Source of the DNA: a virus
Reading direction: 5' to 3' (one strand)
DNA length: 51,600 nt
Virus record (IMG/VR): IMGVR_UViG_3300034101_003724
Location: 1-51,600 of that record
Each line of letters opens with the position of its first letter. The stretch's first letter is position 1. Under the pieces are notes generated by a model. The model saw only the letters and a list, made by a program, of their open reading frames with translations, was not told the origin of the DNA and did not search any database. Positions 1 to 51,600 of this stretch are shown one piece after another. The translations under genes and the position numbers were made by a program.

Positions 1-160
1 CACGGGTCCCACGGTCGTCGCCGCATACGGACCAGTCACACCATAGCCCTGGTGCGCTGCGAGTACTCGGACATATCCGTTGTCCTTGCTGAACAGCTGA
101 ACTCCGTTACGGGTAAGGCCGGTCATAATCTGACCGGTTCGCCTGAAGCACGTAACCGCA
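1..160. repeat. Left copy of 160-base terminal redundancy
   Basis: Bases 1-160 match 51441-51600 except at position 127 (A) versus 51567 (G). The copy lies inside a coding frame that continues through the join, so the simplest reading is a circular or circularly permuted genome written with an overlap. A true direct terminal repeat would leave the gene split at the ends. The single difference is silent (ATT or ATC, isoleucine, on the coding strand). Confidence 0.95.
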
Positions 161-1557
161 TCGCCGACGTTGCTTGGCTTGTAGATGCCGCTGGCCGTGA
201 ACAGCTCCGGACTGTCTGCTCCCCCGTAGCTCCACCGCGTCTCGCCAGTACCCGTCAGGTCGCTCGGGCTATCGCTGATGTTTCCCACCAGCATCGTGCC
301 GTCGAGCAGCGCACCCGCCCCGCCCTTTGGCATCTCGGTGCTGTAGCTCGGCTTGTCCAAGAACACGTCCTGCATCACCAGCGCGCTGTCAGTCAGCTGG
401 TACGCGTACCGGAAGTACTTGATGTTCGACCCGGACGGAAGCGTTCCACCGCTCACCGGAAGAGTGGTTGTGACATAGGAGCTCAGCGTGATCTGCGCCT
501 CGAGCTGCAGAATCCCGCCCGTATACGCACCGGCAGCGTTTCCAGTCCGCACGCTTCGATACACGTTCAGCGTGTCGTAGTAGTCGTTGTTGTAGATGCC
601 GTCGATCAGGAAAGCGTTGGAACCGCCAGTGAACGTCAGCTCGATGTTGGTCGTGAGCTGGCTCTTGCGCCCACTCCTCGTGTCCTCGAACTGCACCGCA
701 AGGCTGTACGTTCCCGCCAACTGGACCGGCGCAGTCGCAAAGTTGCTGATAGTCGCACCGGCCGGCTGGTTCGGGTTTGTAGTGGTCCTCGCAAACACGA
801 CGCTGCCAAGCGGATTACCGCCAGTCGTCGGGTTCGGGAACGGAGTGGTCAGAGGAGCGGCGGGCGCAAGGTTGTGCGTCGAGCTGGTGCCAAACGTACC
901 GGAGAACAGCGTTGACTTCGGAATGACACCGGGACCCGCGGGAGACACGAGCGTAGCCGGCGTGCTGCTAGTGCTTGCGACCTTGAAGTACACGGCAATC
1001 GGCGGCACACCGCGGCGGAAGATGTAGACCGCCTTGCCGGTAGTCTCCACGCTCATCACCGCCTTGCCCTGGTCCGCGAGCAGACTCGCCTCACCGGGCT
1101 GGATGTTTTCCTGCAGCAGGATCGTCCTGAACTGGGGAGTCGTAGTGCCGTTTGGCGCGTAGAACTCCATTATCAGGTCATAGTCGTTGTTGCAGGTAGG
1201 CGTCGTCATATCGTTCGGACGACGCACCAGGTACACGTACCCAAACACGCGGGTACTTGCGCCTGCGATTACGCTGAAGGACCAGAAGTCGACAACCCGA
1301 GAACGATGCGCAAGGCTTGTATACGGATTGCTTCCGGTAAACGAGATCCCGCCGTAGGTGCTGTTAACAGACTCCGGTGCAAATCGGTGGATCTCGCGGA
1401 AGCCGGGGAACGGCTGGATGCCGCCGTTGTTCGAGCCGTCGACCCCCACCAGCTCCGCGGCATTTGCAGCGGGAGTGCCGGTGCGTGCGGTTGCCTTGTT
1501 CTCGCTGGCGGTCAGGAGAGAATAAGTCCAAGTGACATCGGTTTCCGGGACCTGCAT
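1..1557 (-). CDS. Tail nozzle/stabilisation-like protein, N-terminal 519 codons (continues at 51440)
   Basis: The minus-strand frame opens with ATG at 1557, two bases after the stop of the Cys-rich gene upstream, and stays open to position 1. Because the window ends repeat, it continues in frame at 51440 and stops at 50268, giving 909 residues. The translation starts MQVPETDVTWTY and is rich in beta-forming Thr/Ser/Gly stretches, with repeated YFxYxY and LFSKDNGYV-like strands. A large beta-rich protein following the adaptor gene in a podovirus late operon fits the tail-tube B, nozzle or stabilisation class. That assignment rests on size, composition and position, not on a diagnostic motif. 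A Chi-type motif encodes LVG at 1446-1453. The left edge is the window edge, not a truncation. Confidence 0.85.
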   Translation of the reverse strand, partial: MQVPETDVTWTYSLLTASENKATARTGTPAANAAELVGVDGSNNGGIQPFPGFREIHRFAPESVNSTYGGISFTGSNPYTSLAHRSRVVDFWSFSVIAGASTRVFGYVYLVRRPNDMTTPTCNNDYDLIMEFYAPNGTTTPQFRTILLQENIQPGEASLLADQGKAVMSVETTGKAVYIFRRGVPPIAVYFKVASTSSTPATLVSPAGPGVIPKSTLFSGTFGTSSTHNLAPAAPLTTPFPNPTTGGNPLGSVVFARTTTNPNQPAGATISNFATAPVQLAGTYSLAVQFEDTRSGRKSQLTTNIELTFTGGSNAFLIDGIYNNDYYDTLNVYRSVRTGNAAGAYTGGILQLEAQITLSSYVTTTLPVSGGTLPSGSNIKYFRYAYQLTDSALVMQDVFLDKPSYSTEMPKGGAGALLDGTMLVGNISDSPSDLTGTGETRWSYGGADSPELFTASGIYKPSNVGDAVTCFRRTGQIMTGLTRNGVQLFSKDNGYVRVLAAHQGYGVTGPYAATTVGPV

Positions 1558-1559
1558 GG

Positions 1560-1904
1560 CTAGATGTTACCCGTCCATTTACCCAACGGGCACGTCGCGC
1601 CCGGCATTTCCCACTTGACCTGCAGCCGGCTGCGTTCCCACTCGGGGCAACCGCAGCTCTTGCAGTACCACTCCTGTTCCCCCGCCTTCCGGCAGCTTTC
1701 ACAGGAGTCACATGCCTGCTTGCGAGATTCAAGTTGAGGCAGGCTAACCGTCCCAGTCAACGAACTGACCTCAGACTTTACATACTCAACAGCCTTTTGG
1801 ACTAGCGAGATTCGTGACCTACTCGTGATTACAAGATCACCTGTTTCGTCATCCTGTGTGAAGTCGTAGGTCCAGTTCCTGATTTTCAGCTTGAAGTGAG
1901 TCAT
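1560..1904 (-). CDS. Small Cys-rich, zinc-ribbon-like protein
   Basis: 114 residues. The start ATG at 1904 overlaps the stop of the upstream gene (ATGA). The C-terminal half carries closely spaced cysteines in the order ACDSCESC, YCKSCGC and ATCPLGKW, a layout typical of small zinc-binding phage proteins. The N-terminal half is a charged beta/helix segment without cysteine. It sits between a tail-fibre-like gene and the nozzle-like gene, so it may be a virion assembly factor or a metal-stabilised tail component. I know this Cys pattern from phage hypothetical proteins but cannot assign a function. Confidence 0.85.
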   Translation of the reverse strand: MTHFKLKIRNWTYDFTQDDETGDLVITSRSRISLVQKAVEYVKSEVSSLTGTVSLPQLESRKQACDSCESCRKAGEQEWYCKSCGCPEWERSRLQVKWEMPGATCPLGKWTGNI

Positions 1905-3376
1905 GACAGGATGCTTGTTCCGTTGATCGTCTGCGTCATCAAGTATTCCTGGTACGGGAAAGTCTCGTACTCCTCAAGAATTACAACGCATGCACACTTG
2001 GTATTTGGAAAGTTGCAGCTCTGATGCTGCGGAATCAATCCGGGATCCCCCGGCAGACCAGTGCAATTTGAGACTCCAAAGCCTCCAAGATTAAATGAAC
2101 CGGGTGGACAAACTGGAGTGCAGTCGGTACTGCAACTGGCCGCGAGAACGCTGGTAGTTGAAATCCGTTTTTGGAAAGAAGAACCGAAACCTTCCGTAAT
2201 TGCGAGAGCTTCAGTCAAGACAGAAGGACCTGAAGTAAAAGAACCACCAAGACTTGTTGCAGTTGGGTCTGGCCCAGACAAGGCATAGTCTTCTATGTAT
2301 CCGGCATTGGTCACAAACGGAGTTGTCTCCTTGCGGTATCTCGTTGCAGACAGAAAGAGCTTTGCACCCGACTCATCATCGGTAAAGCCTGCCCCTTCAA
2401 CAAACTTTGTTTTCTGGACGACAGTGCCATATCCAAGTCCAGTTGAAGACGGAGCCAAGTACGTTCCAGCGTAGATGATTGGAATGTTTGTCGTGCAGGT
2501 TGTGCTTGTCAGTCCACTCCTGAAGTAGTCAGGAAAGTCGGAGATTCTTGCATTTGCAAGTCCGCCAGTCGTCGGAAATGCAGAGGTGGTGTACCCAGCA
2601 GTGAAGTATCTGGTTCCCGAAGTAGGCCAGGCATTGATCTCGTTTCTAACGGTCGTGATTGACCCGGTGAACGACCGGCTTATTCCTGAGTTGTTGCTGA
2701 GAGTCAGGGTCCCGTTTGAAATCGAGATGTTCCACGGCTTCTGCGCTGCGCCGGAAACAGTCATAGTCAACGAGAGCCCGGTGATGTTGATTGTCGAAAC
2801 TCCGATCCAGCGCAGGGTAAAAGGAGAGACAGCTGCAGCCGGGACGCCGACATCAAATCCAGGTGCTGGAACGTCCACGAGGTACGTACCCTGTGGGCCA
2901 CACCTACCTCCAAAGGTGTATGCAACTCTTTGAACGTCGCTTCTCTGCGTGTACTCGTAACTTGAAACATCCGGGTTGAAGACAAACTCATTTGCCTTGT
3001 AAGCAAGGTTCTGGATCAGAACTACGTTTGTTCCAGGACGCTTGTACTTCCCGCCAGTGGCCGCTGAAAAAATAGTCGGAAGAGACGAGTCCTTCTCCCA
3101 CGTAACAAGACCAGTAGCTGTTGAATCTACGGAGTAGGCATAGATCGAATAGCCAAGTCCAACATTCGAGATTGTCTGCTTGTCCGGATTTACAAGCGCT
3201 ACCCAGGCACCTTCGTAGTTGTACTCTTCAACGAAGGAAACATCTGGCTGAGAAAACTGAGACCGAATCGACCAGCTGTTGGTCAATGTCTGAAAGTCTG
3301 CATCCGGAGGAAAGACCGGGGGATCTTCGCCAGGTGGACAATCGTCGCACGGAACAAGGCGATTGCTGCCAACCAT
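1901..3376 (-). CDS. Tail fibre or spike-like virion protein
   Basis: 491 residues, ATG at 3376 in a TAATG overlap with the upstream stop. The protein is rich in Ser, Thr, Gly and aromatic residues with many short beta-prone stretches and few charged helices, as in phage tail fibres. Near the N-terminus there is CDDCPPGEDPP; near the C-terminus there is a cysteine-rich segment (SCSTDCTPVCPPG, then SNCTG, SCNFPNTKCAC) that could form disulfides or bind metal. Local GC is visibly lower than in the capsid and terminase genes, which is common for host-range genes that evolve or move quickly. No enzymatic motif was seen. Confidence 0.75.
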   Translation of the reverse strand: MVGSNRLVPCDDCPPGEDPPVFPPDADFQTLTNSWSIRSQFSQPDVSFVEEYNYEGAWVALVNPDKQTISNVGLGYSIYAYSVDSTATGLVTWEKDSSLPTIFSAATGGKYKRPGTNVVLIQNLAYKANEFVFNPDVSSYEYTQRSDVQRVAYTFGGRCGPQGTYLVDVPAPGFDVGVPAAAVSPFTLRWIGVSTINITGLSLTMTVSGAAQKPWNISISNGTLTLSNNSGISRSFTGSITTVRNEINAWPTSGTRYFTAGYTTSAFPTTGGLANARISDFPDYFRSGLTSTTCTTNIPIIYAGTYLAPSSTGLGYGTVVQKTKFVEGAGFTDDESGAKLFLSATRYRKETTPFVTNAGYIEDYALSGPDPTATSLGGSFTSGPSVLTEALAITEGFGSSFQKRISTTSVLAASCSTDCTPVCPPGSFNLGGFGVSNCTGLPGDPGLIPQHQSCNFPNTKCACVVILEEYETFPYQEYLMTQTINGTSILS

Positions 3377-4104
3377 TAACAGGTTCCGTCAATGTAATTC
3401 GGTGCGCTGAACCAGTAAAGAAGTACACCTGTGATTGCAGATGTCTGTTCTAGTCGAACCCATGTTCCATCGGGAACGCTTCTAACGCTATAACTGGTTC
3501 CGGAAATCACGTCTCCAGTGCCTGCACCAACGGTATAGCCATAGGCAAGCGTCCCGGTGTTGTTGTGCTCAAGCAGGTTATATGCTGTTACAACGGATCC
3601 GCCGGAAAGAGTTACCTCGTAGTTCCAGATTGCTCTTGTTGCATCCTTGGACAGAATCGCAGTGATCTGCCCGTAAAGCAATCCACCGCCGCTACCTCCG
3701 GTGTCTTGGTATTCAACAACGGCAATGTTTGCAGTCGCGCCGGGAGTGACTTGCACAAGGCCAGTTCCGGTGAATTGAATCGTGTCAATTCCAGACAGAC
3801 TTGTCGGAGCAGCCGGATCTTCAACGGTGATTGTCGTGGTTGCCGTACCACTAGTTCCTGCTGGCTGAATGACTACAGGAGGAAGAGCGGGAGGAAGAGT
3901 AACGCCAGGAAACGTGAATGTAGGATTCCCGAAGCTCGGAAAGGTAAGTGGGGGAAATCCTGGCTGTGCGTTGCTACCGCCGAATGGAGCAAGCTCTGTA
4001 GAGATAAGGGCAGAACCCTCGCCTCCATAGACGAACTGGGGATTGAATCGGCGCTCATGGCCGAACCCCACCATCCGAGGATCGCCGTCTTCGCCGAGAG
4101 CCAT
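3376..4104 (-). CDS. Tail-associated protein, Pro/Gly-rich N-terminus and beta-rich C-terminus
   Basis: 242 residues, ATG at 4104 (TAATG overlap with the adaptor-like gene). Residues about 40-85 are Pro/Phe/Thr-rich (for example FPPLTFPSFGNPTF), followed by a segment beginning TIQFTGTGLVQVTPG that resembles the short beta repeats in phage fibre and appendage proteins, then a compact C-terminal domain. Together with the downstream fibre-like gene it probably forms part of the tail appendage or its attachment collar. Function is inferred from composition and order only. GC is lower than in flanking head genes. A GATGGTGGGG motif lies at its 5' end (4068-4075). Confidence 0.7.
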   Translation of the reverse strand: MALGEDGDPRMVGFGHERRFNPQFVYGGEGSALISTELAPFGGSNAQPGFPPLTFPSFGNPTFTFPGVTLPPALPPVVIQPAGTSGTATTTITVEDPAAPTSLSGIDTIQFTGTGLVQVTPGATANIAVVEYQDTGGSGGGLLYGQITAILSKDATRAIWNYEVTLSGGSVVTAYNLLEHNNTGTLAYGYTVGAGTGDVISGTSYSVRSVPDGTWVRLEQTSAITGVLLYWFSAPNYIDGTC

Positions 4105-5033
4105 TAGATCCTCCAGGCCTGGCCAAGCGGATTGTCAACCGTGTCCTTCTCCCACGCCTTGGGCATACGCATCTGGATGTTGCTGTAGTGATCCATCGCA
4201 GTCTTCATCGCGTCACGGTACGCAGCCTGAATCATGCCAAAGTGCTCGCCGCTCAGCTTCCGGTAGCTCGCAAGCTTCATCGCACTGGCAGCCGCAATAG
4301 CCTCATACAGCGGTTCGCTGCCCTCGGGCGCGATCTCAAAAGGAGGCATGTTTCCATTGGACGCGTAAGTGAACGGCTTCCGAAGCGTCGCCTTCCAGTT
4401 CGTTCCACCTCCACCCATGTATTCCCACTTGCTGATCACTCGCTCCTCATGAACAGTGGTCCCATTAAGGATGCGAAGCATCTGTCCGACATATGCGCTG
4501 GGCCTTCGATCCCAAGAACCCATCGTCGGAGCAGACGCAGTACTAATGGTCACCTCGTCCTTTGCGGCATTCAGCTGAAACGCAGAAACACCGCCGGTGG
4601 TGTACGCGGCACTGAAGTCACCGCTGTGGATGTACCACAGTTCCAGATTCGTGTAGTCGGCATCCGGGTAAGGAAGGAAGCTGAGAAGGTTCCCCTCGAT
4701 CTTCCAGTTCTGTCCCCGAAGGTTGTAGAGACCTCGAGGAATAGCCTCCTGCATGACCTGACCACGCTCGTCTAGCTGGCAGATGCGAAGAATCTCGCCA
4801 ACGCACGGGGGGATCTGGTAGTCAGACACGTTCCGAGTGATCGGAAACGAGAGCCGCTGCATGATCGTCCCGGTCGACGAGTTGTTGATGCGGCTCATCA
4901 CGCTCGCGAAAGCGGGCTGCATGATGTGGCGAACGATGTAGTCGTCGCTGTACTTGGCCTCCAGGTCGGGGTCATCAAGGAACCCGCGAACCCGTTCAAC
5001 CACAGTCTTCAGCATGCTTCCGCTTGAGTCCAC
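4104..5033 (-). CDS. Head-to-tail adaptor/connector-like protein
   Basis: 309 residues. The frame opens with GTG at 5033, one base after the stop of the previous gene. The N-terminus (KTVVERVRGFLDDPDLEAKY) is a helical segment like those opening podovirus adaptor proteins. The middle is beta-rich (for example YTNLELWYIHSG), and the last 80 residues are a long helical region (PLYEAIAAASAMKLASYRKL onward) as in adaptor rings that sit under the portal. Its place after the capsid block and before the tail and nozzle genes fits a ring between portal and nozzle. No family-defining motif was recognised. Confidence 0.7.
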   Translation of the reverse strand: MDSSGSMLKTVVERVRGFLDDPDLEAKYSDDYIVRHIMQPAFASVMSRINNSSTGTIMQRLSFPITRNVSDYQIPPCVGEILRICQLDERGQVMQEAIPRGLYNLRGQNWKIEGNLLSFLPYPDADYTNLELWYIHSGDFSAAYTTGGVSAFQLNAAKDEVTISTASAPTMGSWDRRPSAYVGQMLRILNGTTVHEERVISKWEYMGGGGTNWKATLRKPFTYASNGNMPPFEIAPEGSEPLYEAIAAASAMKLASYRKLSGEHFGMIQAAYRDAMKTAMDHYSNIQMRMPKAWEKDTVDNPLGQAWRI

Positions 5034-5034
5034 G

Positions 5035-5586
5035 TTACACCGCCTTCGTCATTGACATGAGTTCGCTGACCGTCTCCGCGTACTGCTCGTTGCACTCGCT
5101 CGGAGCAGTCCAGCCAACCGCACCTGTCTCGAGCATCCGAGCGCCCTGCTCCATGTTGTGCTTCTTCATGTACTTGACCGCGTTCTTCTTGCTCTGGATG
5201 CGCTCGTCCTTCATGGCATTCCGGTGACTGGCTGCGCGACGCAGACGCTCCTTCATCGCAGCAACGGTCTCCTCCACTGGCCTGCACCTGGCGAGCAGTG
5301 CCTCCCCCACCAGCCGACCGCTTCCAGGCATGTCCGGAGGAAGGGGCATTGACTCGAGTTCAAGGGCAACAGGGCTATCGGTAATGGTGGGTGGAAAGAT
5401 CCACTTGGCAAGGACCCAGCTCTTTGCGAGCTTGTGGTGGTAGACAAAGAGGTCCTGGATGCCGGTCATACGCCTGGCATACCGAATCCACTCTCCGTCT
5501 GGACATACCTCATGCTCGTCTCCAATCGCGAGTCCGGCAAGGGAAGCCTCAGTCTTAGGGTCGAAGACAATCTCGATCTCGGTCAT
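5035..5586 (-). CDS. Hypothetical protein in the late operon
   Basis: 183 residues, ATG at 5586 overlapping the upstream stop as ATGA. The N-terminus (MTEIEIVFDPKTEASLAGLA) reads as a short beta unit. The second half is strongly helical and basic (VEETVAAMKERLRRAASHRN, then KKNAVKYMKKHNME) and could bind nucleic acid or pack along the inner capsid. A Chi-extended motif encodes RLVGEAL at 5307-5314. The family was not recognised. Position suggests a minor virion or assembly protein. Confidence 0.75.
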   Translation of the reverse strand: MTEIEIVFDPKTEASLAGLAIGDEHEVCPDGEWIRYARRMTGIQDLFVYHHKLAKSWVLAKWIFPPTITDSPVALELESMPLPPDMPGSGRLVGEALLARCRPVEETVAAMKERLRRAASHRNAMKDERIQSKKNAVKYMKKHNMEQGARMLETGAVGWTAPSECNEQYAETVSELMSMTKAV

Positions 5587-5840
5587 GACATTCCTCCGCC
5601 CCGCCGAACTTGACCGATGAACTTGTTGTATTCCTTTCGAGTCATGTCAGGACGGGGACTAGTTCCTGTGATCCTCTTGTACCTGATCTTCTCCGCCTCA
5701 GTCAAGCCCCTTCCAGGACCAGATGCAGGCTTAGGTGCAGGCCGCGGCAACCGCTTGGGCTTCGGCAGCTCAGGAGAAACATCCGGTGCTTCCGTGATCT
5801 TCCGTTGCAGAATCTCTCGCCAGCTCGGTTCGGGCTTCAT
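5583..5840 (-). CDS. Small Pro/Lys/Arg-rich protein
   Basis: 85 residues, ATG at 5840 overlapping the preceding stop (ATGA). It is highly basic and proline-rich (LPKPKRLPRPAPKPASGPG) with a short C-terminal helix containing KEYNKFIGQVRRGGG. It belongs to a run of tiny basic proteins between the capsid gene and the adaptor gene. Such proteins may be packaged with DNA or decorate the capsid interior, but that is inference. No known family was recognised. Confidence 0.75.
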   Translation of the reverse strand: MKPEPSWREILQRKITEAPDVSPELPKPKRLPRPAPKPASGPGRGLTEAEKIRYKRITGTSPRPDMTRKEYNKFIGQVRRGGGMS

Positions 5841-6004
5841 CGCTTCTTCGCCATCTTCCTGAAGGTCTCAGCAAGCTTGTGGCGCCTGCTTCCGGGCGGG
5901 CAGGTGGGGCCGCCAAACTTCGGACCGGTGCAAACGCCAGCCGTGCCGCGCTTCTTGATACTTGCCCTGACCTTGCCGATCCAGTTGGTGGGGTTCTTCG
6001 CCAC
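5837..6004 (-). CDS. Small basic protein with two cysteines
   Basis: 55 residues (VAKNPTNWIGKVRASIKKRG onward) from a GTG start at 6004. A perfect AAGGAG lies six bases upstream of that GTG, which decides the start over longer frames reaching further upstream. The C-terminal part contains GVCTGPKFGGPTCPPGS, with Cys/Gly/Pro spacing seen in many tiny phage proteins, and the tail is basic (ETFRKMAKKR). It overlaps the next gene as ATGA. Function unknown. Confidence 0.7.
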   Translation of the reverse strand: MAKNPTNWIGKVRASIKKRGTAGVCTGPKFGGPTCPPGSRRHKLAETFRKMAKKR

Positions 6005-6025
6005 GACATGCTCCTTATCGAAAGT

Positions 6026-6049
6026 GGGGCCGGCCCTTCGACCGGCCCC
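6026..6049 (-). terminator. GC hairpin between two miniprotein genes
   Basis: GGGGCCGG (6026-6033) pairs perfectly with CCGGCCCC (6042-6049) around an eight-base loop, in the 80-base gap between genes ending at 6085 and starting at 6004. On the minus transcript only a short T run (ACTTTCG) follows, so termination is probably partial. It could also shape the leader of the downstream gene. Confidence 0.4.
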
Positions 6050-6084
6050 TGCGGGAGTCCCTGCCCGCCCACCCCTCAGGTGGT

Positions 6085-6237
6085 TCAGTAGCCCTTCATC
6101 TTGCCGAACGACATGCCCTTGGCACGGCCCTTCAGCTTCAGGCTCTTCTTGAAGCCGCCAGCCGTAGAAAGACCCTTGGGCTTCTTCGGTGAGATTGACC
6201 TCTTGATCTTGCGCTTGAATGCTGAGAGCGGGTTCAC
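6085..6237 (-). CDS. Tiny Lys/Ser-rich basic protein
   Basis: 50 residues from a GTG start at 6237 that overlaps the stop of the upstream gene (GTGA). The sequence is dominated by Lys, Ser and Gly (FKRKIKRSISPKKPKG, then KKSLKLKGRAKGMSFGKMKG). It is too short to fold as a large domain, and its charge suggests nucleic-acid binding or packaging with the genome. It is part of the miniprotein array behind the capsid gene, and no family was recognised. Confidence 0.65.
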   Translation of the reverse strand: MNPLSAFKRKIKRSISPKKPKGLSTAGGFKKSLKLKGRAKGMSFGKMKGY

Positions 6238-6389
6238 TTACGAGGACTTCCTTCTCCGCCAATGCCACCAGTCGTCAGTGACGGACGGGCAACTCCGACT
6301 CCACGGGACATGCGAGGATTGCGGGAGGCAAGAAGCGGGTTGTTACCGCGAATCTTGATCCTCATCTTCTTATTGGGTGTCTTGTCCAT
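6234..6389 (-). CDS. Tiny basic protein
   Basis: 51 residues from ATG at 6389, in a TAATG overlap with the 25-residue gene upstream. Sequence features: MDKTPNKKMRIKIRGNN, then an Arg/Ser stretch (SRNPRMSRGVGVARP) and a Gly-rich end (GGIGGEGSPRK). A longer frame starting at 6416 exists, but the overlapping start at 6389 fits the coupling pattern of this array. Function unknown. Confidence 0.65.
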   Translation of the reverse strand: MDKTPNKKMRIKIRGNNPLLASRNPRMSRGVGVARPSLTTGGIGGEGSPRK

Positions 6390-6466
6390 TACTTGCAGCC
6401 TCCATTGCAGTTGCACATCATCTTGCCGCAGCTCTTGCAGCCCTTGACCTTGATCTTCTTAGCCAT
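6389..6466 (-). CDS. 25-residue Cys/Lys-rich microprotein
   Basis: Starts at ATG 6466 inside the end of the DUF5872-like gene, preceded by AAGGAG, and ends in a TAATG overlap at 6389. The peptide (MAKKIKVKGCKSCGKMMCNC, then NGGCK) contains five cysteines, in CxxC, CxC and GGC spacing, that could coordinate one zinc ion. Real translation is supported by the ribosome-binding site and perfect coupling to both neighbours, but the size makes it less certain. Confidence 0.6.
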   Translation of the reverse strand: MAKKIKVKGCKSCGKMMCNCNGGCK

Positions 6467-6833
6467 TGCCGAGTCTCCTTAGTCGCCGAATAGGCGACAC
6501 CTTCTTGCCGAACGCGCCGTGCATACCAACACGGCTTTTCTCCGCCTTCTTTCTCGCCAACTCCCCACCACCCATCTCGCCCTTCGTCTTGGGCGTCTTG
6601 CTGCTCACGCGGCGGGTAGGGCGGCAGTACTCATTCGATCCGCCTGCACCGCACGGCTTGCCCGTCTTGGTGTCCTGCCACTTCTCCGCACCCCACCTCT
6701 TCAGGTTCGCGCCGGCCTGCGTCTTCCGCACGTTTCCGCTGGCCTTCCTGCACTTGGCCGTAGCCTGCGCTGCACGCGCCGACCACTTGCCGTACGAGGC
6801 CATCACCTTGCGGTAGCACGCGTCCTTTGGCAT
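6459..6833 (-). CDS. DUF5872-like basic protein
   Basis: 124 residues, ATG at 6833 overlapping the upstream stop. The N-terminus (MPKDACYRKVMASYGKW, then ATAKCRK) matches a short module that recurs in aquatic phage miniproteins. The middle (KWQDTKTGKPCG, YCRPTRRVSSKTPKTKGEM) resembles the DUF5872 pattern of a tryptophan near the start, a CG pair and a CRPxxRVSxKTP signature. The C-terminus is Lys/Arg-rich. DUF5872 has no assigned function to my knowledge; its basic charge and late position suggest a packaged or DNA-associated protein. Confidence 0.75.
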   Translation of the reverse strand: MPKDACYRKVMASYGKWSARAAQATAKCRKASGNVRKTQAGANLKRWGAEKWQDTKTGKPCGAGGSNEYCRPTRRVSSKTPKTKGEMGGGELARKKAEKSRVGMHGAFGKKVSPIRRLRRLGNG

Positions 6834-7006
6834 CAGCGAATCCCGTGAGAGAATCCCGGCGGAAGACCAAGAGGCTTATGCGGCGACCGAGTTGGACCAG
6901 GACGACGCTTCTTGATCTTCACACCAGAACGCTTGATTGATCCCTCCTGTGGGATGTTTCTTGCGCCCATTGGGCCAAACGACAGGTTGTTGAGTGGGTT
7001 TGCCAT
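6833..7006 (-). CDS. Small protein, MANPLNNL start
   Basis: 57 residues. I chose ATG at 7006 because it overlaps the upstream stop (TAATG) and gives a compact product beginning MANPLNNLSFGPMGARN; the longer frame from 7108 only reads through the neighbour out of frame. A Lys/Arg cluster (KRSGVKIKKRRPGP) follows, then a Pro/Gly tail. It sits between the DUF6321- and DUF5872-like genes in the miniprotein array. Unknown function. Confidence 0.65.
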   Translation of the reverse strand: MANPLNNLSFGPMGARNIPQEGSIKRSGVKIKKRRPGPTRSPHKPLGLPPGFSHGIR

Positions 7007-7254
7007 TAGCAGTTCCAAGCCCGCAGGCTCTTGTTGATGCGAGAGTTCGGGTCGTTCGCGGTCTTCGCGCTGGTCAGCTTCTTCTTCATGCCGCGCATAC
7101 GGGCGCAAAAGGAGTTTCGTCTCGACCCACCCTCGGGTTGCGGACGCTTGAGGTTTCCGCCCGTAGCGCGGTTGTACGCACGCCGGCCGAGCTCACTGAG
7201 CCCGCCAGCGGGATTCTTGTGCTTGGCCTTGAAATCGAAGCGCTTCTTTGCCAT
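7006..7254 (-). CDS. DUF6321-like small basic protein
   Basis: 82 residues, ATG at 7254 overlapping the preceding gene. The protein contains the signature AKHKNPAGGLSELGRRAYN followed by RATGGNLKRPQPEGGSRR, SFCARMRGMKKKLT and DPNSRINKSLRAWNC. I recognise this as the DUF6321 type, common in aquatic tailed phages. No biochemical role is known to me. The combination of charge, a conserved C-terminal RIN-KSLRxW motif and a position just behind the capsid gene suggests a virion or DNA-packaging-related role. Confidence 0.8.
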   Translation of the reverse strand: MAKKRFDFKAKHKNPAGGLSELGRRAYNRATGGNLKRPQPEGGSRRNSFCARMRGMKKKLTSAKTANDPNSRINKSLRAWNC

Positions 7255-7658
7255 TAAAACGGAACCTCAGCGTCCGGACCATAATTAGCGTTTTCTCTGG
7301 CTTGAAGAAAAGACAAAAGCTTGTGAAGCAATTTTCCTTCGCGAGAAGTTGCTGTACTTGCAATATCTCTCTTAAGCAATTTTTGCTCCATAGCAGACAA
7401 CTTTACAGGTCTGCCAACTTTGCTAGCAACCCACTCACTCCAATCTTTTTCATCTTTCCGCCGATGAGACTTTTTGTAACCGCGATAAAACTCATGGCGG
7501 TCTCGTGGATAACTTGCACTTGAAGATTCAAATTCTTCAAAAGGATCAAACTTAGGCACCTGGCGCGGCCCAATGAACTTGCGGTTGCCTTCCTTCACAC
7601 GCTTCTTGCGCGTGGAAGACGGAGCGGTTCTGCTCTTGACCTTGATGCGCTTTGCCAT
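7254..7658 (-). CDS. Lys/Arg-rich hypothetical protein
   Basis: 134 residues, ATG at 7658, first gene after the capsid terminator. The N-terminal 35 residues are very basic (KRIKVKSRTAPSSTRKKRVK). A helical middle (EFYRGYKKSHRRKDEKDW) and a helical C-terminus (EQKLLKRDIASTATSREGKL) follow. Local GC is lower than in the capsid gene. It may bind DNA, but no domain was recognised. Confidence 0.75.
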   Translation of the reverse strand: MAKRIKVKSRTAPSSTRKKRVKEGNRKFIGPRQVPKFDPFEEFESSSASYPRDRHEFYRGYKKSHRRKDEKDWSEWVASKVGRPVKLSAMEQKLLKRDIASTATSREGKLLHKLLSFLQARENANYGPDAEVPF

Positions 7659-7680
7659 GTTGGCATTTTAGCAAAGAAGA

Positions 7681-7712
7681 AGGGGTGTGCCCCGAAGGAC
7701 ACACCCCTTTTT
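7681..7712. terminator. Terminator behind the major capsid gene
   Basis: AGGGGTGTG (7681-7689) pairs with CACACCCCT (7700-7708) as a perfect nine-base stem with a ten-base loop. On the minus transcript the stem is followed by TTCTTCTTT; on the plus strand by TTTTT. It lies in the 77-base gap after the capsid stop (7736). A partial terminator directly behind the capsid gene is a familiar way for podoviruses to keep capsid message high relative to genes beyond it. Confidence 0.75.
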
Positions 7713-7735
7713 GCCTTGCGTCGATAGGTGGCCTC

Positions 7736-9283
7736 TTACGAGGTCGCACCGTACTGACGGTCTTCGGTCACGCCATCAAGACGCATACCGGCCGGCTGAT
7801 CCGGGACGAGCTGCATGCGCAGCATGCCCGGCATCTGAGCACCTTCCGTCAGCAGGCCAATGCCCGTCGACGTCTGGGGCTTCGTGATCGGCACCTTGAT
7901 GCTGGAGTAACCCAGCGCCGGGGCGACGAACTCGAAGGGGATGAAGGACTCTGCCTTGTCGAACTTCTGGGTGCCCTTCGGCGACGGGGGCACGTACTTC
8001 TTCCAGTTCTGGCCACCCTTGCGGAGGCCGTACACGGTGCCAGACTCGATGTAGTTCGAGGTGTAGCCGGTGTACGTACGACCGTCGAAGGTGAACTTGA
8101 AGCCCTCCTGGCTACCCTCGCTCGTGAGGCTCGAGAGGCGGCTGGTGCGGTCCAGCTGGTACTGGCCGATCTTCTGCGCCTCGTAGTTGAGCCACACGCC
8201 ATCGCTGGCGATGAGGCAGTCAATGTACTGACCGTACTTCTCCTTCGCGCGGTGGAAGCCGCGGAGGTACTGACGGAGCTTGTGCTCGGTCAGGGTGCCG
8301 ACGCCAGACTTGTAGAACGAACGGAACTCGGGGTGCGTGTTCACGTTGATCTGGTTGTTGCTATCACGATCCGGCCCGAGGAGGAACGCCGAGTCACCGG
8401 TGCCCGCCGCGTACTTCAGCCAGCTGTTGATACCGGCAATGCCGAAGCCTGCCGGCTCGCTAGCCGCGCTGTTGGCGAAACGGAGCGTGTCGCCATTAGA
8501 AACTGCAACTCCAGCACCGGTAAGGTCGAGGCCGAGAACGGTGACGTACACCCGATTCAGGATCTCGTCGACAGCGGTGACGTAGGCACTGACACGGTTG
8601 CCAGAACCGTCTTCGTTCCTACGGGTGCTGCCAGCCGAGTTCCAGATGTCGATGCGCATGCCGACGGCATAGCGGTCGATGTTCAGGTTGCTCGGGATGA
8701 AGTTGAACGTGGTGTTCGTGGAGAACGCAAGACTGTCGATGGAGGAGATGGCACCAAGGGTGAAGTTGGTGTTGTCCTGCATGTACCAGTAGTTGCACAG
8801 GGTGTGCGCGATCAGGCGAGCATGGCCCTCAAGCTTGGGGGCAATGACTTCGCCGATGAACGCGGGGGTCGCCTCGGCCTGCATCTCACCCATGGTGACG
8901 AGCAGGTTGGAGACCATCGCCTTCATCTGGACGCCCAGACGGTACGGCTTCGCGAGAGCGCCGTCGGTCGGGTCGGGCCAAGTCTGGGTCAGCGACTGCT
9001 TGCTGAACTTGGCAGCAACGTCGGTGACCGTGTCGCCGAGCATCGTGAAGTTGGCATTTGCGCCACCCTCAAAGATGCCGGCCATCGAGCCCATGTAGAT
9101 CTTGAGGATCTTCATGTCCTTGCCAATGAGATTGGCCGGGCCAACGCCCTGGCTGGTGACCGTGGTGTCCCGCCACGCCGGGTCGAGGGACGGAAGGAAC
9201 ACCTCGATGTTCTTGTTGAGGATTTCCTGGATGCGGTTGGCCTGATCGCCAAACAGCGTTCCAGTCGTAGAGATGTAAGGCAC
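7736..9283 (-). CDS. Major capsid protein
   Basis: 515 residues from a GTG start at 9283 with GGAG eight bases upstream. The N-terminus (MPYISTTGTLFGDQANRIQE) leads into a helical arm, then mixed alpha/beta sequence with segments typical of HK97-fold capsids: LIAHTLCNYWYMQDN (spine-helix region) and a C-terminal beta-rich region (FVAPALGYSSIKVPITKPQT). Order supports the call: scaffold-like gene immediately upstream, portal and terminase before that, terminator immediately downstream. The length is at the large end for podovirus capsids. The long open frame on the opposite strand here is a composition shadow. Confidence 0.8.
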   Translation of the reverse strand: MPYISTTGTLFGDQANRIQEILNKNIEVFLPSLDPAWRDTTVTSQGVGPANLIGKDMKILKIYMGSMAGIFEGGANANFTMLGDTVTDVAAKFSKQSLTQTWPDPTDGALAKPYRLGVQMKAMVSNLLVTMGEMQAEATPAFIGEVIAPKLEGHARLIAHTLCNYWYMQDNTNFTLGAISSIDSLAFSTNTTFNFIPSNLNIDRYAVGMRIDIWNSAGSTRRNEDGSGNRVSAYVTAVDEILNRVYVTVLGLDLTGAGVAVSNGDTLRFANSAASEPAGFGIAGINSWLKYAAGTGDSAFLLGPDRDSNNQINVNTHPEFRSFYKSGVGTLTEHKLRQYLRGFHRAKEKYGQYIDCLIASDGVWLNYEAQKIGQYQLDRTSRLSSLTSEGSQEGFKFTFDGRTYTGYTSNYIESGTVYGLRKGGQNWKKYVPPSPKGTQKFDKAESFIPFEFVAPALGYSSIKVPITKPQTSTGIGLLTEGAQMPGMLRMQLVPDQPAGMRLDGVTEDRQYGATS

Positions 9284-9292
9284 TTTTGAACT

Positions 9293-9307
9293 CCGTCCTT
9301 AGGACGG
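9293..9307 (-). promoter_or_regulatory. Small hairpin in the capsid gene leader
   Basis: CCGTCC (9293-9298) and GGACGG (9302-9307) form a perfect six-base stem with a three-base loop in the 40-base gap between scaffold and capsid genes. On the minus transcript the 3' arm leads straight into the GGACGGAG ribosome-binding region of the capsid gene. It may tune capsid translation or protect a processed 5' end. Confidence 0.4.
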
Positions 9308-9323
9308 TTGGAATTGCGTACGG

Positions 9324-10220
9324 TCAGACCTTCGTTTCCCCACCAGCCGAGGAGTCCGCGGCAAGGCGGGAAAGCGCGTCAACGTTGAACTCGCGAACCG
9401 CAGTGTCCACCGACCCTCGGTCCATGCCCTTCTTGAATTCGGGGGGCGTGACCGGAGCCTTTGACTTGAGGAACTCGAGCTCGCCATCTGTTTCCGGCGA
9501 CCGGCCGAGGCCGTTGATGTCGCCGATGACCGTGCGATAATTTCCTGCAACAGCCTTCGCCGCCTTCGCGGCCTCGTCCGCGACCCAGTCCTCGCTGAAC
9601 CGTCCGCCCTCGGCATCACGCCGGGAGTAGAGGTTGCGGAGGGTGGTCTCGCGGACCTGCTCCTGCAGAGCTCGCCAGGCACCCGCCGCATGATCGCGGC
9701 CACGGGTCTTGTCGAGCGTTTCCAGCATCTTAACGATCTCCGGGTTCCCGTCAATGGCGGAAACCACGTTCTTGTCCATCTGTTCCTTGAGCAGGCGCAG
9801 TCGCAGCTCGTTGGTCTGCCGCAGGGCAGCCTCGGCACGCTCCTCCGCAGCCCGCGTGGTCTTCTTCAGCATCTGCTCAATCTGGGCTTCCTCGCTCACG
9901 TCGGCCTCCTGATCCCCATCATCCTCGCCATCCACGTACTCCTGCGCGTACTGGCGGGCCTCGTCGTCGCTGAACCCGGCTCCGCGCAGCACTTCATACG
10001 CCGCCTGAACGTCCGGGCTCTCGCCGCGCATCAGCTTCGTCGCATTGCTACGAAAGTTCTCAAGCGAACTGATCTGCTGACGAGCTTGCTCAACCTCTTC
10101 CCGGGCCTGCTGCTGCGCCTGGAGGATCTCGCCGAGGGTTGCGGTAGTGCCATCCTCGAATTCAAGTTCGGTGTCCAGATCGATTCCTTCGTCTGAACCA
10201 GTGTTCTGATCATCAGCCAT
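9324..10220 (-). CDS. Scaffolding protein
   Basis: 298 residues, ATG at 10220 overlapping the portal stop by eight bases. The protein is acidic at the start (GSDEGIDLDTELEFEDGTT), then strongly coiled-coil (LQAQQQAREEVEQARQQISS), with further Glu/Asp-rich and helical stretches (SEEAQIEQMLKKTTRAAEER) and a short C-terminal tail. Acidic, helical proteins of this length placed directly between portal and major capsid genes are classic scaffolds guiding procapsid assembly. No protease domain was seen. A Chi-extended motif near the C-terminus encodes SSAGGETKV. Confidence 0.8.
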   Translation of the reverse strand: MADDQNTGSDEGIDLDTELEFEDGTTATLGEILQAQQQAREEVEQARQQISSLENFRSNATKLMRGESPDVQAAYEVLRGAGFSDDEARQYAQEYVDGEDDGDQEADVSEEAQIEQMLKKTTRAAEERAEAALRQTNELRLRLLKEQMDKNVVSAIDGNPEIVKMLETLDKTRGRDHAAGAWRALQEQVRETTLRNLYSRRDAEGGRFSEDWVADEAAKAAKAVAGNYRTVIGDINGLGRSPETDGELEFLKSKAPVTPPEFKKGMDRGSVDTAVREFNVDALSRLAADSSAGGETKV

Positions 10221-12219
10221 TTGCTACTCCTTGAGGGGGTTGTGCTCCGGGACCGATCCGACCTGCGACCCCACCAGCCTGCTGGGGGTTGACGATTGCG
10301 ACGTCGTCGGGGTTCGGAACCATTGCGGGTAGGGACTGTCCCATGAACGAGATCAGGGACTCACGGTACGACTTGAACGCGTCCTGCACGGCAGGGCTCG
10401 CCAAAGTCATGATCGGGTTGGACATGAACGCGCTCAGCACGCGCAGCTGAAGGTCGGGCCGCGCCGTGTGCGGAGTCACGACGATCTGCTGGCTCTGCTG
10501 GCCGTCGCCGTAGAGCAGGAGGATGTTGCGGATGATGCTCTCATACGCGCTCTTCTCCTCCTCCATCCACATCGCGAAGTCGATGCCCTCCTTCATCGCG
10601 AACAGCTTCAGGCCCTCCGGGTCGGTGACGCCGGCCTGCAACAGGCCCATCGCCTCCTGCTTCCGCACCACCTCGCTGCGAGGGCTCGTGTCCTTGACCG
10701 TGAAGCTGATCTGGCTGAAGTTCGGGATCGGGTTCTTCTTGAAGTTGACCGTGCCCTCCTCGGGATCGATCACCGCACCCGCAAGGTCCAGAGTCAGCTT
10801 GTTGACCGGGATAGCACGGTCGCTGACCAACATCTCCCTGCTCGCCTTCTGAACCAGGCTCTTGTACATCCCGCCGAACGCGGCCTGCACGCCGCTGGTG
10901 GGGTTCGTCATCGCCTTGCTGATCTGCTCGTCGAGGAACTGCAGGCCGCTCGCGCTGTCCACCCGGCCCTTCTCCGCAAGCAGATCCTGCACCGGGCTCA
11001 GGCTATCGCTGATTGCCTTCGCGAACTGAGCGACCTTGCCGGGGACGTCGCCGGCATTGAACGGCTGGATCACGAGCGGCTTGAAGTCGTCGCCGAGCAG
11101 CGCGTCCTTGCTGTAGCTCATGTACCGCAGGCCCTTGCCGATGTCGCGCATCACCGCGCGCTCGTTGATCGTGCCCTGCGGCATGACCAGGACGCCGTAC
11201 TTGTCGATGTCACGGATGTTGTTGAACAGGCTCTTGAGAAGCCGCTCCATCTCGCGCACGATGCCGAACATCAGGTCAAACAGGCCCGCACCGTGGAACG
11301 TGCCATTGTCCATGAACCGGGCAAAGCCGATCGGGCAATACGACTCAACATCGTCAAGCTCAATGTCCTGAAGAACGATGTCGCCGCTCGAGACGACGTA
11401 GCGACTGACGGTTCCGCGAGGGCCGTCAAGCCAGAGTTCCCTCACCTTGACGACTTCCAGGTCGCTGTCGTTCGGGATTCCGTTCATGGCTCCGCTGCTT
11501 GCGGAACTGAGGATGTAACCGTTGCCGGGACTGTCGGCCGGCTCTTCCATGTCGTGGCCATACTCCCAGCTCCATGCGTCCATGCGCTCCTTGTTTCGAT
11601 TGATGACCTTGTCACCGAACCGATCGCGAAGGAACTTCATGGGCACGACTCGCTGGCGAATCATGCCGCGTGCCTTGGTGTGATCCATCCCGAGGCTCGG
11701 GAACGGCAGCAACTCCTTGGGGTGAACAACCTCAAGATCGCTCGTCAGGCCGATGGTGGGGTGATCCACCATGTGCCCGGTGATCCCGCAAGATCCCATC
11801 AGGGCAAACACGTAGTTGAAGTCGCGCTTCACCTTCTCCAGCTGCTGGTCGCTCACGACCGCATCCGCCACCAGCTGCGCAACGCTGCGCTCCCGGATCC
11901 CGGCAAGGCTATAACCCTGCCTCAGTGCACGGGGGCGCAGGTCCATCGTGTTCAGTCGCGCCGTCGTCTTGTCGATGATCGACATGAGCTCCGTGCTCTG
12001 GAACTCCATGTTCCCCTCTTCATCGAGGTAGTGAGGCACGACCCTTGCAGTCCTCGGATCGAAGACATCAAACCGGCGGAAGCCGTTGAGGTAGTACCAC
12101 GCCAGGATCCACAGCGTCCTGCGATACGTGAGCTTCGTAAGCTCTCGCTCGCAATGCTGGTCGATGATCCGACCGAGGATGTTCTTGTCTTTCGGGAGCG
12201 TGTAACCGTCAGTTGCCAT
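10213..12219 (-). CDS. Portal (head-tail connector) protein
   Basis: 668 residues, ATG at 12219. It starts with a basic helical region (NILGRIIDQHCERELTKLTY, then RRTLWILAWYYLNG) like podovirus portals. It carries long helical stretches and a central segment (MDNGTFHGAGLFDLMFGIVR) resembling the conserved portal core where the ring contacts DNA, and ends in a Gln/Gly/Pro-rich tail. Gene order (terminase, small gene, portal, scaffold, capsid) strongly supports the call. The portal forms the twelve-subunit DNA channel at the capsid vertex. The C-terminus includes a Chi-type motif (QQAGGVAGR). Confidence 0.85.
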   Translation of the reverse strand: MATDGYTLPKDKNILGRIIDQHCERELTKLTYRRTLWILAWYYLNGFRRFDVFDPRTARVVPHYLDEEGNMEFQSTELMSIIDKTTARLNTMDLRPRALRQGYSLAGIRERSVAQLVADAVVSDQQLEKVKRDFNYVFALMGSCGITGHMVDHPTIGLTSDLEVVHPKELLPFPSLGMDHTKARGMIRQRVVPMKFLRDRFGDKVINRNKERMDAWSWEYGHDMEEPADSPGNGYILSSASSGAMNGIPNDSDLEVVKVRELWLDGPRGTVSRYVVSSGDIVLQDIELDDVESYCPIGFARFMDNGTFHGAGLFDLMFGIVREMERLLKSLFNNIRDIDKYGVLVMPQGTINERAVMRDIGKGLRYMSYSKDALLGDDFKPLVIQPFNAGDVPGKVAQFAKAISDSLSPVQDLLAEKGRVDSASGLQFLDEQISKAMTNPTSGVQAAFGGMYKSLVQKASREMLVSDRAIPVNKLTLDLAGAVIDPEEGTVNFKKNPIPNFSQISFTVKDTSPRSEVVRKQEAMGLLQAGVTDPEGLKLFAMKEGIDFAMWMEEEKSAYESIIRNILLLYGDGQQSQQIVVTPHTARPDLQLRVLSAFMSNPIMTLASPAVQDAFKSYRESLISFMGQSLPAMVPNPDDVAIVNPQQAGGVAGRIGPGAQPPQGVANG

Positions 12220-12457
12220 CTTGCTTTCGCTTCCTTAGGGACTTCCATCCGGGCGGCATGTCCTCAAAAAGTTCGACACCCTTGAGGTTGAACGACGATG
12301 CAGGAGTGGGATCAGGCTGCGGGACCTTCTGATCAGAAGGAGTAGCACTCATCCCATCCGGGATCTCTTGCCCATAATAAGCCTGAGCAAGCATCTGGAA
12401 GTATACGAAAGGAATCGTGACGTAAAGAGGGTTAGACCCGCGATCCGCGTTTTGCAT
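12209..12457 (-). CDS. Small protein between terminase and portal
   Basis: 82 residues, ATG at 12457. It overlaps the terminase stop by 26 bases and the portal start by 11 bases, so translation is likely coupled. The sequence contains a hydrophobic N-terminal stretch (YVTIPFVYFQMLAQAYYG) followed by a Pro/Ser-rich linker and a charged end (PPGWKSLRKRKQDGN). It is not recognised; genes in this slot are often head-completion or packaging accessory factors. Confidence 0.7.
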   Translation of the reverse strand: MQNADRGSNPLYVTIPFVYFQMLAQAYYGQEIPDGMSATPSDQKVPQPDPTPASSFNLKGVELFEDMPPGWKSLRKRKQDGN

Positions 12458-14369
12458 TGTTCTCTCCTGACATGCCCTCGAGAAGTGTCGTGAGCGGCAT
12501 GTTATTGAAATTCATGGCTTCCACGGCAGGAATACCCCCACCAATCGAGTCCCCGATGGTTCCGTCCGCAATCATCTTTGAGAAGTCAAGGCCCTGCTCT
12601 TCACCCACAATCTGCCTGTCCAAACGGCCCCTGACCACGAACATGCTCATGGCCACGGTGTCGATGAAGTCGTCGTGCTGGAGGCCGCCACTTTCCGCGT
12701 CCGGGTTGAACTGCTCGATCTGGTCGAACAGGAGACGCCACGGGAGCTGCCCCCTGCGCCACGTGGGGAACTTTATGAGCCCGTGCTCGAACCGGTAGTG
12801 GAGGGCGTTGATCTTGGCCGTCTTGTCCAGCGTGCCCACACGCAGGGGCACGATCCTGGGCGGGATCTCTCCGGTCACCTCGGCTGCCTTCTGGCGGACC
12901 ATAGACTCCATCGCGCTGTACAGGCCGAAGGACTGCCGCACCACCTCCGGATGGATTGCCGGACACCCCCACCTGCCTGACATGGCGAACGACTGCTCGA
13001 TCAGCTTCTGCTCCCGGCACTGGGCTCCCCACGTATCCAGCACGAACAGGCACGCGTCCACCGGGTCGTATCCCATGAGCGTACAGACCTTGAAGTCGCT
13101 GTCGCTCGTCGCCGTGTAGCTGGTATCGACGGTGATGAACATCCGGACCCGGTCCTTCAGGAACTGGGCCAGCGGCATCTTTTCAAGCAATCCGCTCTTC
13201 CCGTTCCAGCAAATCGTCGCTTCGCTGCGCTTGGGATCCGTATCTACGAGAGGGTCTGGGTTCTCCAGCCACCAGCCGTGCTTGGCCGTGGACACCTCGC
13301 CGAAGTGCAGGTCCTCGGCCTCGCCGGGCTGGGCCAGGTACTCGGCCATGTAGTTGTGGCTGCCGATCATCTCCCGGATCTCCTCCAGGCTGACTAGCCC
13401 CTTCAACTTGGGATCCGTATCCTTCGACTTCCGATCCAGCGGCCACATGCCAGGCCAGCAGGACTTCCGGACACCCTCCTCCTCGTACTCCGCCTTCAGC
13501 ACCAGGCGCGCCCACTGGTCGAAGCGGGGATCCCTCGCCACCGGGCCGGTGGGGGTCGGCTCCGTCGCCATCGCGTGCCATGCGTAGTGCCGCCGGCTCA
13601 CGAAGGTAGCCAACCACCGGACGCTCGTATCGCGCCGGGTCACCATGGGGATGACCACCTTGAACAGCAGGCGCTCCATGTACGAGCGCAGGATGCTCAT
13701 GCTTGTGCTGGCCTTCGGGTCGTACTCCGGGTCATCGAGCGCGTACACGCGGGGACGCCCGCCACGCTGCCTGCTCTCGGCGCTGATCGCCCGGAACCAG
13801 CTGCCGTTGTTCAGGTACATCATCTCCACGCCGAACGATCGCTCGCCGCGCTTCGGCGTGATCCGGCCATCCGGGAACTCGGGACCCCAATCGTCCGCAA
13901 GACGCTGGTTGCCGAGGAACTGGGTCTTCAGGACCTGGCTTGTCTGCTCCGCGTTGTCCCCGCTGCTCGTGGCGTAGATGAAGGAGTACGCCGGGCGGCT
14001 AACCATTTGCAGGAGTGCCGACTTTCGGAAACAGTTGCTCTTCGCGAAACCGCGTGGTGCGATTGCCACGCTCTTGCTTGCGAGTGCCCACAGCCGGTAG
14101 ATGGCGAAGTGCCCGAGCGGCGACTCGATTGGGTCATCGTCGTAGAAGTATGGGTTGAAGTCCTCGTCCCAGTCCGGGTACAGGTAGTACCGGTCGAAGA
14201 AGTTGATGCACGCGGCAAGCGCATGCGCTCGGTCAGAGGGATCGCCGCCGAGCTGCCACTGCTTGCACGCGTTGACGCGAGCCAGTCGCTGTCCCTCGGG
14301 AGTCAGCGTCAGGTAGTCCGCAGGCAGCGGGTATAGATCATTTCCGTGTCTGTCGATCCTAAGCGTCAA
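12432..14369 (-). CDS. terL: Large terminase subunit (ATPase and nuclease)
   Basis: 645 residues. The frame begins at TTG 14369, overlapping the upstream stop as TTGA; no in-frame ATG lies near. ATPase motifs are visible: Walker A-like PRGFAKS at residues 105-111 and Walker B VYALDD at 208-213. The nuclease domain shows FITVDTSYT with the metal-binding aspartate near 415 and a late QHDDFIDTVA motif near 590, as in RNase H-like terminase nucleases. The enzyme pumps genome concatemers through the portal and cuts them. A GGCTGGTGGG stretch sits just upstream of the TTG and may act as part of its ribosome-binding region. Confidence 0.93.
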   Translation of the reverse strand: MTLRIDRHGNDLYPLPADYLTLTPEGQRLARVNACKQWQLGGDPSDRAHALAACINFFDRYYLYPDWDEDFNPYFYDDDPIESPLGHFAIYRLWALASKSVAIAPRGFAKSNCFRKSALLQMVSRPAYSFIYATSSGDNAEQTSQVLKTQFLGNQRLADDWGPEFPDGRITPKRGERSFGVEMMYLNNGSWFRAISAESRQRGGRPRVYALDDPEYDPKASTSMSILRSYMERLLFKVVIPMVTRRDTSVRWLATFVSRRHYAWHAMATEPTPTGPVARDPRFDQWARLVLKAEYEEEGVRKSCWPGMWPLDRKSKDTDPKLKGLVSLEEIREMIGSHNYMAEYLAQPGEAEDLHFGEVSTAKHGWWLENPDPLVDTDPKRSEATICWNGKSGLLEKMPLAQFLKDRVRMFITVDTSYTATSDSDFKVCTLMGYDPVDACLFVLDTWGAQCREQKLIEQSFAMSGRWGCPAIHPEVVRQSFGLYSAMESMVRQKAAEVTGEIPPRIVPLRVGTLDKTAKINALHYRFEHGLIKFPTWRRGQLPWRLLFDQIEQFNPDAESGGLQHDDFIDTVAMSMFVVRGRLDRQIVGEEQGLDFSKMIADGTIGDSIGGGIPAVEAMNFNNMPLTTLLEGMSGENNAKRGSRV

Positions 14370-14701
14370 GTACCCACCAGCCTCACGGCAGCGATTCTCA
14401 TGAGCGCGACGGAGAGCATCTTGTGGTCAGTGACGAATCGACCGAGGTCTTCCGCAATGCGGAACCACTCGACAGACGGCTTGATCTGAGCCCTGAACAT
14501 CTCACCGATCTGCTGAGGGTCAGCATCACGGAAAAGAGTCGGCTCTACGACACCCAGGTCCAGAAAGATCGGTGCTCCGATTCGCCAGCACTCAATCGAA
14601 TCAAGTCGATTGATGAGCTCGAACACGGGAAGCAGGTGATCAGGAATTGCGGGCGGGGATGAACTGGGCTGCGAAGGGGAGGCTTTCGGGGACTTGGACA
14701 T
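14366..14701 (-). CDS. Hypothetical protein upstream of terminase
   Basis: 111 residues, ATG at 14701, overlapping the C-terminal coding region of the preceding gene by 62 bases. The N-terminus is Ser/Pro-rich (MSKSPKASPSQPSSSPP). The rest is helical with LLPVFELINRLDSIECWRIG and AEDLGRFVTDHKMLSVALMR. Immediate placement before the large terminase makes a small-terminase or packaging-accessory role possible, but the sequence shows no clear helix-turn-helix. Confidence 0.7.
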   Translation of the reverse strand: MSKSPKASPSQPSSSPPAIPDHLLPVFELINRLDSIECWRIGAPIFLDLGVVEPTLFRDADPQQIGEMFRAQIKPSVEWFRIAEDLGRFVTDHKMLSVALMRIAAVRLVGT

Positions 14702-15020
14702 GATCCTTGCTCTCTTGGAGGGACTGAACGAGCTTGGAAGTCGAGCTGATCTTCACCGTCTGGTTGCCCTCGACGTGCGTGATCTCGGCGTTCCGGCTTT
14801 GAATGATACCGTTGATCTCCGCTGTCTCCCTCACCACGCCGCGCAATTGCTTCATCGCGGCCATCGCTACCTTCGGGTCGGGGTCACGGCTGAACTCGAC
14901 CAGCCGCTCGACCTCCTCCCGCACCTCCCACCCGCTCGACTTCAGCGCGAACGCGACGCCGTCAAGCCCGAAGTACGAGCGGATCACCTCGTCGCCAGCC
15001 TTCGCCGGGACCTGCTTCAA
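14640..15020 (-). CDS. Candidate small terminase or helical DNA-packaging factor
   Basis: 126 residues from TTG 15020, overlapping the upstream stop as TTGA, like the terminase gene. The middle is helical with alternating charge (GWEVREEVERLVEFSRDPDP, then KVAMAAMKQLRGVVRETAEI), which could form an oligomeric coiled core like that of small terminases. Two genes upstream of terL is the usual neighbourhood for that subunit. The DNA-binding N-terminal domain is not evident, so the call is tentative; the 111-residue neighbour is the other candidate. Confidence 0.6.
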   Translation of the reverse strand: MKQVPAKAGDEVIRSYFGLDGVAFALKSSGWEVREEVERLVEFSRDPDPKVAMAAMKQLRGVVRETAEINGIIQSRNAEITHVEGNQTVKISSTSKLVQSLQESKDHVQVPESLPFAAQFIPARNS

Positions 15021-16408
15021 CGTCCGCCCCGCATCCGAGCCATCCTCGCGAACAGCGTTTCCTTCAGGCCAGGGCCCTTGCCGGGTCGCTTCTCGATCGG
15101 CTTGCGCGTTGCACGGCCGCTCTTCTTGAAGCTTCCGGACTTTACCTGGCGAGTAACCGGCTTCTTGGACCGCATCTTCTTCGGCCTCGCCGGCGGTTCA
15201 ACAAGCACATTCTCGTGTGCGCCTCCAAGGCGACGCTTCCTGCGAGACCAGTCCATCGGCTCGATGTCCTGCTTCATGCCGGGCTCGGCCAGCGCGGCCA
15301 GACGCGCAACCACACCTTCCTTCGTCGGACGCATGCGGCTTGCAACGCGTGCTCCCGGGAGCGCCTGACCCCTCACGACCTTGCGCTTTCCCTTGCGGGG
15401 CATGGGCATGTCGGAGGACTGGGGTTGCGCAGACGCAGTGCTGCGGACACGCTCCCCATCAATCTTGCGAAGCGGAGCAGCAGCAGTGCGCGCAGTCATC
15501 AGGGGTCCAACCAGGCGGCGAAGGGCATTCTCCGGACCACGAACACGGCTCTGGAGGGACGGAGTCTTCGGCTGATCCTTCGGTCGCACGGAGAAAGACA
15601 GCTCCTCGGCTTCCTCGATGGCCTTTTTCTTTGCTTCCTTATCGACTGCGTACTTGCTGCGTGCAGGTCCGGCAACTTCAACCTTCTCGGTTGCACCAAG
15701 CTTGCGGCGCTCGGCAGCCGTCATGTCGCGACCGCCCGGCATGCGCGCACGGAGCACGCGGAACGCGGCCTTGCGCTTGGCCGTGGACATCTTGCGGCTC
15801 TCTGTCTTTGCCCGGTCCCTGCCTGGAGCGGATCCGAGCACCGGGTCCTTGTCGGCATCGGACGGCAGGACGCTGAGCTCCACCTTCTCGGAGGCGGTCG
15901 GCTTGGCAAAGCGGACGTCGGCAATTGCCTCCTTGTACCGCTCGACAGAACGCTCGTTGGTGGGGATCTTGCCTTCCTCCATGCGAACACGGAGAGCGCG
16001 GGCCACGGCCTTGCGACCATCCTTGCTCTGGAAGACCTGCTTGAGGATCGGCTGATACTCGACCGGGACAGAGGTGGCGAACTCCTGGCGAGTACCGCTG
16101 CGCTTGCGGCGCATCGCCTTCAGCTCCTCGGGGGAGCCCTCGAAGTACCGCTCATCCGCAGGCTTCATTCCGCCGAGCTGGGCCTGTCCCGCGCCGATTC
16201 CCTCGATGCGGTCGCCCGCGTAGACGGACACCATCGCCAGGTGGCCGGCAATCGACTTGTCGATCTGCCCGGCGTCGATCATCTTCTGGATCGAGCTGCG
16301 AATGTTTTCGGAGGAGTAGTCGCCGCGTGACCGACGAAGGACCTCCACCACGTTCTCTGCCTTGAGGGATTCCGGAACCTTAATCGGCTTCAGCGGTCGC
16401 GTTGCCAT
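15017..16408 (-). CDS. Large basic protein of unknown function
   Basis: 463 residues, ATG at 16408. The first 200 residues contain mixed helix (SSENIRSSIQKMIDAGQIDK, KAVARALRVRMEEGKIPTNE). The second half is extremely Lys/Arg/Pro-rich with many short basic runs (for example MPRKGKRKVVRGQ and RPKKMRSKKPVTRQ), suggesting disorder and nucleic-acid binding. It is among the first genes transcribed in the late operon and could be packaged or help condense DNA. No family was recognised. A GTTGGTGGGG motif lies within (15956-15963). Confidence 0.7.
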   Translation of the reverse strand: MATRPLKPIKVPESLKAENVVEVLRRSRGDYSSENIRSSIQKMIDAGQIDKSIAGHLAMVSVYAGDRIEGIGAGQAQLGGMKPADERYFEGSPEELKAMRRKRSGTRQEFATSVPVEYQPILKQVFQSKDGRKAVARALRVRMEEGKIPTNERSVERYKEAIADVRFAKPTASEKVELSVLPSDADKDPVLGSAPGRDRAKTESRKMSTAKRKAAFRVLRARMPGGRDMTAAERRKLGATEKVEVAGPARSKYAVDKEAKKKAIEEAEELSFSVRPKDQPKTPSLQSRVRGPENALRRLVGPLMTARTAAAPLRKIDGERVRSTASAQPQSSDMPMPRKGKRKVVRGQALPGARVASRMRPTKEGVVARLAALAEPGMKQDIEPMDWSRRKRRLGGAHENVLVEPPARPKKMRSKKPVTRQVKSGSFKKSGRATRKPIEKRPGKGPGLKETLFARMARMRGGR

Positions 16409-16883
16409 TTGCCTGCTCCTGTTCCCCGGACGGAATCATTCTAAGCACAAACCGCGTTAGTTCCTCGGCGGCACTGCGAATTGCCACGCGATCAGCGTCC
16501 TGCACGGAGAGACCCCTGATCTTGCGGCTGTCGGTGATGGCGCGGATCACGGACTTCCAGCTGCCGTAGATCTCCTTGGGATCAACGCGGTTGCGGTACT
16601 GGGTGCGGCCCTTCCGGTACAGCTTCATGTGGGAGTTCGGACCGAGGAAGTCCTTGCGCCCCGGCATAGATAGGTTCTTCATGCACACCTGGAAGGTGGC
16701 GGGATCGACGAACCCCACCCGCCCCAGCACGATGATCGGGCAGCAGATTGCGCGGCACAGTGCGCGGAACGCACGCACCTTGTCGATGCCGTAGGGGCGC
16801 AGCTCCCGAATGTAGTACTCCTCCGACATGAGGCGAACGCCCCTGCCGAAGGAGATCACGTGCTGCTCGCCCTGGTCACTCAA
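16380..16883 (-). CDS. Hypothetical protein, early late-operon
   Basis: 167 residues if the TTG at 16883 (TTGA overlap with the preceding stop) is used; an internal ATG at codon 19 (MSEEYYIRELRPYG) is a reasonable alternative. The sequence has a compact alpha/beta look with CRAICCPIIVLGRVGFVD in the middle and a helical C-terminus (DADRVAIRSAAEELTRFVLR). Several cysteines cluster at residues about 43-48. No domain was recognised. Confidence 0.65.
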   Translation of the reverse strand: MSDQGEQHVISFGRGVRLMSEEYYIRELRPYGIDKVRAFRALCRAICCPIIVLGRVGFVDPATFQVCMKNLSMPGRKDFLGPNSHMKLYRKGRTQYRNRVDPKEIYGSWKSVIRAITDSRKIRGLSVQDADRVAIRSAAEELTRFVLRMIPSGEQEQANGNATAEAD

Positions 16884-17995
16884 TACCTAGGCCTAAAGGG
16901 GTTTTCAAGCGCATCAATTCCAGGGACACCCGTTGTATAGTCTAAGTAACCCACAGGTCCCAAGCTCACTACGCCCGTCTCAAGTCCCAAGAGGTTCCCA
17001 ATCGAAGCCAGCGGATCAAATCGGGTATCACTCAGCATTCTCTGCGTCAACCCAAGACCCTGACCGATTGTCGATGCCTGGTTTCTTCCGGCGCGAACTG
17101 CGGCCATGTGCTTCGCGTAGGCATCGGCATCGAGCTCTGCAATCCGGCGACGGCGCTCCTCGTCACGGCGACGGTACTCGGCTTGGGTATTGGCGATGTC
17201 CTCCATTGCCAGCTTGCGTTGCTCGATGGCGGAATAGACGTCGGATAGGCGCCCAATGTTGGCAAGGTTAATGTTTTCCTCCGCTTTGAAGTAGTCGTAG
17301 GGGGTGGGGCCTGGAGTGGCGCTGAAGTAAACGGAAGGCTGATCTTCGATGCGGCCAAGCGCCTGGCTCAGCGCGGAAGGGCCGAGGTTTCTTGAGGGCG
17401 AGGGATTTTGCTGCGGAGCGTTTACGGTGCGAAACTCTTCCGTCTCTCGGAATTTCCGTGACGCCTTTTCGGCTTCAACGGGATCGAAAATAGCCCGTGG
17501 AGTTGAGTAGTACTCCGAAGGGTTTGGTTTTTCTTCAGCAAACCTTTTCTCGGTGGAATAAGAAAGAGGCCCAGCCTCTCCTCTCTCGACTCGGGCTTCG
17601 CCACGTGCTCGGGCCTGCTGATCGCGGATGATCCGCTCGTTTTCGTTGCGGCGACGACGCTCGTCGACCTGGTCCGGAGTGCGGTTTGGACTTTGGCTAG
17701 GAGTCTGGTTCGGCTTCCGGTCAGGATTCTGGGTGCGGGCTTCTCGCTGCCGACGGGCACGGTTGGTTTCTTCGGTGACCTTGCTGATGCGGCGCACGTT
17801 GCCGCGCTGGCTGAAGGGAGTGACGGAGGGCGGAAGCGCGGAGACGGGAAGGCCCTTGTTGGGTCCGCTGGTGAAGACCGCGCTCGGTCGAGTGGAGCTG
17901 GTGGGCGAGGAGAAGTACTTCTCGAGAAGCGCAGCGATCTGCGAATTCACGTCGTACTTCGAGGAGGTGGTTGACTTTGAGGAGTCCGATGCCAT
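16880..17995 (-). CDS. Pro/Arg/Asn-rich protein, first gene of the minus arm
   Basis: 371 residues, ATG at 17995, only 26 bases from the divergent helicase start. The N-terminal third is Ser/Pro-rich and disordered, then degenerate short repeats follow (NPDRKPNQTPSQSPNRTPDQ) and a long charged helix (RRRDEERRRRIAELDADAYA). The C-terminus is more ordered (LGLETGVVSLGPVGYLDYTT). Such proteins at the head of a late operon may be virion or assembly proteins. Function unknown. Base composition is less GC-biased around the repeats. Confidence 0.7.
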   Translation of the reverse strand: MASDSSKSTTSSKYDVNSQIAALLEKYFSSPTSSTRPSAVFTSGPNKGLPVSALPPSVTPFSQRGNVRRISKVTEETNRARRQREARTQNPDRKPNQTPSQSPNRTPDQVDERRRRNENERIIRDQQARARGEARVERGEAGPLSYSTEKRFAEEKPNPSEYYSTPRAIFDPVEAEKASRKFRETEEFRTVNAPQQNPSPSRNLGPSALSQALGRIEDQPSVYFSATPGPTPYDYFKAEENINLANIGRLSDVYSAIEQRKLAMEDIANTQAEYRRRDEERRRRIAELDADAYAKHMAAVRAGRNQASTIGQGLGLTQRMLSDTRFDPLASIGNLLGLETGVVSLGPVGYLDYTTGVPGIDALENPFRPRY

Positions 17996-18021
17996 AATGG
18001 GCGTCCCAACAAGGAGAGAAG

Positions 18022-19437
18022 ATGACAGACTGGTTGCAGCAGCCGTTGCAGTCCCTCGAACCCGTGAAGGTTGCGAGGAGGATCCTGCAGAGACAGTTTA
18101 CAGCACCCGGCGGAATGCGCGGGCTATGGAGATGGAAGAATGACTGGTGGAGCTGGGAGGGCGGAACGTGGCGCGTGCTTGATGAGGAGCGGATCCGGGA
18201 CCGGGTGTGGCTCGTGCTCGAGGACGCCGTGTTCGAGCGGCAGACCCAGAACGGGCCCGTGCTCGTGCGATACAGCCCAGACAAGCAGAAGGTCGACGGG
18301 GTCGTCCGTGCGCTCGAGGCGCTGGTTCGCATCGAGGCTGAGGAGGTTCCGCTCTGGCTTGCGGAGCCGGATGAGCGTTTCCCCGTTGGGGAGACTGTTG
18401 CTTTCCGAGATCGGCTGGTTAATGTAAGGACGCTAGAGACCATGGAGCGACCGGCTCGGTGGTTCGACACGGCCATCCTGCCGGTGACGTACCAGCCGGA
18501 TGCCCCCACCAGCCGTTGGTTGCAGGCGGTGTCGGAGTGGGGCGAAGGGGATCCCACGTGGGCAGAGCTGCTGTCACGGTGGATGGGTTATTGCCTGATG
18601 GGTAGCCGCAAGTATGCGCGGTGGATGCTCATGTACGGGAAGATCCGTGGCGGTAAGGGCACGATCAGCAGCGTGATCCGGAAGCTCGTGGGTCGCGATG
18701 CGTTCATGGGCGCAAGCTTGGAAGACCTGGCCGGCGGGTTCGGCATGGATGGGCTGGAGCGCACGAAGGTGCTGAGCATCAACGAGGTGAGCGAGCTGGA
18801 TGGGAAGAGCGGCGAGCGGGTGTGCAGGGTGGTGAAGAACATCGTGGGCCGGGACCCGATGACCGTGGATGCAAAGTACATGAGGCAGCAGCGGAACGTG
18901 ATCGTGAACGCGGCGGTCATCATGCAGAGCAACGAGATCCCCGTGCTGCCCAATAAGGGGCGCGGGCTGAGCGGGAAGATGCTGGTGCTGCCCTTTGAGG
19001 TCAGCTTTGAGGGCAAGGAGGACCTGGATCTGGAGGGTGAGCTGGATCGGGAGCTGGCGGGTATTGCGGCGTGGGCGGTTGCTGGGGCGCATCGGCTGGA
19101 GAACAGCCGGGCCAGCGAGAGGTGGCCGGTGCCGAAGGCTGCGGAGCGGGCGGTTCACATGTACCACCTGCAGAACAACCCGTTCGATGCGTTCCTCGAG
19201 GCGCGGTTCGTTAGGAGGAAGGACGGGTTTGTCAGTAATGGGATGGTCCGGGCGCAGTGGGATGCGTGGACCAAGGCGAACAAGATCCGGATGCACGTGG
19301 CAAATAACATGCTGCCGATGAAGATCGCGCAGGGCAGCAGCTGGGACCTGAGGCAGGTCAGGCTGGCGGAAAGTCAGGGGCATGAGCGGGGAATTGCTGG
19401 GATGAGCCTCCGGAAGGAGTACGATGATGAGCACTAG
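18022..19437 (+). CDS. D5-like SF3 helicase (replicative helicase/primase-associated)
   Basis: 471 residues, ATG at 18022 preceded by AAGGAGAG. The N-terminal 180 residues fit the D5_N region that precedes SF3 ATPases in phage and plasmid replication proteins. Walker A appears as GKIRGGKGT at residues 206-214, followed by FMGASLEDLAGGFGM, an acidic Walker B-like segment (VLSINEVSEL) and an Asn-containing sensor region (VIMQSNEIPVL), as in the P4/D5 group. It likely unwinds DNA at the replication origin. The phage encodes a DNA polymerase I-type enzyme but no visible DnaG-type primase. First gene of the plus arm. Confidence 0.88.
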   Translation: MTDWLQQPLQSLEPVKVARRILQRQFTAPGGMRGLWRWKNDWWSWEGGTWRVLDEERIRDRVWLVLEDAVFERQTQNGPVLVRYSPDKQKVDGVVRALEALVRIEAEEVPLWLAEPDERFPVGETVAFRDRLVNVRTLETMERPARWFDTAILPVTYQPDAPTSRWLQAVSEWGEGDPTWAELLSRWMGYCLMGSRKYARWMLMYGKIRGGKGTISSVIRKLVGRDAFMGASLEDLAGGFGMDGLERTKVLSINEVSELDGKSGERVCRVVKNIVGRDPMTVDAKYMRQQRNVIVNAAVIMQSNEIPVLPNKGRGLSGKMLVLPFEVSFEGKEDLDLEGELDRELAGIAAWAVAGAHRLENSRASERWPVPKAAERAVHMYHLQNNPFDAFLEARFVRRKDGFVSNGMVRAQWDAWTKANKIRMHVANNMLPMKIAQGSSWDLRQVRLAESQGHERGIAGMSLRKEYDDEH

Positions 19438-19445
19438 GAGGCCCG

Positions 19446-19697
19446 ATGGACCAAGACCAGAACGAGATGATGGGCTGCGAACAGGTGATGGGGGTGGTGA
19501 TGGGCGATGTCAGCCAGAGGGCGAATGCCGCATTGAAGTATCTGGACTGGCTCGAGGGGGTGACTGGGCCACGCTGGATTGGTACCGACAAGGGAGCCGT
19601 CAAGCAGGACGGACGGAAGGCAAGCGACGGCGAAATTGAGGTTCGGAAGGCAGCTCTGCACTATTTGCGGCTGCACTTCCTGGGCGAGATGGACTAA
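19446..19697 (+). CDS. Small acidic protein after the helicase
   Basis: 83 residues, ATG at 19446, nine bases after the helicase stop, with AGGAGG just upstream. It is helical and acidic at the start (MDQDQNEMMGCEQVMGVVMG), with a charged C-terminal helix (EIEVRKAALHYLRLHFLGEM). It may be a helicase partner because it is cotranscribed with the helicase gene and closed off by a terminator right behind it. No family was recognised. Confidence 0.7.
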   Translation: MDQDQNEMMGCEQVMGVVMGDVSQRANAALKYLDWLEGVTGPRWIGTDKGAVKQDGRKASDGEIEVRKAALHYLRLHFLGEMD

Positions 19698-19720
19698 ACT
19701 AGGCCTCTTCTCTCCATGCG

Positions 19721-19755
19721 CCCCCTGCCGTTCTCGGACGGTGGGGGGTGTTTTT
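19721..19755 (+). terminator. Rho-independent terminator after the helicase operon
   Basis: CCCCC (19721-19725) pairs with GGGGG (19744-19748) and CCGT (19728-19731) with ACGG (19738-19741), with two unpaired bases on each side in between, followed by TGTTTTT. It closes the two-gene helicase transcript. Confidence 0.8.
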
Positions 19756-19802
19756 ATGCAGGGGGTGGGTGCATATGCAGGCATGGTACCGGGGGTACCG
19801 GA

Positions 19803-19831
19803 CTGACCTGGTGGTTTCTATCCTTTATATA
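19803..19831 (+). promoter_or_regulatory. Candidate sigma-70-type promoter
   Basis: In the 440-base gene-free gap (19698-20137), CTGACC (19803-19808) is followed after 17 bases by TATATA (19826-19831): four of six matches in each hexamer with ideal spacing, in the only clearly AT-rich patch nearby. Upstream lie GCATATGC (19771-19778) and two GGTACC sites three bases apart (19785-19790, 19794-19799), possible protein sites. Transcripts from here would have a leader of about 300 bases carrying the hairpins at 20054-20099. Confidence 0.35.
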
Positions 19832-20053
19832 TATGTCTCTACGTAAGAAAGAAGAGTTGGTATTACTGGTACGGGTTAGGGGTTTGGTAGGGAATTTTGA
19901 GAGGAATTGACCCTTTCCCCAAAAACCCAACGTCAACGCAGGGGCCGCTCCCCCCTCCCCAGCCGTTATCAGACGCGCAGGCGTGACAGCGCAAGCAAGC
20001 ACAGTCACGTACCGCGACACGGCACGGGTGTGCTCGTGGTCGCGTGTGCTTTC

Positions 20054-20099
20054 GTGACCTCCTTCTGATGAAGGAGGTCACTACCGCGTGTTGCGGTAG
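20054..20099 (+). promoter_or_regulatory. Tandem leader hairpins with an internal SD/anti-SD pairing
   Basis: GTGACCTCCTTC (20054-20065) pairs perfectly over 12 bases with GAAGGAGGTCAC (20070-20081), loop TGAT. The 3' arm contains AAGGAGGT, a perfect Shine-Dalgarno sequence, and the 5' arm is its complement, matching the 16S rRNA tail. A second stem, CTACCGC/GCGGTAG (20081-20099), follows. The true start of the next gene (GTG 20138) has its own AAAGGAG. This could be a ribosome decoy, a leader switch or an RNA-stability element. Confidence 0.6.
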
Positions 20100-20137
20100 A
20101 CGACTCTCCTGCGTCTGCTTGCGTAAAGGAGCCCACC

Positions 20138-20512
20138 GTGGCTAACAACGTCTCGTCCGCCCACATCGCGTCCCTCGAAGCCCGTCTCGCTGCCGCCGAG
20201 GAGCGCGCCGCCCGACTCGAGCGGGAGTCCGCCGACTACGTCATCGAGGTCGTGACCGGCATCCCCTCCAAGTTCGGCGGCACGTGGGGCACCGTCGAGG
20301 TCATCAACCGCCGCACCGGCGGCGTGCTCAAGACCACGTACCTCTCGGAGGCGCAGACCCAGCGCAGCGACGGCGCGACCGTCCTCCGCGTGTTCGCCAA
20401 CCGCCCGACGCCCGCCGCCCCCACCACCCCCGAGCGCGCCTCGCGCACCGCGCAGCCCAGCGCGGACAGCGCGGAGATCCCGTTCGGCGCCCCCAGCGAG
20501 GAGAAGGCGTGA
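20138..20512 (+). CDS. Hypothetical protein with N-terminal coiled coil
   Basis: 124 residues from GTG 20138 with AAAGGAG seven bases upstream. An N-terminal coiled coil (HIASLEARLAAAEERAARLE) is followed by a small beta domain (YVIEVVTGIPSKFGGTWGTV, then EVINRRTGGVLKTTYLS) and an Ala/Pro/Thr-rich tail. It is overlapped by a tiny membrane peptide gene (GTGA). First product after the hairpin-rich leader. No family was recognised. Confidence 0.75.
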   Translation: MANNVSSAHIASLEARLAAAEERAARLERESADYVIEVVTGIPSKFGGTWGTVEVINRRTGGVLKTTYLSEAQTQRSDGATVLRVFANRPTPAAPTTPERASRTAQPSADSAEIPFGAPSEEKA

Positions 20513-20619
20513 TCGCCGTCATCGCGTCCGTCGTCGTGGTGGTTGCCGTCCTCTGCGCCCTGTGCGCGGGGACGGCAATCGCCCTCCTCACCGCCCTGCG
20601 CGCGTTCGACCGCGCCTAA
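20509..20619 (+). CDS. 36-residue single-pass membrane peptide
   Basis: GTG at 20509 overlaps the preceding stop (GTGA), with GAGGAG upstream. The product (MIAVIASVVVVVAVLCALCA, then GTAIALLTALRAFDRA) is nearly all hydrophobic with one transmembrane span and a short positively charged end. A terminator follows directly. It may be a small early membrane-active peptide; no homologue was recognised. Confidence 0.6.
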   Translation: MIAVIASVVVVVAVLCALCAGTAIALLTALRAFDRA

Positions 20620-20626
20620 CCCCCTC

Positions 20627-20660
20627 GCCCACTCCCCCTCTTGCGAGGGGAGTGGGCTTT
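20627..20660 (+). terminator. Strong terminator-like hairpin
   Basis: GCCCACTCCCC (20627-20637) pairs with GGGGAGTGGGC (20647-20657), 11 perfect bases, with a further inner CTC/GAG pairing, then TTTCT. First of a series of GC hairpins each placed after a small gene between 20.6 and 22.9 kb. Confidence 0.7.
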
Positions 20661-20722
20661 CTCACTCCCGTGCGTGGCGCGTGCCACGCCGACCAACCCC
20701 GTGCTCGCGAAAGGAGCATCCC

Positions 20723-21076
20723 GTGTCTGACATCCGTACTCTCGTCCGCACCGACGTCGCCGTCCTCCGCAACGCCCGCGCCATCATCGCGCTGGCCGCG
20801 TCCAACGCCCGTGAGGTGCCGTTCCACCGCAACCTCTCCGGCTCGTTCCTCATCGACGCCGGCATCGCGGTCGAGCACATCGACGCAGCCCTCGACGCGC
20901 TCGACGAGGCCATCGCGACCCTCGAGGCGCACATGCCTGACGGCAGCGACGAGGATCCCGACCACTCCCGCGACACCTTCGTGCCGCACCCCACCCGGCC
21001 CGAGATGTGCGACGCCTGCAACCACGAGCTCGAGCTCAACGCCGACTTCCGGTGCGCTCGGTGCGGTGCCGCGTGA
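20723..21076 (+). CDS. Small protein with C-terminal zinc ribbon
   Basis: 117 residues from GTG 20723, preceded by GCGAAAGGAG. The first 75 residues are helical (LVRTDVAVLRNARAIIALAA, then IDAALDALDEAIATLEAHM). After an acidic linker, the C-terminus has two CxxC pairs (CDACNHELELN and FRCARCG), a small zinc ribbon. It may act as a regulator or adaptor in early infection. Flanked by hairpins on both sides, so it probably forms its own transcript segment. Confidence 0.75.
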   Translation: MSDIRTLVRTDVAVLRNARAIIALAASNAREVPFHRNLSGSFLIDAGIAVEHIDAALDALDEAIATLEAHMPDGSDEDPDHSRDTFVPHPTRPEMCDACNHELELNADFRCARCGAA

Positions 21077-21083
21077 CCCCCAC

Positions 21084-21119
21084 GGGGGACTTCCCGCTTC
21101 GCGGGGGAAGTCCCCCTTT
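21084..21119 (+). terminator. Strong terminator-like hairpin
   Basis: GGGGGACTTCCC (21084-21095) pairs with GGGAAGTCCCCC (21105-21116); the inner CCCGC/GCGGG extends the stem, and TTTCTCC follows. Located eight bases after the zinc-ribbon gene. Confidence 0.7.
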
Positions 21120-21161
21120 CTCCTCTCTTTCTCCTCACACTCCGACCCCGAAAGGAACCGC

Positions 21162-21377
21162 ATGGACCCGATCATCTACCTCACCATCTCCCACACCCAG
21201 GCACAGGCCGTGATGCAGCTCGCCGGCGAGCGCATCCAGACCCTCTCCTACCGCCTCACCCAGGACCACACCACCAAGTCCCGCTCCGACCTCCTCTGCC
21301 AGATCAAGCTCCTCACCGACCTCCTCGCCGAGGTCAACCACTCCGTCCGCCGGTCCGACGAGACCAAGACCTTCTGA
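21162..21377 (+). CDS. Small helical hypothetical protein
   Basis: 71 residues, ATG at 21162 with CGAAAGGA seven bases upstream. The sequence reads MDPIIYLTISHTQAQAVMQL and continues as amphipathic helices (RSDLLCQIKLLTDLLAEVNH). No domain was recognised. Its leader shares the GAAAGGA element with at least four other plus-arm genes, and it lies between two strong hairpins. Confidence 0.7.
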   Translation: MDPIIYLTISHTQAQAVMQLAGERIQTLSYRLTQDHTTKSRSDLLCQIKLLTDLLAEVNHSVRRSDETKTF

Positions 21378-21396
21378 CCACCTCATACCTCCGTTT

Positions 21397-21434
21397 CCCG
21401 TGTGGGGGGAGTGCGTTCGCACCCCCCACACGGG
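21397..21434 (+). terminator. 13-base perfect hairpin
   Basis: CCCGTGTGGGGGG (21397-21409) pairs perfectly with CCCCCCACACGGG (21422-21434); the loop region itself can pair (GTGCG/CGCAC). A T-rich stretch (TTTCTTTCTTTCTTTTTC) follows about ten bases later, so it may terminate transcription and also cap the next leader. Confidence 0.7.
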
Positions 21435-21493
21435 GGTGACACTCGTTTCTTTCTTTCTTTTTCTTCTCACTTCTTTCTCATCAGGAGTCCGCA

Positions 21494-22123
21494 ATGGACA
21501 TCAAGTTCGACTCGCTCGCCTCGCTCGACACCCGCTCCTTCGCCAAGGCCTCGCCGGCCGACTACCCGGACGGCCGCTACTCCGCGACCATCCTCAAGGT
21601 CGACGCCGTCACGACCGACAGCAAGGGCAAGTTCTGCTTCCGCTTCCGCATCAACAGCGGCGTCGACAAGCACCAGGGCAAGCCCAACCTCTTCGTCTCC
21701 GACCAGGTGACGTTCACCACCCGCAAGGAGAACGAGGACGGCAGCGACATGTACGGCATCTCGTGGGCCGCGGTCAACGCGTTCTGCGACCTCGCCGCCA
21801 TCGCCGGTGCCGACCGCCCCTCCGTCTACGCCTGCTTCAAGCAGTTCGCCCGCGCCTGCGAGGGCACGGACAAGACCGGCATGCGCGACAGCATGATCGC
21901 CATCGCCGAGTACGCGAAGCTCCTGCCCGGCACCCGCGTCGCGCCCAACATCGTCTGGACCGAGGACGGCCAGTACGCCAACGTGCGCGGCAGCAAGGCA
22001 TCGCCGTCCTACCTCTCCGCCGCAAACGAGCTCGACCCGGGCTCGTCCTTCACCGCCGACGACACGGACGACGCACCCGTCGCCCCGTCCCGCCGGCGCA
22101 ACCTCAAGGCCGTCCGCCGCTGA
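21494..22123 (+). CDS. Candidate ssDNA-binding or DNA-metabolism protein
   Basis: 209 residues, ATG at 21494 with AGGAG upstream. The N-terminal 100 residues are beta-rich (DGRYSATILKVDAVTTDSKG, then KFCFRFRINSG), reading like an OB-type barrel, followed by a helical region with cysteines and a basic C-terminal tail (PSRRRNLKAVRR). The general shape parallels the SSB-like protein at 39619. An ssDNA-binding role is plausible but not shown by a defining motif. Confidence 0.6.
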   Translation: MDIKFDSLASLDTRSFAKASPADYPDGRYSATILKVDAVTTDSKGKFCFRFRINSGVDKHQGKPNLFVSDQVTFTTRKENEDGSDMYGISWAAVNAFCDLAAIAGADRPSVYACFKQFARACEGTDKTGMRDSMIAIAEYAKLLPGTRVAPNIVWTEDGQYANVRGSKASPSYLSAANELDPGSSFTADDTDDAPVAPSRRRNLKAVRR

Positions 22124-22138
22124 GCCATCCACTCGCTT

Positions 22139-22174
22139 CCCCCACCAGCCTCTGCTTCAGCACGCTGGTGGGGG
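22139..22174 (+). terminator. Hairpin built from two opposed Chi-type motifs
   Basis: CCCCCACCAGC (22139-22149) and GCTGGTGGGGG (22164-22174) form a perfect 11-base stem with a 14-base loop after the preceding stop. Both arms are the genome's repeated motif (GCTGGTGGGG and its complement), so the site is at once a terminator-like hairpin and a two-way Chi pair. No long T run follows (ACGTGTTTCC). Confidence 0.7.
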
Positions 22175-22198
22175 ACGTGTTTCCGCGAAAGGAATCCA

Positions 22199-22813
22199 AT
22201 GCTCAACCACGACACCCAGCCCGACCTCCCATCCCTCACCGTCTCCGCTCTCCTCGTCCCGCTCGCCTTCTCCTCGTGGCTCGTCCGCCACTCCTCCATC
22301 GAGGCTGCCGCTCAGCCCTCGTGGATGGACCACGACCAGCGCGTCGACGACAACCGTCCCTACCTCGACGCACCCCACTCCGACGTCCTCTCCGACGCCG
22401 TGCCCATCCCCTCCGAGGAGCCCGACACCTACACCTCCGAGTTCTCCTTCCGCGCAGCGTGGGAGGTCACCCGCTCCGTCGAGCACCTGCCTCCAGCCTG
22501 GCGCCACATCTACCGCAAGTACAACCGCATCCTCTCCGAGGACCATGACCTCTCCATGTCCGCCGGCGGTGCTCACCGCTACGCCCGACCACACGAGTCC
22601 GTCATCCGGACCCCACCAACCCCAGCCACCATCACGCACGCCATGTCCGCAGCCTCCGCAGCAGGTCGCGCATCGGCCATGCGTTCGCGCCTCTACCGCC
22701 GGCTCGGCATCGTCCGCTGCCCGCGCACCAACCGCTTCGCCCGCGACCCCGACTCGTCGTGGACCTCCCACGCTCCCCTCGACCGTCGCATCCGCTGGGC
22801 TCAGCCAGCCTGA
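22199..22813 (+). CDS. Hypothetical protein, Ser/His/Arg-rich
   Basis: 204 residues, ATG at 22199 with GCGAAAGGA upstream. The N-terminus has a short hydrophobic stretch (SALLVPLAFSSWLVRH), then an acidic linker, a helical basic centre (AWRHIYRKYNRILSEDHD) and an Ala/Arg-rich end. Opposite-strand frames here are long because of GC bias, but the leader and hairpin spacing favour this frame. No family was recognised. Confidence 0.6.
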   Translation: MLNHDTQPDLPSLTVSALLVPLAFSSWLVRHSSIEAAAQPSWMDHDQRVDDNRPYLDAPHSDVLSDAVPIPSEEPDTYTSEFSFRAAWEVTRSVEHLPPAWRHIYRKYNRILSEDHDLSMSAGGAHRYARPHESVIRTPPTPATITHAMSAASAAGRASAMRSRLYRRLGIVRCPRTNRFARDPDSSWTSHAPLDRRIRWAQPA

Positions 22814-22824
22814 TCCTTTCGCAT

Positions 22825-22863
22825 CCCCCGCAGCGGGTCGCATTCGCGCCCCCGCTGCGGGGG
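22825..22863 (+). terminator. 13-base perfect hairpin
   Basis: CCCCCGCAGCGGG (22825-22837) pairs perfectly with CCCGCTGCGGGGG (22851-22863) between two small genes. Only short T runs (TTCCTCTCTTCTTCC) follow. Fifth hairpin of the 20.6-22.9 kb series. Confidence 0.7.
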
Positions 22864-22896
22864 AATTCCTCTCTTCTTCCTCCAACCAACAGTCCC

Positions 22897-23172
22897 ATGT
22901 CGACCAACATCACCGCCAAGTACCAGATCTTCGTCGCCATCAACCCCTACGGCCGCATCATGCAGGTCTGGGGCACACCGTCCGGCGCCTTCCCCGAGGT
23001 CATCGCCACTGACTTCCCCGACCCCGACACCTGCACAACCCACCTCGTCTGCGCCACCGACTCCTTCACCGAGGCCTTCCGATCCTGGTCCGGCAACGCC
23101 CACGTCTGCCGCAACACCTGCCGATACCTCGCCGTCAGCTGCCACACCGTCAACCCCGAACTCGAGGACTGA
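22897..23172 (+). CDS. Small hypothetical protein with several cysteines
   Basis: 91 residues, ATG at 22897; unlike its neighbours it lacks a clear Shine-Dalgarno sequence (CCAACCAACAGTCCC precedes it), so initiation may be weak or unusual. The sequence starts MSTNITAKYQIFVAINPYGR and has five cysteines in the second half (DTCTTHLVCAT, VCRNTCRYLAVSC). It ends three bases before the DUF932 gene. Unknown function. Confidence 0.65.
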   Translation: MSTNITAKYQIFVAINPYGRIMQVWGTPSGAFPEVIATDFPDPDTCTTHLVCATDSFTEAFRSWSGNAHVCRNTCRYLAVSCHTVNPELED

Positions 23173-23175
23173 ACC

Positions 23176-23955
23176 ATGCCTGCCCCCACCAACCACCTTT
23201 ACCTCCACTGCGGCGCATCCGAGATCGCCTTCGATGACCTCGCCATGATCGTCCCGCCCGAGCCCACTCCCTCGTGGCACCCAATCCCGCACGCCTCCTA
23301 CGTCACCGCCATCCGTGACTCCATCTCCATGCTCGGCGGTCGCATCACATCCCAGACCCTCGCCATCAAGCCCGGTCACACCGGAGCCGACAAGCTCTTC
23401 GGTCTCATCGAGTTCGAGCATCCGCGCATCACACCCCGACCCTCGGGCACCGTAGGCTTCGGGTTCCGCGGATCGTGGGACAAGTCGTTCGCCCAGTCCG
23501 GCATGCTCTCGTTCCGCACCTTCGTGTGCGACAACATGGCGATGTCCGGCGGCGACGCCATCTCGTTCCACCGCAAGAACACGCCCGGTCTCGCCGACAA
23601 CTACGAGACCACCATCGCCACGGCCATGATCGACTTCATCGCTCACGCCAACCGCTTCGTCGGCACGCTCAACGACTTCGACATGTACGCCCTGCCCGAC
23701 ACCCGTGAGTTCATCGACACCACCGCCTGTGCCCTCGCCGACCGAGGCGCAGTCCTGTGGCAGAACGTCCCCCACCTGCGCCGTGAACTCTCCAACCCCG
23801 CCGGCCCCGGCGGTCTCTTCCCCGACCGCTCCGCCGGCCTGACCAAGGGCCTCGTCCTCCAGGCCATCACCGAAGTCGAGAAGCGTTCGCTCAACGCCCT
23901 GTCCACCGTCGATCGCATGCAGTCCGCCACCGCCTACCTCCAGGAGATCTGCTGA
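23176..23955 (+). CDS. DUF932 family protein
   Basis: 259 residues, ATG at 23176. The middle contains GTVGFGFRGSWDKSFAQSG and FRTFVCDNMAMSGGDAIS with a following basic FHRKNT, features I associate with the DUF932 family of phage and plasmid proteins. A helical C-terminal half follows (KGLVLQAITEVEKRSLNALS). DUF932 members lie in replication and early regions of mobile elements; their biochemical role is not established to my knowledge. It is closely spaced with the 203-residue gene downstream. Confidence 0.75.
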   Translation: MPAPTNHLYLHCGASEIAFDDLAMIVPPEPTPSWHPIPHASYVTAIRDSISMLGGRITSQTLAIKPGHTGADKLFGLIEFEHPRITPRPSGTVGFGFRGSWDKSFAQSGMLSFRTFVCDNMAMSGGDAISFHRKNTPGLADNYETTIATAMIDFIAHANRFVGTLNDFDMYALPDTREFIDTTACALADRGAVLWQNVPHLRRELSNPAGPGGLFPDRSAGLTKGLVLQAITEVEKRSLNALSTVDRMQSATAYLQEIC

Positions 23956-23957
23956 CC

Positions 23958-24569
23958 ATGAACACCACCTTCGCCACCCGCACCCGTCCGTTCACCAGCC
24001 CGTATCCCATCGACAACATCCGTTCCGAGGCAGTCGCCAGCCGTGACCAGCGCAACCGCGCCCGCGCCGCACGCATCAAGTCCCTCGTCGCTGCCGCTCC
24101 CTCCGACAACAAGGACGAGTTCTACTGGACCATGATTTACGACCTCGAGGAAGCGCCGACCATGACCGCTCGCTCCATGCTGCTCGAGCACGGCATCATC
24201 CCCGTCCCGCCCCAGGAACTGGTCACCACCGCCGACACCCACGACGAGCTGTGGACCGTCATCGAGGCGCTCTCCCGCTGCGGCGTCTTCCTCATCAACA
24301 CCAACCACCTCTGCGACCGGGACCTCTACGCCCGTCTGTACTACCGCATCCTCGACGAGGAATGCCGTGCCATGCCGCCGTCCTGCGAGGCTGCCGAGTA
24401 CGTCGACTGCCTGCACCCGATGGATCTCCAGTATCCGCTCGGCAAGCAGATGCCGCAGCTCACCTCCGCTCCCGAACTCCAGCCCGCCGGCAACTACGCC
24501 CGTGGCCCGGAGTACAACGTCATCGGCGCGATCTGCGACCGGGACGATCACCTTCCCCGTCCCTGGTAA
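23958..24569 (+). CDS. Hypothetical protein downstream of DUF932
   Basis: 203 residues, ATG at 23958, two bases after the DUF932 stop, so probably cotranslated. An Arg/Ala-rich N-terminal region (VASRDQRNRARAARIKSLVA) is followed by a globular-looking domain with EFYWTMIYDLEEAPTMTARS, several cysteines (CGVFLINTNHLCDRD, EECRAMPPSCEAAEYVDC) and a Pro-rich end. The four cysteines near residues 135-155 might bind metal. No family was recognised. Confidence 0.7.
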   Translation: MNTTFATRTRPFTSPYPIDNIRSEAVASRDQRNRARAARIKSLVAAAPSDNKDEFYWTMIYDLEEAPTMTARSMLLEHGIIPVPPQELVTTADTHDELWTVIEALSRCGVFLINTNHLCDRDLYARLYYRILDEECRAMPPSCEAAEYVDCLHPMDLQYPLGKQMPQLTSAPELQPAGNYARGPEYNVIGAICDRDDHLPRPW

Positions 24570-24578
24570 CAACCTTAC

Positions 24579-24743
24579 GGGGGCAGGCCCGATTCTCTGA
24601 CGAGATGCCCAGGCACGTTGCCTGTCTCATGCGTCGGGACCTGCCCCCACCAAGCCACCTTGGACCAGCCCGTCGGCCGCGACCTGGTCCGCGTGGGGCG
24701 CACCGCAGATCCTCCGCCCGTACAGCGGAGGGAAGGTGCGTCC
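24579..24743 (+). ncRNA. Candidate structured RNA or DNA element: three consecutive stems
   Basis: The gap 24570-24894 holds no convincing gene but three nested stems. Stem 1: GGGGGCAGG (24579-24587) with CCTGCCCCC (24640-24648), extended by CCCGA/TCGGG across a bulged A, and an inner AGGCA/TGCCT. Stem 2: GGACCAG (24662-24668) with CTGGTCC (24684-24690). Stem 3: GGGCGCACC (24696-24704) with GGTGCGTCC (24735-24743, one G-T pair), enclosing CCTCCGC/GCGGAGG. It could be a small regulatory RNA, a long leader, an origin or a packaging element. No promoter or U-tract was clearly seen. Confidence 0.45.
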
Positions 24744-24894
24744 GTATCCCACAGCTACCCGTCCTCCTCTGAGCACCGTCGCCTCTGCTACTCCCTGCCG
24801 TGATATCCGCGCACAGTACGCACGCACACTACGGTCACCACGATAAGGCTCTGGCTGGTGGGGTACTATCATCACGTCCCGCGAAAGGACTCAC

Positions 24895-25527
24895 ATGCAA
24901 CGACCGCAAACCTACACCGGAGTTGGATCCCGAAAGACAACCCCGAAGCAACTTGCAATCATGAGAAGGATTGCACAAGTGTTTGCGGAAAGGGGATATC
25001 GACTCCGAACTGGCGATGCTGAGGGGGCGGACTCTGCATTTACTTCTGGTGCGCTTTCGCAATTGAAGCCTGAGCAATTGAAAGACCTGCTCCATGTATA
25101 TGTTGCGCACGATGCATACAAGTCTCTTCGGCCGTACGAGCGCAAGCCTGCAGCCGACATGATCGAAACCCTCATCAACCTTGCTCGCAAGTACCACCCG
25201 AACCCGTCTGCACTCAGCAGCAAGGCGTCGTGGTCGAGGGGTTCGCCGCTTGGATTGCAAGCACGCAACGCTCTTCAAATCGGAGGTGATCGGCTCAACG
25301 ATCCTTCTGATTTTGCGGTGATGGCATTCACGCCAGAGAACCAGCGCAGATTTGCCGGCGACCTTGGCGGTACGGGCCAAGCCTTCCGCATCGCAAAGTC
25401 AAAGGGAATCCCGGTCTTCGATCTCGACATGTCTGAAAAAGACTTGCTTGATCAACTTGCCCTATATAAGGGACCCCACTCAAGTCAACTTGAGAAGATG
25501 ATCGAGTACATCCTCCGCAACAGGTAA
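24895..25527 (+). CDS. SLOG/DprA-like Rossmann nucleotide-binding protein
   Basis: 210 residues, ATG at 24895 preceded by GCGAAAGGA. The N-terminus reads YTGVGSRKTTPKQLAIMRRI, then RGYRLRTGDAEGADSAF: the GxGSR and SGGAxGxD-type loops of the SLOG superfamily (DprA, LOG, TerA-type nucleotide binders). Near the C-terminus there is an ordered alpha/beta end (GTGQAFRIAKSKGIPVFDLD). Phage members may sense or process nucleotide-derived signals. Base composition is visibly more AT-rich and its codon choice differs from the preceding genes, so it may be a recent acquisition. A Chi-type motif lies just upstream (24854-24861). Confidence 0.8.
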   Translation: MQRPQTYTGVGSRKTTPKQLAIMRRIAQVFAERGYRLRTGDAEGADSAFTSGALSQLKPEQLKDLLHVYVAHDAYKSLRPYERKPAADMIETLINLARKYHPNPSALSSKASWSRGSPLGLQARNALQIGGDRLNDPSDFAVMAFTPENQRRFAGDLGGTGQAFRIAKSKGIPVFDLDMSEKDLLDQLALYKGPHSSQLEKMIEYILRNR

Positions 25528-25530
25528 CAC

Positions 25531-26205
25531 ATGCAACTCAACCTGCTCCCGGCCAAGCCCACCTGCGTGGGCTGCGATCTCCATTCCGGCGCCAAGAACG
25601 TTGGCATCCCCTCACGCCATCTCCCCACCAGCCTGCCCCCTGACTCGGCCAACCCCGTGGTCATCGTCATCGGCATGAACCCCGGCACGCAAGAGGACCG
25701 AGCAGGCGAGTGCTGGATCGGACCCTCGGGCCAGCTCCTTGCCGGGCCCTACCTCACCGGCTCGACCGTCTCGTCCCTCGCCACCGTCTACCTCTGCAAC
25801 GTGGCCCGATGCGTCTCGCCGGGCGGCAAGCCCAAGCCCGCGCACTATCGCACGTGCTTCACCAACACGTTGCTTGACATCACCACGATCCTGGACCATC
25901 ATCACGCCTCGCCTGCCCGTGCCATCCTGTGCGCCGGCGCAGACCCGGTCACCTACCTGTCCCGCACGTTCCAGAAGAAGGCCATGTCCCAGCAGGACGC
26001 GTTCCGTGCGCAAGGCATGTCCATCCCGACCCTCACACGCACGCACCTGTTCGCCACCTACCACCCGGCCGCAGTCCTGCGCGAGCCCGGCCTCATCCAT
26101 CCCGTCGCCGACCACCTCGCCCTGCTCCGGAACTTCCTGACCGGCGACCTGGCACGGCCCACCGCACCGCTCATCCGCACCCCGTTCCTCCCGAGGACCA
26201 CATGA
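25531..26205 (+). CDS. Family 4-type uracil-DNA glycosylase
   Basis: 224 residues, ATG at 25531. Four cysteines fit the iron-sulfur cluster pattern: C12 and C15 (CVGC), then C94 and C109, 15 residues apart. The catalytic loop reads GMNPGTQED (about residues 48-56), followed by GECWIGPSGQLL in place of the usual GxPFVGxAG, and a late YHPAAVL motif. The enzyme would remove uracil from DNA, either in repair of phage DNA or against uracil-containing competitors. The loop has Asn where many family 4 enzymes have Ala or Glu, so activity should not be assumed. Confidence 0.85.
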   Translation: MQLNLLPAKPTCVGCDLHSGAKNVGIPSRHLPTSLPPDSANPVVIVIGMNPGTQEDRAGECWIGPSGQLLAGPYLTGSTVSSLATVYLCNVARCVSPGGKPKPAHYRTCFTNTLLDITTILDHHHASPARAILCAGADPVTYLSRTFQKKAMSQQDAFRAQGMSIPTLTRTHLFATYHPAAVLREPGLIHPVADHLALLRNFLTGDLARPTAPLIRTPFLPRTT

Positions 26206-26489
26206 ACCTCAGCTCCGCCGACCTTGACACCATGCGCAAGGCTCTCGTCCTTCTTCGCTCAGACATCACTGAGATCGGACCTACCTGCGATCACGCGGTG
26301 GGCTTCTGCATCTGCGATCTCAAGAACACCTACGAGAACCTCGGCGAACTGTTCTACCGCATCACCGACAAGCAGGTCGGCTTCCCCCGCCAGCCTGAGT
26401 TCATCGACCTCGTTGAGTTCAGCCGCAAGTTCCTCGATCCCAACGCAGCCAACGCTGCCTTCCGCAACGGAACCATCAACCACCAATGA
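26202..26489 (+). CDS. Small hypothetical protein
   Basis: 95 residues, ATG at 26202 overlapping the glycosylase stop (ATGA). It is helical with SADLDTMRKALVLLRSDITE, a CDHAVGFCICDLK cysteine cluster, and a C-terminal helix (FIDLVEFSRKFLDPNAANAA). First of six overlapped small genes leading to the polymerase. No family was recognised. Confidence 0.7.
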   Translation: MNLSSADLDTMRKALVLLRSDITEIGPTCDHAVGFCICDLKNTYENLGELFYRITDKQVGFPRQPEFIDLVEFSRKFLDPNAANAAFRNGTINHQ

Positions 26490-26677
26490 GTGACCTCAAC
26501 CTTGTCATCGAAATGATTCGTAAGCTCAACGCTGAGATCGAAGGCTTGCGTGAAGATCGGGATAAAGCAAGGCGCATGTACTGCAGCGTCATGGCTGACT
26601 GCCTCACCGAGTACCGCTCACCGCAAGACATCGCCACTGATCGTGGCTGGGACTGCTACAAGGAGGACGGCAAGTGA
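26486..26677 (+). CDS. Coiled-coil miniprotein, paralogue 1
   Basis: 63 residues, ATG at 26486 (overlaps the previous stop). A coiled coil (IRKLNAEIEGLREDRDKARR) is followed by a short domain ending GWDCYKEDGK. The next gene ends GWDCFKEDGK after a similar RDEARRM segment, so the two are tandem paralogues. The DNA encoding KEDGK is AAGGAGGACGGCAAG, a perfect ribosome-binding site for the next gene's GTG, which overlaps the stop. Confidence 0.7.
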   Translation: MSDLNLVIEMIRKLNAEIEGLREDRDKARRMYCSVMADCLTEYRSPQDIATDRGWDCYKEDGK

Positions 26678-26955
26678 GCAAGAAGAAACCAAAGACGATT
26701 GATGCTTCCTGCCCCGTTACGTTGATGGGGTGCGAAGGAGAAGTGATCGTAGAGATGACTCCGACCGAGGCAGTTTCGATGCTCGAAAAGGCATGGCAGG
26801 AAAACAAGCGACTGCGGCAGGAGAACGCAACCATCACCGCCGAGCGCGACGAGGCGAGGCGGATGATCTGCCGTTTGCATTTCACTAGTGCTGAATTGCA
26901 GCACGACTTCGCCAAAGCCAAGGGTTGGGATTGCTTCAAGGAGGACGGCAAGTGA
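26674..26955 (+). CDS. Coiled-coil miniprotein, paralogue 2
   Basis: 93 residues from GTG 26674 (GTGA overlap). The N-terminus is basic (SKKKPKTIDASCPV), then a coiled coil (LEKAWQENKRLRQENATITA, ERDEARRMICRLH) and the shared C-terminal GWDCFKEDGK. The same AAGGAGGACGGCAAGTGA ending supplies the Shine-Dalgarno for the following gene. Local sequence is more AT-rich than its neighbours. Confidence 0.7.
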   Translation: MSKKKPKTIDASCPVTLMGCEGEVIVEMTPTEAVSMLEKAWQENKRLRQENATITAERDEARRMICRLHFTSAELQHDFAKAKGWDCFKEDGK

Positions 26956-27185
26956 ACGACAACACCCTGATCTACTGGCTGTACCGGCAGGAGGGGACGA
27001 AGGCCACGGTCGGCATGATCGCGGCCAACCGCATCCGCGAACTCAAGCGCGAGCTTGCCCGTGCCAACCAGCGCATCGGCCTGTTCCAGCACCACGCATC
27101 CAAGAAGAAGGCGAAGACATGCAAGTCCCGGCGTCAGACAAAGTGCACAGCCAAAGCCATGAGTGGACGCTCGACAAGCACCTGA
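26952..27185 (+). CDS. Small basic helical protein
   Basis: 77 residues from GTG 26952, set by the AAGGAGG inside the preceding gene. It contains a helix (ANRIRELKRELARANQRIGL) and a Lys/Thr/Ser-rich tail (KKKAKTCKSRRQTKC). The last 67 bases overlap the next gene in another frame. No family was recognised; it may be a small partner of the polymerase region. Confidence 0.6.
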   Translation: MNDNTLIYWLYRQEGTKATVGMIAANRIRELKRELARANQRIGLFQHHASKKKAKTCKSRRQTKCTAKAMSGRSTST

Positions 27186-27355
27186 TGTATCTGGTCGGTC
27201 TGTCCGAAGCGCTCGGCAACGTCACGCTGAGCGCTTCACTCATGCACGAGATCTGCCAGGCGTACAACTACTACCGCTTCCGTGCCGAGCGAGATTCCAA
27301 GAAGATCGAACAGCTAGAAGCGACCATCAAGAAACTCAAGGAAAAGAACAAGTGA
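27119..27355 (+). CDS. Small helical protein
   Basis: 78 residues, ATG at 27119. It starts MQVPASDKVHSQSHEWTLDK and ends in a coiled coil (DSKKIEQLEATIKKLKEKNK). The long overlap with the preceding gene and weak upstream purine-rich site (AAGAAGAAGG) leave the exact start somewhat open; a downstream ATG is the alternative. Unknown function. Confidence 0.6.
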   Translation: MQVPASDKVHSQSHEWTLDKHLMYLVGLSEALGNVTLSASLMHEICQAYNYYRFRAERDSKKIEQLEATIKKLKEKNK

Positions 27356-27597
27356 GCGACATCGTTACCACTCTTCGCGCACTCGCGAGCGGACTCGTGC
27401 CTGCCGTCGAGGAGAAGGCCATGCGCGACGCAGCCAACGAGATCATCCGACTCGAGGGTTCCGTGCTCGACCTCATCGCCGAGCGCGACCGGCAGACCGA
27501 GATCATCGTCACCCTCCGACAGGAACTGAAGGAGGCGAAGGCACGAAACACCATGTACCTCTCCAAGATCCAGGAGTTCGAGGCCCGTGAGTACTAG
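27352..27597 (+). CDS. Small coiled-coil protein before the polymerase
   Basis: 81 residues from GTG 27352 (GTGA overlap). Almost entirely helical: VPAVEEKAMRDAANEIIRLE, then LIAERDRQTEIIVTLRQELK. Its end overlaps the polymerase start by 11 bases. Possible structural partner of replication proteins, but no homology was recognised. Confidence 0.65.
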   Translation: MSDIVTTLRALASGLVPAVEEKAMRDAANEIIRLEGSVLDLIAERDRQTEIIVTLRQELKEAKARNTMYLSKIQEFEAREY

Positions 27598-29659
27598 TCC
27601 CCGCGTCATCTCCCTCGACATCGAGACCTATGGAGCGGCTGCTACCAACGGTCGGAGCACGTTGCTCCCCGTGCAGACCGTCTTCCATCCGGCCCGAGCA
27701 ATCGCCACGGACGGCGTTGCACGGGAGGATCTGGTCCTCACATGCGCCATCACCGTCGCCGCCGCCGAACCCGAAACCCTCAACAGCCTTGAAGGTATAG
27801 CGTCGCTGCAGCCCGGTCCCACCTTCACCCTCAACCTGACTGACCCCACCAGCCACGGGATCCTGCTGGCGTGGCTACGCCATGCGCACACCATCGTCGG
27901 CATGAACCTGCCGTTCGACATCCTCTGGCTGCGCGCATTCACCCCGGCCCTCGCCCTCGCCCTCAACGGACGGCACACCCTCATCGACCTGTCCGTCGTC
28001 AACTTCCTGCACTCCGAGCTGCGGCCCGAGCGCAGCCTCAAGTCCCTCGGCCCGGTCCTCGGCACGCACTCGTATCGTGACGCCGCCACCCTCAAGGACG
28101 GTCGCCGGTTCCCATCCCCCACCTGCCCCGACCTCCACGCGTATAACGCGCAGGACACGCACAACACCCTGCTCGCAGTCTCGCACCTCGCGAACCGAAT
28201 CCGCAACGACTACCCCGCCACCGACAAGCTCAGCGCCTACAGCATCCGCCACTTCAGCGACACGCTGTGGTCCACCATCCGCATGAGCGAGGCCGGCATT
28301 CCCTTTTCACTCACTCGCCTGAGTAATTTGGAAGCCGACCTCATCAAGCAGGCCGACGACGCAACCAACTGCGCCGCTGCTGGTGGGGTACTCATCGAAG
28401 GCGAGGGATCCGTCCAGTCCCAGCGCGAGTTCATGTCCCGCTGCATCGAGGACATCCTCCCCACCAACCCCGACTTCCTCTCGCACCCCCTCCTGACCTA
28501 CACCGAGAAGGCCCGTGAACTCTCGTGGTCCAGCGAGAACCGCCGCCTGATCGCAAGCCACCTGCCCGACTCCCATCCCGCACGAACCATCTTCGAGTGT
28601 GCCGATAAGCACAGTACTGCACAGAAGCTGGTCTCGTCGTACACATACCCGCTCCTCCGTCACCGGCGAACCAAACCGAACGACCGCTCATCTGTCCTTC
28701 TCAGGCGGACAGATCGCCCCGATATCGGCATTGCGTACCCCACCTGGTACACGGTCCCGTCCGTGCCCAAGGACTCTGGCTCCGAGGGCGGCACGATCCA
28801 GGCACGCATCACCTGCAAGAACCCCGCAGCGCAGACATTCCCCGCCGTCATCAAGGACTGCGAGGAGTCACGCTTCGAGGGCGGCAGCATCGTCTCGTTC
28901 GACCTGAGCCAGATCGAGCTGCGCGTTGCGGCCATCCTCTCGGGCGAGCCCACCCTGCTCGCCGCGTTCAACGACGGCCTCGACTTGCACACCCAGCGCA
29001 CGCTCGCCATCTTCGGGCAGGACGCCCAGTCCCGCCCCGACTTCAAGTCCCTCCGTCAGATCGGCAAGACCGTGAACTTCGCCGACCTGTTCGGCGCGTC
29101 AGCCGCACGCCTGCAGCGCAGCGTCCTCGACATGTCCGGCACACTGTACCCCATGACGTTCTTCGAGCAGATCGTCAGCAGCCGCTACGACCAGCGGCCA
29201 GGGCTGGTGTGGTGGCAACACTCCCTGTGCAAGCAGGCCGAGACCGCCGGCTACATCGAGCTCCCGTACACCGGGCACACCCGCACGTTCACCGGCTTCC
29301 GTCTGGACGAGCGGGCATGGCGCAGCAAGCGGGAGCTCAAGCAGATCCTCGCCCGTGGCGGCAAGTCCATGATCTCCGAGGTCTGCAACTTCCCCGTGCA
29401 GGCAACCGCCGGCAACGTCATGCTCGCCATCCAGAACTTCATTCACCGGGCACTCGGCCCGATCACGTCCCCCACCAGCCACCGGCAGCCGCTGCTGTTC
29501 CTCCAGGTCTACGACGCCCTGTACTTCGACTGCCCCGCAGGCACCGAGGAACACGCCGCAGACCTGATGCGAGACGCGGTCGAGTTCGTCGGCACGGCCG
29601 GCTACTGGTCAGAGTTGTGCAATCGTTCCAAGTACTTCGCACCCCTTATCTACGAGTGA
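27587..29659 (+). CDS. polA: DNA polymerase I-type (family A) replicative polymerase
   Basis: 690 residues from GTG 27587. The N-terminal exonuclease domain opens with SLDIETYG (DxE near residue 11). Motif A is SFDLSQIELRVA near 437-448. Motif B has R490, K494, F498 and F502 in the O-helix (RQIGKTVNFADLFG); F498 corresponds to position 762 of the E. coli enzyme, where Phe or Tyr tends to mark virulent phages, while F502 replaces the usual Tyr766. Motif C reads VYDAL (641-645) where VHDE is standard, so the second catalytic acid and His are changed; one Asp remains. No 5'-3' exonuclease domain. It copies the phage genome. Confidence 0.93.
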   Translation: MSTSPRVISLDIETYGAAATNGRSTLLPVQTVFHPARAIATDGVAREDLVLTCAITVAAAEPETLNSLEGIASLQPGPTFTLNLTDPTSHGILLAWLRHAHTIVGMNLPFDILWLRAFTPALALALNGRHTLIDLSVVNFLHSELRPERSLKSLGPVLGTHSYRDAATLKDGRRFPSPTCPDLHAYNAQDTHNTLLAVSHLANRIRNDYPATDKLSAYSIRHFSDTLWSTIRMSEAGIPFSLTRLSNLEADLIKQADDATNCAAAGGVLIEGEGSVQSQREFMSRCIEDILPTNPDFLSHPLLTYTEKARELSWSSENRRLIASHLPDSHPARTIFECADKHSTAQKLVSSYTYPLLRHRRTKPNDRSSVLLRRTDRPDIGIAYPTWYTVPSVPKDSGSEGGTIQARITCKNPAAQTFPAVIKDCEESRFEGGSIVSFDLSQIELRVAAILSGEPTLLAAFNDGLDLHTQRTLAIFGQDAQSRPDFKSLRQIGKTVNFADLFGASAARLQRSVLDMSGTLYPMTFFEQIVSSRYDQRPGLVWWQHSLCKQAETAGYIELPYTGHTRTFTGFRLDERAWRSKRELKQILARGGKSMISEVCNFPVQATAGNVMLAIQNFIHRALGPITSPTSHRQPLLFLQVYDALYFDCPAGTEEHAADLMRDAVEFVGTAGYWSELCNRSKYFAPLIYE

Positions 29660-29662
29660 ACC

Positions 29663-29965
29663 ATGGGTCTACCCAAGCACATCCCGCCTCACACCTTCGA
29701 CGCCCTGTACCGCTTCTACAAGTTTGGGCACCAGCCCGGCGACTTCCTCGGCGACCTGATCGCCGGCAACATTTACTTCGCCGCCTGCCGTGCTGATGCA
29801 CAGAACCACCAGTACTTCGCGGACATCATCATCTTCATCAACCAGTACGCAAGCCAGGTGTCCAAGGACAACGACATGTTCAACTTCAAGTGGGAGACCT
29901 GGCGCTCCCGCTTTAGCCCCGACGCAACCGAGATCAGCTTCCACTACGAGGACCCCGATGATTGA
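29663..29965 (+). CDS. Small hypothetical protein after the polymerase
   Basis: 100 residues, ATG at 29663, three bases after the polymerase stop. It contains FDALYRFYKFGHQPGDFLGD and IAGNIYFAACRADAQNHQYF, a compact pattern I have seen in short phage proteins of unknown role. The C-terminus is acidic (SFHYEDPDD). Cotranscribed with the polymerase; function not assigned. Confidence 0.7.
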   Translation: MGLPKHIPPHTFDALYRFYKFGHQPGDFLGDLIAGNIYFAACRADAQNHQYFADIIIFINQYASQVSKDNDMFNFKWETWRSRFSPDATEISFHYEDPDD

Positions 29966-30266
29966 CAAGAAGACCACGCACCGCAAGGACATCACCGTGT
30001 GGGTGGAGAAGTCCGGCATCTCGCTCGACGTGACCTACGACTGCACGTTCACCGTCAGCTCCAGCGAATCGCAGCCCGGACTCGTCGACCGCAAGGTCGA
30101 GTGGGACAACGTCACTCCCATCCACGTCTCGTACTCCGACGTCAACGACGACGAGATCGTGTGGCACTACGGAGACAACATGCCGGCCAAGATCACCAAC
30201 GCGCTCGAGACGTTCTCGAGCCTCATCCTCGGCAAGCTCGCCGACAGCATCGAAGGAATCCGATGA
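29958..30266 (+). CDS. Small beta-rich hypothetical protein
   Basis: 102 residues, ATG at 29958 overlapping the previous stop. Beta strands dominate (KDITVWVEKSGISLDVTYDC, TFTVSSSES) with a C-terminal helix (ITNALETFSSLILGKLADSI). I chose this start over an upstream one because it overlaps the preceding gene like the rest of the operon. No family was recognised. Confidence 0.65.
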   Translation: MIDKKTTHRKDITVWVEKSGISLDVTYDCTFTVSSSESQPGLVDRKVEWDNVTPIHVSYSDVNDDEIVWHYGDNMPAKITNALETFSSLILGKLADSIEGIR

Positions 30267-30724
30267 CCATCAAGACACCTCTCGCAGACGCCTTCGTCGC
30301 CGCCATCCGTGCGGCATTCCCCGGCCAGCCACTTCATGTCCGCATCGTCTACAACGGCGCGGGCGACGACGGCTGGTTCGACGACTTTCACGTCCACTTC
30401 ACCCCGCGAGACCACGACTACGAGAACATCTCCGGCTGGTACGCACGGCACATCACGTCCGGGGAGTACAAGCCATACGGGGACGAGGACATCCAGAGAA
30501 TCCAGGTGAAGAAAGCCCAGGCCCGCATCATCAGCGACGTGATGGACAAGCACGACATCAACGAGATCTACCGTGAGCTCGGCGACATCCTGTGCAAGCG
30601 TCATCCCGGCTGGGAGATCAACGACGGCGGCTCGGGTGCCTTCATCTTCTACCCTGACGGTACCCGGCGTCACGAGCACAGCACCAACATCATGACTACC
30701 GAAGACGAGGAGCAGCCCTTCTAA
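30263..30724 (+). CDS. Hypothetical protein, acidic/aromatic
   Basis: 153 residues, ATG at 30263 (ATGA overlap). The centre (DGWFDDFHVHFTPRDHDYEN) is acidic and aromatic, followed by helices (VKKAQARIISDVMDKHDINE) and a Gly-rich C-terminal segment (PGWEINDGGSGAFIFYPDG). That last part resembles a small alpha/beta domain seen in several phage hypotheticals. Unknown function. Confidence 0.65.
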   Translation: MTIKTPLADAFVAAIRAAFPGQPLHVRIVYNGAGDDGWFDDFHVHFTPRDHDYENISGWYARHITSGEYKPYGDEDIQRIQVKKAQARIISDVMDKHDINEIYRELGDILCKRHPGWEINDGGSGAFIFYPDGTRRHEHSTNIMTTEDEEQPF

Positions 30725-31122
30725 TGCACCCCCACCACCACGCCCTGTCCTCCGCCAAGAAGTTCGGCGGGAAGGCCGATGACTACGAGTTCATCCACTC
30801 CTGGTTCGACGAGACCAAGGCGTTCTTCGGCGACGCCCGTCACCGTGCGCTCCGCCACCACACCGCCGGCATCTTCTGGTGCGAGAAGGAGTTCGGAACC
30901 ACCATCACCAACAGCCTGAACAAGCAGGTCCCCACCCGCCTGATCGCGGAGCAGCACGTCATGGAGGACATGGGATTCCTGCCCACGCCCGAGTGGTGGC
31001 TGAACCAGATGAAGCTGGCGCCCGAGATGAACCACGTGCCCGTCAAGTCCCGCGATCACGACACCCCCATCGACACCCTCAAGCGCGCACTCGCAGTCGA
31101 GATGTATAAAGGAGAAGGCTGA
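30724..31122 (+). CDS. DUF6915-like protein
   Basis: 132 residues, ATG at 30724. The N-terminus carries the signature HPHHHALSSAKKFGGKADDY, then IHSWFDETKAFFGDARHRAL and RHHTAGIFWCEKEFG, which I recognise as the DUF6915 pattern (His-rich, SSAxKFGGxxxDY, RHRAxxHHxxGI). The many His residues suggest metal binding. Function not established to my knowledge. It sits in the accessory block between polymerase and nuclease genes. Confidence 0.75.
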   Translation: MHPHHHALSSAKKFGGKADDYEFIHSWFDETKAFFGDARHRALRHHTAGIFWCEKEFGTTITNSLNKQVPTRLIAEQHVMEDMGFLPTPEWWLNQMKLAPEMNHVPVKSRDHDTPIDTLKRALAVEMYKGEG

Positions 31123-31502
31123 TGCCCACCGTCCAGTTCAACAACCTTGAAGACCTCGCCACCATCGTCACCCACTTCGACTCACACCCCAACGCCAAGC
31201 TGTTCCTAGTCCACGACCACGGCGTCTACCTCATGCCCGGCTCCCCCTCCCTGCCCGGCAAGAGGGAAGGCATGCACTGGGTTACGCACGCGAAGGACTG
31301 CAACCCGGACACCGACCCGGAGTGCTGGGAGAACGCACGCGACCTGGTTGGTGGGGATGACTTCGGCGAGGACATCACGACCGCCATCCACGTCATCCGA
31401 GCATGCGTGAAGGAAGGCAAGGGATTCTCCATCAAGGTCTCCCCCACCAGCTTTGCCTTCAACATGGGCAGGAAGTTGCCCAAGTCCGCGAAGGTCGGTT
31501 GA
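31122..31502 (+). CDS. DUF3085-like protein
   Basis: 126 residues, ATG at 31122 preceded by AAAGGAGAAGG. The pattern KLFLVHDHGVYLMPG, then HAKDCNPDTDPECWENARDL and VGGDDFGEDI, resembles DUF3085, a small family of phage and plasmid proteins with unknown role. The C-terminus has a beta segment (GFSIKVSPTSFAFNMG) that includes a Chi-complement PTS. Adjacent to the ERCC4-type nuclease. Confidence 0.7.
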   Translation: MPTVQFNNLEDLATIVTHFDSHPNAKLFLVHDHGVYLMPGSPSLPGKREGMHWVTHAKDCNPDTDPECWENARDLVGGDDFGEDITTAIHVIRACVKEGKGFSIKVSPTSFAFNMGRKLPKSAKVG

Positions 31503-31514
31503 TACGATGGGTCC

Positions 31515-32225
31515 GTGTCCCAAGTCACGGTCCTGATCGACAGCCGAGAGAAGAAGCCCCTGACCTTTCCGGCCCACCTCGTGGTGCTGGACAGGGCACG
31601 CCTGCCCACCGCCGGTCGGTCCCGCACAGTCACGGTCCGCACGCAGTCTGAGACCATGAAGACTGGGGACTACCGGTTGGTGGGGGGCAAGGCGGCCATC
31701 GAACGCAAAGGCTCATTCGAGGAGATCGCTGGAAACTGCCTAACTACTGACGGCAGAAGGCGTTTTATTGAATGCTGCCGAAGGCTTCGAGACGACGTGC
31801 AGCATGCCTGCCTCCTGTTTGAGGGCGCAATCGGGGGGTTTGAAGTACGGGCTGGACTTCCGCACCCGGGTGTTGCAGCGGATGCTTTATTGGATATCAT
31901 CGGGGCGTTCGGATTGCCGATTATTCTCATGCCCCTAGCGACGGTCGGCCAACGAAGGGCTGCAGGGGAATGGGCTCTGAGATGGCTGATCTCGAAGGAA
32001 CAAGCAAATGACCTCAGTCCAGATCTACACAAACACAAGCTCGGCACACTTTGCGACGACGACGGGCGGACCAGATGGTGCAAAGTTTGTGGCTCCTCTT
32101 GTTGCGGCTGCGGACACGCCGGCATCGCATCTTCCGCAGGCAACGAAGCCGAACGCGACAAGCCATCCCAATTCCCTGTTCACTGGCAGCAGCCTGAACT
32201 ACCTCCGGATCAAGCTTCTGACTGA
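31515..32225 (+). CDS. ERCC4-type nuclease
   Basis: 236 residues if the full frame is translated; GTG at 31515. The N-terminal domain shows LIDSREKKPL (D-x-R-E), then KTGDYRLVG (GDY) and IERKGSFEEI (ERK), the catalytic motifs of the ERCC4/XPF nuclease fold that cuts branched DNA. The C-terminus (WCKVCGSSCCGCG) looks zinc-finger-like but lies in the 218 bases overlapped by the next gene in another frame, so it may partly be a by-product of that gene's coding needs. Likely roles are recombination or Holliday/flap processing. Confidence 0.85.
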   Translation: MSQVTVLIDSREKKPLTFPAHLVVLDRARLPTAGRSRTVTVRTQSETMKTGDYRLVGGKAAIERKGSFEEIAGNCLTTDGRRRFIECCRRLRDDVQHACLLFEGAIGGFEVRAGLPHPGVAADALLDIIGAFGLPIILMPLATVGQRRAAGEWALRWLISKEQANDLSPDLHKHKLGTLCDDDGRTRWCKVCGSSCCGCGHAGIASSAGNEAERDKPSQFPVHWQQPELPPDQASD

Positions 32226-32595
32226 TAGCAATAATGCAAATCTGGGGAATATCCCGCAGTTCTACGTCTACGGCTGGAGTCGTGAACTCACGACCGGCTG
32301 GTGGGAGTCGCGACTTCTCGCATCGCTGAAGCCTGGTGTTGCCACCATCGGCAGCACAAGCACAGTTACCTGGCCGGGAGTTGGAACTGTTCGGGAGATC
32401 GTGCTTCTCGGGGACACGACAACCGCTCCTGCAGCTACTCCTCATCGCGGTGATGCCAAGCTCTACCAGTCGTTTGCAGGTAGTGGCGGAGCACAATTCC
32501 TCGTTGATACGATTGGAACCGAGTTCATCGAGATTCACTTCACACAGGCAACTAGTTCGTCGGGAAACTTCTACGCACTCTGCGCAGGTCTCTGA
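32008..32595 (+). CDS. Tail spike/fibre accessory protein
   Basis: 195 residues, ATG at 32008 with AAGGAACAAGCAA upstream. It starts Ser/Thr/Ala-rich, then has a beta-rich domain (NIPQFYVYGWSRELTTGWWE, VREIVLLGDTTTAPAAT) ending FYALCAGL. It directly precedes the esterase-like spike gene on the plus strand, far from the other virion genes on the minus strand. GC is lower than in flanking early genes, matching the fibre genes at 1.9-4.1 kb. It overlaps the nuclease gene by 218 bases. Confidence 0.7.
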   Translation: MTSVQIYTNTSSAHFATTTGGPDGAKFVAPLVAAADTPASHLPQATKPNATSHPNSLFTGSSLNYLRIKLLTDSNNANLGNIPQFYVYGWSRELTTGWWESRLLASLKPGVATIGSTSTVTWPGVGTVREIVLLGDTTTAPAATPHRGDAKLYQSFAGSGGAQFLVDTIGTEFIEIHFTQATSSSGNFYALCAGL

Positions 32596-32607
32596 TCAGG
32601 AAAACAA

Positions 32608-34566
32608 ATGTCAACCGAATACTCCCTTCCGAATCCCGCTGGTGGAGCCGTCATTCGACCCGTACACGGAAGCTCCCGTGCGGGGCAGTTCCTGAAGGAT
32701 GTCATTCAGGGGATCGACTCCGTTGACATCGTCGTCTTCGGCGACTCGAATGCCGGAAGCGAGGCGAGCTACGGTTACACGGGCGGGTGGGCGGACTCGC
32801 TTGCGTCGCTCGGCATCAAGCAGTACGCAACGCCGATCTGGTTCTCGAACTCAGAGGCAGGCAACGCACGATCAGGTGGCCTCATCGGCCGTTTCACCTA
32901 CGTCGGATGGTCTGGCGATAGCACGGTAGGTATTGGTGGAAACTCGTACAGCCTTGGAAACCAAATTGCCGCAAGTACCGCAAGCGCGATTACTGCATCT
33001 GCAATCACCAATCCGAGGTCCGGAGAGGTTTACTACGTTCGCTGCAGCACGGCGACTTCGTCAACCACCTCTACGATTACGCTTGATTTAAGCGCAAGCC
33101 CAAGCGACGACGCATACAACAACATGTGGCTGTCGATGGGCGTGAATCACTACAAGATTCTCGACTACAACGGAAGCACCAAGGTAGCAACGATTCCGAC
33201 CCAGGGCGCTGCTCCTACCGCAACTACGTACACGATTACCACGGGTGGTCTTCGCCCGTACGCATTCCGATACGAGCCGACGCACGTCCCGGCTTCGACT
33301 GTCTTTACTTCCGGTGCAAACGGACCGAGCATCCGACTTAATCCGTACAACGCGCTTGCCGGCGGAAACGGTTCTGGCGCTCAGGATCTCCAGTATCGGG
33401 TGGTTCGTTCTGCAGTTGGAACCGGTGGTCAGTACAAGCTTCGTGCGATGTACGCAACGAACACTACCATTGCAGCATCCTCGGCGTTCATCAGCACTGC
33501 CGCTGGTACCAGCACTCTCCCCTACGCAACCGACTACACCAACGATTCACTGAACTTCACGACGACCGTGACCGGCGGAGTTCCGGACGAGATCAAGTGT
33601 GCGTGGGACGGATACAACGTCGCGCCGACTGGCGATACTCGGGTAACCGGCCCACTCACTATCTTCTGGCATTCTGTGATTGCTCGAAATACAAAGGGCT
33701 ACTCGGTTAGTTGCCTCAACTACAACGGCGGTGCGACCACCGAGGATCTTGCCAACCAGGTCTACTGGTCTTCGCGTCTGATTGAGATGGCTCTGCAGGA
33801 ACTGAGGCAGCGACAGATCGCAGCCGGTGGTTCCGGTCGAGTGATCTGGTACCACAACAGCGGTATCAACGGAAGCGAGACGCCTCAGAGCTATATCACG
33901 AACGTCTCAAGGATCATTGATGAGGTGAGTCGGATCTGGGGCAAGTGCGGATTCCCGCCGAGCGATCTTTCCTTCCTTGTCACGGCAACTCATCCGGTTG
34001 TCGAAGGAGATCCCGGAGCCGGGACCTGGTGGCGTCAGTGCGGACTGGTGAACTCGGGAGCGAAGCAGTGGGTTGCAAGCACCTCGTATGGTGATCGAGT
34101 TACCTTCTGCGATCTTTCCGCTCTGATCTCTGCTCAGCAGCTCAAGTCTCGGAATCTGTACCAGCTTCTGAGCAACAATCTTTACGCGGCACACCTTCGC
34201 AATCCGATTCTTCTTCAGATCCCTACCGATACGGTTGCGAAGAGCGTTCCTGCCTGGAGCGCGGCTCGTACCTACGCGATCGGCGAGGTCGTTTCCCTGA
34301 GTGGCACGAACTACTACTGCATCGCGGCAACGACAAACAACACGCCTCCGAATGCAACCTACTGGTATGCGCTTCCTGCCGGATCCAGCGGTTACGGATC
34401 CTCCGCGGCAAACGGAAACCTGTGGGGGACCAGCGGTACGAATGTCCGCTTTACCTACACCGCTGCGAACTACTCAGGAAACTACGGTGCTGACATTCAA
34501 GTTGCAAACAACGGGTACCTCGCGATGGTCCTGAACATGATCAACTCGATCACCGCATACGTCTAA
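32608..34566 (+). CDS. Tail spike with SGNH-esterase-like and carbohydrate-binding-like domains
   Basis: 652 residues, ATG at 32608. Near residues 38-50 is VDIVVFGDSNAG with the block I Ser of SGNH hydrolases at about residue 47. LNYNGGATTED (370s) and WYHNSGING (about 414-422) are plausible later blocks, and HP at 462-463 or H529 could serve as the catalytic His, though the DxxH block is not clear. Residues 550-590 (W-x4-Y, Gly, Val-Val, Gly-x3-Tyr, YWY) resemble a CBM5/12-type sugar-binding module. The enzyme could deacetylate host surface polysaccharide during adsorption. GC is lower than its neighbours. Confidence 0.75.
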   Translation: MSTEYSLPNPAGGAVIRPVHGSSRAGQFLKDVIQGIDSVDIVVFGDSNAGSEASYGYTGGWADSLASLGIKQYATPIWFSNSEAGNARSGGLIGRFTYVGWSGDSTVGIGGNSYSLGNQIAASTASAITASAITNPRSGEVYYVRCSTATSSTTSTITLDLSASPSDDAYNNMWLSMGVNHYKILDYNGSTKVATIPTQGAAPTATTYTITTGGLRPYAFRYEPTHVPASTVFTSGANGPSIRLNPYNALAGGNGSGAQDLQYRVVRSAVGTGGQYKLRAMYATNTTIAASSAFISTAAGTSTLPYATDYTNDSLNFTTTVTGGVPDEIKCAWDGYNVAPTGDTRVTGPLTIFWHSVIARNTKGYSVSCLNYNGGATTEDLANQVYWSSRLIEMALQELRQRQIAAGGSGRVIWYHNSGINGSETPQSYITNVSRIIDEVSRIWGKCGFPPSDLSFLVTATHPVVEGDPGAGTWWRQCGLVNSGAKQWVASTSYGDRVTFCDLSALISAQQLKSRNLYQLLSNNLYAAHLRNPILLQIPTDTVAKSVPAWSAARTYAIGEVVSLSGTNYYCIAATTNNTPPNATYWYALPAGSSGYGSSAANGNLWGTSGTNVRFTYTAANYSGNYGADIQVANNGYLAMVLNMINSITAYV

Positions 34567-34574
34567 GGAACACA

Positions 34575-34775
34575 ATGACTCTTGAGCGAGACAACGTCGT
34601 GAAGCTGTCAGTCCGTGACTGGGCAGCCATCATCGGTCTGGTCATTGCGCTTGGCGGAGGAGTGCTTAGCGCCTTCATGCACCACGACAGGCTGCTCATG
34701 CGGGTCGTGACTCAGCAGGAATCCATCAATGAACGGCTGGACAAGATCGAGCGCCAGCTTGATCCTCGCAACTAG
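34575..34775 (+). CDS. Holin-like small membrane protein
   Basis: 66 residues, ATG at 34575 with AAGGAAC upstream. One transmembrane span (about residues 16-36, WAAIIGLVIALGGGVLSAF) is followed by a charged amphipathic helix (TQQESINERLDKIERQLD). Short phage proteins with one span and a coiled tail next to spanin genes are often holins or holin partners. The overlap with the downstream lipoprotein supports a lysis cassette. Confidence 0.65.
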   Translation: MTLERDNVVKLSVRDWAAIIGLVIALGGGVLSAFMHHDRLLMRVVTQQESINERLDKIERQLDPRN

Positions 34776-35232
34776 CCTCTGGCTGGTGGGGTGCAGCGAG
34801 CTCGCGAAGGTGAGCGAGAACGCGACGGCCATCCAGGCCGAGTCGCAGTCACTTATAGATCACGGGCGGATGGTGGGGGACAAGGAGGTGGTGACCCGTG
34901 CCGGACGCATCCACGATCTTGCTGCTGACATCCATGGTCGGATACCTCATCTGGAGGACAAGACCCCCGTTTGGTTATCCACCCTATGGTGGGCTGCGGC
35001 GGCAGTGGCACTCATCGCCGTCGCCGTCATCCTCTGGCAGACGGGCTTGGGCACGGCTGTCCGAGTCGCAATTGGCTGGCTGCCGCGCCGAAAGATCCAA
35101 GACGCGAACCTAGCCGCCGGCATGTTGGATCCAGATAAACCTGAGGATGCCCGCGAGTACGTCGCTGCGCGGCGGGCATCTGACCCCGAGTTCGACGCTG
35201 CGTGGCGACGTGTCCACAAGAAAGGTTCATAA
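34729..35232 (+). CDS. Unimolecular spanin-like lipoprotein
   Basis: 167 residues, ATG at 34729, overlapping the holin-like gene by 47 bases in another frame. The N-terminus has a lipoprotein signal (SSASLILATSLWLVGC) with lipobox LVGC and Cys22. A Ser at +2 predicts outer-membrane delivery. A helical periplasmic segment of about 60 residues follows, then a transmembrane span at 83-103 (WLSTLWWAAAAVALIAVAVI). Outer-membrane lipid plus inner-membrane span is the layout of u-spanins, which fuse the two membranes at lysis. The unusual part is the 64-residue cytoplasmic tail. LVG is encoded by a Chi-extended motif (34782-34789). Confidence 0.7.
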   Translation: MNGWTRSSASLILATSLWLVGCSELAKVSENATAIQAESQSLIDHGRMVGDKEVVTRAGRIHDLAADIHGRIPHLEDKTPVWLSTLWWAAAAVALIAVAVILWQTGLGTAVRVAIGWLPRRKIQDANLAAGMLDPDKPEDAREYVAARRASDPEFDAAWRRVHKKGS

Positions 35233-35349
35233 ATGATCCTCGCTGATTTCTCCTCGTTCCTTGGTAGCCTTTGGTTCGCCGCGATGGTTGGTCTGGTCGG
35301 CTTCGGTGCCGGCTGGTACCTCTGCAAGAAGCACGGCTCCAAGCTCTGA
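35233..35349 (+). CDS. 38-residue membrane peptide in the lysis block
   Basis: ATG at 35233, stop TGA at 35347-35349, which overlaps the next gene's ATG (TGATG). The product starts MILADFSSFLGSLWFAAMVG and continues with a single hydrophobic span and a basic end (CKKHGSKL). AAAGGTTC upstream is a weak ribosome site. It may be a second holin or an antiholin; size limits confidence. Confidence 0.6.
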   Translation: MILADFSSFLGSLWFAAMVGLVGFGAGWYLCKKHGSKL

Positions 35350-36266
35350 TGTCGAACGTCCCGTTCCAGGTGAGGGCAGCGTCGAGGAACATCCACCTCG
35401 TCGACCTTACGTGCACCTCGCGAACGGACGAGTGGTGGTTCCTCCTGTCCGGGGACCGTCACCACGACAACCCTCACGCTGACCATGAACTCGAGCTCAC
35501 ACATCTTGACGAGGCTGTGCGTCGTCGTGCTGGCATCATCGATGTGGGTGACCTATTCTGTGCTATGGAAGGCAAGTTTGATCCTCGCCGCAACAAGGCG
35601 GGGATTCGAGAAGAGCATGCACTGGCTGCGGACTACCTCGATTCCCTAGTCCGTCACGCCTCCGACTTCTACTCGCCCTACTCCGCCAACATGGTGGTCA
35701 TCGGGCGCGGCAACCACGAATCGGCGATCCTCAAGAACTGCGAGACCGACCTGACCGAGCGGCTTTGCGAACGCATGAGCCATCAGTCCGGACACAAGGT
35801 TAACCCAGGCGGATACGGCGGGTGGGTTCGCTTCCTCACCGAGACGCCCAGCGGCGAGCGATACACGCTCAGCCTCAAGTATTTCCACGGCAGCGGCGGC
35901 GCGGCACTGATGTCCTTCGACACCCTTAAGGTCCGGCGCAGCGCAGCTGTCATGCCCGACGCGGACGTGATCGTGCAGGGCCACGTTCACAAGCAGTGGT
36001 TCATGCCGCTGTCCCGCGAACGGCTGGTGTGCGACAAGCAGGGCTGCCGGGTAGTCAGCGACATCCAGTACCACGTTCGCACCGGTACTTACAAGGACGA
36101 GTTCGGAGACGGCCACAGCGGCTGGCACATCGAGCAAGGCCGCGGACCAGAAGTTCAGGGCGCAGTCTGGATGCGACTGTACCTCGCCAAGAAGTCCGGC
36201 CGCACGATTGCCGGCGAGGCGAAGACCTACTACCAGCTCATGCCCGAGTTCCACCTCGCACACTGA
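35349..36266 (+). CDS. Calcineurin-like metallophosphoesterase
   Basis: 305 residues. I chose ATG 35349 because it overlaps the preceding stop (TGATG), giving MSNVPFQVRAASRNIHLVDL. Metal-binding motifs appear in order: SGDRHHDN (near residue 35), DVGDLF, GRGNHES (near 120) and GHVHKQ (near 211), as in the calcineurin-like phosphoesterase fold. It could hydrolyse phosphodiesters such as DNA ends or nucleotide signals. Its place behind lysis genes is unusual, and its substrate cannot be inferred from the sequence. Confidence 0.88.
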   Translation: MSNVPFQVRAASRNIHLVDLTCTSRTDEWWFLLSGDRHHDNPHADHELELTHLDEAVRRRAGIIDVGDLFCAMEGKFDPRRNKAGIREEHALAADYLDSLVRHASDFYSPYSANMVVIGRGNHESAILKNCETDLTERLCERMSHQSGHKVNPGGYGGWVRFLTETPSGERYTLSLKYFHGSGGAALMSFDTLKVRRSAAVMPDADVIVQGHVHKQWFMPLSRERLVCDKQGCRVVSDIQYHVRTGTYKDEFGDGHSGWHIEQGRGPEVQGAVWMRLYLAKKSGRTIAGEAKTYYQLMPEFHLAH

Positions 36267-36278
36267 ACCCCACCAACC

Positions 36279-36548
36279 ATGGCGAAGGGCGACCGCATCC
36301 TCCGCATCCGTGGCCAGAGATGGCGGCTCAGGTTCGTGACGAACCTAGGCGACGCCGAGGGGATCTGCAACAAGGAAGAGCGGATCATCCGCATCGCGCT
36401 CGGATACACCGAGGACCGCACGCTGGACTCCATCATCCACGAGATCCTGCACGCCGCGCTCTGGGACCTGGACGAGGAAGCCGTGCACGACACGGCCAAC
36501 GCCATCTCCGCCGCCCTCTGGCGTCTCGGCTACCGCCGTGACCCGTAA
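36279..36548 (+). CDS. Small HExxH zinc-metalloprotease-like protein
   Basis: 89 residues, ATG at 36279, 12 bases after the phosphoesterase. SIIHEILHAALWDLDEE gives H54-E55-x-x-H58 with nearby acidic residues that could supply a third ligand. Such a short protein resembles predicted phage metallopeptidases of the SprT or ImmA type. A peptidase acting on a host factor or on peptidoglycan is possible; no classic lysozyme or amidase was found elsewhere, so a lysis role deserves mention but is unproven. Confidence 0.7.
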   Translation: MAKGDRILRIRGQRWRLRFVTNLGDAEGICNKEERIIRIALGYTEDRTLDSIIHEILHAALWDLDEEAVHDTANAISAALWRLGYRRDP

Positions 36549-36576
36549 GAAACACTTACCACTTTTCCTTACCGCT

Positions 36577-36680
36577 TACGAAACGACCGCTTCGTAGCAG
36601 AACGTGTACGCCTGATCGACAAGTCCAGATAACGTGTACAAACCTACGACAGTTGTCGACAAGTGTAGTGCTTTCTACAC
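36577..36680. promoter_or_regulatory. Cluster of inverted and direct repeats: operator, promoter or origin candidate
   Basis: In the AT-richer 325-base gap 36549-36873: TACGAA (36577-36582) faces TTCGTA (36591-36596); AACGTGTAC occurs at 36601-36609 and again 30 bases later; TCGACAAGT occurs at 36616-36624 and 40 bases later; TTGTCGACAA (36653-36662) is a perfect palindrome; GTGTAG (36663-36668) faces CTACAC (36675-36680). Spacings of 30 and 40 bases put repeated sites on related helix faces. No clear -35/-10 pair was accepted. Confidence 0.45.
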
Positions 36681-36817
36681 AGCCCATTTGCTGAGCGGGA
36701 TTCCCACTACCCGCATTGCCGGTACACCCACGGCATCTTGTTCTTGGCCCAGCCTAGGCGAGAGATTAGATCATCAGCATGGGTGAAGTACATACTACAA
36801 CGCTCTCCCCTAGAGTC

Positions 36818-36853
36818 GCGCATGCGGGGGAGCGCTACGCGCCCCGCATGCGC
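36818..36853 (+). promoter_or_regulatory. 12-base inverted repeat before the recombination operon
   Basis: GCGCATGCGGGG (36818-36829) and CCCCGCATGCGC (36842-36853) are perfectly complementary with a 12-base loop, just ahead of the AGGAG site at 36861 for the nuclease gene. It may terminate upstream transcripts or regulate entry into the recombination genes. Confidence 0.6.
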
Positions 36854-36873
36854 TCACCCCAGGAGTCCCACCT

Positions 36874-38109
36874 ATGCCCCCACCGACCCAGACTGTCCAT
36901 TACCCCACCAGCATCTGCGATCCCAATGTCCGCCCATGGCTGGAGGCACACGGCATCTTTGCCCGTAAGCCCCCCATCCGCAGCAGCGACTACCGGCTCG
37001 TCCGCTCGTGCCCCCGCACCTACTACCTGTCACGCCGGCTTGGCCTGGTCAAGGCGTTCCAGTACAGCGCGGCCCTGACCCGGGGCAGCTGGGTCCACCT
37101 CGCGTTCGCCTGCATCCTCGATGACCCCACCGACCGGGCACTGACCCTCGAGCAGGCCATTGCCGCACGCTGCGAGGAACTGCGCGGAGTGTGCAAGCAG
37201 CTCGGCGTGTCCGGCGAGAAGACCAGGGAGATGATCGCCCGCGAGGAACTGGACGCCCGCACCAGCATTGCGTGGTTCAACGCTGCCCTCCAGATCACGG
37301 ACGGCAGCGGACGCACCCTGGCCCAACGCTTCGCGGAGGACTGGGTCGTGGTCGCGCAGGAGCCCGAGATCCGCCACGGCGATCGACTGATCCAGCCCGA
37401 CTGCCTGCTCAAGGACAAGGCCGGCAAGCTGTGGATCGTGGACTTTAAGACCACCGGCATGTCCACCAACGCCCGCCTGCAAACCTGCCCCCTCGAGTTC
37501 CAGACCCAGCACTACTTCCACACCTTCCTCGACAAGTCCCGTGACGAGGCTGACTTCGCCGGGCAGTACGGCATCAGCTGGCCCGGAGAGATTGGTGGGG
37601 TCCTGCACGTCGCGATCCGCAAGCCGTCCATCGAGTTCGGCATGAAGGACCGCCCGTTCACGCTGGACGAATCGCCGTTCAAGAGCGGCCCCCGCAAGGG
37701 CGAGCCGCGTAACGAGCGCATCTACACGGGCGAGCCTGACCCGTACCTGTACGAGCAGCGTTGCGTGGATTGGTACATGGGTCGCGGAGAGTACAGCCAC
37801 TTCGAGCCCGAACGGCTGACTGACCCGTGCGTTGCGATTTCCACCACATCCGCGGAGCTTTTGCTTGCGGAAGATCTCAAGTCGGAGTACCATGCTCGCC
37901 TGTCCTTCATCCGGAAGTACACGAGCCTCCAGTCCTATCCCAGCGAATTCGAGATTGGTGATCCGGTAGTCCAGCACGGGACTCCGTCGCCGTACCTCCC
38001 GTTCCACATGGTCGAGCCTGGCAAGTGGCCCGAGTTGATCCTGGCTGAAGGGTTCCTGCAGAGAGACAGAGACACCCACACGGAGATCGACAATGGAGGA
38101 GACGCCTAA
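36874..38109 (+). CDS. PD-(D/E)XK exonuclease, RecB/Cas4-like
   Basis: 411 residues, ATG at 36874 with AGGAG upstream. An N-terminal RSCPRTYYLSRRLGL motif resembles the SxCPxxYY entry of Cas4/RecB-like nucleases. Around residues 174-192, LIQPDCLLKDKAGKLWIVDF ends in DFK, the catalytic core (Asp, then D-x-K). Several cysteines occur but no clear iron-sulfur set. It is followed by a Sak4-like ATPase and an SSB-like protein, so it likely resects ends for phage recombination. It overlaps the next gene by 17 bases. Confidence 0.85.
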   Translation: MPPPTQTVHYPTSICDPNVRPWLEAHGIFARKPPIRSSDYRLVRSCPRTYYLSRRLGLVKAFQYSAALTRGSWVHLAFACILDDPTDRALTLEQAIAARCEELRGVCKQLGVSGEKTREMIAREELDARTSIAWFNAALQITDGSGRTLAQRFAEDWVVVAQEPEIRHGDRLIQPDCLLKDKAGKLWIVDFKTTGMSTNARLQTCPLEFQTQHYFHTFLDKSRDEADFAGQYGISWPGEIGGVLHVAIRKPSIEFGMKDRPFTLDESPFKSGPRKGEPRNERIYTGEPDPYLYEQRCVDWYMGRGEYSHFEPERLTDPCVAISTTSAELLLAEDLKSEYHARLSFIRKYTSLQSYPSEFEIGDPVVQHGTPSPYLPFHMVEPGKWPELILAEGFLQRDRDTHTEIDNGGDA

Positions 38110-38623
38110 CCCCACCAGCCAGGAAGCAGGAAAGTCCGTCCTCGGGCCCGTCATCTGGCAAGAGGTCCTGCGCAAGGTGATCGCGCCCAAGGTCACGGTC
38201 ATCGTCACGCAGTACGGCAACGACATCGAGAACCGGCAGCAGCTGCACCGCAAGTTCTGCGAGGAGTACGGCATTCGTCCGTCCTACTCCACCTTCAGCA
38301 GCTGGTGCGAGGATCTGGGCATCAGCTTCCGCAAGAAGATCGAGGTCCACATTCCCGGCTGGAAGGAGATGCCGCGACCGACCGCCGAGTTCATCGGTCC
38401 GATGCCGGCATATCAGGCAACAGAGACGAAGAAGGAACAGTCGGTAGCGAAGCAGATCGTTCCGGCAATTCTTCAGGAAGAGGAAGATGCACCGATTGTC
38501 TGGGACACGAAGGTACCGCCTCAGAAGCCATCGCAGAAGTTCAATGAAGATGGGATGCCGACCATTCTTCCCGGAGGGATGAGGATGCCCTCGTTCTTTG
38601 ATTCCGGAAACTACGGCAACTAA
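38093..38623 (+). CDS. Hypothetical protein between exonuclease and recombinase
   Basis: 176 residues, ATG at 38093. The first half contains VIWQEVLRKVIAPKVTVIVT and a helix-rich region (NRQQLHRKFCEEYGIRPSYS) that could hold a DNA-binding fold. The second half is acidic and Pro/Gly-rich. It may link or regulate the recombination proteins. No confident family. A Chi complement at 38112 encodes NPTSQE in its N-terminus. Confidence 0.7.
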   Translation: MEETPNPTSQEAGKSVLGPVIWQEVLRKVIAPKVTVIVTQYGNDIENRQQLHRKFCEEYGIRPSYSTFSSWCEDLGISFRKKIEVHIPGWKEMPRPTAEFIGPMPAYQATETKKEQSVAKQIVPAILQEEEDAPIVWDTKVPPQKPSQKFNEDGMPTILPGGMRMPSFFDSGNYGN

Positions 38624-38644
38624 CCCCCCAAAACAGGAGTCATC

Positions 38645-39544
38645 ATGACCCACTCCGTCACCCACGGTTCGACTGTCGCATCCAAATACGCAGGGCTCGG
38701 AAATGCCGTCACCACTGGTCGCACTACTCCTTCCCGCATGCTTGGTCTGGTGGTCGGTGAGGCTGGCTGCGGCAAGTCTTTCCTCCTCCAGTCCCACCCT
38801 GGCGCGTACATCCTCAACCTTGACGAGACGCCTGCGGTCTGCGGCACCAGCGAGGCCGTCATGTTCCCCACCCCCGGTCCTGACGGCCGATCGGTGGACG
38901 AGAAGGGAAGCCCCATCGTCCTCGACTGGGCCGCGCTCGAAGCAAAGCAGAAGGTTCTGATCGATCTCGCCAAGGGCAACCAGCCTCGCCCCGAGACCGT
39001 CGTCATCGACACGCTCGGTGCCGCCATCCGACTGCTGCGTCCGCACATCGCCAAGATCTACGGTCGCGAACGGTTCACCGACGTCGACGGTCGGCTCGGC
39101 TGGGAGCGCCTGTTCGATACCCTCATCGAGTTCGGCACCACGCTGCGCCGGCACGGCTACGGCGTGTACTACATCGCGCACCTGTCGCGCAAGCACGTCC
39201 CGCTCAGCGAGAACCAGAACGTGGAGGAGTACAAGATCCTCATCAGCGACGGTCTGTACGCCCGCATGTTCCCCATGTTCGACATCGTTATCCCCGTCAC
39301 CGCGCAGTGGGACGTGCGGGAGATCACGCGTGATCAGGAAGCCAACGTCGGCGGCAAGGTCGTTACCCGCAAGGTCACGAGCCAGGAAAAGGTCCGCCGT
39401 CACTACTGCTCTTTCGACAACCCAAAGCTGGAAGGCATCGCCAAGGTCCGTACCCTGTCGCCGCTGACCACCATTGAGCTCCCGAGGGACAACGCATGGC
39501 AGTCGTTCTGCTCTGCGTACGAGAGCGCGAACGCGTCCCGCTGA
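38645..39544 (+). CDS. Sak4-like RecA-fold recombination ATPase
   Basis: 299 residues, ATG at 38645 with AGGAG upstream. Walker A is VVGEAGCGKS (G38 to S45) and Walker B is ETVVIDTLG (about 117-125), followed by YIAHLSRK, matching phage RecA-like single-strand annealing helpers of the Sak4/RAD51-core group rather than a replicative helicase. Partnering with the PD-(D/E)XK exonuclease upstream and SSB-like protein downstream is the usual Sak4 arrangement. It would pair single strands during phage recombination. Confidence 0.85.
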   Translation: MTHSVTHGSTVASKYAGLGNAVTTGRTTPSRMLGLVVGEAGCGKSFLLQSHPGAYILNLDETPAVCGTSEAVMFPTPGPDGRSVDEKGSPIVLDWAALEAKQKVLIDLAKGNQPRPETVVIDTLGAAIRLLRPHIAKIYGRERFTDVDGRLGWERLFDTLIEFGTTLRRHGYGVYYIAHLSRKHVPLSENQNVEEYKILISDGLYARMFPMFDIVIPVTAQWDVREITRDQEANVGGKVVTRKVTSQEKVRRHYCSFDNPKLEGIAKVRTLSPLTTIELPRDNAWQSFCSAYESANASR

Positions 39545-39562
39545 CGCGGGGGTCGCGTTCGC
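39527..39562 (+). terminator. Hairpin at the recombinase stop
   Basis: GCGAACGCG (39527-39535) pairs with CGCGTTCGC (39554-39562) across the recombinase stop codon, followed by a T-rich tract (CGTTTCGTTTGTTTCGTTTC). It probably ends or attenuates transcription before the SSB-like gene. Confidence 0.55.
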
Positions 39563-39618
39563 TGTCCCTCATCGTTTCGTTTGTTTCGTTTCTTTCACAT
39601 CTCTATTCGGAGAATCAG

Positions 39619-40140
39619 ATGCCCATTGAGAACAACGTCAAGGCCATGTTCAACTCGCTCAACACCGCGTTCGCGCAGGCTCAGCCCGACAACGGCATGG
39701 GTGCTGGCGGCTGGTGGCCGGCAGAGGGTCAGCACGAGGTGTTCGTGTCCGCCCTGAACGTGCGCCCCAGCGAGTACAAGCTGCCGGACGGCCAGAAGGT
39801 TGCCGGCACGGAGATCAGCTTTCGGTACCAGCTCATCAACGACACCGACTCCCCCAACGAGCCGCGCTCGTTCGACGGCAGCGCCTTCCGCCTGCCGCAG
39901 GACACCAGCGTCCTCGACGACAAGGGTCGCATGCGCGTTGACATCGAGATGCGCCGCCTGAAGGGCCACCTCCAGACCATCCTCCGCCGTGACGTCAAGG
40001 ATATCGGAACCGCTATCGCGGACGCCGATGCCAAGATCAACGGTCAGGACGCGGTCGCCGTCGTCGTGAAGTGCCAGTACGACAACGTCAACGGAAAGAT
40101 CTACCGCAAGGACTTCCTCGTGAAGCCCCTTGCCGGCTGA
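39619..40140 (+). CDS. SSB-like protein (DUF669-type)
   Basis: 173 residues, ATG at 39619 with CGGAG upstream. It contains an N-terminal helix (MPIENNVKAMFNSLNTAFAQ), a beta domain (GQHEVFVSALNVRPSEYKLP, then TEISFRYQLINDTD) and a late KCQYDNVNGKIYRKDF. Phage proteins with this order next to Sak4-type ATPases are usually single-strand DNA binders. Terminators follow directly. The DUF669 comparison is tentative. Confidence 0.7.
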   Translation: MPIENNVKAMFNSLNTAFAQAQPDNGMGAGGWWPAEGQHEVFVSALNVRPSEYKLPDGQKVAGTEISFRYQLINDTDSPNEPRSFDGSAFRLPQDTSVLDDKGRMRVDIEMRRLKGHLQTILRRDVKDIGTAIADADAKINGQDAVAVVVKCQYDNVNGKIYRKDFLVKPLAG

Positions 40141-40169
40141 TCTGTTACACTACCCAGACCCCACCAGCC

Positions 40170-40201
40170 GGGGGAGGGTTACCCGCAAGGTGCCCTCCCC
40201 C
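40170..40201 (+). terminator. GC hairpin after the SSB-like gene
   Basis: GGGGGAGGG (40170-40178) pairs with CCCTCCCCC (40193-40201), with an additional inner ACC/GGT. It follows a Chi-type motif (40161-40168). The 3' side has few T residues, so termination may be incomplete. Confidence 0.6.
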
Positions 40202-40219
40202 TCATAGTCCCCCGGATAG

Positions 40220-40260
40220 CCCCCTGGTTGCCCCGAACGACGGAGAGCGACCAGGGGGTT
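40220..40260 (+). terminator. Second hairpin with short T run
   Basis: CCCCCTGGT (40220-40228) pairs with ACCAGGGGG (40250-40258), then TTT. Together with the hairpin at 40170 it isolates the last two plus-arm genes. Confidence 0.6.
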
Positions 40261-40287
40261 TCCGCGGGGGGCCTGAAAGGAACACGC

Positions 40288-40725
40288 GTGTACGAGACTC
40301 GGTTCGTCTATCAGCTGCCGCTTGACCGCGCAGATGAAGTTGCCACACAGGTAGCCAAGGTGTTGGAGGCGACCGAAGTACACCCCGTAAGCGTCAACCT
40401 TGCTGTTGACGAAGACCGCGCCATCGCGACGATCATCTACCTCACCGGTACGCCGGTGGAGAGCGATACGGTGATCAAGCAGTGGCGCCGAATCGACAAG
40501 GGAATCCAGGTCGAGCGCAATCACAAGATCAACCCCGACCGATTCCGTCGCGTTGCGCTCATCGGAACGGAGAACGGCCAGCTCCGCAACATGCTTGCCC
40601 ACGAGGTGGAGCGCCTGTGCCGCAAGGGCGTAGGCAGCAAGGGGATCCTTGACTACCTAACCGAGTGCGAAGGCATTGTTGCCCAGCTCAAGTCGTACGT
40701 AGAATCCACGCGTGCACCAGTCTGA
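40288..40725 (+). CDS. Hypothetical protein
   Basis: 145 residues from GTG 40288, placed by GAAAGGA seven bases upstream and the hairpins before it. The N-terminal half is alpha/beta (MYETRFVYQLPLDRADEVAT, ATIIYLTGTPVESD), and the C-terminus is helical (LRNMLAHEVERLCRKGVGSK). No family was recognised. It overlaps the next gene by 14 bases. Confidence 0.65.
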   Translation: MYETRFVYQLPLDRADEVATQVAKVLEATEVHPVSVNLAVDEDRAIATIIYLTGTPVESDTVIKQWRRIDKGIQVERNHKINPDRFRRVALIGTENGQLRNMLAHEVERLCRKGVGSKGILDYLTECEGIVAQLKSYVESTRAPV

Positions 40726-41158
40726 ACACGGACTATCCGCCGTCATCTCCCGACACTCCGGTGAACCCCTCTCCATCACCGGACCCTCCCCCTTCACCGA
40801 CACCACCGAACCCCTCCACGCCTACGCCGGTATCTACCGCGCACCCACAGGCTGGTGGGGCATCGTCGTCCACTGCCCACGCGGCACGCACCCCCAGCAC
40901 GCGATCCAGCACTACGAGGCAGACACCACCCCTGTCCTCTGGATCACACCAGAAGCGAGCATCGGGCTCTACCGGTTGCCGTCCAACGAACTCGTAGTAT
41001 CAGCTCGAGTACCTCCTCTGGCAATCGAGGCAATGACACAGGTGATCGCTGACGAGACTGGTCGCGACTTTGCGGAGAGCCGATTCAATCGCAGGCGCGT
41101 ACCCGCGGGCGTGCGATGGCTGCCCGGCAAGCAGATGCAGCTCTGGTTCTCGCTCTAG
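40712..41158 (+). CDS. Hypothetical protein, last gene of the plus arm
   Basis: 148 residues from GTG 40712. It ends four bases inside the converging minus-strand gene. A Trp/Gly-rich centre (TGWWGIVVHCPRGTHPQHA) includes a Chi motif read in the GWWG phase. The C-terminus is basic (RRRVPAGVRWLPGKQMQLW). No family was recognised. No terminator separates the two converging arms here. Confidence 0.65.
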   Translation: MHQSEHGLSAVISRHSGEPLSITGPSPFTDTTEPLHAYAGIYRAPTGWWGIVVHCPRGTHPQHAIQHYEADTTPVLWITPEASIGLYRLPSNELVVSARVPPLAIEAMTQVIADETGRDFAESRFNRRRVPAGVRWLPGKQMQLWFSL

Positions 41159-44100
41159 CGATTGCCCCAGCGGTACATGTCGCCCTGCTCGACCGGCTGA
41201 CCGGGAACCCCACCAGCCATGAGCTGACCAGGCAGGGTCTCCTCAACCGCCTGCTGGTACACGTCTCGCGCAGTCTTGTCGATGCTCTCGAGCGTGCGGC
41301 CCACGACGCTCTCCTCGCGGAGCTTGATCGCCTGCTTCATCTGCTCCTGCGTCACCGTCAAGGGTAGGCCGAATCGCTTCTCGAAGTTCACCTTTACGCG
41401 CTTGGCGGCACCCATGTTGTTGCCGAGCACGGCTGCGATGTACTGCCGACGACCCTCGCGGATCGCGTCGCGGTTCTTCAGGAGGAACTGGCTCAGCTCC
41501 TGCGGCTGGCTGAACCGACCCATGTCCGCACCGAACGACCGAAGCACCACGTCGCTGGTGGGGTACTGTCCCATGAACCGACCGTCCGTGTTGTACACGG
41601 GCACCATGCCGCTCTCTGACTGCCGCCAGTCCGCATACGTCCGCTGGAGCCCCAGCACCTGCAACGGCTCAGAGGGAGGCAGCGTGCCGATCAACCGGCT
41701 TACCGCAACGCCGCCCGGGATGATGCGCGGAAGGATGTCCTGAAGGATCTCGCCGTCGCCGGTACCCAGATACTTCACCGCGTTCCAGCCAACGTCCACC
41801 ACGGGCGGGATGTAGAGCGGGGGCTGGTCGCCCTGCAACGCCTGCTGTCCCCCCACCAGATCCGTCATGCCGAACGCAAGGCCACGGCTCAGGTCCACGC
41901 CGAGCGCGTTCTTGCCGACCTCGTAGGCCACCGCGCTGACCGCCATCAGCTTCGCAAGGTCCTGCAGCACGGGCGCCCGTCGATTCGGATCCACGATCTT
42001 CGGGATCGCGAACACGTTGGTGAACGACCGGAGACCGTACTGCGCGAACTGGCGGAACGCGGGGTTGCGTAGACCAGGCAGGTAGAACATCGCGGGCCTG
42101 TTCAGCGGGCTGCTGCCGAACTGGAACATCTGCACGGCCTGGAACGCGTCCTGACCGGCACGCACAGCGTCGTCCGCACTGACCCGTCCTGCACGCTCGT
42201 AGGCGTTCAGCATCGCGTTCGCGGTCACCGTCCGGTTCAGCGTCTCGCTGAGCTGGAACGGCTTCATCAGCGTCTCGAGCAGGTTGAACTGCGGCTTCCC
42301 CACCAGCGGAGCCGTGCCGTACCCCGCCTGCTCCACCATGCCCCACGACGAGCCGATGTCCGCAAGAGACGAGACGTCGATGGACCCGGCACCGAACCGG
42401 CGCTGGAACGCGGTGCTCATCGCAGTCCGGATCTGCGCGGGACTCGCGCCGGGACCGAGCTTGCGGCGCACCTTCATGTACTCGCCGATCTGCTCGAAGC
42501 TCTGTGCGTAGGCCTTGACCGTGTTCTTGAACCCCAGTTGGTGAATGCTCTGGAGGGGCTGCAGCAGGTTGATGAGCACGGTGCCCATGTTCAAACCCAT
42601 GTGGCTGCCGTACATGAGGCGCGTCACGGACTGCCACGGCAGGAACTCGTCGCCCGCCAGGTCGTTGCCCCACGCCCGCATCTGCTGCACGAACTGGGCC
42701 GCGTACTTGCCCTGCCTCTCGACCGCACGCATGAACCGGCTGTCAGCCAGCCGTCGTGCGCCCTCCCGCGCAAACCCCGCAGCTGCCCTGTGCGCCGCAT
42801 CGTCCGCCGGCTTGATGCCAAGCGCAGCGGGAATGATGTTCGTCCGCCACTGATGAACGATGTGCTTGTCCTGCGGATTCGCATCGGTCATGGCCTGCAG
42901 GTCGGCCTCGATGAGGTCGTACCTGTTGTAGCGACCCACCGGCCGAAGATCCTCGGGCACCTCCGCCAGGTTCCGCACCCCTGCCGGCGCGCCCACAAGC
43001 GACCGACCGAGCGGACCCGGCAGCCTGGTGGGGACCCGACCGCCAGGGCTGAAGTCCCGCACGATTGCCTGCGTCTCCGGGTCGTTCGTCACGTCCTTCG
43101 TGAAGATCGCCCAGTCCCTCGACACGCTCGCCACGTACTTGCTTGCCGCGATGTCGGGCGCGACCCGCATCACGCGGTACATGTTGCCCTTGTCCTTCTG
43201 GCCCTGCACGCGCATCTTGGACGCGTTGATCAGTGCCTGCGCAAACCGGTTGCCGCCGAACCGTTCGCTCATGTACTCGAGGTCGCCTGGATCCCAGCCG
43301 ATCTGCGTCGTGCGGCTACGCATCATGCCGCGTCCGCTGGGGATCATCTCCGCGCCCTGCGTCACGTCAGTCGCGGCCTCGCCCGTGTACGGGTTGTAGG
43401 CCATCCGCCTGCCGAGATTGTCGTATGCCTCGACCGTGTTACGGGGCATGTAGTAGGGGTCCTGGAACGCCTGCTGATAGGCATCGACCAGAACGTCCTC
43501 GATCTCCCGCGACGTCGCACCCCGCTGGATTCGGGTGCCCCTGCGCTTCTCCGCGGACTTCATGAGCCGCGAGCTGATCTCGTCGCTCAGAAGCAGACGC
43601 ACCGCGTCCTCACCGCCGCTCACGATCTGACCGTTCTCGGTCATGTAACCGGCCTTCTTCAGTCCGTCGATCTTGCCGCGCACGAGGTTCAGCACCTTTG
43701 CCCGATCGAGCCTGAATCCCCCACCAGCCTCGTAGACAGCCTCGTCGCCGGCAAGGAGAACGCGGCCAAGCTCGTACAGGCCACGCTCCGCGTCCTGGAA
43801 CGACCTCAGCCCGAACTCCCCCTCGACCGCCTGCATCGCCGCCTCGTCATCGAACATCTTGTGGCGCTGGATATCCTCGAACTTGACCTTCACGCCACCC
43901 TGCTCGATGTCCGCCATGCTTAGCGTGGCGTTGGGCCCGCCGACCAGCGACTCCTGATCCTTCGGCAGACCGGGCTGGAACTTGATCCGGGTCATGCCCA
44001 GACGTTCCATCGACTGCTTCATGTTCTCGGTCCGGGTTACGCCGGGCATCTGCTCGAGCGCAGCCGAGTGCTTGTCGAGAGTCAGGAAGTTCTTGTTCTT

Positions 44101-44856
44101 CAGGTACCGCGTACCCAGTTCCTCAAATACCGGATCTTCGACGGGGAGCGAGCGGATCTTCCTCTCGCCTCTCTCGTTCGTGTACCAGACGCGCACGAAC
44201 TTGGCCTTCGGCTCGATGCCGACAACAGCGCGCTCCACGCGATCCGTATCCCACCCCAGCCGGCGAATGCCGTTGACCGCACGGATGTCACGGAGGTCAC
44301 GGGCCACCGCCTCGTTCGGAGCGTTCTCGGGCTCCAGCCGCGTCACGGTCACGCCGTGCTTGCGGCTCAGTGCCTGAAGGACCCGCTGGACCTCGCTCTC
44401 CATCTTCTCGCCCATGCGGTTACGGGCGGTCATGGTGTCGTTCGCGGCACCCTGCATCACGCCCGTGATCCGCGTGCCCTGGCTCTCCAGCGCGCCGCTC
44501 GTCATCCGGAAGAACCGGAGCATCGGCCAGTTCGCAGCCGCATACGAACCGGCCCCGCTTGCCGCAAAGAACCTGCGACCAGCCGCGACGTTCGCTACGC
44601 CCGGAGCCCCACCTGCCGCAGCCGCAAGCACACCCATCCACACCAGCGGGTTCGACAGGACATCGACCACGGTGTCGGACACCGGGTTGCCGCCAAGCTG
44701 CTCCTTCAGCTTCCCCGCAAACGACTCACGCTCACGGGGGCTGAGAGATGCCGGATCAAACAGAACGCGACGCACCGAGTCGGTGGTCGCGATTCCGTTT
44801 GCCAGCTGCGTCAGGATGACGGCCGGCTTGTCGTAGGAGCGAACCGGGTCAAACAC
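41155..44856 (-). CDS. Very large internal/ejection-type virion protein
   Basis: About 1233 residues. GTG at 44856 is preceded by GGAGG with five-base spacing; a GTG two codons upstream (44862) sits on that GGAGG and is less likely. The N-terminal region has a hydrophobic span (WMGVLAAAAGGAPGVANVAA) and Ala-rich helices. The long middle is mixed helix with many Arg/Glu pairs, and the C-terminus is helical and basic. Giant proteins at the end of podovirus late operons are usually ejected with DNA into the cell. No lysozyme or transglycosylase motif was certain. It contains five Chi-type sites (41210, 41554, 42300, 43721 and a CCTGGTGGGG variant). Confidence 0.75.
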   Translation of the reverse strand: MFDPVRSYDKPAVILTQLANGIATTDSVRRVLFDPASLSPRERESFAGKLKEQLGGNPVSDTVVDVLSNPLVWMGVLAAAAGGAPGVANVAAGRRFFAASGAGSYAAANWPMLRFFRMTSGALESQGTRITGVMQGAANDTMTARNRMGEKMESEVQRVLQALSRKHGVTVTRLEPENAPNEAVARDLRDIRAVNGIRRLGWDTDRVERAVVGIEPKAKFVRVWYTNERGERKIRSLPVEDPVFEELGTRYLKNKNFLTLDKHSAALEQMPGVTRTENMKQSMERLGMTRIKFQPGLPKDQESLVGGPNATLSMADIEQGGVKVKFEDIQRHKMFDDEAAMQAVEGEFGLRSFQDAERGLYELGRVLLAGDEAVYEAGGGFRLDRAKVLNLVRGKIDGLKKAGYMTENGQIVSGGEDAVRLLLSDEISSRLMKSAEKRRGTRIQRGATSREIEDVLVDAYQQAFQDPYYMPRNTVEAYDNLGRRMAYNPYTGEAATDVTQGAEMIPSGRGMMRSRTTQIGWDPGDLEYMSERFGGNRFAQALINASKMRVQGQKDKGNMYRVMRVAPDIAASKYVASVSRDWAIFTKDVTNDPETQAIVRDFSPGGRVPTRLPGPLGRSLVGAPAGVRNLAEVPEDLRPVGRYNRYDLIEADLQAMTDANPQDKHIVHQWRTNIIPAALGIKPADDAAHRAAAGFAREGARRLADSRFMRAVERQGKYAAQFVQQMRAWGNDLAGDEFLPWQSVTRLMYGSHMGLNMGTVLINLLQPLQSIHQLGFKNTVKAYAQSFEQIGEYMKVRRKLGPGASPAQIRTAMSTAFQRRFGAGSIDVSSLADIGSSWGMVEQAGYGTAPLVGKPQFNLLETLMKPFQLSETLNRTVTANAMLNAYERAGRVSADDAVRAGQDAFQAVQMFQFGSSPLNRPAMFYLPGLRNPAFRQFAQYGLRSFTNVFAIPKIVDPNRRAPVLQDLAKLMAVSAVAYEVGKNALGVDLSRGLAFGMTDLVGGQQALQGDQPPLYIPPVVDVGWNAVKYLGTGDGEILQDILPRIIPGGVAVSRLIGTLPPSEPLQVLGLQRTYADWRQSESGMVPVYNTDGRFMGQYPTSDVVLRSFGADMGRFSQPQELSQFLLKNRDAIREGRRQYIAAVLGNNMGAAKRVKVNFEKRFGLPLTVTQEQMKQAIKLREESVVGRTLESIDKTARDVYQQAVEETLPGQLMAGGVPGQPVEQGDMYRWGNR

Positions 44857-44868
44857 CGTCACCTCCCA

Positions 44869-45339
44869 TTACTTGGGACGAGAACGGAAGCGGACCTGGA
44901 CGGAAGCTCGACCGCTGCCGATGGTTCCGGTGATGTCGATGAGGAGCCAGTAACCCTGGGGAATCTTGTTCTCCGAGTTGCTGATTGCGGTCGAGCCGGT
45001 CGAAGACGCGTAGGTTGTGCCGGCGATTGCCGTGCGAACCACGCCGTCAGTCGTCAGAACCATGGTGTCGCCTGCCGTGACATTCGCGGTGTCGATGTTG
45101 GCAAGCGCAACAACGCTGCCAGCTGCGGTGTTGGTCAGGTCGCGAGTCACCTCGAACGACAGGACCGCAGACGAGCCGCCGACCGCATGGATGCCGACGA
45201 CGATCTCGTCGACGTACAGGTCGCGGTCTGCGTACAGCAGGATGGTGGGATCGTGCGGCGCGGCGGCCGCGTTGGGGAACACCGTGACCTGGAAGTCATC
45301 GGGGTAGTGCTGGGTAACGAGAGAAGTTTCGCCTGCCAT
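44869..45339 (-). CDS. Small beta-rich virion protein
   Basis: 156 residues, ATG at 45339 with AAGGAG upstream on the minus strand. It is beta-rich with Thr/Val/Ala repeats (VTVFPNAAAAPHDPTILLYA, VVALANIDTANVTAGDTMVL) and ends RASVQVRFRSRPK. Composition suits a capsid decoration or tail-tip protein. It lies between the large ejection-type gene and Ser/Pro-rich proteins. Unknown family. Confidence 0.7.
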   Translation of the reverse strand: MAGETSLVTQHYPDDFQVTVFPNAAAAPHDPTILLYADRDLYVDEIVVGIHAVGGSSAVLSFEVTRDLTNTAAGSVVALANIDTANVTAGDTMVLTTDGVVRTAIAGTTYASSTGSTAISNSENKIPQGYWLLIDITGTIGSGRASVQVRFRSRPK

Positions 45340-45363
45340 GAGTGTGCTCCTTGAGTGAACAGT

Positions 45364-46158
45364 TTAGCGGGAGAATCGGCCGTCCGCCATGGCTCGACCG
45401 AGTTCGTTCAACAAATCCTGGCGGGGAGACCCGCCAATGACGACTGCGCCCTGCGGCAACTTGCGACCAGCGGCGACTGCAGCGTAGATGTCCGGTGCCG
45501 ACTGCTGAAGCCGCATGAGGTTGCCCTGAATCGACTGATCGATGCTGTTAACCTGCGCCTGCCGAACGAGCTGACGCTGCTCGGCCTCCGCCCTGCTTGC
45601 CATCAGATCCGACAGAGCCTTGCGCTGCAGGGTCTCGTCGTCCACCCCCATCATGCGTTCAGTACCGGATCGAATTGGACCTGCAACCAAAGCGGATCCA
45701 GCTCCAACTCCGCCGAGAGCAGCAAGAGCGGTAAGGGCATTTGGTCCAGAAAGCTTTTTGCCTTTAGCCCTTGCAGCCCGAAGAGCTGCCAGCTTCGAGG
45801 CCCTGCGGGAGTCTCGATTCTTGGAATCTACGGCTGGACTTGGAGATGCGGCTGGACTTGGAGATGCGGCTGGCTTTGGAAGAGGAGGGGGAAATCTTGC
45901 CCTTAAAAAGGGTGTTTGCTTTTTGGTTCGCGCTCGACGCGGAACCCGTCGGCTAGGACTTCCTTGAAGAACTTGAGGCAATCTAGAAGCTAGATCAGCT
46001 GGCTCCAAGTCCATGCTGTCTTCTATGAGCCTCTGGCTTGAAGCAATGCCCAGTCGAGCTTTCTGCTCTTGCTCAGTAATAGCAGGCCGACGAAACTTAG
46101 TTTCTTTGCTCGGTCGAGCTCTTCGAGCTGAACTTGGGATTGGAACCGACTTAGCCAC
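45364..46158 (-). CDS. Ala/Arg/Pro-rich protein with tandem PAASPS repeat
   Basis: 264 residues from GTG 46158: AGGG lies upstream (GGAGGGCATCGGTG) and the GTG overlaps the preceding stop (GTGGCTAA), so I prefer it to the ATG at 46188. The N-terminal region is basic and Arg/Ser-rich, followed by PKPAASPSPAASPSPAVDS from an 18-base tandem repeat, a central Ala/Gly-rich hydrophobic stretch (NALTALAALGGVGAGSALVA) and a helical end. Likely a disordered virion or ejection component. Confidence 0.65.
   Translation of the reverse strand: MAKSVPIPSSARRARPSKETKFRRPAITEQEQKARLGIASSQRLIEDSMDLEPADLASRLPQVLQGSPSRRVPRRARTKKQTPFLRARFPPPLPKPAASPSPAASPSPAVDSKNRDSRRASKLAALRAARAKGKKLSGPNALTALAALGGVGAGSALVAGPIRSGTERMMGVDDETLQRKALSDLMASRAEAEQRQLVRQAQVNSIDQSIQGNLMRLQQSAPDIYAAVAAGRKLPQGAVVIGGSPRQDLLNELGRAMADGRFSR
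45832..45873. repeat. 18-base tandem repeat, about 2.3 copies
   Basis: GGCTGGACTTGGAGATGC occurs at 45832-45849 and 45850-45867, with GGCTGG starting a third copy at 45868. On the minus strand it encodes PAASPS-type units. Repeat copy number probably varies by slippage. The first six bases share the start of the genome-wide GGCTGG motif. Confidence 0.85.
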
Positions 46159-46585
46159 CGATGCCCTCCACGAGCTGGATGATCTCAATCGGGCTCAGGG
46201 TCCTCGGACTCTGCAGCTGAGCGATGCGCGCAGTACTGCCGGCAAGGATCTTCTCGAGCTCCTGGTCGTACACCGAGCGCCGACGGTCAAGCCGCTCAAG
46301 GTCGCCGCCGAGGTCCGCGTACTGCTGGGTCAACTCCTGCTGCCGAAGCAGCCCCGCAAGACCCATACCCCCACCAGCCCCCATCAGGCCTTCTTCACTC
46401 ATTCCGCCGCGCATCATCTTGCGCTGGTCGAACTCGTCCTGAATCTCGAGCTGGCGGCGCATCATCCGCTCCTGCTCCTCCTCGCTAGGCATCCCGTTGC
46501 CCGAAAGAATAAACGGAAGGGAGCCGGCAAGACCACCAGCAACAGTGAGTCCAAGAGGAGCAAGTGCAGCAAGGAACCCTGGCAT
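46151..46585 (-). CDS. Small protein with N-terminal membrane span
   Basis: 144 residues, ATG at 46585. The N-terminus (MPGFLAALAPLGLTVAGGLA) is hydrophobic, followed by an acidic/Met-rich helical region (SEEEQERMMRRQLEIQDEFD) and a further coiled coil (YADLGGDLERLDRRRSVYDQ). It might be a membrane-active ejection protein or a minor virion protein. It overlaps both neighbours, so it is coupled in the late operon. A Chi site encodes GAGGGM. Confidence 0.7.
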   Translation of the reverse strand: MPGFLAALAPLGLTVAGGLAGSLPFILSGNGMPSEEEQERMMRRQLEIQDEFDQRKMMRGGMSEEGLMGAGGGMGLAGLLRQQELTQQYADLGGDLERLDRRRSVYDQELEKILAGSTARIAQLQSPRTLSPIEIIQLVEGIGG

Positions 46586-46914
46586 TATGCGTTCTCCGTA
46601 AACACGATTGCGTCTTCCGCCTCAGGCGAACCGATGCGACCCACCTTGCCTACCCAGCTGGTGGGGGACTTCCGCTCGACGTACACCAGGACATCCGACT
46701 CGCGCCAGACGGGATCGTACCGCACTTCCCACAGCCAGCGACGGATTCCCTTGGGAGTCAACTTGCTGAACTCGCGGTCGAGCTGGCCGACCGGCAGGAA
46801 GCCCTTGCCCCCCACCAGCCCGAAGCCGTTCTCCACGGCGGGAGTGACAAGACCGACGCCGAACTTGTGCGCCATGTCGCTCAGGAACCGGCTCATCGCC
46901 TTCCAGTCGCTCAC
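46585..46914 (-). CDS. Small virion-region hypothetical protein
   Basis: 109 residues from GTG 46914, overlapping the preceding stop (GTGA). Centre and end (FLPVGQLDREFSKLTPKGIR, WLWEVRYDPVWRESDVLVYV) are mixed alpha/beta. It contains two Chi-type sites, read as LVGG and PTSWVG. Unknown function. Confidence 0.7.
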   Translation of the reverse strand: MSDWKAMSRFLSDMAHKFGVGLVTPAVENGFGLVGGKGFLPVGQLDREFSKLTPKGIRRWLWEVRYDPVWRESDVLVYVERKSPTSWVGKVGRIGSPEAEDAIVFTENA

Positions 46915-48545
46915 TCCATCCCCCCGCCCAATTCATCAATAAGGGCACGAATTGCGGCCAGCTCAGCTGCTGAAGCAGCAACCTTCGGCGCAACCGTGAC
47001 GCGCTGCGCGCCCATGCGCTCGGCTGTTCGGTACTTGCGATCAAGATTCTCAAGCAAAAGATTCAAGGAATCAATGTCCGCAAGCGCAGCTCTCTGCCCG
47101 GCATAACCACGCTCAAGACGAGTCGGATCAAGACCGACGCTCCTCAGATCGGTACGCAGGAGATCCCCCACCTGCCCGCTCTGCTTGGCAACGTCCAAGC
47201 CCATGACAACGTTCCGCAAGCTAGTCACGTTCGTCGTGCCAAGGTACCGACGCGCCTTGCGGAGCTGCGCCGCAGCGTCCTTCAAGCCCTCTTGCTGGGC
47301 AATACGAGCCTGCTTAATCAGAGAATCTTCAGGATCAACGCCGGCATCGGCACCAAGCTGGTCAGAAACGCGGGTAGTTTGATCCATCAGATCCATGCTC
47401 ATCTGGTTGAGCAGGGTGTCCAGCACGTCCGGACTCGCGCCCGACTGCGCAAGCATGGTGAGCGCCTGTTCCCGGTTAGCCGGGTTCGACTCGTCCGCGG
47501 CCATAATCATCTGCAGGGCCTGCTCCACCTTCTGCGGGTTGATGTTTGCAGCACCCGGCAGGTTTCCGAACTGCTGAGCAATTGCCTTGCCGAGCATCCC
47601 GCGATTGAGCTGCGCGACTTCGTCAGCAGTCTTCTTGCTTTCAACAAAGTTTGCGCTCGCCTGCCGAGCAAAGTCAATTCCCCCGATAATGCTAGCCCCG
47701 GGCTTCAGGTTCAGGTACTGAAGACCGCTAAGGTTACGGGAAGCAACGCGAGCCTGCTCCTCCGTCAACCCCTGAGCCATCAGGTACTTTATTGTTCGGA
47801 AAGGCTCAGGAAGTGCCGCGTTAGCAGGAATAGATGACTCAAATGCTTGCTGTGCGGAAAGAACATCCAGCTGCTTCTGGGAAAGAGTACTGCCCTCCTC
47901 GAGGAAGGCCTGGAGCGCGGGCTTTGCAAACTCGTTGCCCTGCGTGTTGGCGAGCTCTGCTGCTGCGATCTTCTGCTGGATGGTGCGGTTGAAATCCGCG
48001 TACAGCGTATTGATGTCGGTCGTGCCAGTCTCATATGCCTTCTTAGCGATGGCAAGTTGAGATGCGTTCTTTGCACGATCGTCCTCAATAACCTGAATTT
48101 CCTTGTCGTAAGCAGCAATTGCCTCAGCCTGTCCAGAGGCGATGGCCTGCTCCTTCAAGGCGTTGATCTGAGCAAGCCTTAGGGTGAGCCGCTGCTCGGT
48201 TGCAAACTTGCTCATCTCCCATTTCTGCATTTCCTCTCGCTCTGCAACGCGGAATTTACGGTCAAGAGTAGCCTGGTCAGACTCAAACAGTCGGCGAGCC
48301 TGGTTCTCCTGCGCCTGCATCTCCGCGCCAAAGCGCATCTGGCCCATGTCATGCTCGCGCTGACGGGCCTGCTCCGCGAGACCGGCCTCGAACTGGCTCT
48401 GGTTCTGCGCGAGGTTGCGGCTCTGCAGGAAGTTTTGATAGCCCTGGTTCAGGATGTCGGACTGACCCATCTCCTGCGCCACGAGGCCGCTGAGCGGATC
48501 TGCCTGCTGACCCCCACCAACCGGGTTGATCGGCATGTAAGCCAT
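46911..48545 (-). CDS. Long coiled-coil virion/ejection protein
   Basis: 544 residues, ATG at 48545 (TAATG overlap). It is dominated by coiled coil from about residue 35 to 200 (SQFEAGLAEQARQREHDMGQ, RKFRVAEREEMQKWEMSKFA), then helices (AIAAYDKEIQVIEDDRAKNA), ending near an acidic, Gly-rich tail. Such proteins form internal core structures or are ejected in podoviruses. The N-terminus starts MAYMPINPVGGGQQADP. No enzyme motif was seen. Confidence 0.75.
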   Translation of the reverse strand: MAYMPINPVGGGQQADPLSGLVAQEMGQSDILNQGYQNFLQSRNLAQNQSQFEAGLAEQARQREHDMGQMRFGAEMQAQENQARRLFESDQATLDRKFRVAEREEMQKWEMSKFATEQRLTLRLAQINALKEQAIASGQAEAIAAYDKEIQVIEDDRAKNASQLAIAKKAYETGTTDINTLYADFNRTIQQKIAAAELANTQGNEFAKPALQAFLEEGSTLSQKQLDVLSAQQAFESSIPANAALPEPFRTIKYLMAQGLTEEQARVASRNLSGLQYLNLKPGASIIGGIDFARQASANFVESKKTADEVAQLNRGMLGKAIAQQFGNLPGAANINPQKVEQALQMIMAADESNPANREQALTMLAQSGASPDVLDTLLNQMSMDLMDQTTRVSDQLGADAGVDPEDSLIKQARIAQQEGLKDAAAQLRKARRYLGTTNVTSLRNVVMGLDVAKQSGQVGDLLRTDLRSVGLDPTRLERGYAGQRAALADIDSLNLLLENLDRKYRTAERMGAQRVTVAPKVAASAAELAAIRALIDELGGGME

Positions 48546-49765
48546 TAAGCGAGACCTCCCATGAGATTGCCAAGTGCACCGACCGGCTGACCGCGATCAG
48601 CGTCAACCGAGCGGATCATGTTCGCGAAGGTGCCGAACAGGCTGATGGGCCCGAACGGCGCGTTCTGGATGATGTTCGACGCGAGCTGGTTGCCGTTCAG
48701 CATGTACTGAAGTGCAGTGTTCTGAGCGGTCTGGATCTGGGCCTGGTTGAACTGAGCCATGTTGCTGTAGAACCCGGCGATTGCCTGCTCGTTCTGCTGC
48801 TTCATCGCTGCCTGCTGCGCACCGAGCTGACCGGTCATCTGGCCAATGCCGATGCCAAACTGACCCAGCGTCTGGCCAGCCATGCTCTGCATCTGCGCGA
48901 TGTTCTGGTCCAGCGCCAGCATCGTGTCGCGAGCGCGCACGCTCGCCTGAGCCGCAATTCCGGCGCTCTGCTGTCGCATGCTCTGCTTCAGCTCGCCGGT
49001 CATCATGTCCTTCTGCTCCTGCGTGAGGTCATCACGCCGAGCAATCTGGTCGAGCTGGTTCTTGTACTGCTGCTGGGTACCCATTACCTCAGCCGCAGTG
49101 TCTCCACGGTAGCTGGCATCAAATCCTGCGCGGGCCTGCTGCATGGTGCCGATGCCCTCGTCCATACGACGACGGGCTTCGCCCAGACCGCTCATCATTT
49201 GGCGCTGGGACTCCTCGAAGTACCGATTGCCCTGGTCAGCAGCCTCGCGCATCTGCTGCGCCTGCCGATCCATCAGTCCCATGTTCTGCCCGGCCGCACC
49301 TCGTGCGTCCTGAACCATCTGACCAGCGCCCTGCATCCCGCCAAACAGGTTTCCGAGAACCTGCATCTGGTACGCAAGTTCCTGCTGACGAGCCTGCTCG
49401 GTACGCTGAGCGTCCTGTGCCGCAAACCCAGCAAGCGCCTGCCCAGCCGTCGGACCCCCAGCCTGCTGCTGACCCCCACCCATCAAATTTGCGTACATTT
49501 GCTGCACATTGCGGTCATGCTGAGCACCCCCGCCGAACAGACCGCCCATCGTGTCATACGAACCGGGGACCCCAGCAGACATGAAACTCGGCATCTGGTA
49601 CGGCGAGTAGGCAGCCGGACGAGCATGTCCCTGCTGCCCGAACCCGCCCTGCTGCTGGTTCTGCTGACCAAACAGCCCAGCAAGAGCTTGCATAAAGTCT
49701 CTGGCATTAGTGTTACTTCGGCCTGCATTGCCAAAGTTCATGCCTGGTCCGCCGAACTGGCTCAT
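48545..49765 (-). CDS. Gln/Gly/Met-rich virion protein
   Basis: 406 residues, ATG at 49765 overlapping the preceding stop (ATGA). Low-complexity Gln/Gly/Met stretches (GLFGQQNQQQGGFGQQGHAR, LMGGGQQQAGGPTAGQALAG) alternate with helical segments (DAQRTEQARQQELAYQMQVL). The C-terminus is hydrophobic (NAPFGPISLFGTFANMIR). Likely an ejection or core protein that self-associates. No family was recognised. Confidence 0.75.
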   Translation of the reverse strand: MSQFGGPGMNFGNAGRSNTNARDFMQALAGLFGQQNQQQGGFGQQGHARPAAYSPYQMPSFMSAGVPGSYDTMGGLFGGGAQHDRNVQQMYANLMGGGQQQAGGPTAGQALAGFAAQDAQRTEQARQQELAYQMQVLGNLFGGMQGAGQMVQDARGAAGQNMGLMDRQAQQMREAADQGNRYFEESQRQMMSGLGEARRRMDEGIGTMQQARAGFDASYRGDTAAEVMGTQQQYKNQLDQIARRDDLTQEQKDMMTGELKQSMRQQSAGIAAQASVRARDTMLALDQNIAQMQSMAGQTLGQFGIGIGQMTGQLGAQQAAMKQQNEQAIAGFYSNMAQFNQAQIQTAQNTALQYMLNGNQLASNIIQNAPFGPISLFGTFANMIRSVDADRGQPVGALGNLMGGLA

Positions 49766-50268
49766 CGGAATCCTCCAAACCCGCGGCCATCACCAAAGCC
49801 CTCCGACACCTTCGGCTTTCCGTAGTTCATGCTCGGCTGAAATGCGCCCGCAGTCTCGTTGCGTCCGCGTCCGCCGCTGGCACGACCGAACTGACCCATC
49901 GACGACTTGCGCTGCGAAGCATCCCGCATCCGCGTCTCTTGCTCGAGCGGACGATTGCCGCCGGTATAGCCGTACCCAGTGACCTGAGGCATTGCTCGAG
50001 CCTGAGCCGCCCGTTCTGTCGGACCCATCATAGGCTGACGAGCAGCCTGCTGCATCCCGCCGAATAAACCCGCAAGCTGCGAGAAGAAGTCGCCACCACC
50101 GGGCATCCCGCCGTAGGACGGCATAGGAGTAGGCGCTGGGGCAGGAGCCATAGCCGGCATCATTGCTGGATTGTTGTATGTCAGCCCTCCGGTCATCGGG
50201 TCAACATAGGTCGGCCGGATGTACTGCCGGTCGTTGATCGCATTGAACATCGGGATGTTGAAGGGCAT
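49762..50268 (-). CDS. Gly/Pro/Met-rich small virion protein
   Basis: 168 residues, ATG at 50268 in a TAATG overlap with the nozzle-like gene. It starts MPFNIPMFNAINDRQYIRPT, then a Pro/Ala/Met-rich stretch, a Gly/Gln/Met-rich hydrophobic part (FFSQLAGLFGGMQQAARQP) similar in style to its downstream neighbour, and an Arg/Gly-rich end (RASGGRGRNETAG). Unknown function; its composition suggests a shared origin or partnership with the 406-residue protein. Confidence 0.7.
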   Translation of the reverse strand: MPFNIPMFNAINDRQYIRPTYVDPMTGGLTYNNPAMMPAMAPAPAPTPMPSYGGMPGGGDFFSQLAGLFGGMQQAARQPMMGPTERAAQARAMPQVTGYGYTGGNRPLEQETRMRDASQRKSSMGQFGRASGGRGRNETAGAFQPSMNYGKPKVSEGFGDGRGFGGFR

Positions 50269-51600
50269 TAGTACGTTCTCCGGGTGCGGTCCGTTGGGAG
50301 GATTCTACCCTTTACCTGGACCCCCACCAGCCTGTATTTCAGGTTCGGGATCCATGTTTCCACGAAGGGAGAGAACCACTGACCGAGGATTCCGTGCTTG
50401 CCGAAAGCAACCCAGTTCGGGGTATCCCCGCGCTGAATCGACTTCTCAATCAGATTCCCGCTCGTGTCCAGCGGGACGTCTTCAAGGATTGGAGCTGACT
50501 CGTTTTCCCGGTAGATGCCGGCATACCAGTAACGGAACTGTCCCTCCTTACCGACAGTCACGCTGACATCGGTAAACACCGCTCCGATGCTGGTGGGCTG
50601 CTTGACCACGAACTCTTCGTCCTTGCTCTCAGCCAGGCGCATCGGAGCCCCCACCCACCGAACGAACACCGGATCCAGCACAATCGTGGAATCAACCACG
50701 GGAGCGTCGGTGTTGGTCGCCGGCTGAACGGCACCAAGCACGATCTGGTTGCCATTGGCGTCCAGAATCACGCTCTTTGCGCCAAAGTTGGACTTGCTGC
50801 TTCCGCCGGCCACGTATACGGACGCACCAATCATTCGGACCGCAACTGCAGCGCTGTTTGTAAACGGATTCTTGGTTCCGAAAGAACAGGTCCTTGCCTT
50901 GTTCGTCCGCGTCTGAAGAGTGCAAGTGTTGTCGTAGAACGTGTAGCTGCTCGTCACAATCGAGTCGAGATTCGAGCTGTGCGTCGCCTCGCAGTCAAGC
51001 ATGGTGACAATCGGAGTAGTCCCGGCCTCCGGGTAACTCTTGTCGCCATATGTCCGGCAAGGCATATACACCGCCGGCCTGAATGCCGTGTTCGTCACCA
51101 CGTCCGGAAGCGGAGCGTTGAACAAGAACAGGGCGCGTGGCACAAGCTGGCCGTCCGCATCCTCCCACCAGCCCTGCGTCACCTTCGCGAAGCTCATGTC
51201 TTGCAGCTCGCTCACCACACCCGTCGAGAACCACATCTGCACCGACTGCTGGCGGGTGGGGTTCAGAACGTACATGCACAGCGTAGCGGGATCGAACGCC
51301 ATGCTGACCTTGCTCAGCTCCTGCGCACCAGTCGTACCCGAGTACCACTGCTCGCTCACGAGCTGGTTAATCGACTGTACGTCGTCTAGCCGTCCGTCAG
51401 GGTAGATCGCCTTCAGACCCCGATAGTTCATGAAGTACGTCACGGGTCCCACGGTCGTCGCCGCATACGGACCAGTCACACCATAGCCCTGGTGCGCTGC
51501 GAGTACTCGGACATATCCGTTGTCCTTGCTGAACAGCTGAACTCCGTTACGGGTAAGGCCGGTCATGATCTGACCGGTTCGCCTGAAGCACGTAACCGCA
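50268..51600 (-). CDS. Tail nozzle/stabilisation-like protein, C-terminal part
   Basis: Continuation of the gene starting at ATG 1557. Within this piece the frame is open from 51600 to the stop at 50268; positions 51441-51600 are the second copy of 1-160. An ATG at 51566 is internal, not the start. The C-terminal part has YFMNYRGLKAIYPDGR, a cysteine-containing middle (MLDCEATHSS, YDNTCTLQTR) and a long beta-rich end (IGAVFTDVSVTVGKEGQFRY, WIPNLKYRLVGVQVKGR). Together the two parts give 909 residues. Confidence 0.85.
   Translation of the reverse strand, partial: AVTCFRRTGQIMTGLTRNGVQLFSKDNGYVRVLAAHQGYGVTGPYAATTVGPVTYFMNYRGLKAIYPDGRLDDVQSINQLVSEQWYSGTTGAQELSKVSMAFDPATLCMYVLNPTRQQSVQMWFSTGVVSELQDMSFAKVTQGWWEDADGQLVPRALFLFNAPLPDVVTNTAFRPAVYMPCRTYGDKSYPEAGTTPIVTMLDCEATHSSNLDSIVTSSYTFYDNTCTLQTRTNKARTCSFGTKNPFTNSAAVAVRMIGASVYVAGGSSKSNFGAKSVILDANGNQIVLGAVQPATNTDAPVVDSTIVLDPVFVRWVGAPMRLAESKDEEFVVKQPTSIGAVFTDVSVTVGKEGQFRYWYAGIYRENESAPILEDVPLDTSGNLIEKSIQRGDTPNWVAFGKHGILGQWFSPFVETWIPNLKYRLVGVQVKGRILPTDRTRRTY
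51441..51600. repeat. Right copy of 160-base terminal redundancy
   Basis: Matches bases 1-160 except G at 51567 where the left copy has A at 127. Circularising at this overlap restores one continuous coding frame. Confidence 0.95.

Follow-up and report, generated by a model that had tools for sequence, protein, structure and literature searches.

A selected, genome-wide array of probable Chi-like signals with lineage-specific words in a family of uncultured phages

Analysis of the window (the whole IMG/VR virus record, 51,600 bases) revealed a genome-wide array of a short, asymmetric G-rich word that is under selection at the level of DNA, and comparison with related contigs revealed that every branch of this uncultured phage family keeps its own selected Chi-like word, an observation that is new here. 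Such an array probably represents Chi-like signals acting at DNA ends in phage recombination, and the word of the window is best described as one member of a lineage-specific series rather than as E. coli Chi with a tail.

Counting over the whole window and both strands yielded 38 exact copies of the E. coli Chi octamer GCTGGTGG (13 on the plus and 25 on the minus strand), 27 copies of the decamer GCTGGTGGGG (8 and 19, respectively) and 18 copies of GGCTGGTGGGG (3 and 15), in exact agreement with the hand counts of an initial annotation. The individual positions named there are also correct, minus-strand copies having been given by the start of the octamer. Reversed, as a control, the decamer has 0 copies in the window, and the commonest octamer, above GCTGGTGG, is TGGTGGGG. 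The array of its cores and the decamer copies are located as follows:

1..51600, array of 47 TGGTGGGG cores, 16 plus and 31 minus, mean gap 1.1 kb, largest gap 3.4 kb
1444..1453, minus strand, GCTGGTGGGG, word count
5305..5314, minus strand, GCTGGTGGGG, word count
9338..9347, minus strand, GCTGGTGGGG, word count
10269..10278, minus strand, GCTGGTGGGG, word count
10894..10903, plus strand, GCTGGTGGGG, word count
18504..18513, minus strand, GCTGGTGGGG, word count
22140..22149, minus strand, GCTGGTGGGG, outside called genes, with a plus-strand copy nearby
22164..22173, plus strand, GCTGGTGGGG, outside called genes
24854..24863, plus strand, GCTGGTGGGG, outside called genes
25623..25632, minus strand, GCTGGTGGGG, word count
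27844..27853, minus strand, GCTGGTGGGG, word count
28379..28388, plus strand, GCTGGTGGGG, word count
29470..29479, minus strand, GCTGGTGGGG, word count
31442..31451, minus strand, GCTGGTGGGG, word count
34782..34791, plus strand, GCTGGTGGGG, outside called genes
36903..36912, minus strand, GCTGGTGGGG, word count
38110..38119, minus strand, GCTGGTGGGG, close to the p176 gene start, just beyond the exonuclease gene
40159..40168, minus strand, GCTGGTGGGG, outside called genes
40851..40860, plus strand, GCTGGTGGGG, outside called genes
41208..41217, minus strand, GCTGGTGGGG, word count
41554..41563, plus strand, GCTGGTGGGG, word count
42298..42307, minus strand, GCTGGTGGGG, word count
43719..43728, minus strand, GCTGGTGGGG, word count
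46369..46378, minus strand, GCTGGTGGGG, word count
46657..46666, plus strand, GCTGGTGGGG, word count
46810..46819, minus strand, GCTGGTGGGG, word count
50322..50331, minus strand, GCTGGTGGGG, word count

The preferred left flank of the TGGTGGGG core is GG(C/T). Around 67 GGTGGGG sites, the left side prefers GG(C/T)T, the right side shows little beyond a weak G/T adjoining the core, and the second base of the decamer is loose enough to allow GTTGGTGGGG. Thus, a TGGTGGGG core with a left flank of its own means that E. coli Chi with two added Gs is too simple a description of the array. This part of the original proposal falls away, whereas its description of a selected, genome-wide and Chi-like array is upheld by the shuffles and by the retention of sites in relatives.

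The excess was assessed against 200 shuffles, each preserving every protein, codon counts and dinucleotides. The expected number of copies was 7.2 vs. 38 observed for GCTGGTGG (a fair value of about 7, so that the earlier expectation of "near 3" was too low), 0.78 (maximum 4) vs. 27 for GCTGGTGGGG, 0.33 (maximum 2) vs. 18 for GGCTGGTGGGG and 3.4 (maximum 9) vs. 47 for TGGTGGGG, and an excess of the word over codon-preserving shuffles is observed in the window as well as in five relatives. Since the shuffle counts are far below those observed, the array is genuine and does not stem from codon usage; over-representation of a short asymmetric word beyond codons and dinucleotides is also what is looked for in Chi sites. 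Genes were called by a simple hexamer model (63 rough calls covering 88% of the window), and 36 of the 47 TGGTGGGG copies fall inside them, with 28 of these 36 sharing one codon register (e.g., CCC-ACC, PTS). Thus, the initial claim that the array goes beyond codon usage holds, but the different coding phases invoked for it are not evenly used. A compositional or codon artefact could draw on this dominant register and on the G-rich strand skew that exists in the window; it is nevertheless refuted by shuffles that never gave more than 4 decamers vs. 27, and retention of the word in relatives at 2–3 times that of other octamers (see below) likewise argues against it.

The same gene calls bear on the idea of dispersed repressor or silencing sites resembling the stoperators of cluster A mycobacteriophages, which are found mainly in short gaps, oriented with transcription. 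An asymmetric word present in many copies, 11 of 47 outside called genes, would suit such sites, but the majority of copies in the window are intragenic, with 19 running opposite to the gene and 17 along it, and the proteins scanned gave no recognisable integrase or repressor, all of which makes this explanation highly improbable. The spacing of TGGTGGGG copies is weakly more regular than random.

Selection on the word is evident from pairwise alignments with relatives. A search with the window terminase returned 25 related contigs (56–100% identical), and in alignments with eight terminase relatives TGGTGGGG is kept at 56–84% of aligned sites, vs. 21–28% for all octamers at about 80% DNA identity (50% in the closest relative, G006). 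Retention above background is also found in most pairs compared in other lineages; the G030/G037 pair, with twelve sites, shows no excess (2/12 vs. a background of 0.145). Retention above that of ordinary octamers indicates that the DNA word itself is selected. Between one sixth and almost half of the TGGTGGGG sites differ between relatives with copy numbers still high, which means that the positions of the word turn over. The alignments therefore reveal the combination of DNA-level selection and positional turnover that is sought in Chi sites.

More distant relatives were reached by searches with the DNA polymerase and the exonuclease, the polymerase-based loci ending short of the terminase gene. 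The corresponding genes of the window are:

12432..14369, minus strand, terminase large subunit, whose coding strand is the majority motif orientation
27587..29659, plus strand, family A DNA polymerase, query for distant relatives
36874..38109, plus strand, PD-(D/E)XK exonuclease (PDDEXK_1), the gene that opens the recombination block

For the majority of the longer distant relatives, the top over-represented octamer is G-rich and differs by lineage, and the top word of full-length members is G-rich throughout the lineages of the family; these relatives share common ancestry, so that their word counts are not independent, and several of the records are fragments. TGGTGGGG is the word of the window clade and of G019, G020 and G038, AGAGTGGGGG is that of AT-rich relatives (39–41% GC), other lineages have AGTGGGGGGA, CTAGTGGGGAA, TGGGGGGAC or TGGGGGGAG, and AGCGGGGAA is the top word in two relatives. 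A GYGGGG core is common to most of these words over phage GC contents from 39 to 64%. The E. coli octamer is not the conserved unit, being outnumbered by TGGTGGGG in the window and absent from the words of the more distant relatives. The polymerases of G019, G020 and G038 are 27–34% identical to that of the window, and their exonuclease and Sak4 55–69%, from which the polymerase appears to have been swapped.

The top-octamer z-scores of full family genomes (9–30) compare with 6.2 in phage lambda and a median of 6.6 in 12-kb pieces of unrelated viral contigs. The high-z unrelated contigs that were inspected are L243 (tandem repeats), L172 (a P1-like phage rich in Chi) and L263 (promoter-like repeats, with several CAGTATAagGTTAATAAT on one strand at 5616–10476). 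A pair scan found no unrelated phage with the same word among the matches listed, which were one member of the family, tandem repeats, G041 (a compositional case) and G042 (a phage rich in repeats); G042 (L283–L286) is a viral contig of 72.8 kb in which short inverted repeats, CCCCAC...GTGGGG, are dispersed. No known phage kin was found by DNA for the first 25 kb of the window or by INPHARED protein searches with the terminase, a 1235-aa protein, the exonuclease and Sak4, and a polymerase protein search against known phages gave distant matches alone (about 20–30% identity).

The word is modestly biased in orientation, being found more often on the strand that codes for terminase in nearly every genome (about 2:1) whatever the local gene direction, and this bias does not flip along the genome. 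In most genomes it is no greater than base skew would give: the excess over composition is significant only in G032, G033, G036 and G037, and in the window clade the ratio equals the prediction from strand composition. In lambda, whose TerL is on the plus strand, RecBCD loads at the right end, the end that terminase does not hold, and Chi is met from its 3' side (PMC2082072). The majority orientation in the family is the one in which Chi is active in lambda, a suggestive correspondence. As to genome form, a minus-strand gene appears to be split over the record ends (1–1557 and 50268–51599), and in the relative G003 the two ends adjoin each other, so that the window looks like a circularly permuted, near-complete genome.

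A bias that keeps one direction along the genome could also be expected if the word were a start site for lagging-strand priming by a phage prim-pol with a D5/DUF5906 helicase, and such a D5-type primase-helicase is encoded in the window:

18022-19437, D5/DUF5906 helicase, 471 aa, Pfam matches helicase-type only

The mean spacing of 1.1 kb would suit Okazaki fragments as well. Known phage primase sites, however, have 3–5 bases vs. the 8–11 bases constrained in the family, the sites occur on both strands throughout, the words differ between lineages, and the 471-aa protein has no Pfam match of primase type; we therefore regard priming as improbable.

Under the preferred reading as Chi-type signals, a helicase-nuclease or another DNA-end-processing protein would travel along phage DNA from a double-strand end and, on meeting the asymmetric G-rich word, would stop degradation and start strand exchange. 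Ends may arise in replicating or packaging phage DNA, and with words about once per kilobase those broken or newly cut could be saved within a few kilobases and channelled into recombination by the phage Sak4/exonuclease or by a host recombinase. The action of the reader at DNA ends and the outcome, protection plus recombination, are what we infer.

The initial annotation was right to name both a host RecBCD and a phage protein as candidate readers. A host RecBCD/AddAB-type enzyme is a possible reader, proposed tentatively: phages are known to use such arrays through a host enzyme of this kind, those without RecBCD inhibitors keeping host Chi (PMC3784561), and the P1-like phage G055 (L172, 90,090 bases) shows that such a density occurs. 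G055, which is related to Cronobacter phage JK004 and P7, has 80 copies of GCTGGTGG on both strands (reversed control 3), or 0.89 per kb over 90 kb, near the density of the window, so that dense host Chi does occur in phages; unlike the window, it has the exact E. coli-type Chi and is akin to enterobacterial phages, and no relationship to the window family was found. Weighing against the Chi-type reading, the phage proteins scanned included no recognisable helicase-nuclease, the orientation bias of the window clade stays within base skew, and the matches listed by the pair scan gave no unrelated phage with the same word.

A prophage search of genome contigs pointed to a single MAG with a family phage (G039; Myxococcales, NP1036), in which a phage of about 48 kb is binned as contigs C7, C18 and C72 (L273, L274 and L152). 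Phage contigs hold 29 of the 36 copies of GTGGGGGGA in the bin, the other about 3.5 Mb hold 7, and the reversed control occurs 12 times in the whole bin. Thus, if this MAG is the host, its own genome is not enriched in the phage word, which would speak against a host reader, although binning may misplace phage contigs. Other host clues were sought in tRNA genes, which are absent from the window and its relatives, and in plasmid relatives of the DUF6915 and DUF3085 proteins, which were scattered among taxa and of no use.

Alternatively, the same signal function could have a phage-encoded reader, a protein of the recombination block, most plausibly p176, that would bind the word and load or arrest the phage exonuclease/Sak4. 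The exonuclease is followed in this block by:

38093..38623, plus strand, p176, small fast-evolving protein with a three-helix, helix-turn-helix-like core, candidate phage reader
38645..39544, plus strand, Sak4-like single-strand annealing/recombinase protein (AAA_24)
39619..40140, plus strand, p173, unnamed, after Sak4, present in nearly all lineages

No motif lineage lacks the exonuclease, p176 or Sak4, and this holds also for G019, G020 and G038 with their different polymerase. Relative to G019, p176 is 32% identical, vs. 56% for the exonuclease and 65% for Sak4, and is thus among the least conserved of the block, and its predicted structure has a confident helical core (residues 21–80, pLDDT about 90–96). 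The best fold matches of the exonuclease are Cas4-family, MGME1 and AdnAB proteins, with low TM-scores for a middling-confidence model. A phage reader is further favored by the MAG's own DNA lacking the phage word, which rests on binning, and by the stability of the GYGGGG core in most lineages despite their range of GC; word and protein drifting together would give each lineage its own word. On the other hand, p176 tracks motif distance (Spearman 0.48) no better than several structural genes (0.54–0.64), with no gene, p176 included, singled out by the gene-by-gene comparison; fold searches with p176 gave no significant match, DNA-binding or other; and a small helix-turn-helix protein reading an asymmetric word would be unusual. 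Reading by a phage protein is rather unlikely, and we are equally doubtful that an exonuclease-p176-Sak4 complex forms the phage's own Chi system, with word and reader co-diverged per lineage independently of host Chi. Elsewhere in the window, a DprA-like protein (24895–25527) lies near a uracil-DNA glycosylase-like gene (25531–26205) and an ERCC4-type nuclease (31515–32225).

Like E. coli Chi read by RecBCD, the array consists of an asymmetric, over-represented G-rich octamer in genes and gaps, with exact GCTGGTGG among its copies; unlike it, the core in the window is TGGTGGGG, the words of relatives are not Chi, and the density is 0.9 per kb in the window vs. 1 per 5 kb reported for E. coli (PMC8022716). 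Rec+ Inh- lambdoid phages (PMC3784561) also have selected Chi arrays, some with Sak4-type recombinases, but their word is the known Chi of the host and the same across phages, whereas that of the window family varies by lineage. The Chi words of H. influenzae (GNTGGTGG), B. subtilis (AGCGG), L. lactis (GCGCGT) and S. aureus (GAAGCGG) (PMC8022716) resemble the family words in being short, asymmetric, G-rich and species-specific, but none contains GTGGGG, whereas most of the family words have a GYGGGG core across very different GC.

Very few bacteria have a known Chi word (PMC8022716), and in phages, as far as the literature is known to us, Chi has been described only as copies of the host word. 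If read by hosts, the family arrays would disclose, in one step, the Chi words of numerous uncultured hosts and thus serve host prediction; if read by the phage, the family would represent a self-contained phage Chi system. Either way, the evolution of Chi specificity becomes testable via a natural series of words and proteins.

Follow-up and report, generated by a model that had tools for sequence, protein, structure and literature searches.

The region studied here (24570-24894) is a gap of 325 nt in the window, the whole stretch of 51,600 nucleotides that was analysed. It sits within the early/replication module, in that half of a tailed-phage record where the genes run on the + strand. The genes recognisable in the record included a terminase, a primase, a family A polymerase, a uracil-DNA glycosylase (UDG), a Sak4-like gene and an exonuclease. 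Family A polymerase, primase and SSB-like genes formed the replication module around the gap, and the terminase gene was located far away, on the opposite strand. No DNA similarity was found among isolated phages and plasmids, and the isolated-phage collection gave neither a DNA match to the phage nor a protein match to gene A, which lies upstream of gene B.

Gene B (23958-24569, + strand) directly precedes the gap and encodes an orphan protein of 203 amino acids, the reading frame of which was conserved in 20 IMG/VR loci. Searches of Pfam, PHROG and PDB revealed no relative of this protein; the single relative in BFVD came from an uncultured phage, and neither profile nor fold comparison gave an informative match (mean pLDDT of the AF2 model, 75.7). 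At the other end, a short leader recognised from its sequence (24867-24894, + strand) carries a GAAAGGA ribosome-binding site for gene C (24895-25527, + strand), which is DprA-like (PHROG 768, E 3e-34; Pfam DNA_processg_A, sub-threshold). Gene D (25531-26205, + strand) was assigned to the UDG superfamily by Pfam (UDG, E 3e-12). Synteny showed gene D as the next gene after the gap in most close relatives. The B-D gap of L002 and L004 was about 320 bp and aligned to the gap of the window at 90-96%; relative to these two, gene C is an insertion in front of gene D, and tblastn did not find it in the related loci. The same slot was occupied by NADAR-domain genes in L008 (6975-7430) and L014 (6701-7153), and the gene of L008 was preceded by a leader similar to that of the window, both reading CGTCCCGC-GAAAGGA. 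These cargo genes are possibly nucleotide or NAD-related counter-defence genes.

The gap itself held no gene. ARAGORN found no tRNA or tmRNA gene in it or anywhere else in the 51.6-kb window, and six-frame reading of the relatives did not find a constant frame, which upholds the view of the earlier note that no convincing gene is present. One invariant DNA word fell in all three frames among the phages, where it would read ARISRQG, ADITAGS or VRGYHGR, and a coding region was therefore ruled out. A second RNA in the A-B gap of the relatives was also considered and rejected; that gap holds a small gene.

Fold, covariation and strand

The predicted RNA consists of a series of domains, each closed by itself and connected to the next by a short linker: domain I, a variable hairpin (IIx), domains IIa and/or IIb, and a constant core, domain III. 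The earlier note had described three stems in a gene-free gap. Folding recovered all of them, at 24579-24648, 24662-24690 and 24696-24743, but the description was understated, since a fourth domain (III, 24744-24866) had been overlooked. Compared with dinucleotide-preserving shuffles, the whole 325 nt scored z -3.5 when folded as the + strand and -1.25 when folded as the - strand. The first stem alone reached z -4.4 and the second and third together -3.9, while the folding energy of domain III alone was unremarkable (z -1.4).

Domain I (24579-24648, + strand) starts with an outer helix of 9 bp (24579-24587/24640-24648), followed by an A bulge and a second helix of 5 bp (24588-24592/24634-24638). 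An asymmetric internal loop, UUCUCUGACGAG / GCG, was nearly invariant across the alignment and leads to an inner helix (24605-24608/24627-24630) topped by an apical hairpin. The domain is thus a single long helix and not a cloverleaf; together with the empty ARAGORN result this excluded a tRNA or tmRNA, as the earlier note had judged for its first stem. The ACCA that the note had pointed out after this stem is not a tRNA end and belongs to a conserved single-stranded linker (24649-24657, + strand; ACCAAGCCA / ACCAAACCA), which was near-invariant in alignment A1.

Domain IIx (24662-24690, + strand), recognised from the folds and from the sequences of relatives, is a variable hairpin, GGACCAG...CTGGTCC in the window, and unrelated hairpins took its place in relatives, as in the folds of L036 and L011. 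Domain IIa (24696-24743, + strand) consists of a 9-bp helix, a conserved internal loop containing AGATC, and an inner hairpin. Other phages carry in this slot domain IIb, a three-way junction, and L007 carries both.

Domain III (24744-24866, + strand) was the most conserved domain. Its closing helix (24744-24757/24852-24866) pairs GUAUCCCaCAGCUA / UGGCUGGuGGGGUAC, its conserved parts included CCTCTGAGC, GCCTCTG and GATAAGGCTC, and its core hairpin (24793-24816), in which a palindromic GAUAUC is present, surrounds the invariant CCCTGCCGTGATATCCGCGCACAG. The Chi octamer GCTGGTGG (24854-24861, + strand), pointed out earlier as a motif, lies in the 3' strand of the closing helix. It was judged incidental: the window holds 38 copies on both strands, and the octamer was broken in one relative (L049, GCTGGCGG) in which the helix was kept and its bulged U alone differed. 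A TACTAT in front of the next gene, also noted earlier, was not conserved in the relatives, and no sigma-70-like site was recognised. A possible switch, in which the closing helix would instead pair GGGG/CCCC with the region of the ribosome-binding site, was dropped because L014 lacks this pairing. Elsewhere in the window, the 3' strand of domain III recurred with two mismatches (CCTCTGGCTGGTGGGGTG) at 34774-34793, inside the ORF 34729-35232; the chance expectation for such a second match was 0.06.

Compensatory changes between homologues, whose absence the earlier note had named as the case against its proposal, were found in large number. In domain I, 95.7% of the cells paired among 10 sequences and 12 of the 21 pairs had changed on both sides, a count matched by none of 500 shuffles, and slid controls were only 32-50% paired. 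Domain IIa was 94.5% paired, with both sides changed in 8 of 14 pairs; this was equalled in 4 of 500 shuffles, and the covariation score in none of 500. Domain IIb was 100% paired in the relatives. In domain III, 98.5% of the cells were paired against 28-46% in the slid controls, and the covariation was sparse (3 pairs changed on both sides) because the sequence is so conserved. All these counts come from few and related sequences, several of them on contigs that are fragments, so that cells are not independent events; relatedness is ignored by the shuffles and retained by the slid controls. In all four alignments together, G-U pairs outnumbered A-C mismatches by 39:6, which indicates that the + strand is the RNA. 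Compensatory substitutions on one strand and the lack of a coding frame, both observed here, are the general test for a structured phage noncoding RNA. The existence of such an RNA of ~290 nt, predicted on the + strand of the gap, is well supported.

Relatives, linkage to gene B and domain exchange

Once near-identical contigs were collapsed, the RNA occurred in IMG/VR phages in about a dozen distinct versions and in two much diverged ones (L016 and L017). In the latter two the closing helix had another sequence (CCCCACCAGCUAG/CUAGUUGGUGGGG), but the pairing was complete. A profile search with gene B returned 20 relatives, and all 20 came from contigs with the RNA directly after gene B, two distant ones with a diverged counterpart. 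The region after gene B was still structured in the most distant relatives (z -4.9 in L017, -6.5 in L036 and -4.5 in L011), and their whole-region folds were chains of closed domains of the same kind as in the window. Two gene orders were seen in two clades, A-B-RNA-D...pol and A...D...B-RNA...pol. Gene D switches from one side of the B-RNA pair to the other between them, and B and the RNA remain together, a linkage that could in part be conserved synteny. The gene after the RNA varied: UDG in most, the DprA-like gene in the window, NADAR in L008 and L014, the polymerase in L035, and others. In the clade of the window, only about 25-30 nt separate the 3' end of the RNA from the next start codon.

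The core motifs of domain III were recovered in viral contigs. In 396 genomes from the phylum that includes Cryobacterium, gene B was not found; no genome is known to carry it that could serve as a positive control. The RNA core gave six matches in genome contigs, none of them with the remaining RNA. One, in a Cryobacterium shii contig (L125:1713-1751), shared 25 identical nt with the core (CACGATAAGGCTCTGGCTGGTGGGG) and lay antisense in a tyrosine-recombinase ORF; this match is probably due to chance, at a rough estimate of about 1e-3.

Further elements were observed in sister phages. After the RNA, seven loci (L023, L027, L029, L035, L036, L016 and L017; for example L035:1249-1305) had a second hairpin element, composed of CCTTTCTGC(CCAGC), a GC-rich covarying stem, a conserved ACGACGG loop and usually GCATGGT, followed by the next gene. 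This element was not found in the window. Another possible structured RNA, also absent from the window, was seen in two sister phages (L151:226-400, which is G008:C1:5425-5600, and L154:50-230 on the minus strand, from G010); it begins with CCTTTCTGCCC, contains CTAGCACGCGCTA and ACATAGACGTA, and had no match in Rfam. The contig G008:C1 (3300027763_000081) carried CATAGCAAACCTTTCTGCCCTGCGG... at both ends, near positions 63 and 50707, which suggests a direct repeat at the termini, as in a circularly permuted or complete genome.

Of the phage pairs compared, most shared a higher similarity in the RNA than in the protein gene next to it. L002 and L008 were 59% identical in gene B and 96% in domain III; L002 and L004 were 98.5% identical in gene B and 86% in domain III. 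The window and L029 shared 74% in gene B and 96% in domain III, with polymerases of about 33% protein identity. The sliding comparison of L002 with L008 rose in a step from mostly 50-65% in gene B to 90% in domain I, fell to about 45% in domain II and reached 92-97% in domain III. Domain I was missing from L011, L013 and L049, in which the core hairpin was replaced. As the identity of the RNA is uncoupled from that of the flanking genes, domains and loop alleles have been exchanged by recombination, and this domain swapping is established at the level of sequence comparison. The same comparison established the predicted structure, the + strand, the noncoding nature, the modularity, the linkage to gene B and strong selection.

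Mode of action and alternative explanations

No match at the gathering score was obtained for the window and five relatives against Rfam 15, including GOLLD, ROOL, OLE and all other families, and permissive scans gave chance-level matches only. The literature, in the part covered, held no description of the present RNA. GOLLD and ROOL are phage or prophage RNAs of unknown function that often lie near tRNA islands and form homo-oligomeric cages (PMC12286853). The present RNA resembles GOLLD as a phage-encoded structured RNA in which the 3' domain is constant and the 5' part varies more, and ROOL as an ornate phage-encoded RNA of unknown function (PMC12286853). In contrast, GOLLD often exceeds 800 nt and the ROOL example has about 659 nt, compared with about 290 nt here. 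The circumstances are similar, but the RNA was not filed with either family because both the Rfam match and the tRNA neighbourhood failed.

The best reading is a new modular phage noncoding RNA that is co-transcribed with gene B. It would be read from the + strand, directly downstream of gene B in the early/replication module transcript, and would act mainly in trans as a stable RNA binding a phage or host partner, possibly joined by protein B. The partner may be bound by the invariant unpaired motifs, with specificity coming from the loop alleles and the exchanged peripheral domains. We give the mainly trans-acting RNA about an even chance. Action in trans is favoured over action in cis because the upstream partner is constant, the downstream gene is variable, the domains are many and the alleles are exchanged. 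Among the four options of the earlier note (early regulatory RNA, anti-host RNA decoy, origin and packaging signal), action as an RNA from the + strand is supported by the covariation and the wobble asymmetry, and the position in the + strand replication module is consistent with an RNA of the early region. A conserved host target was sought with two core motifs, one from a loop and one from the 3' strand, in 119 genomes from the Cryobacterium phylum, which may not include the phage host; 2 and 3 of the genomes matched, and no match was recurrent. A more specific proposal is tentative, and we consider it somewhat unlikely: a new class of modular phage RNA would assemble with protein B into a ribonucleoprotein and serve in trans, either during infection or in conflicts of the phage with hosts or competing phages.

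The main rival is an element acting in cis, either a 3'-UTR or intercistronic structure for the stability or processing of the gene B mRNA, or a leader or riboswitch-like structure for translation of the following gene. The RNA always follows gene B and lies close to the next start codon in the clade of the window. No promoter or terminator belonging to it was recognised, so that a free RNA would have to be cut out of the mRNA of the operon; all of this suits a cis element. The inconstant downstream genes do not belong to one pathway and speak against a classical single-function riboswitch, and in the sister clade another hairpin element lies in between. The size and number of the domains go beyond the needs of a stability element, and the loop alleles recombine independently of gene B. 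We regard action in cis as a serious possibility that falls well short of an even chance.

An RNA-based replication origin, with the RNA as primer, is unlikely. Its model is the extrachromosomal mycobacterial prophages, which need noncoding RNAs beside parABS for replication, encoded where, as here, no gene is predicted on the strand concerned (PMC7157519). The position within the replication module would suit an origin, and the loop alleles, which switch from phage to phage, could represent compatibility types. However, the GC skew had no extremum at 24.6 kb, the region is GC-rich rather than AT-rich, parABS or an integrase was not noticed (no systematic search), and the mycobacterial RNAs serve prophage maintenance (PMC7157519).

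A recombination or insertion hotspot, in which palindromes act as DNA and cargo genes land alongside, would explain the DprA-like and NADAR genes at the same junction and the mosaic identity pattern. It is very unlikely, as the wobble asymmetry points to a + strand RNA, and a DNA exchange site would not be expected to keep unpaired loops conserved or to fold into several closed domains. Least probable, and highly so, is a packaging or virion-assembly signal, as RNA or DNA: a structured, phage-specific element has a precedent in the phi29 packaging RNA, a phage-encoded structured RNA of about 174 nt that oligomerises through loops, to which the palindromic GAUAUC offers a likeness, but that RNA lies at the genome end and the present one between two early genes, the terminase gene is distant and on the opposite strand, and the - strand folds much worse across the whole region.

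Only a small number of large structured phage RNAs are known, most of them with an unsolved function. The present locus indicates that a gene-dense phage genome can spend about 290 bases on one RNA. With gene B as a fixed protein neighbour, the natural absences of domain I, the swaps of IIa for IIb and the exchanges of alleles are ready-made genetic experiments, through which the function of the RNA is directly testable. If the RNA does form a ribonucleoprotein with B, its domains and loop alleles would have been shuffled between phages whose polymerases are about a third identical, and it would be an RNA counterpart of modular protein effectors.
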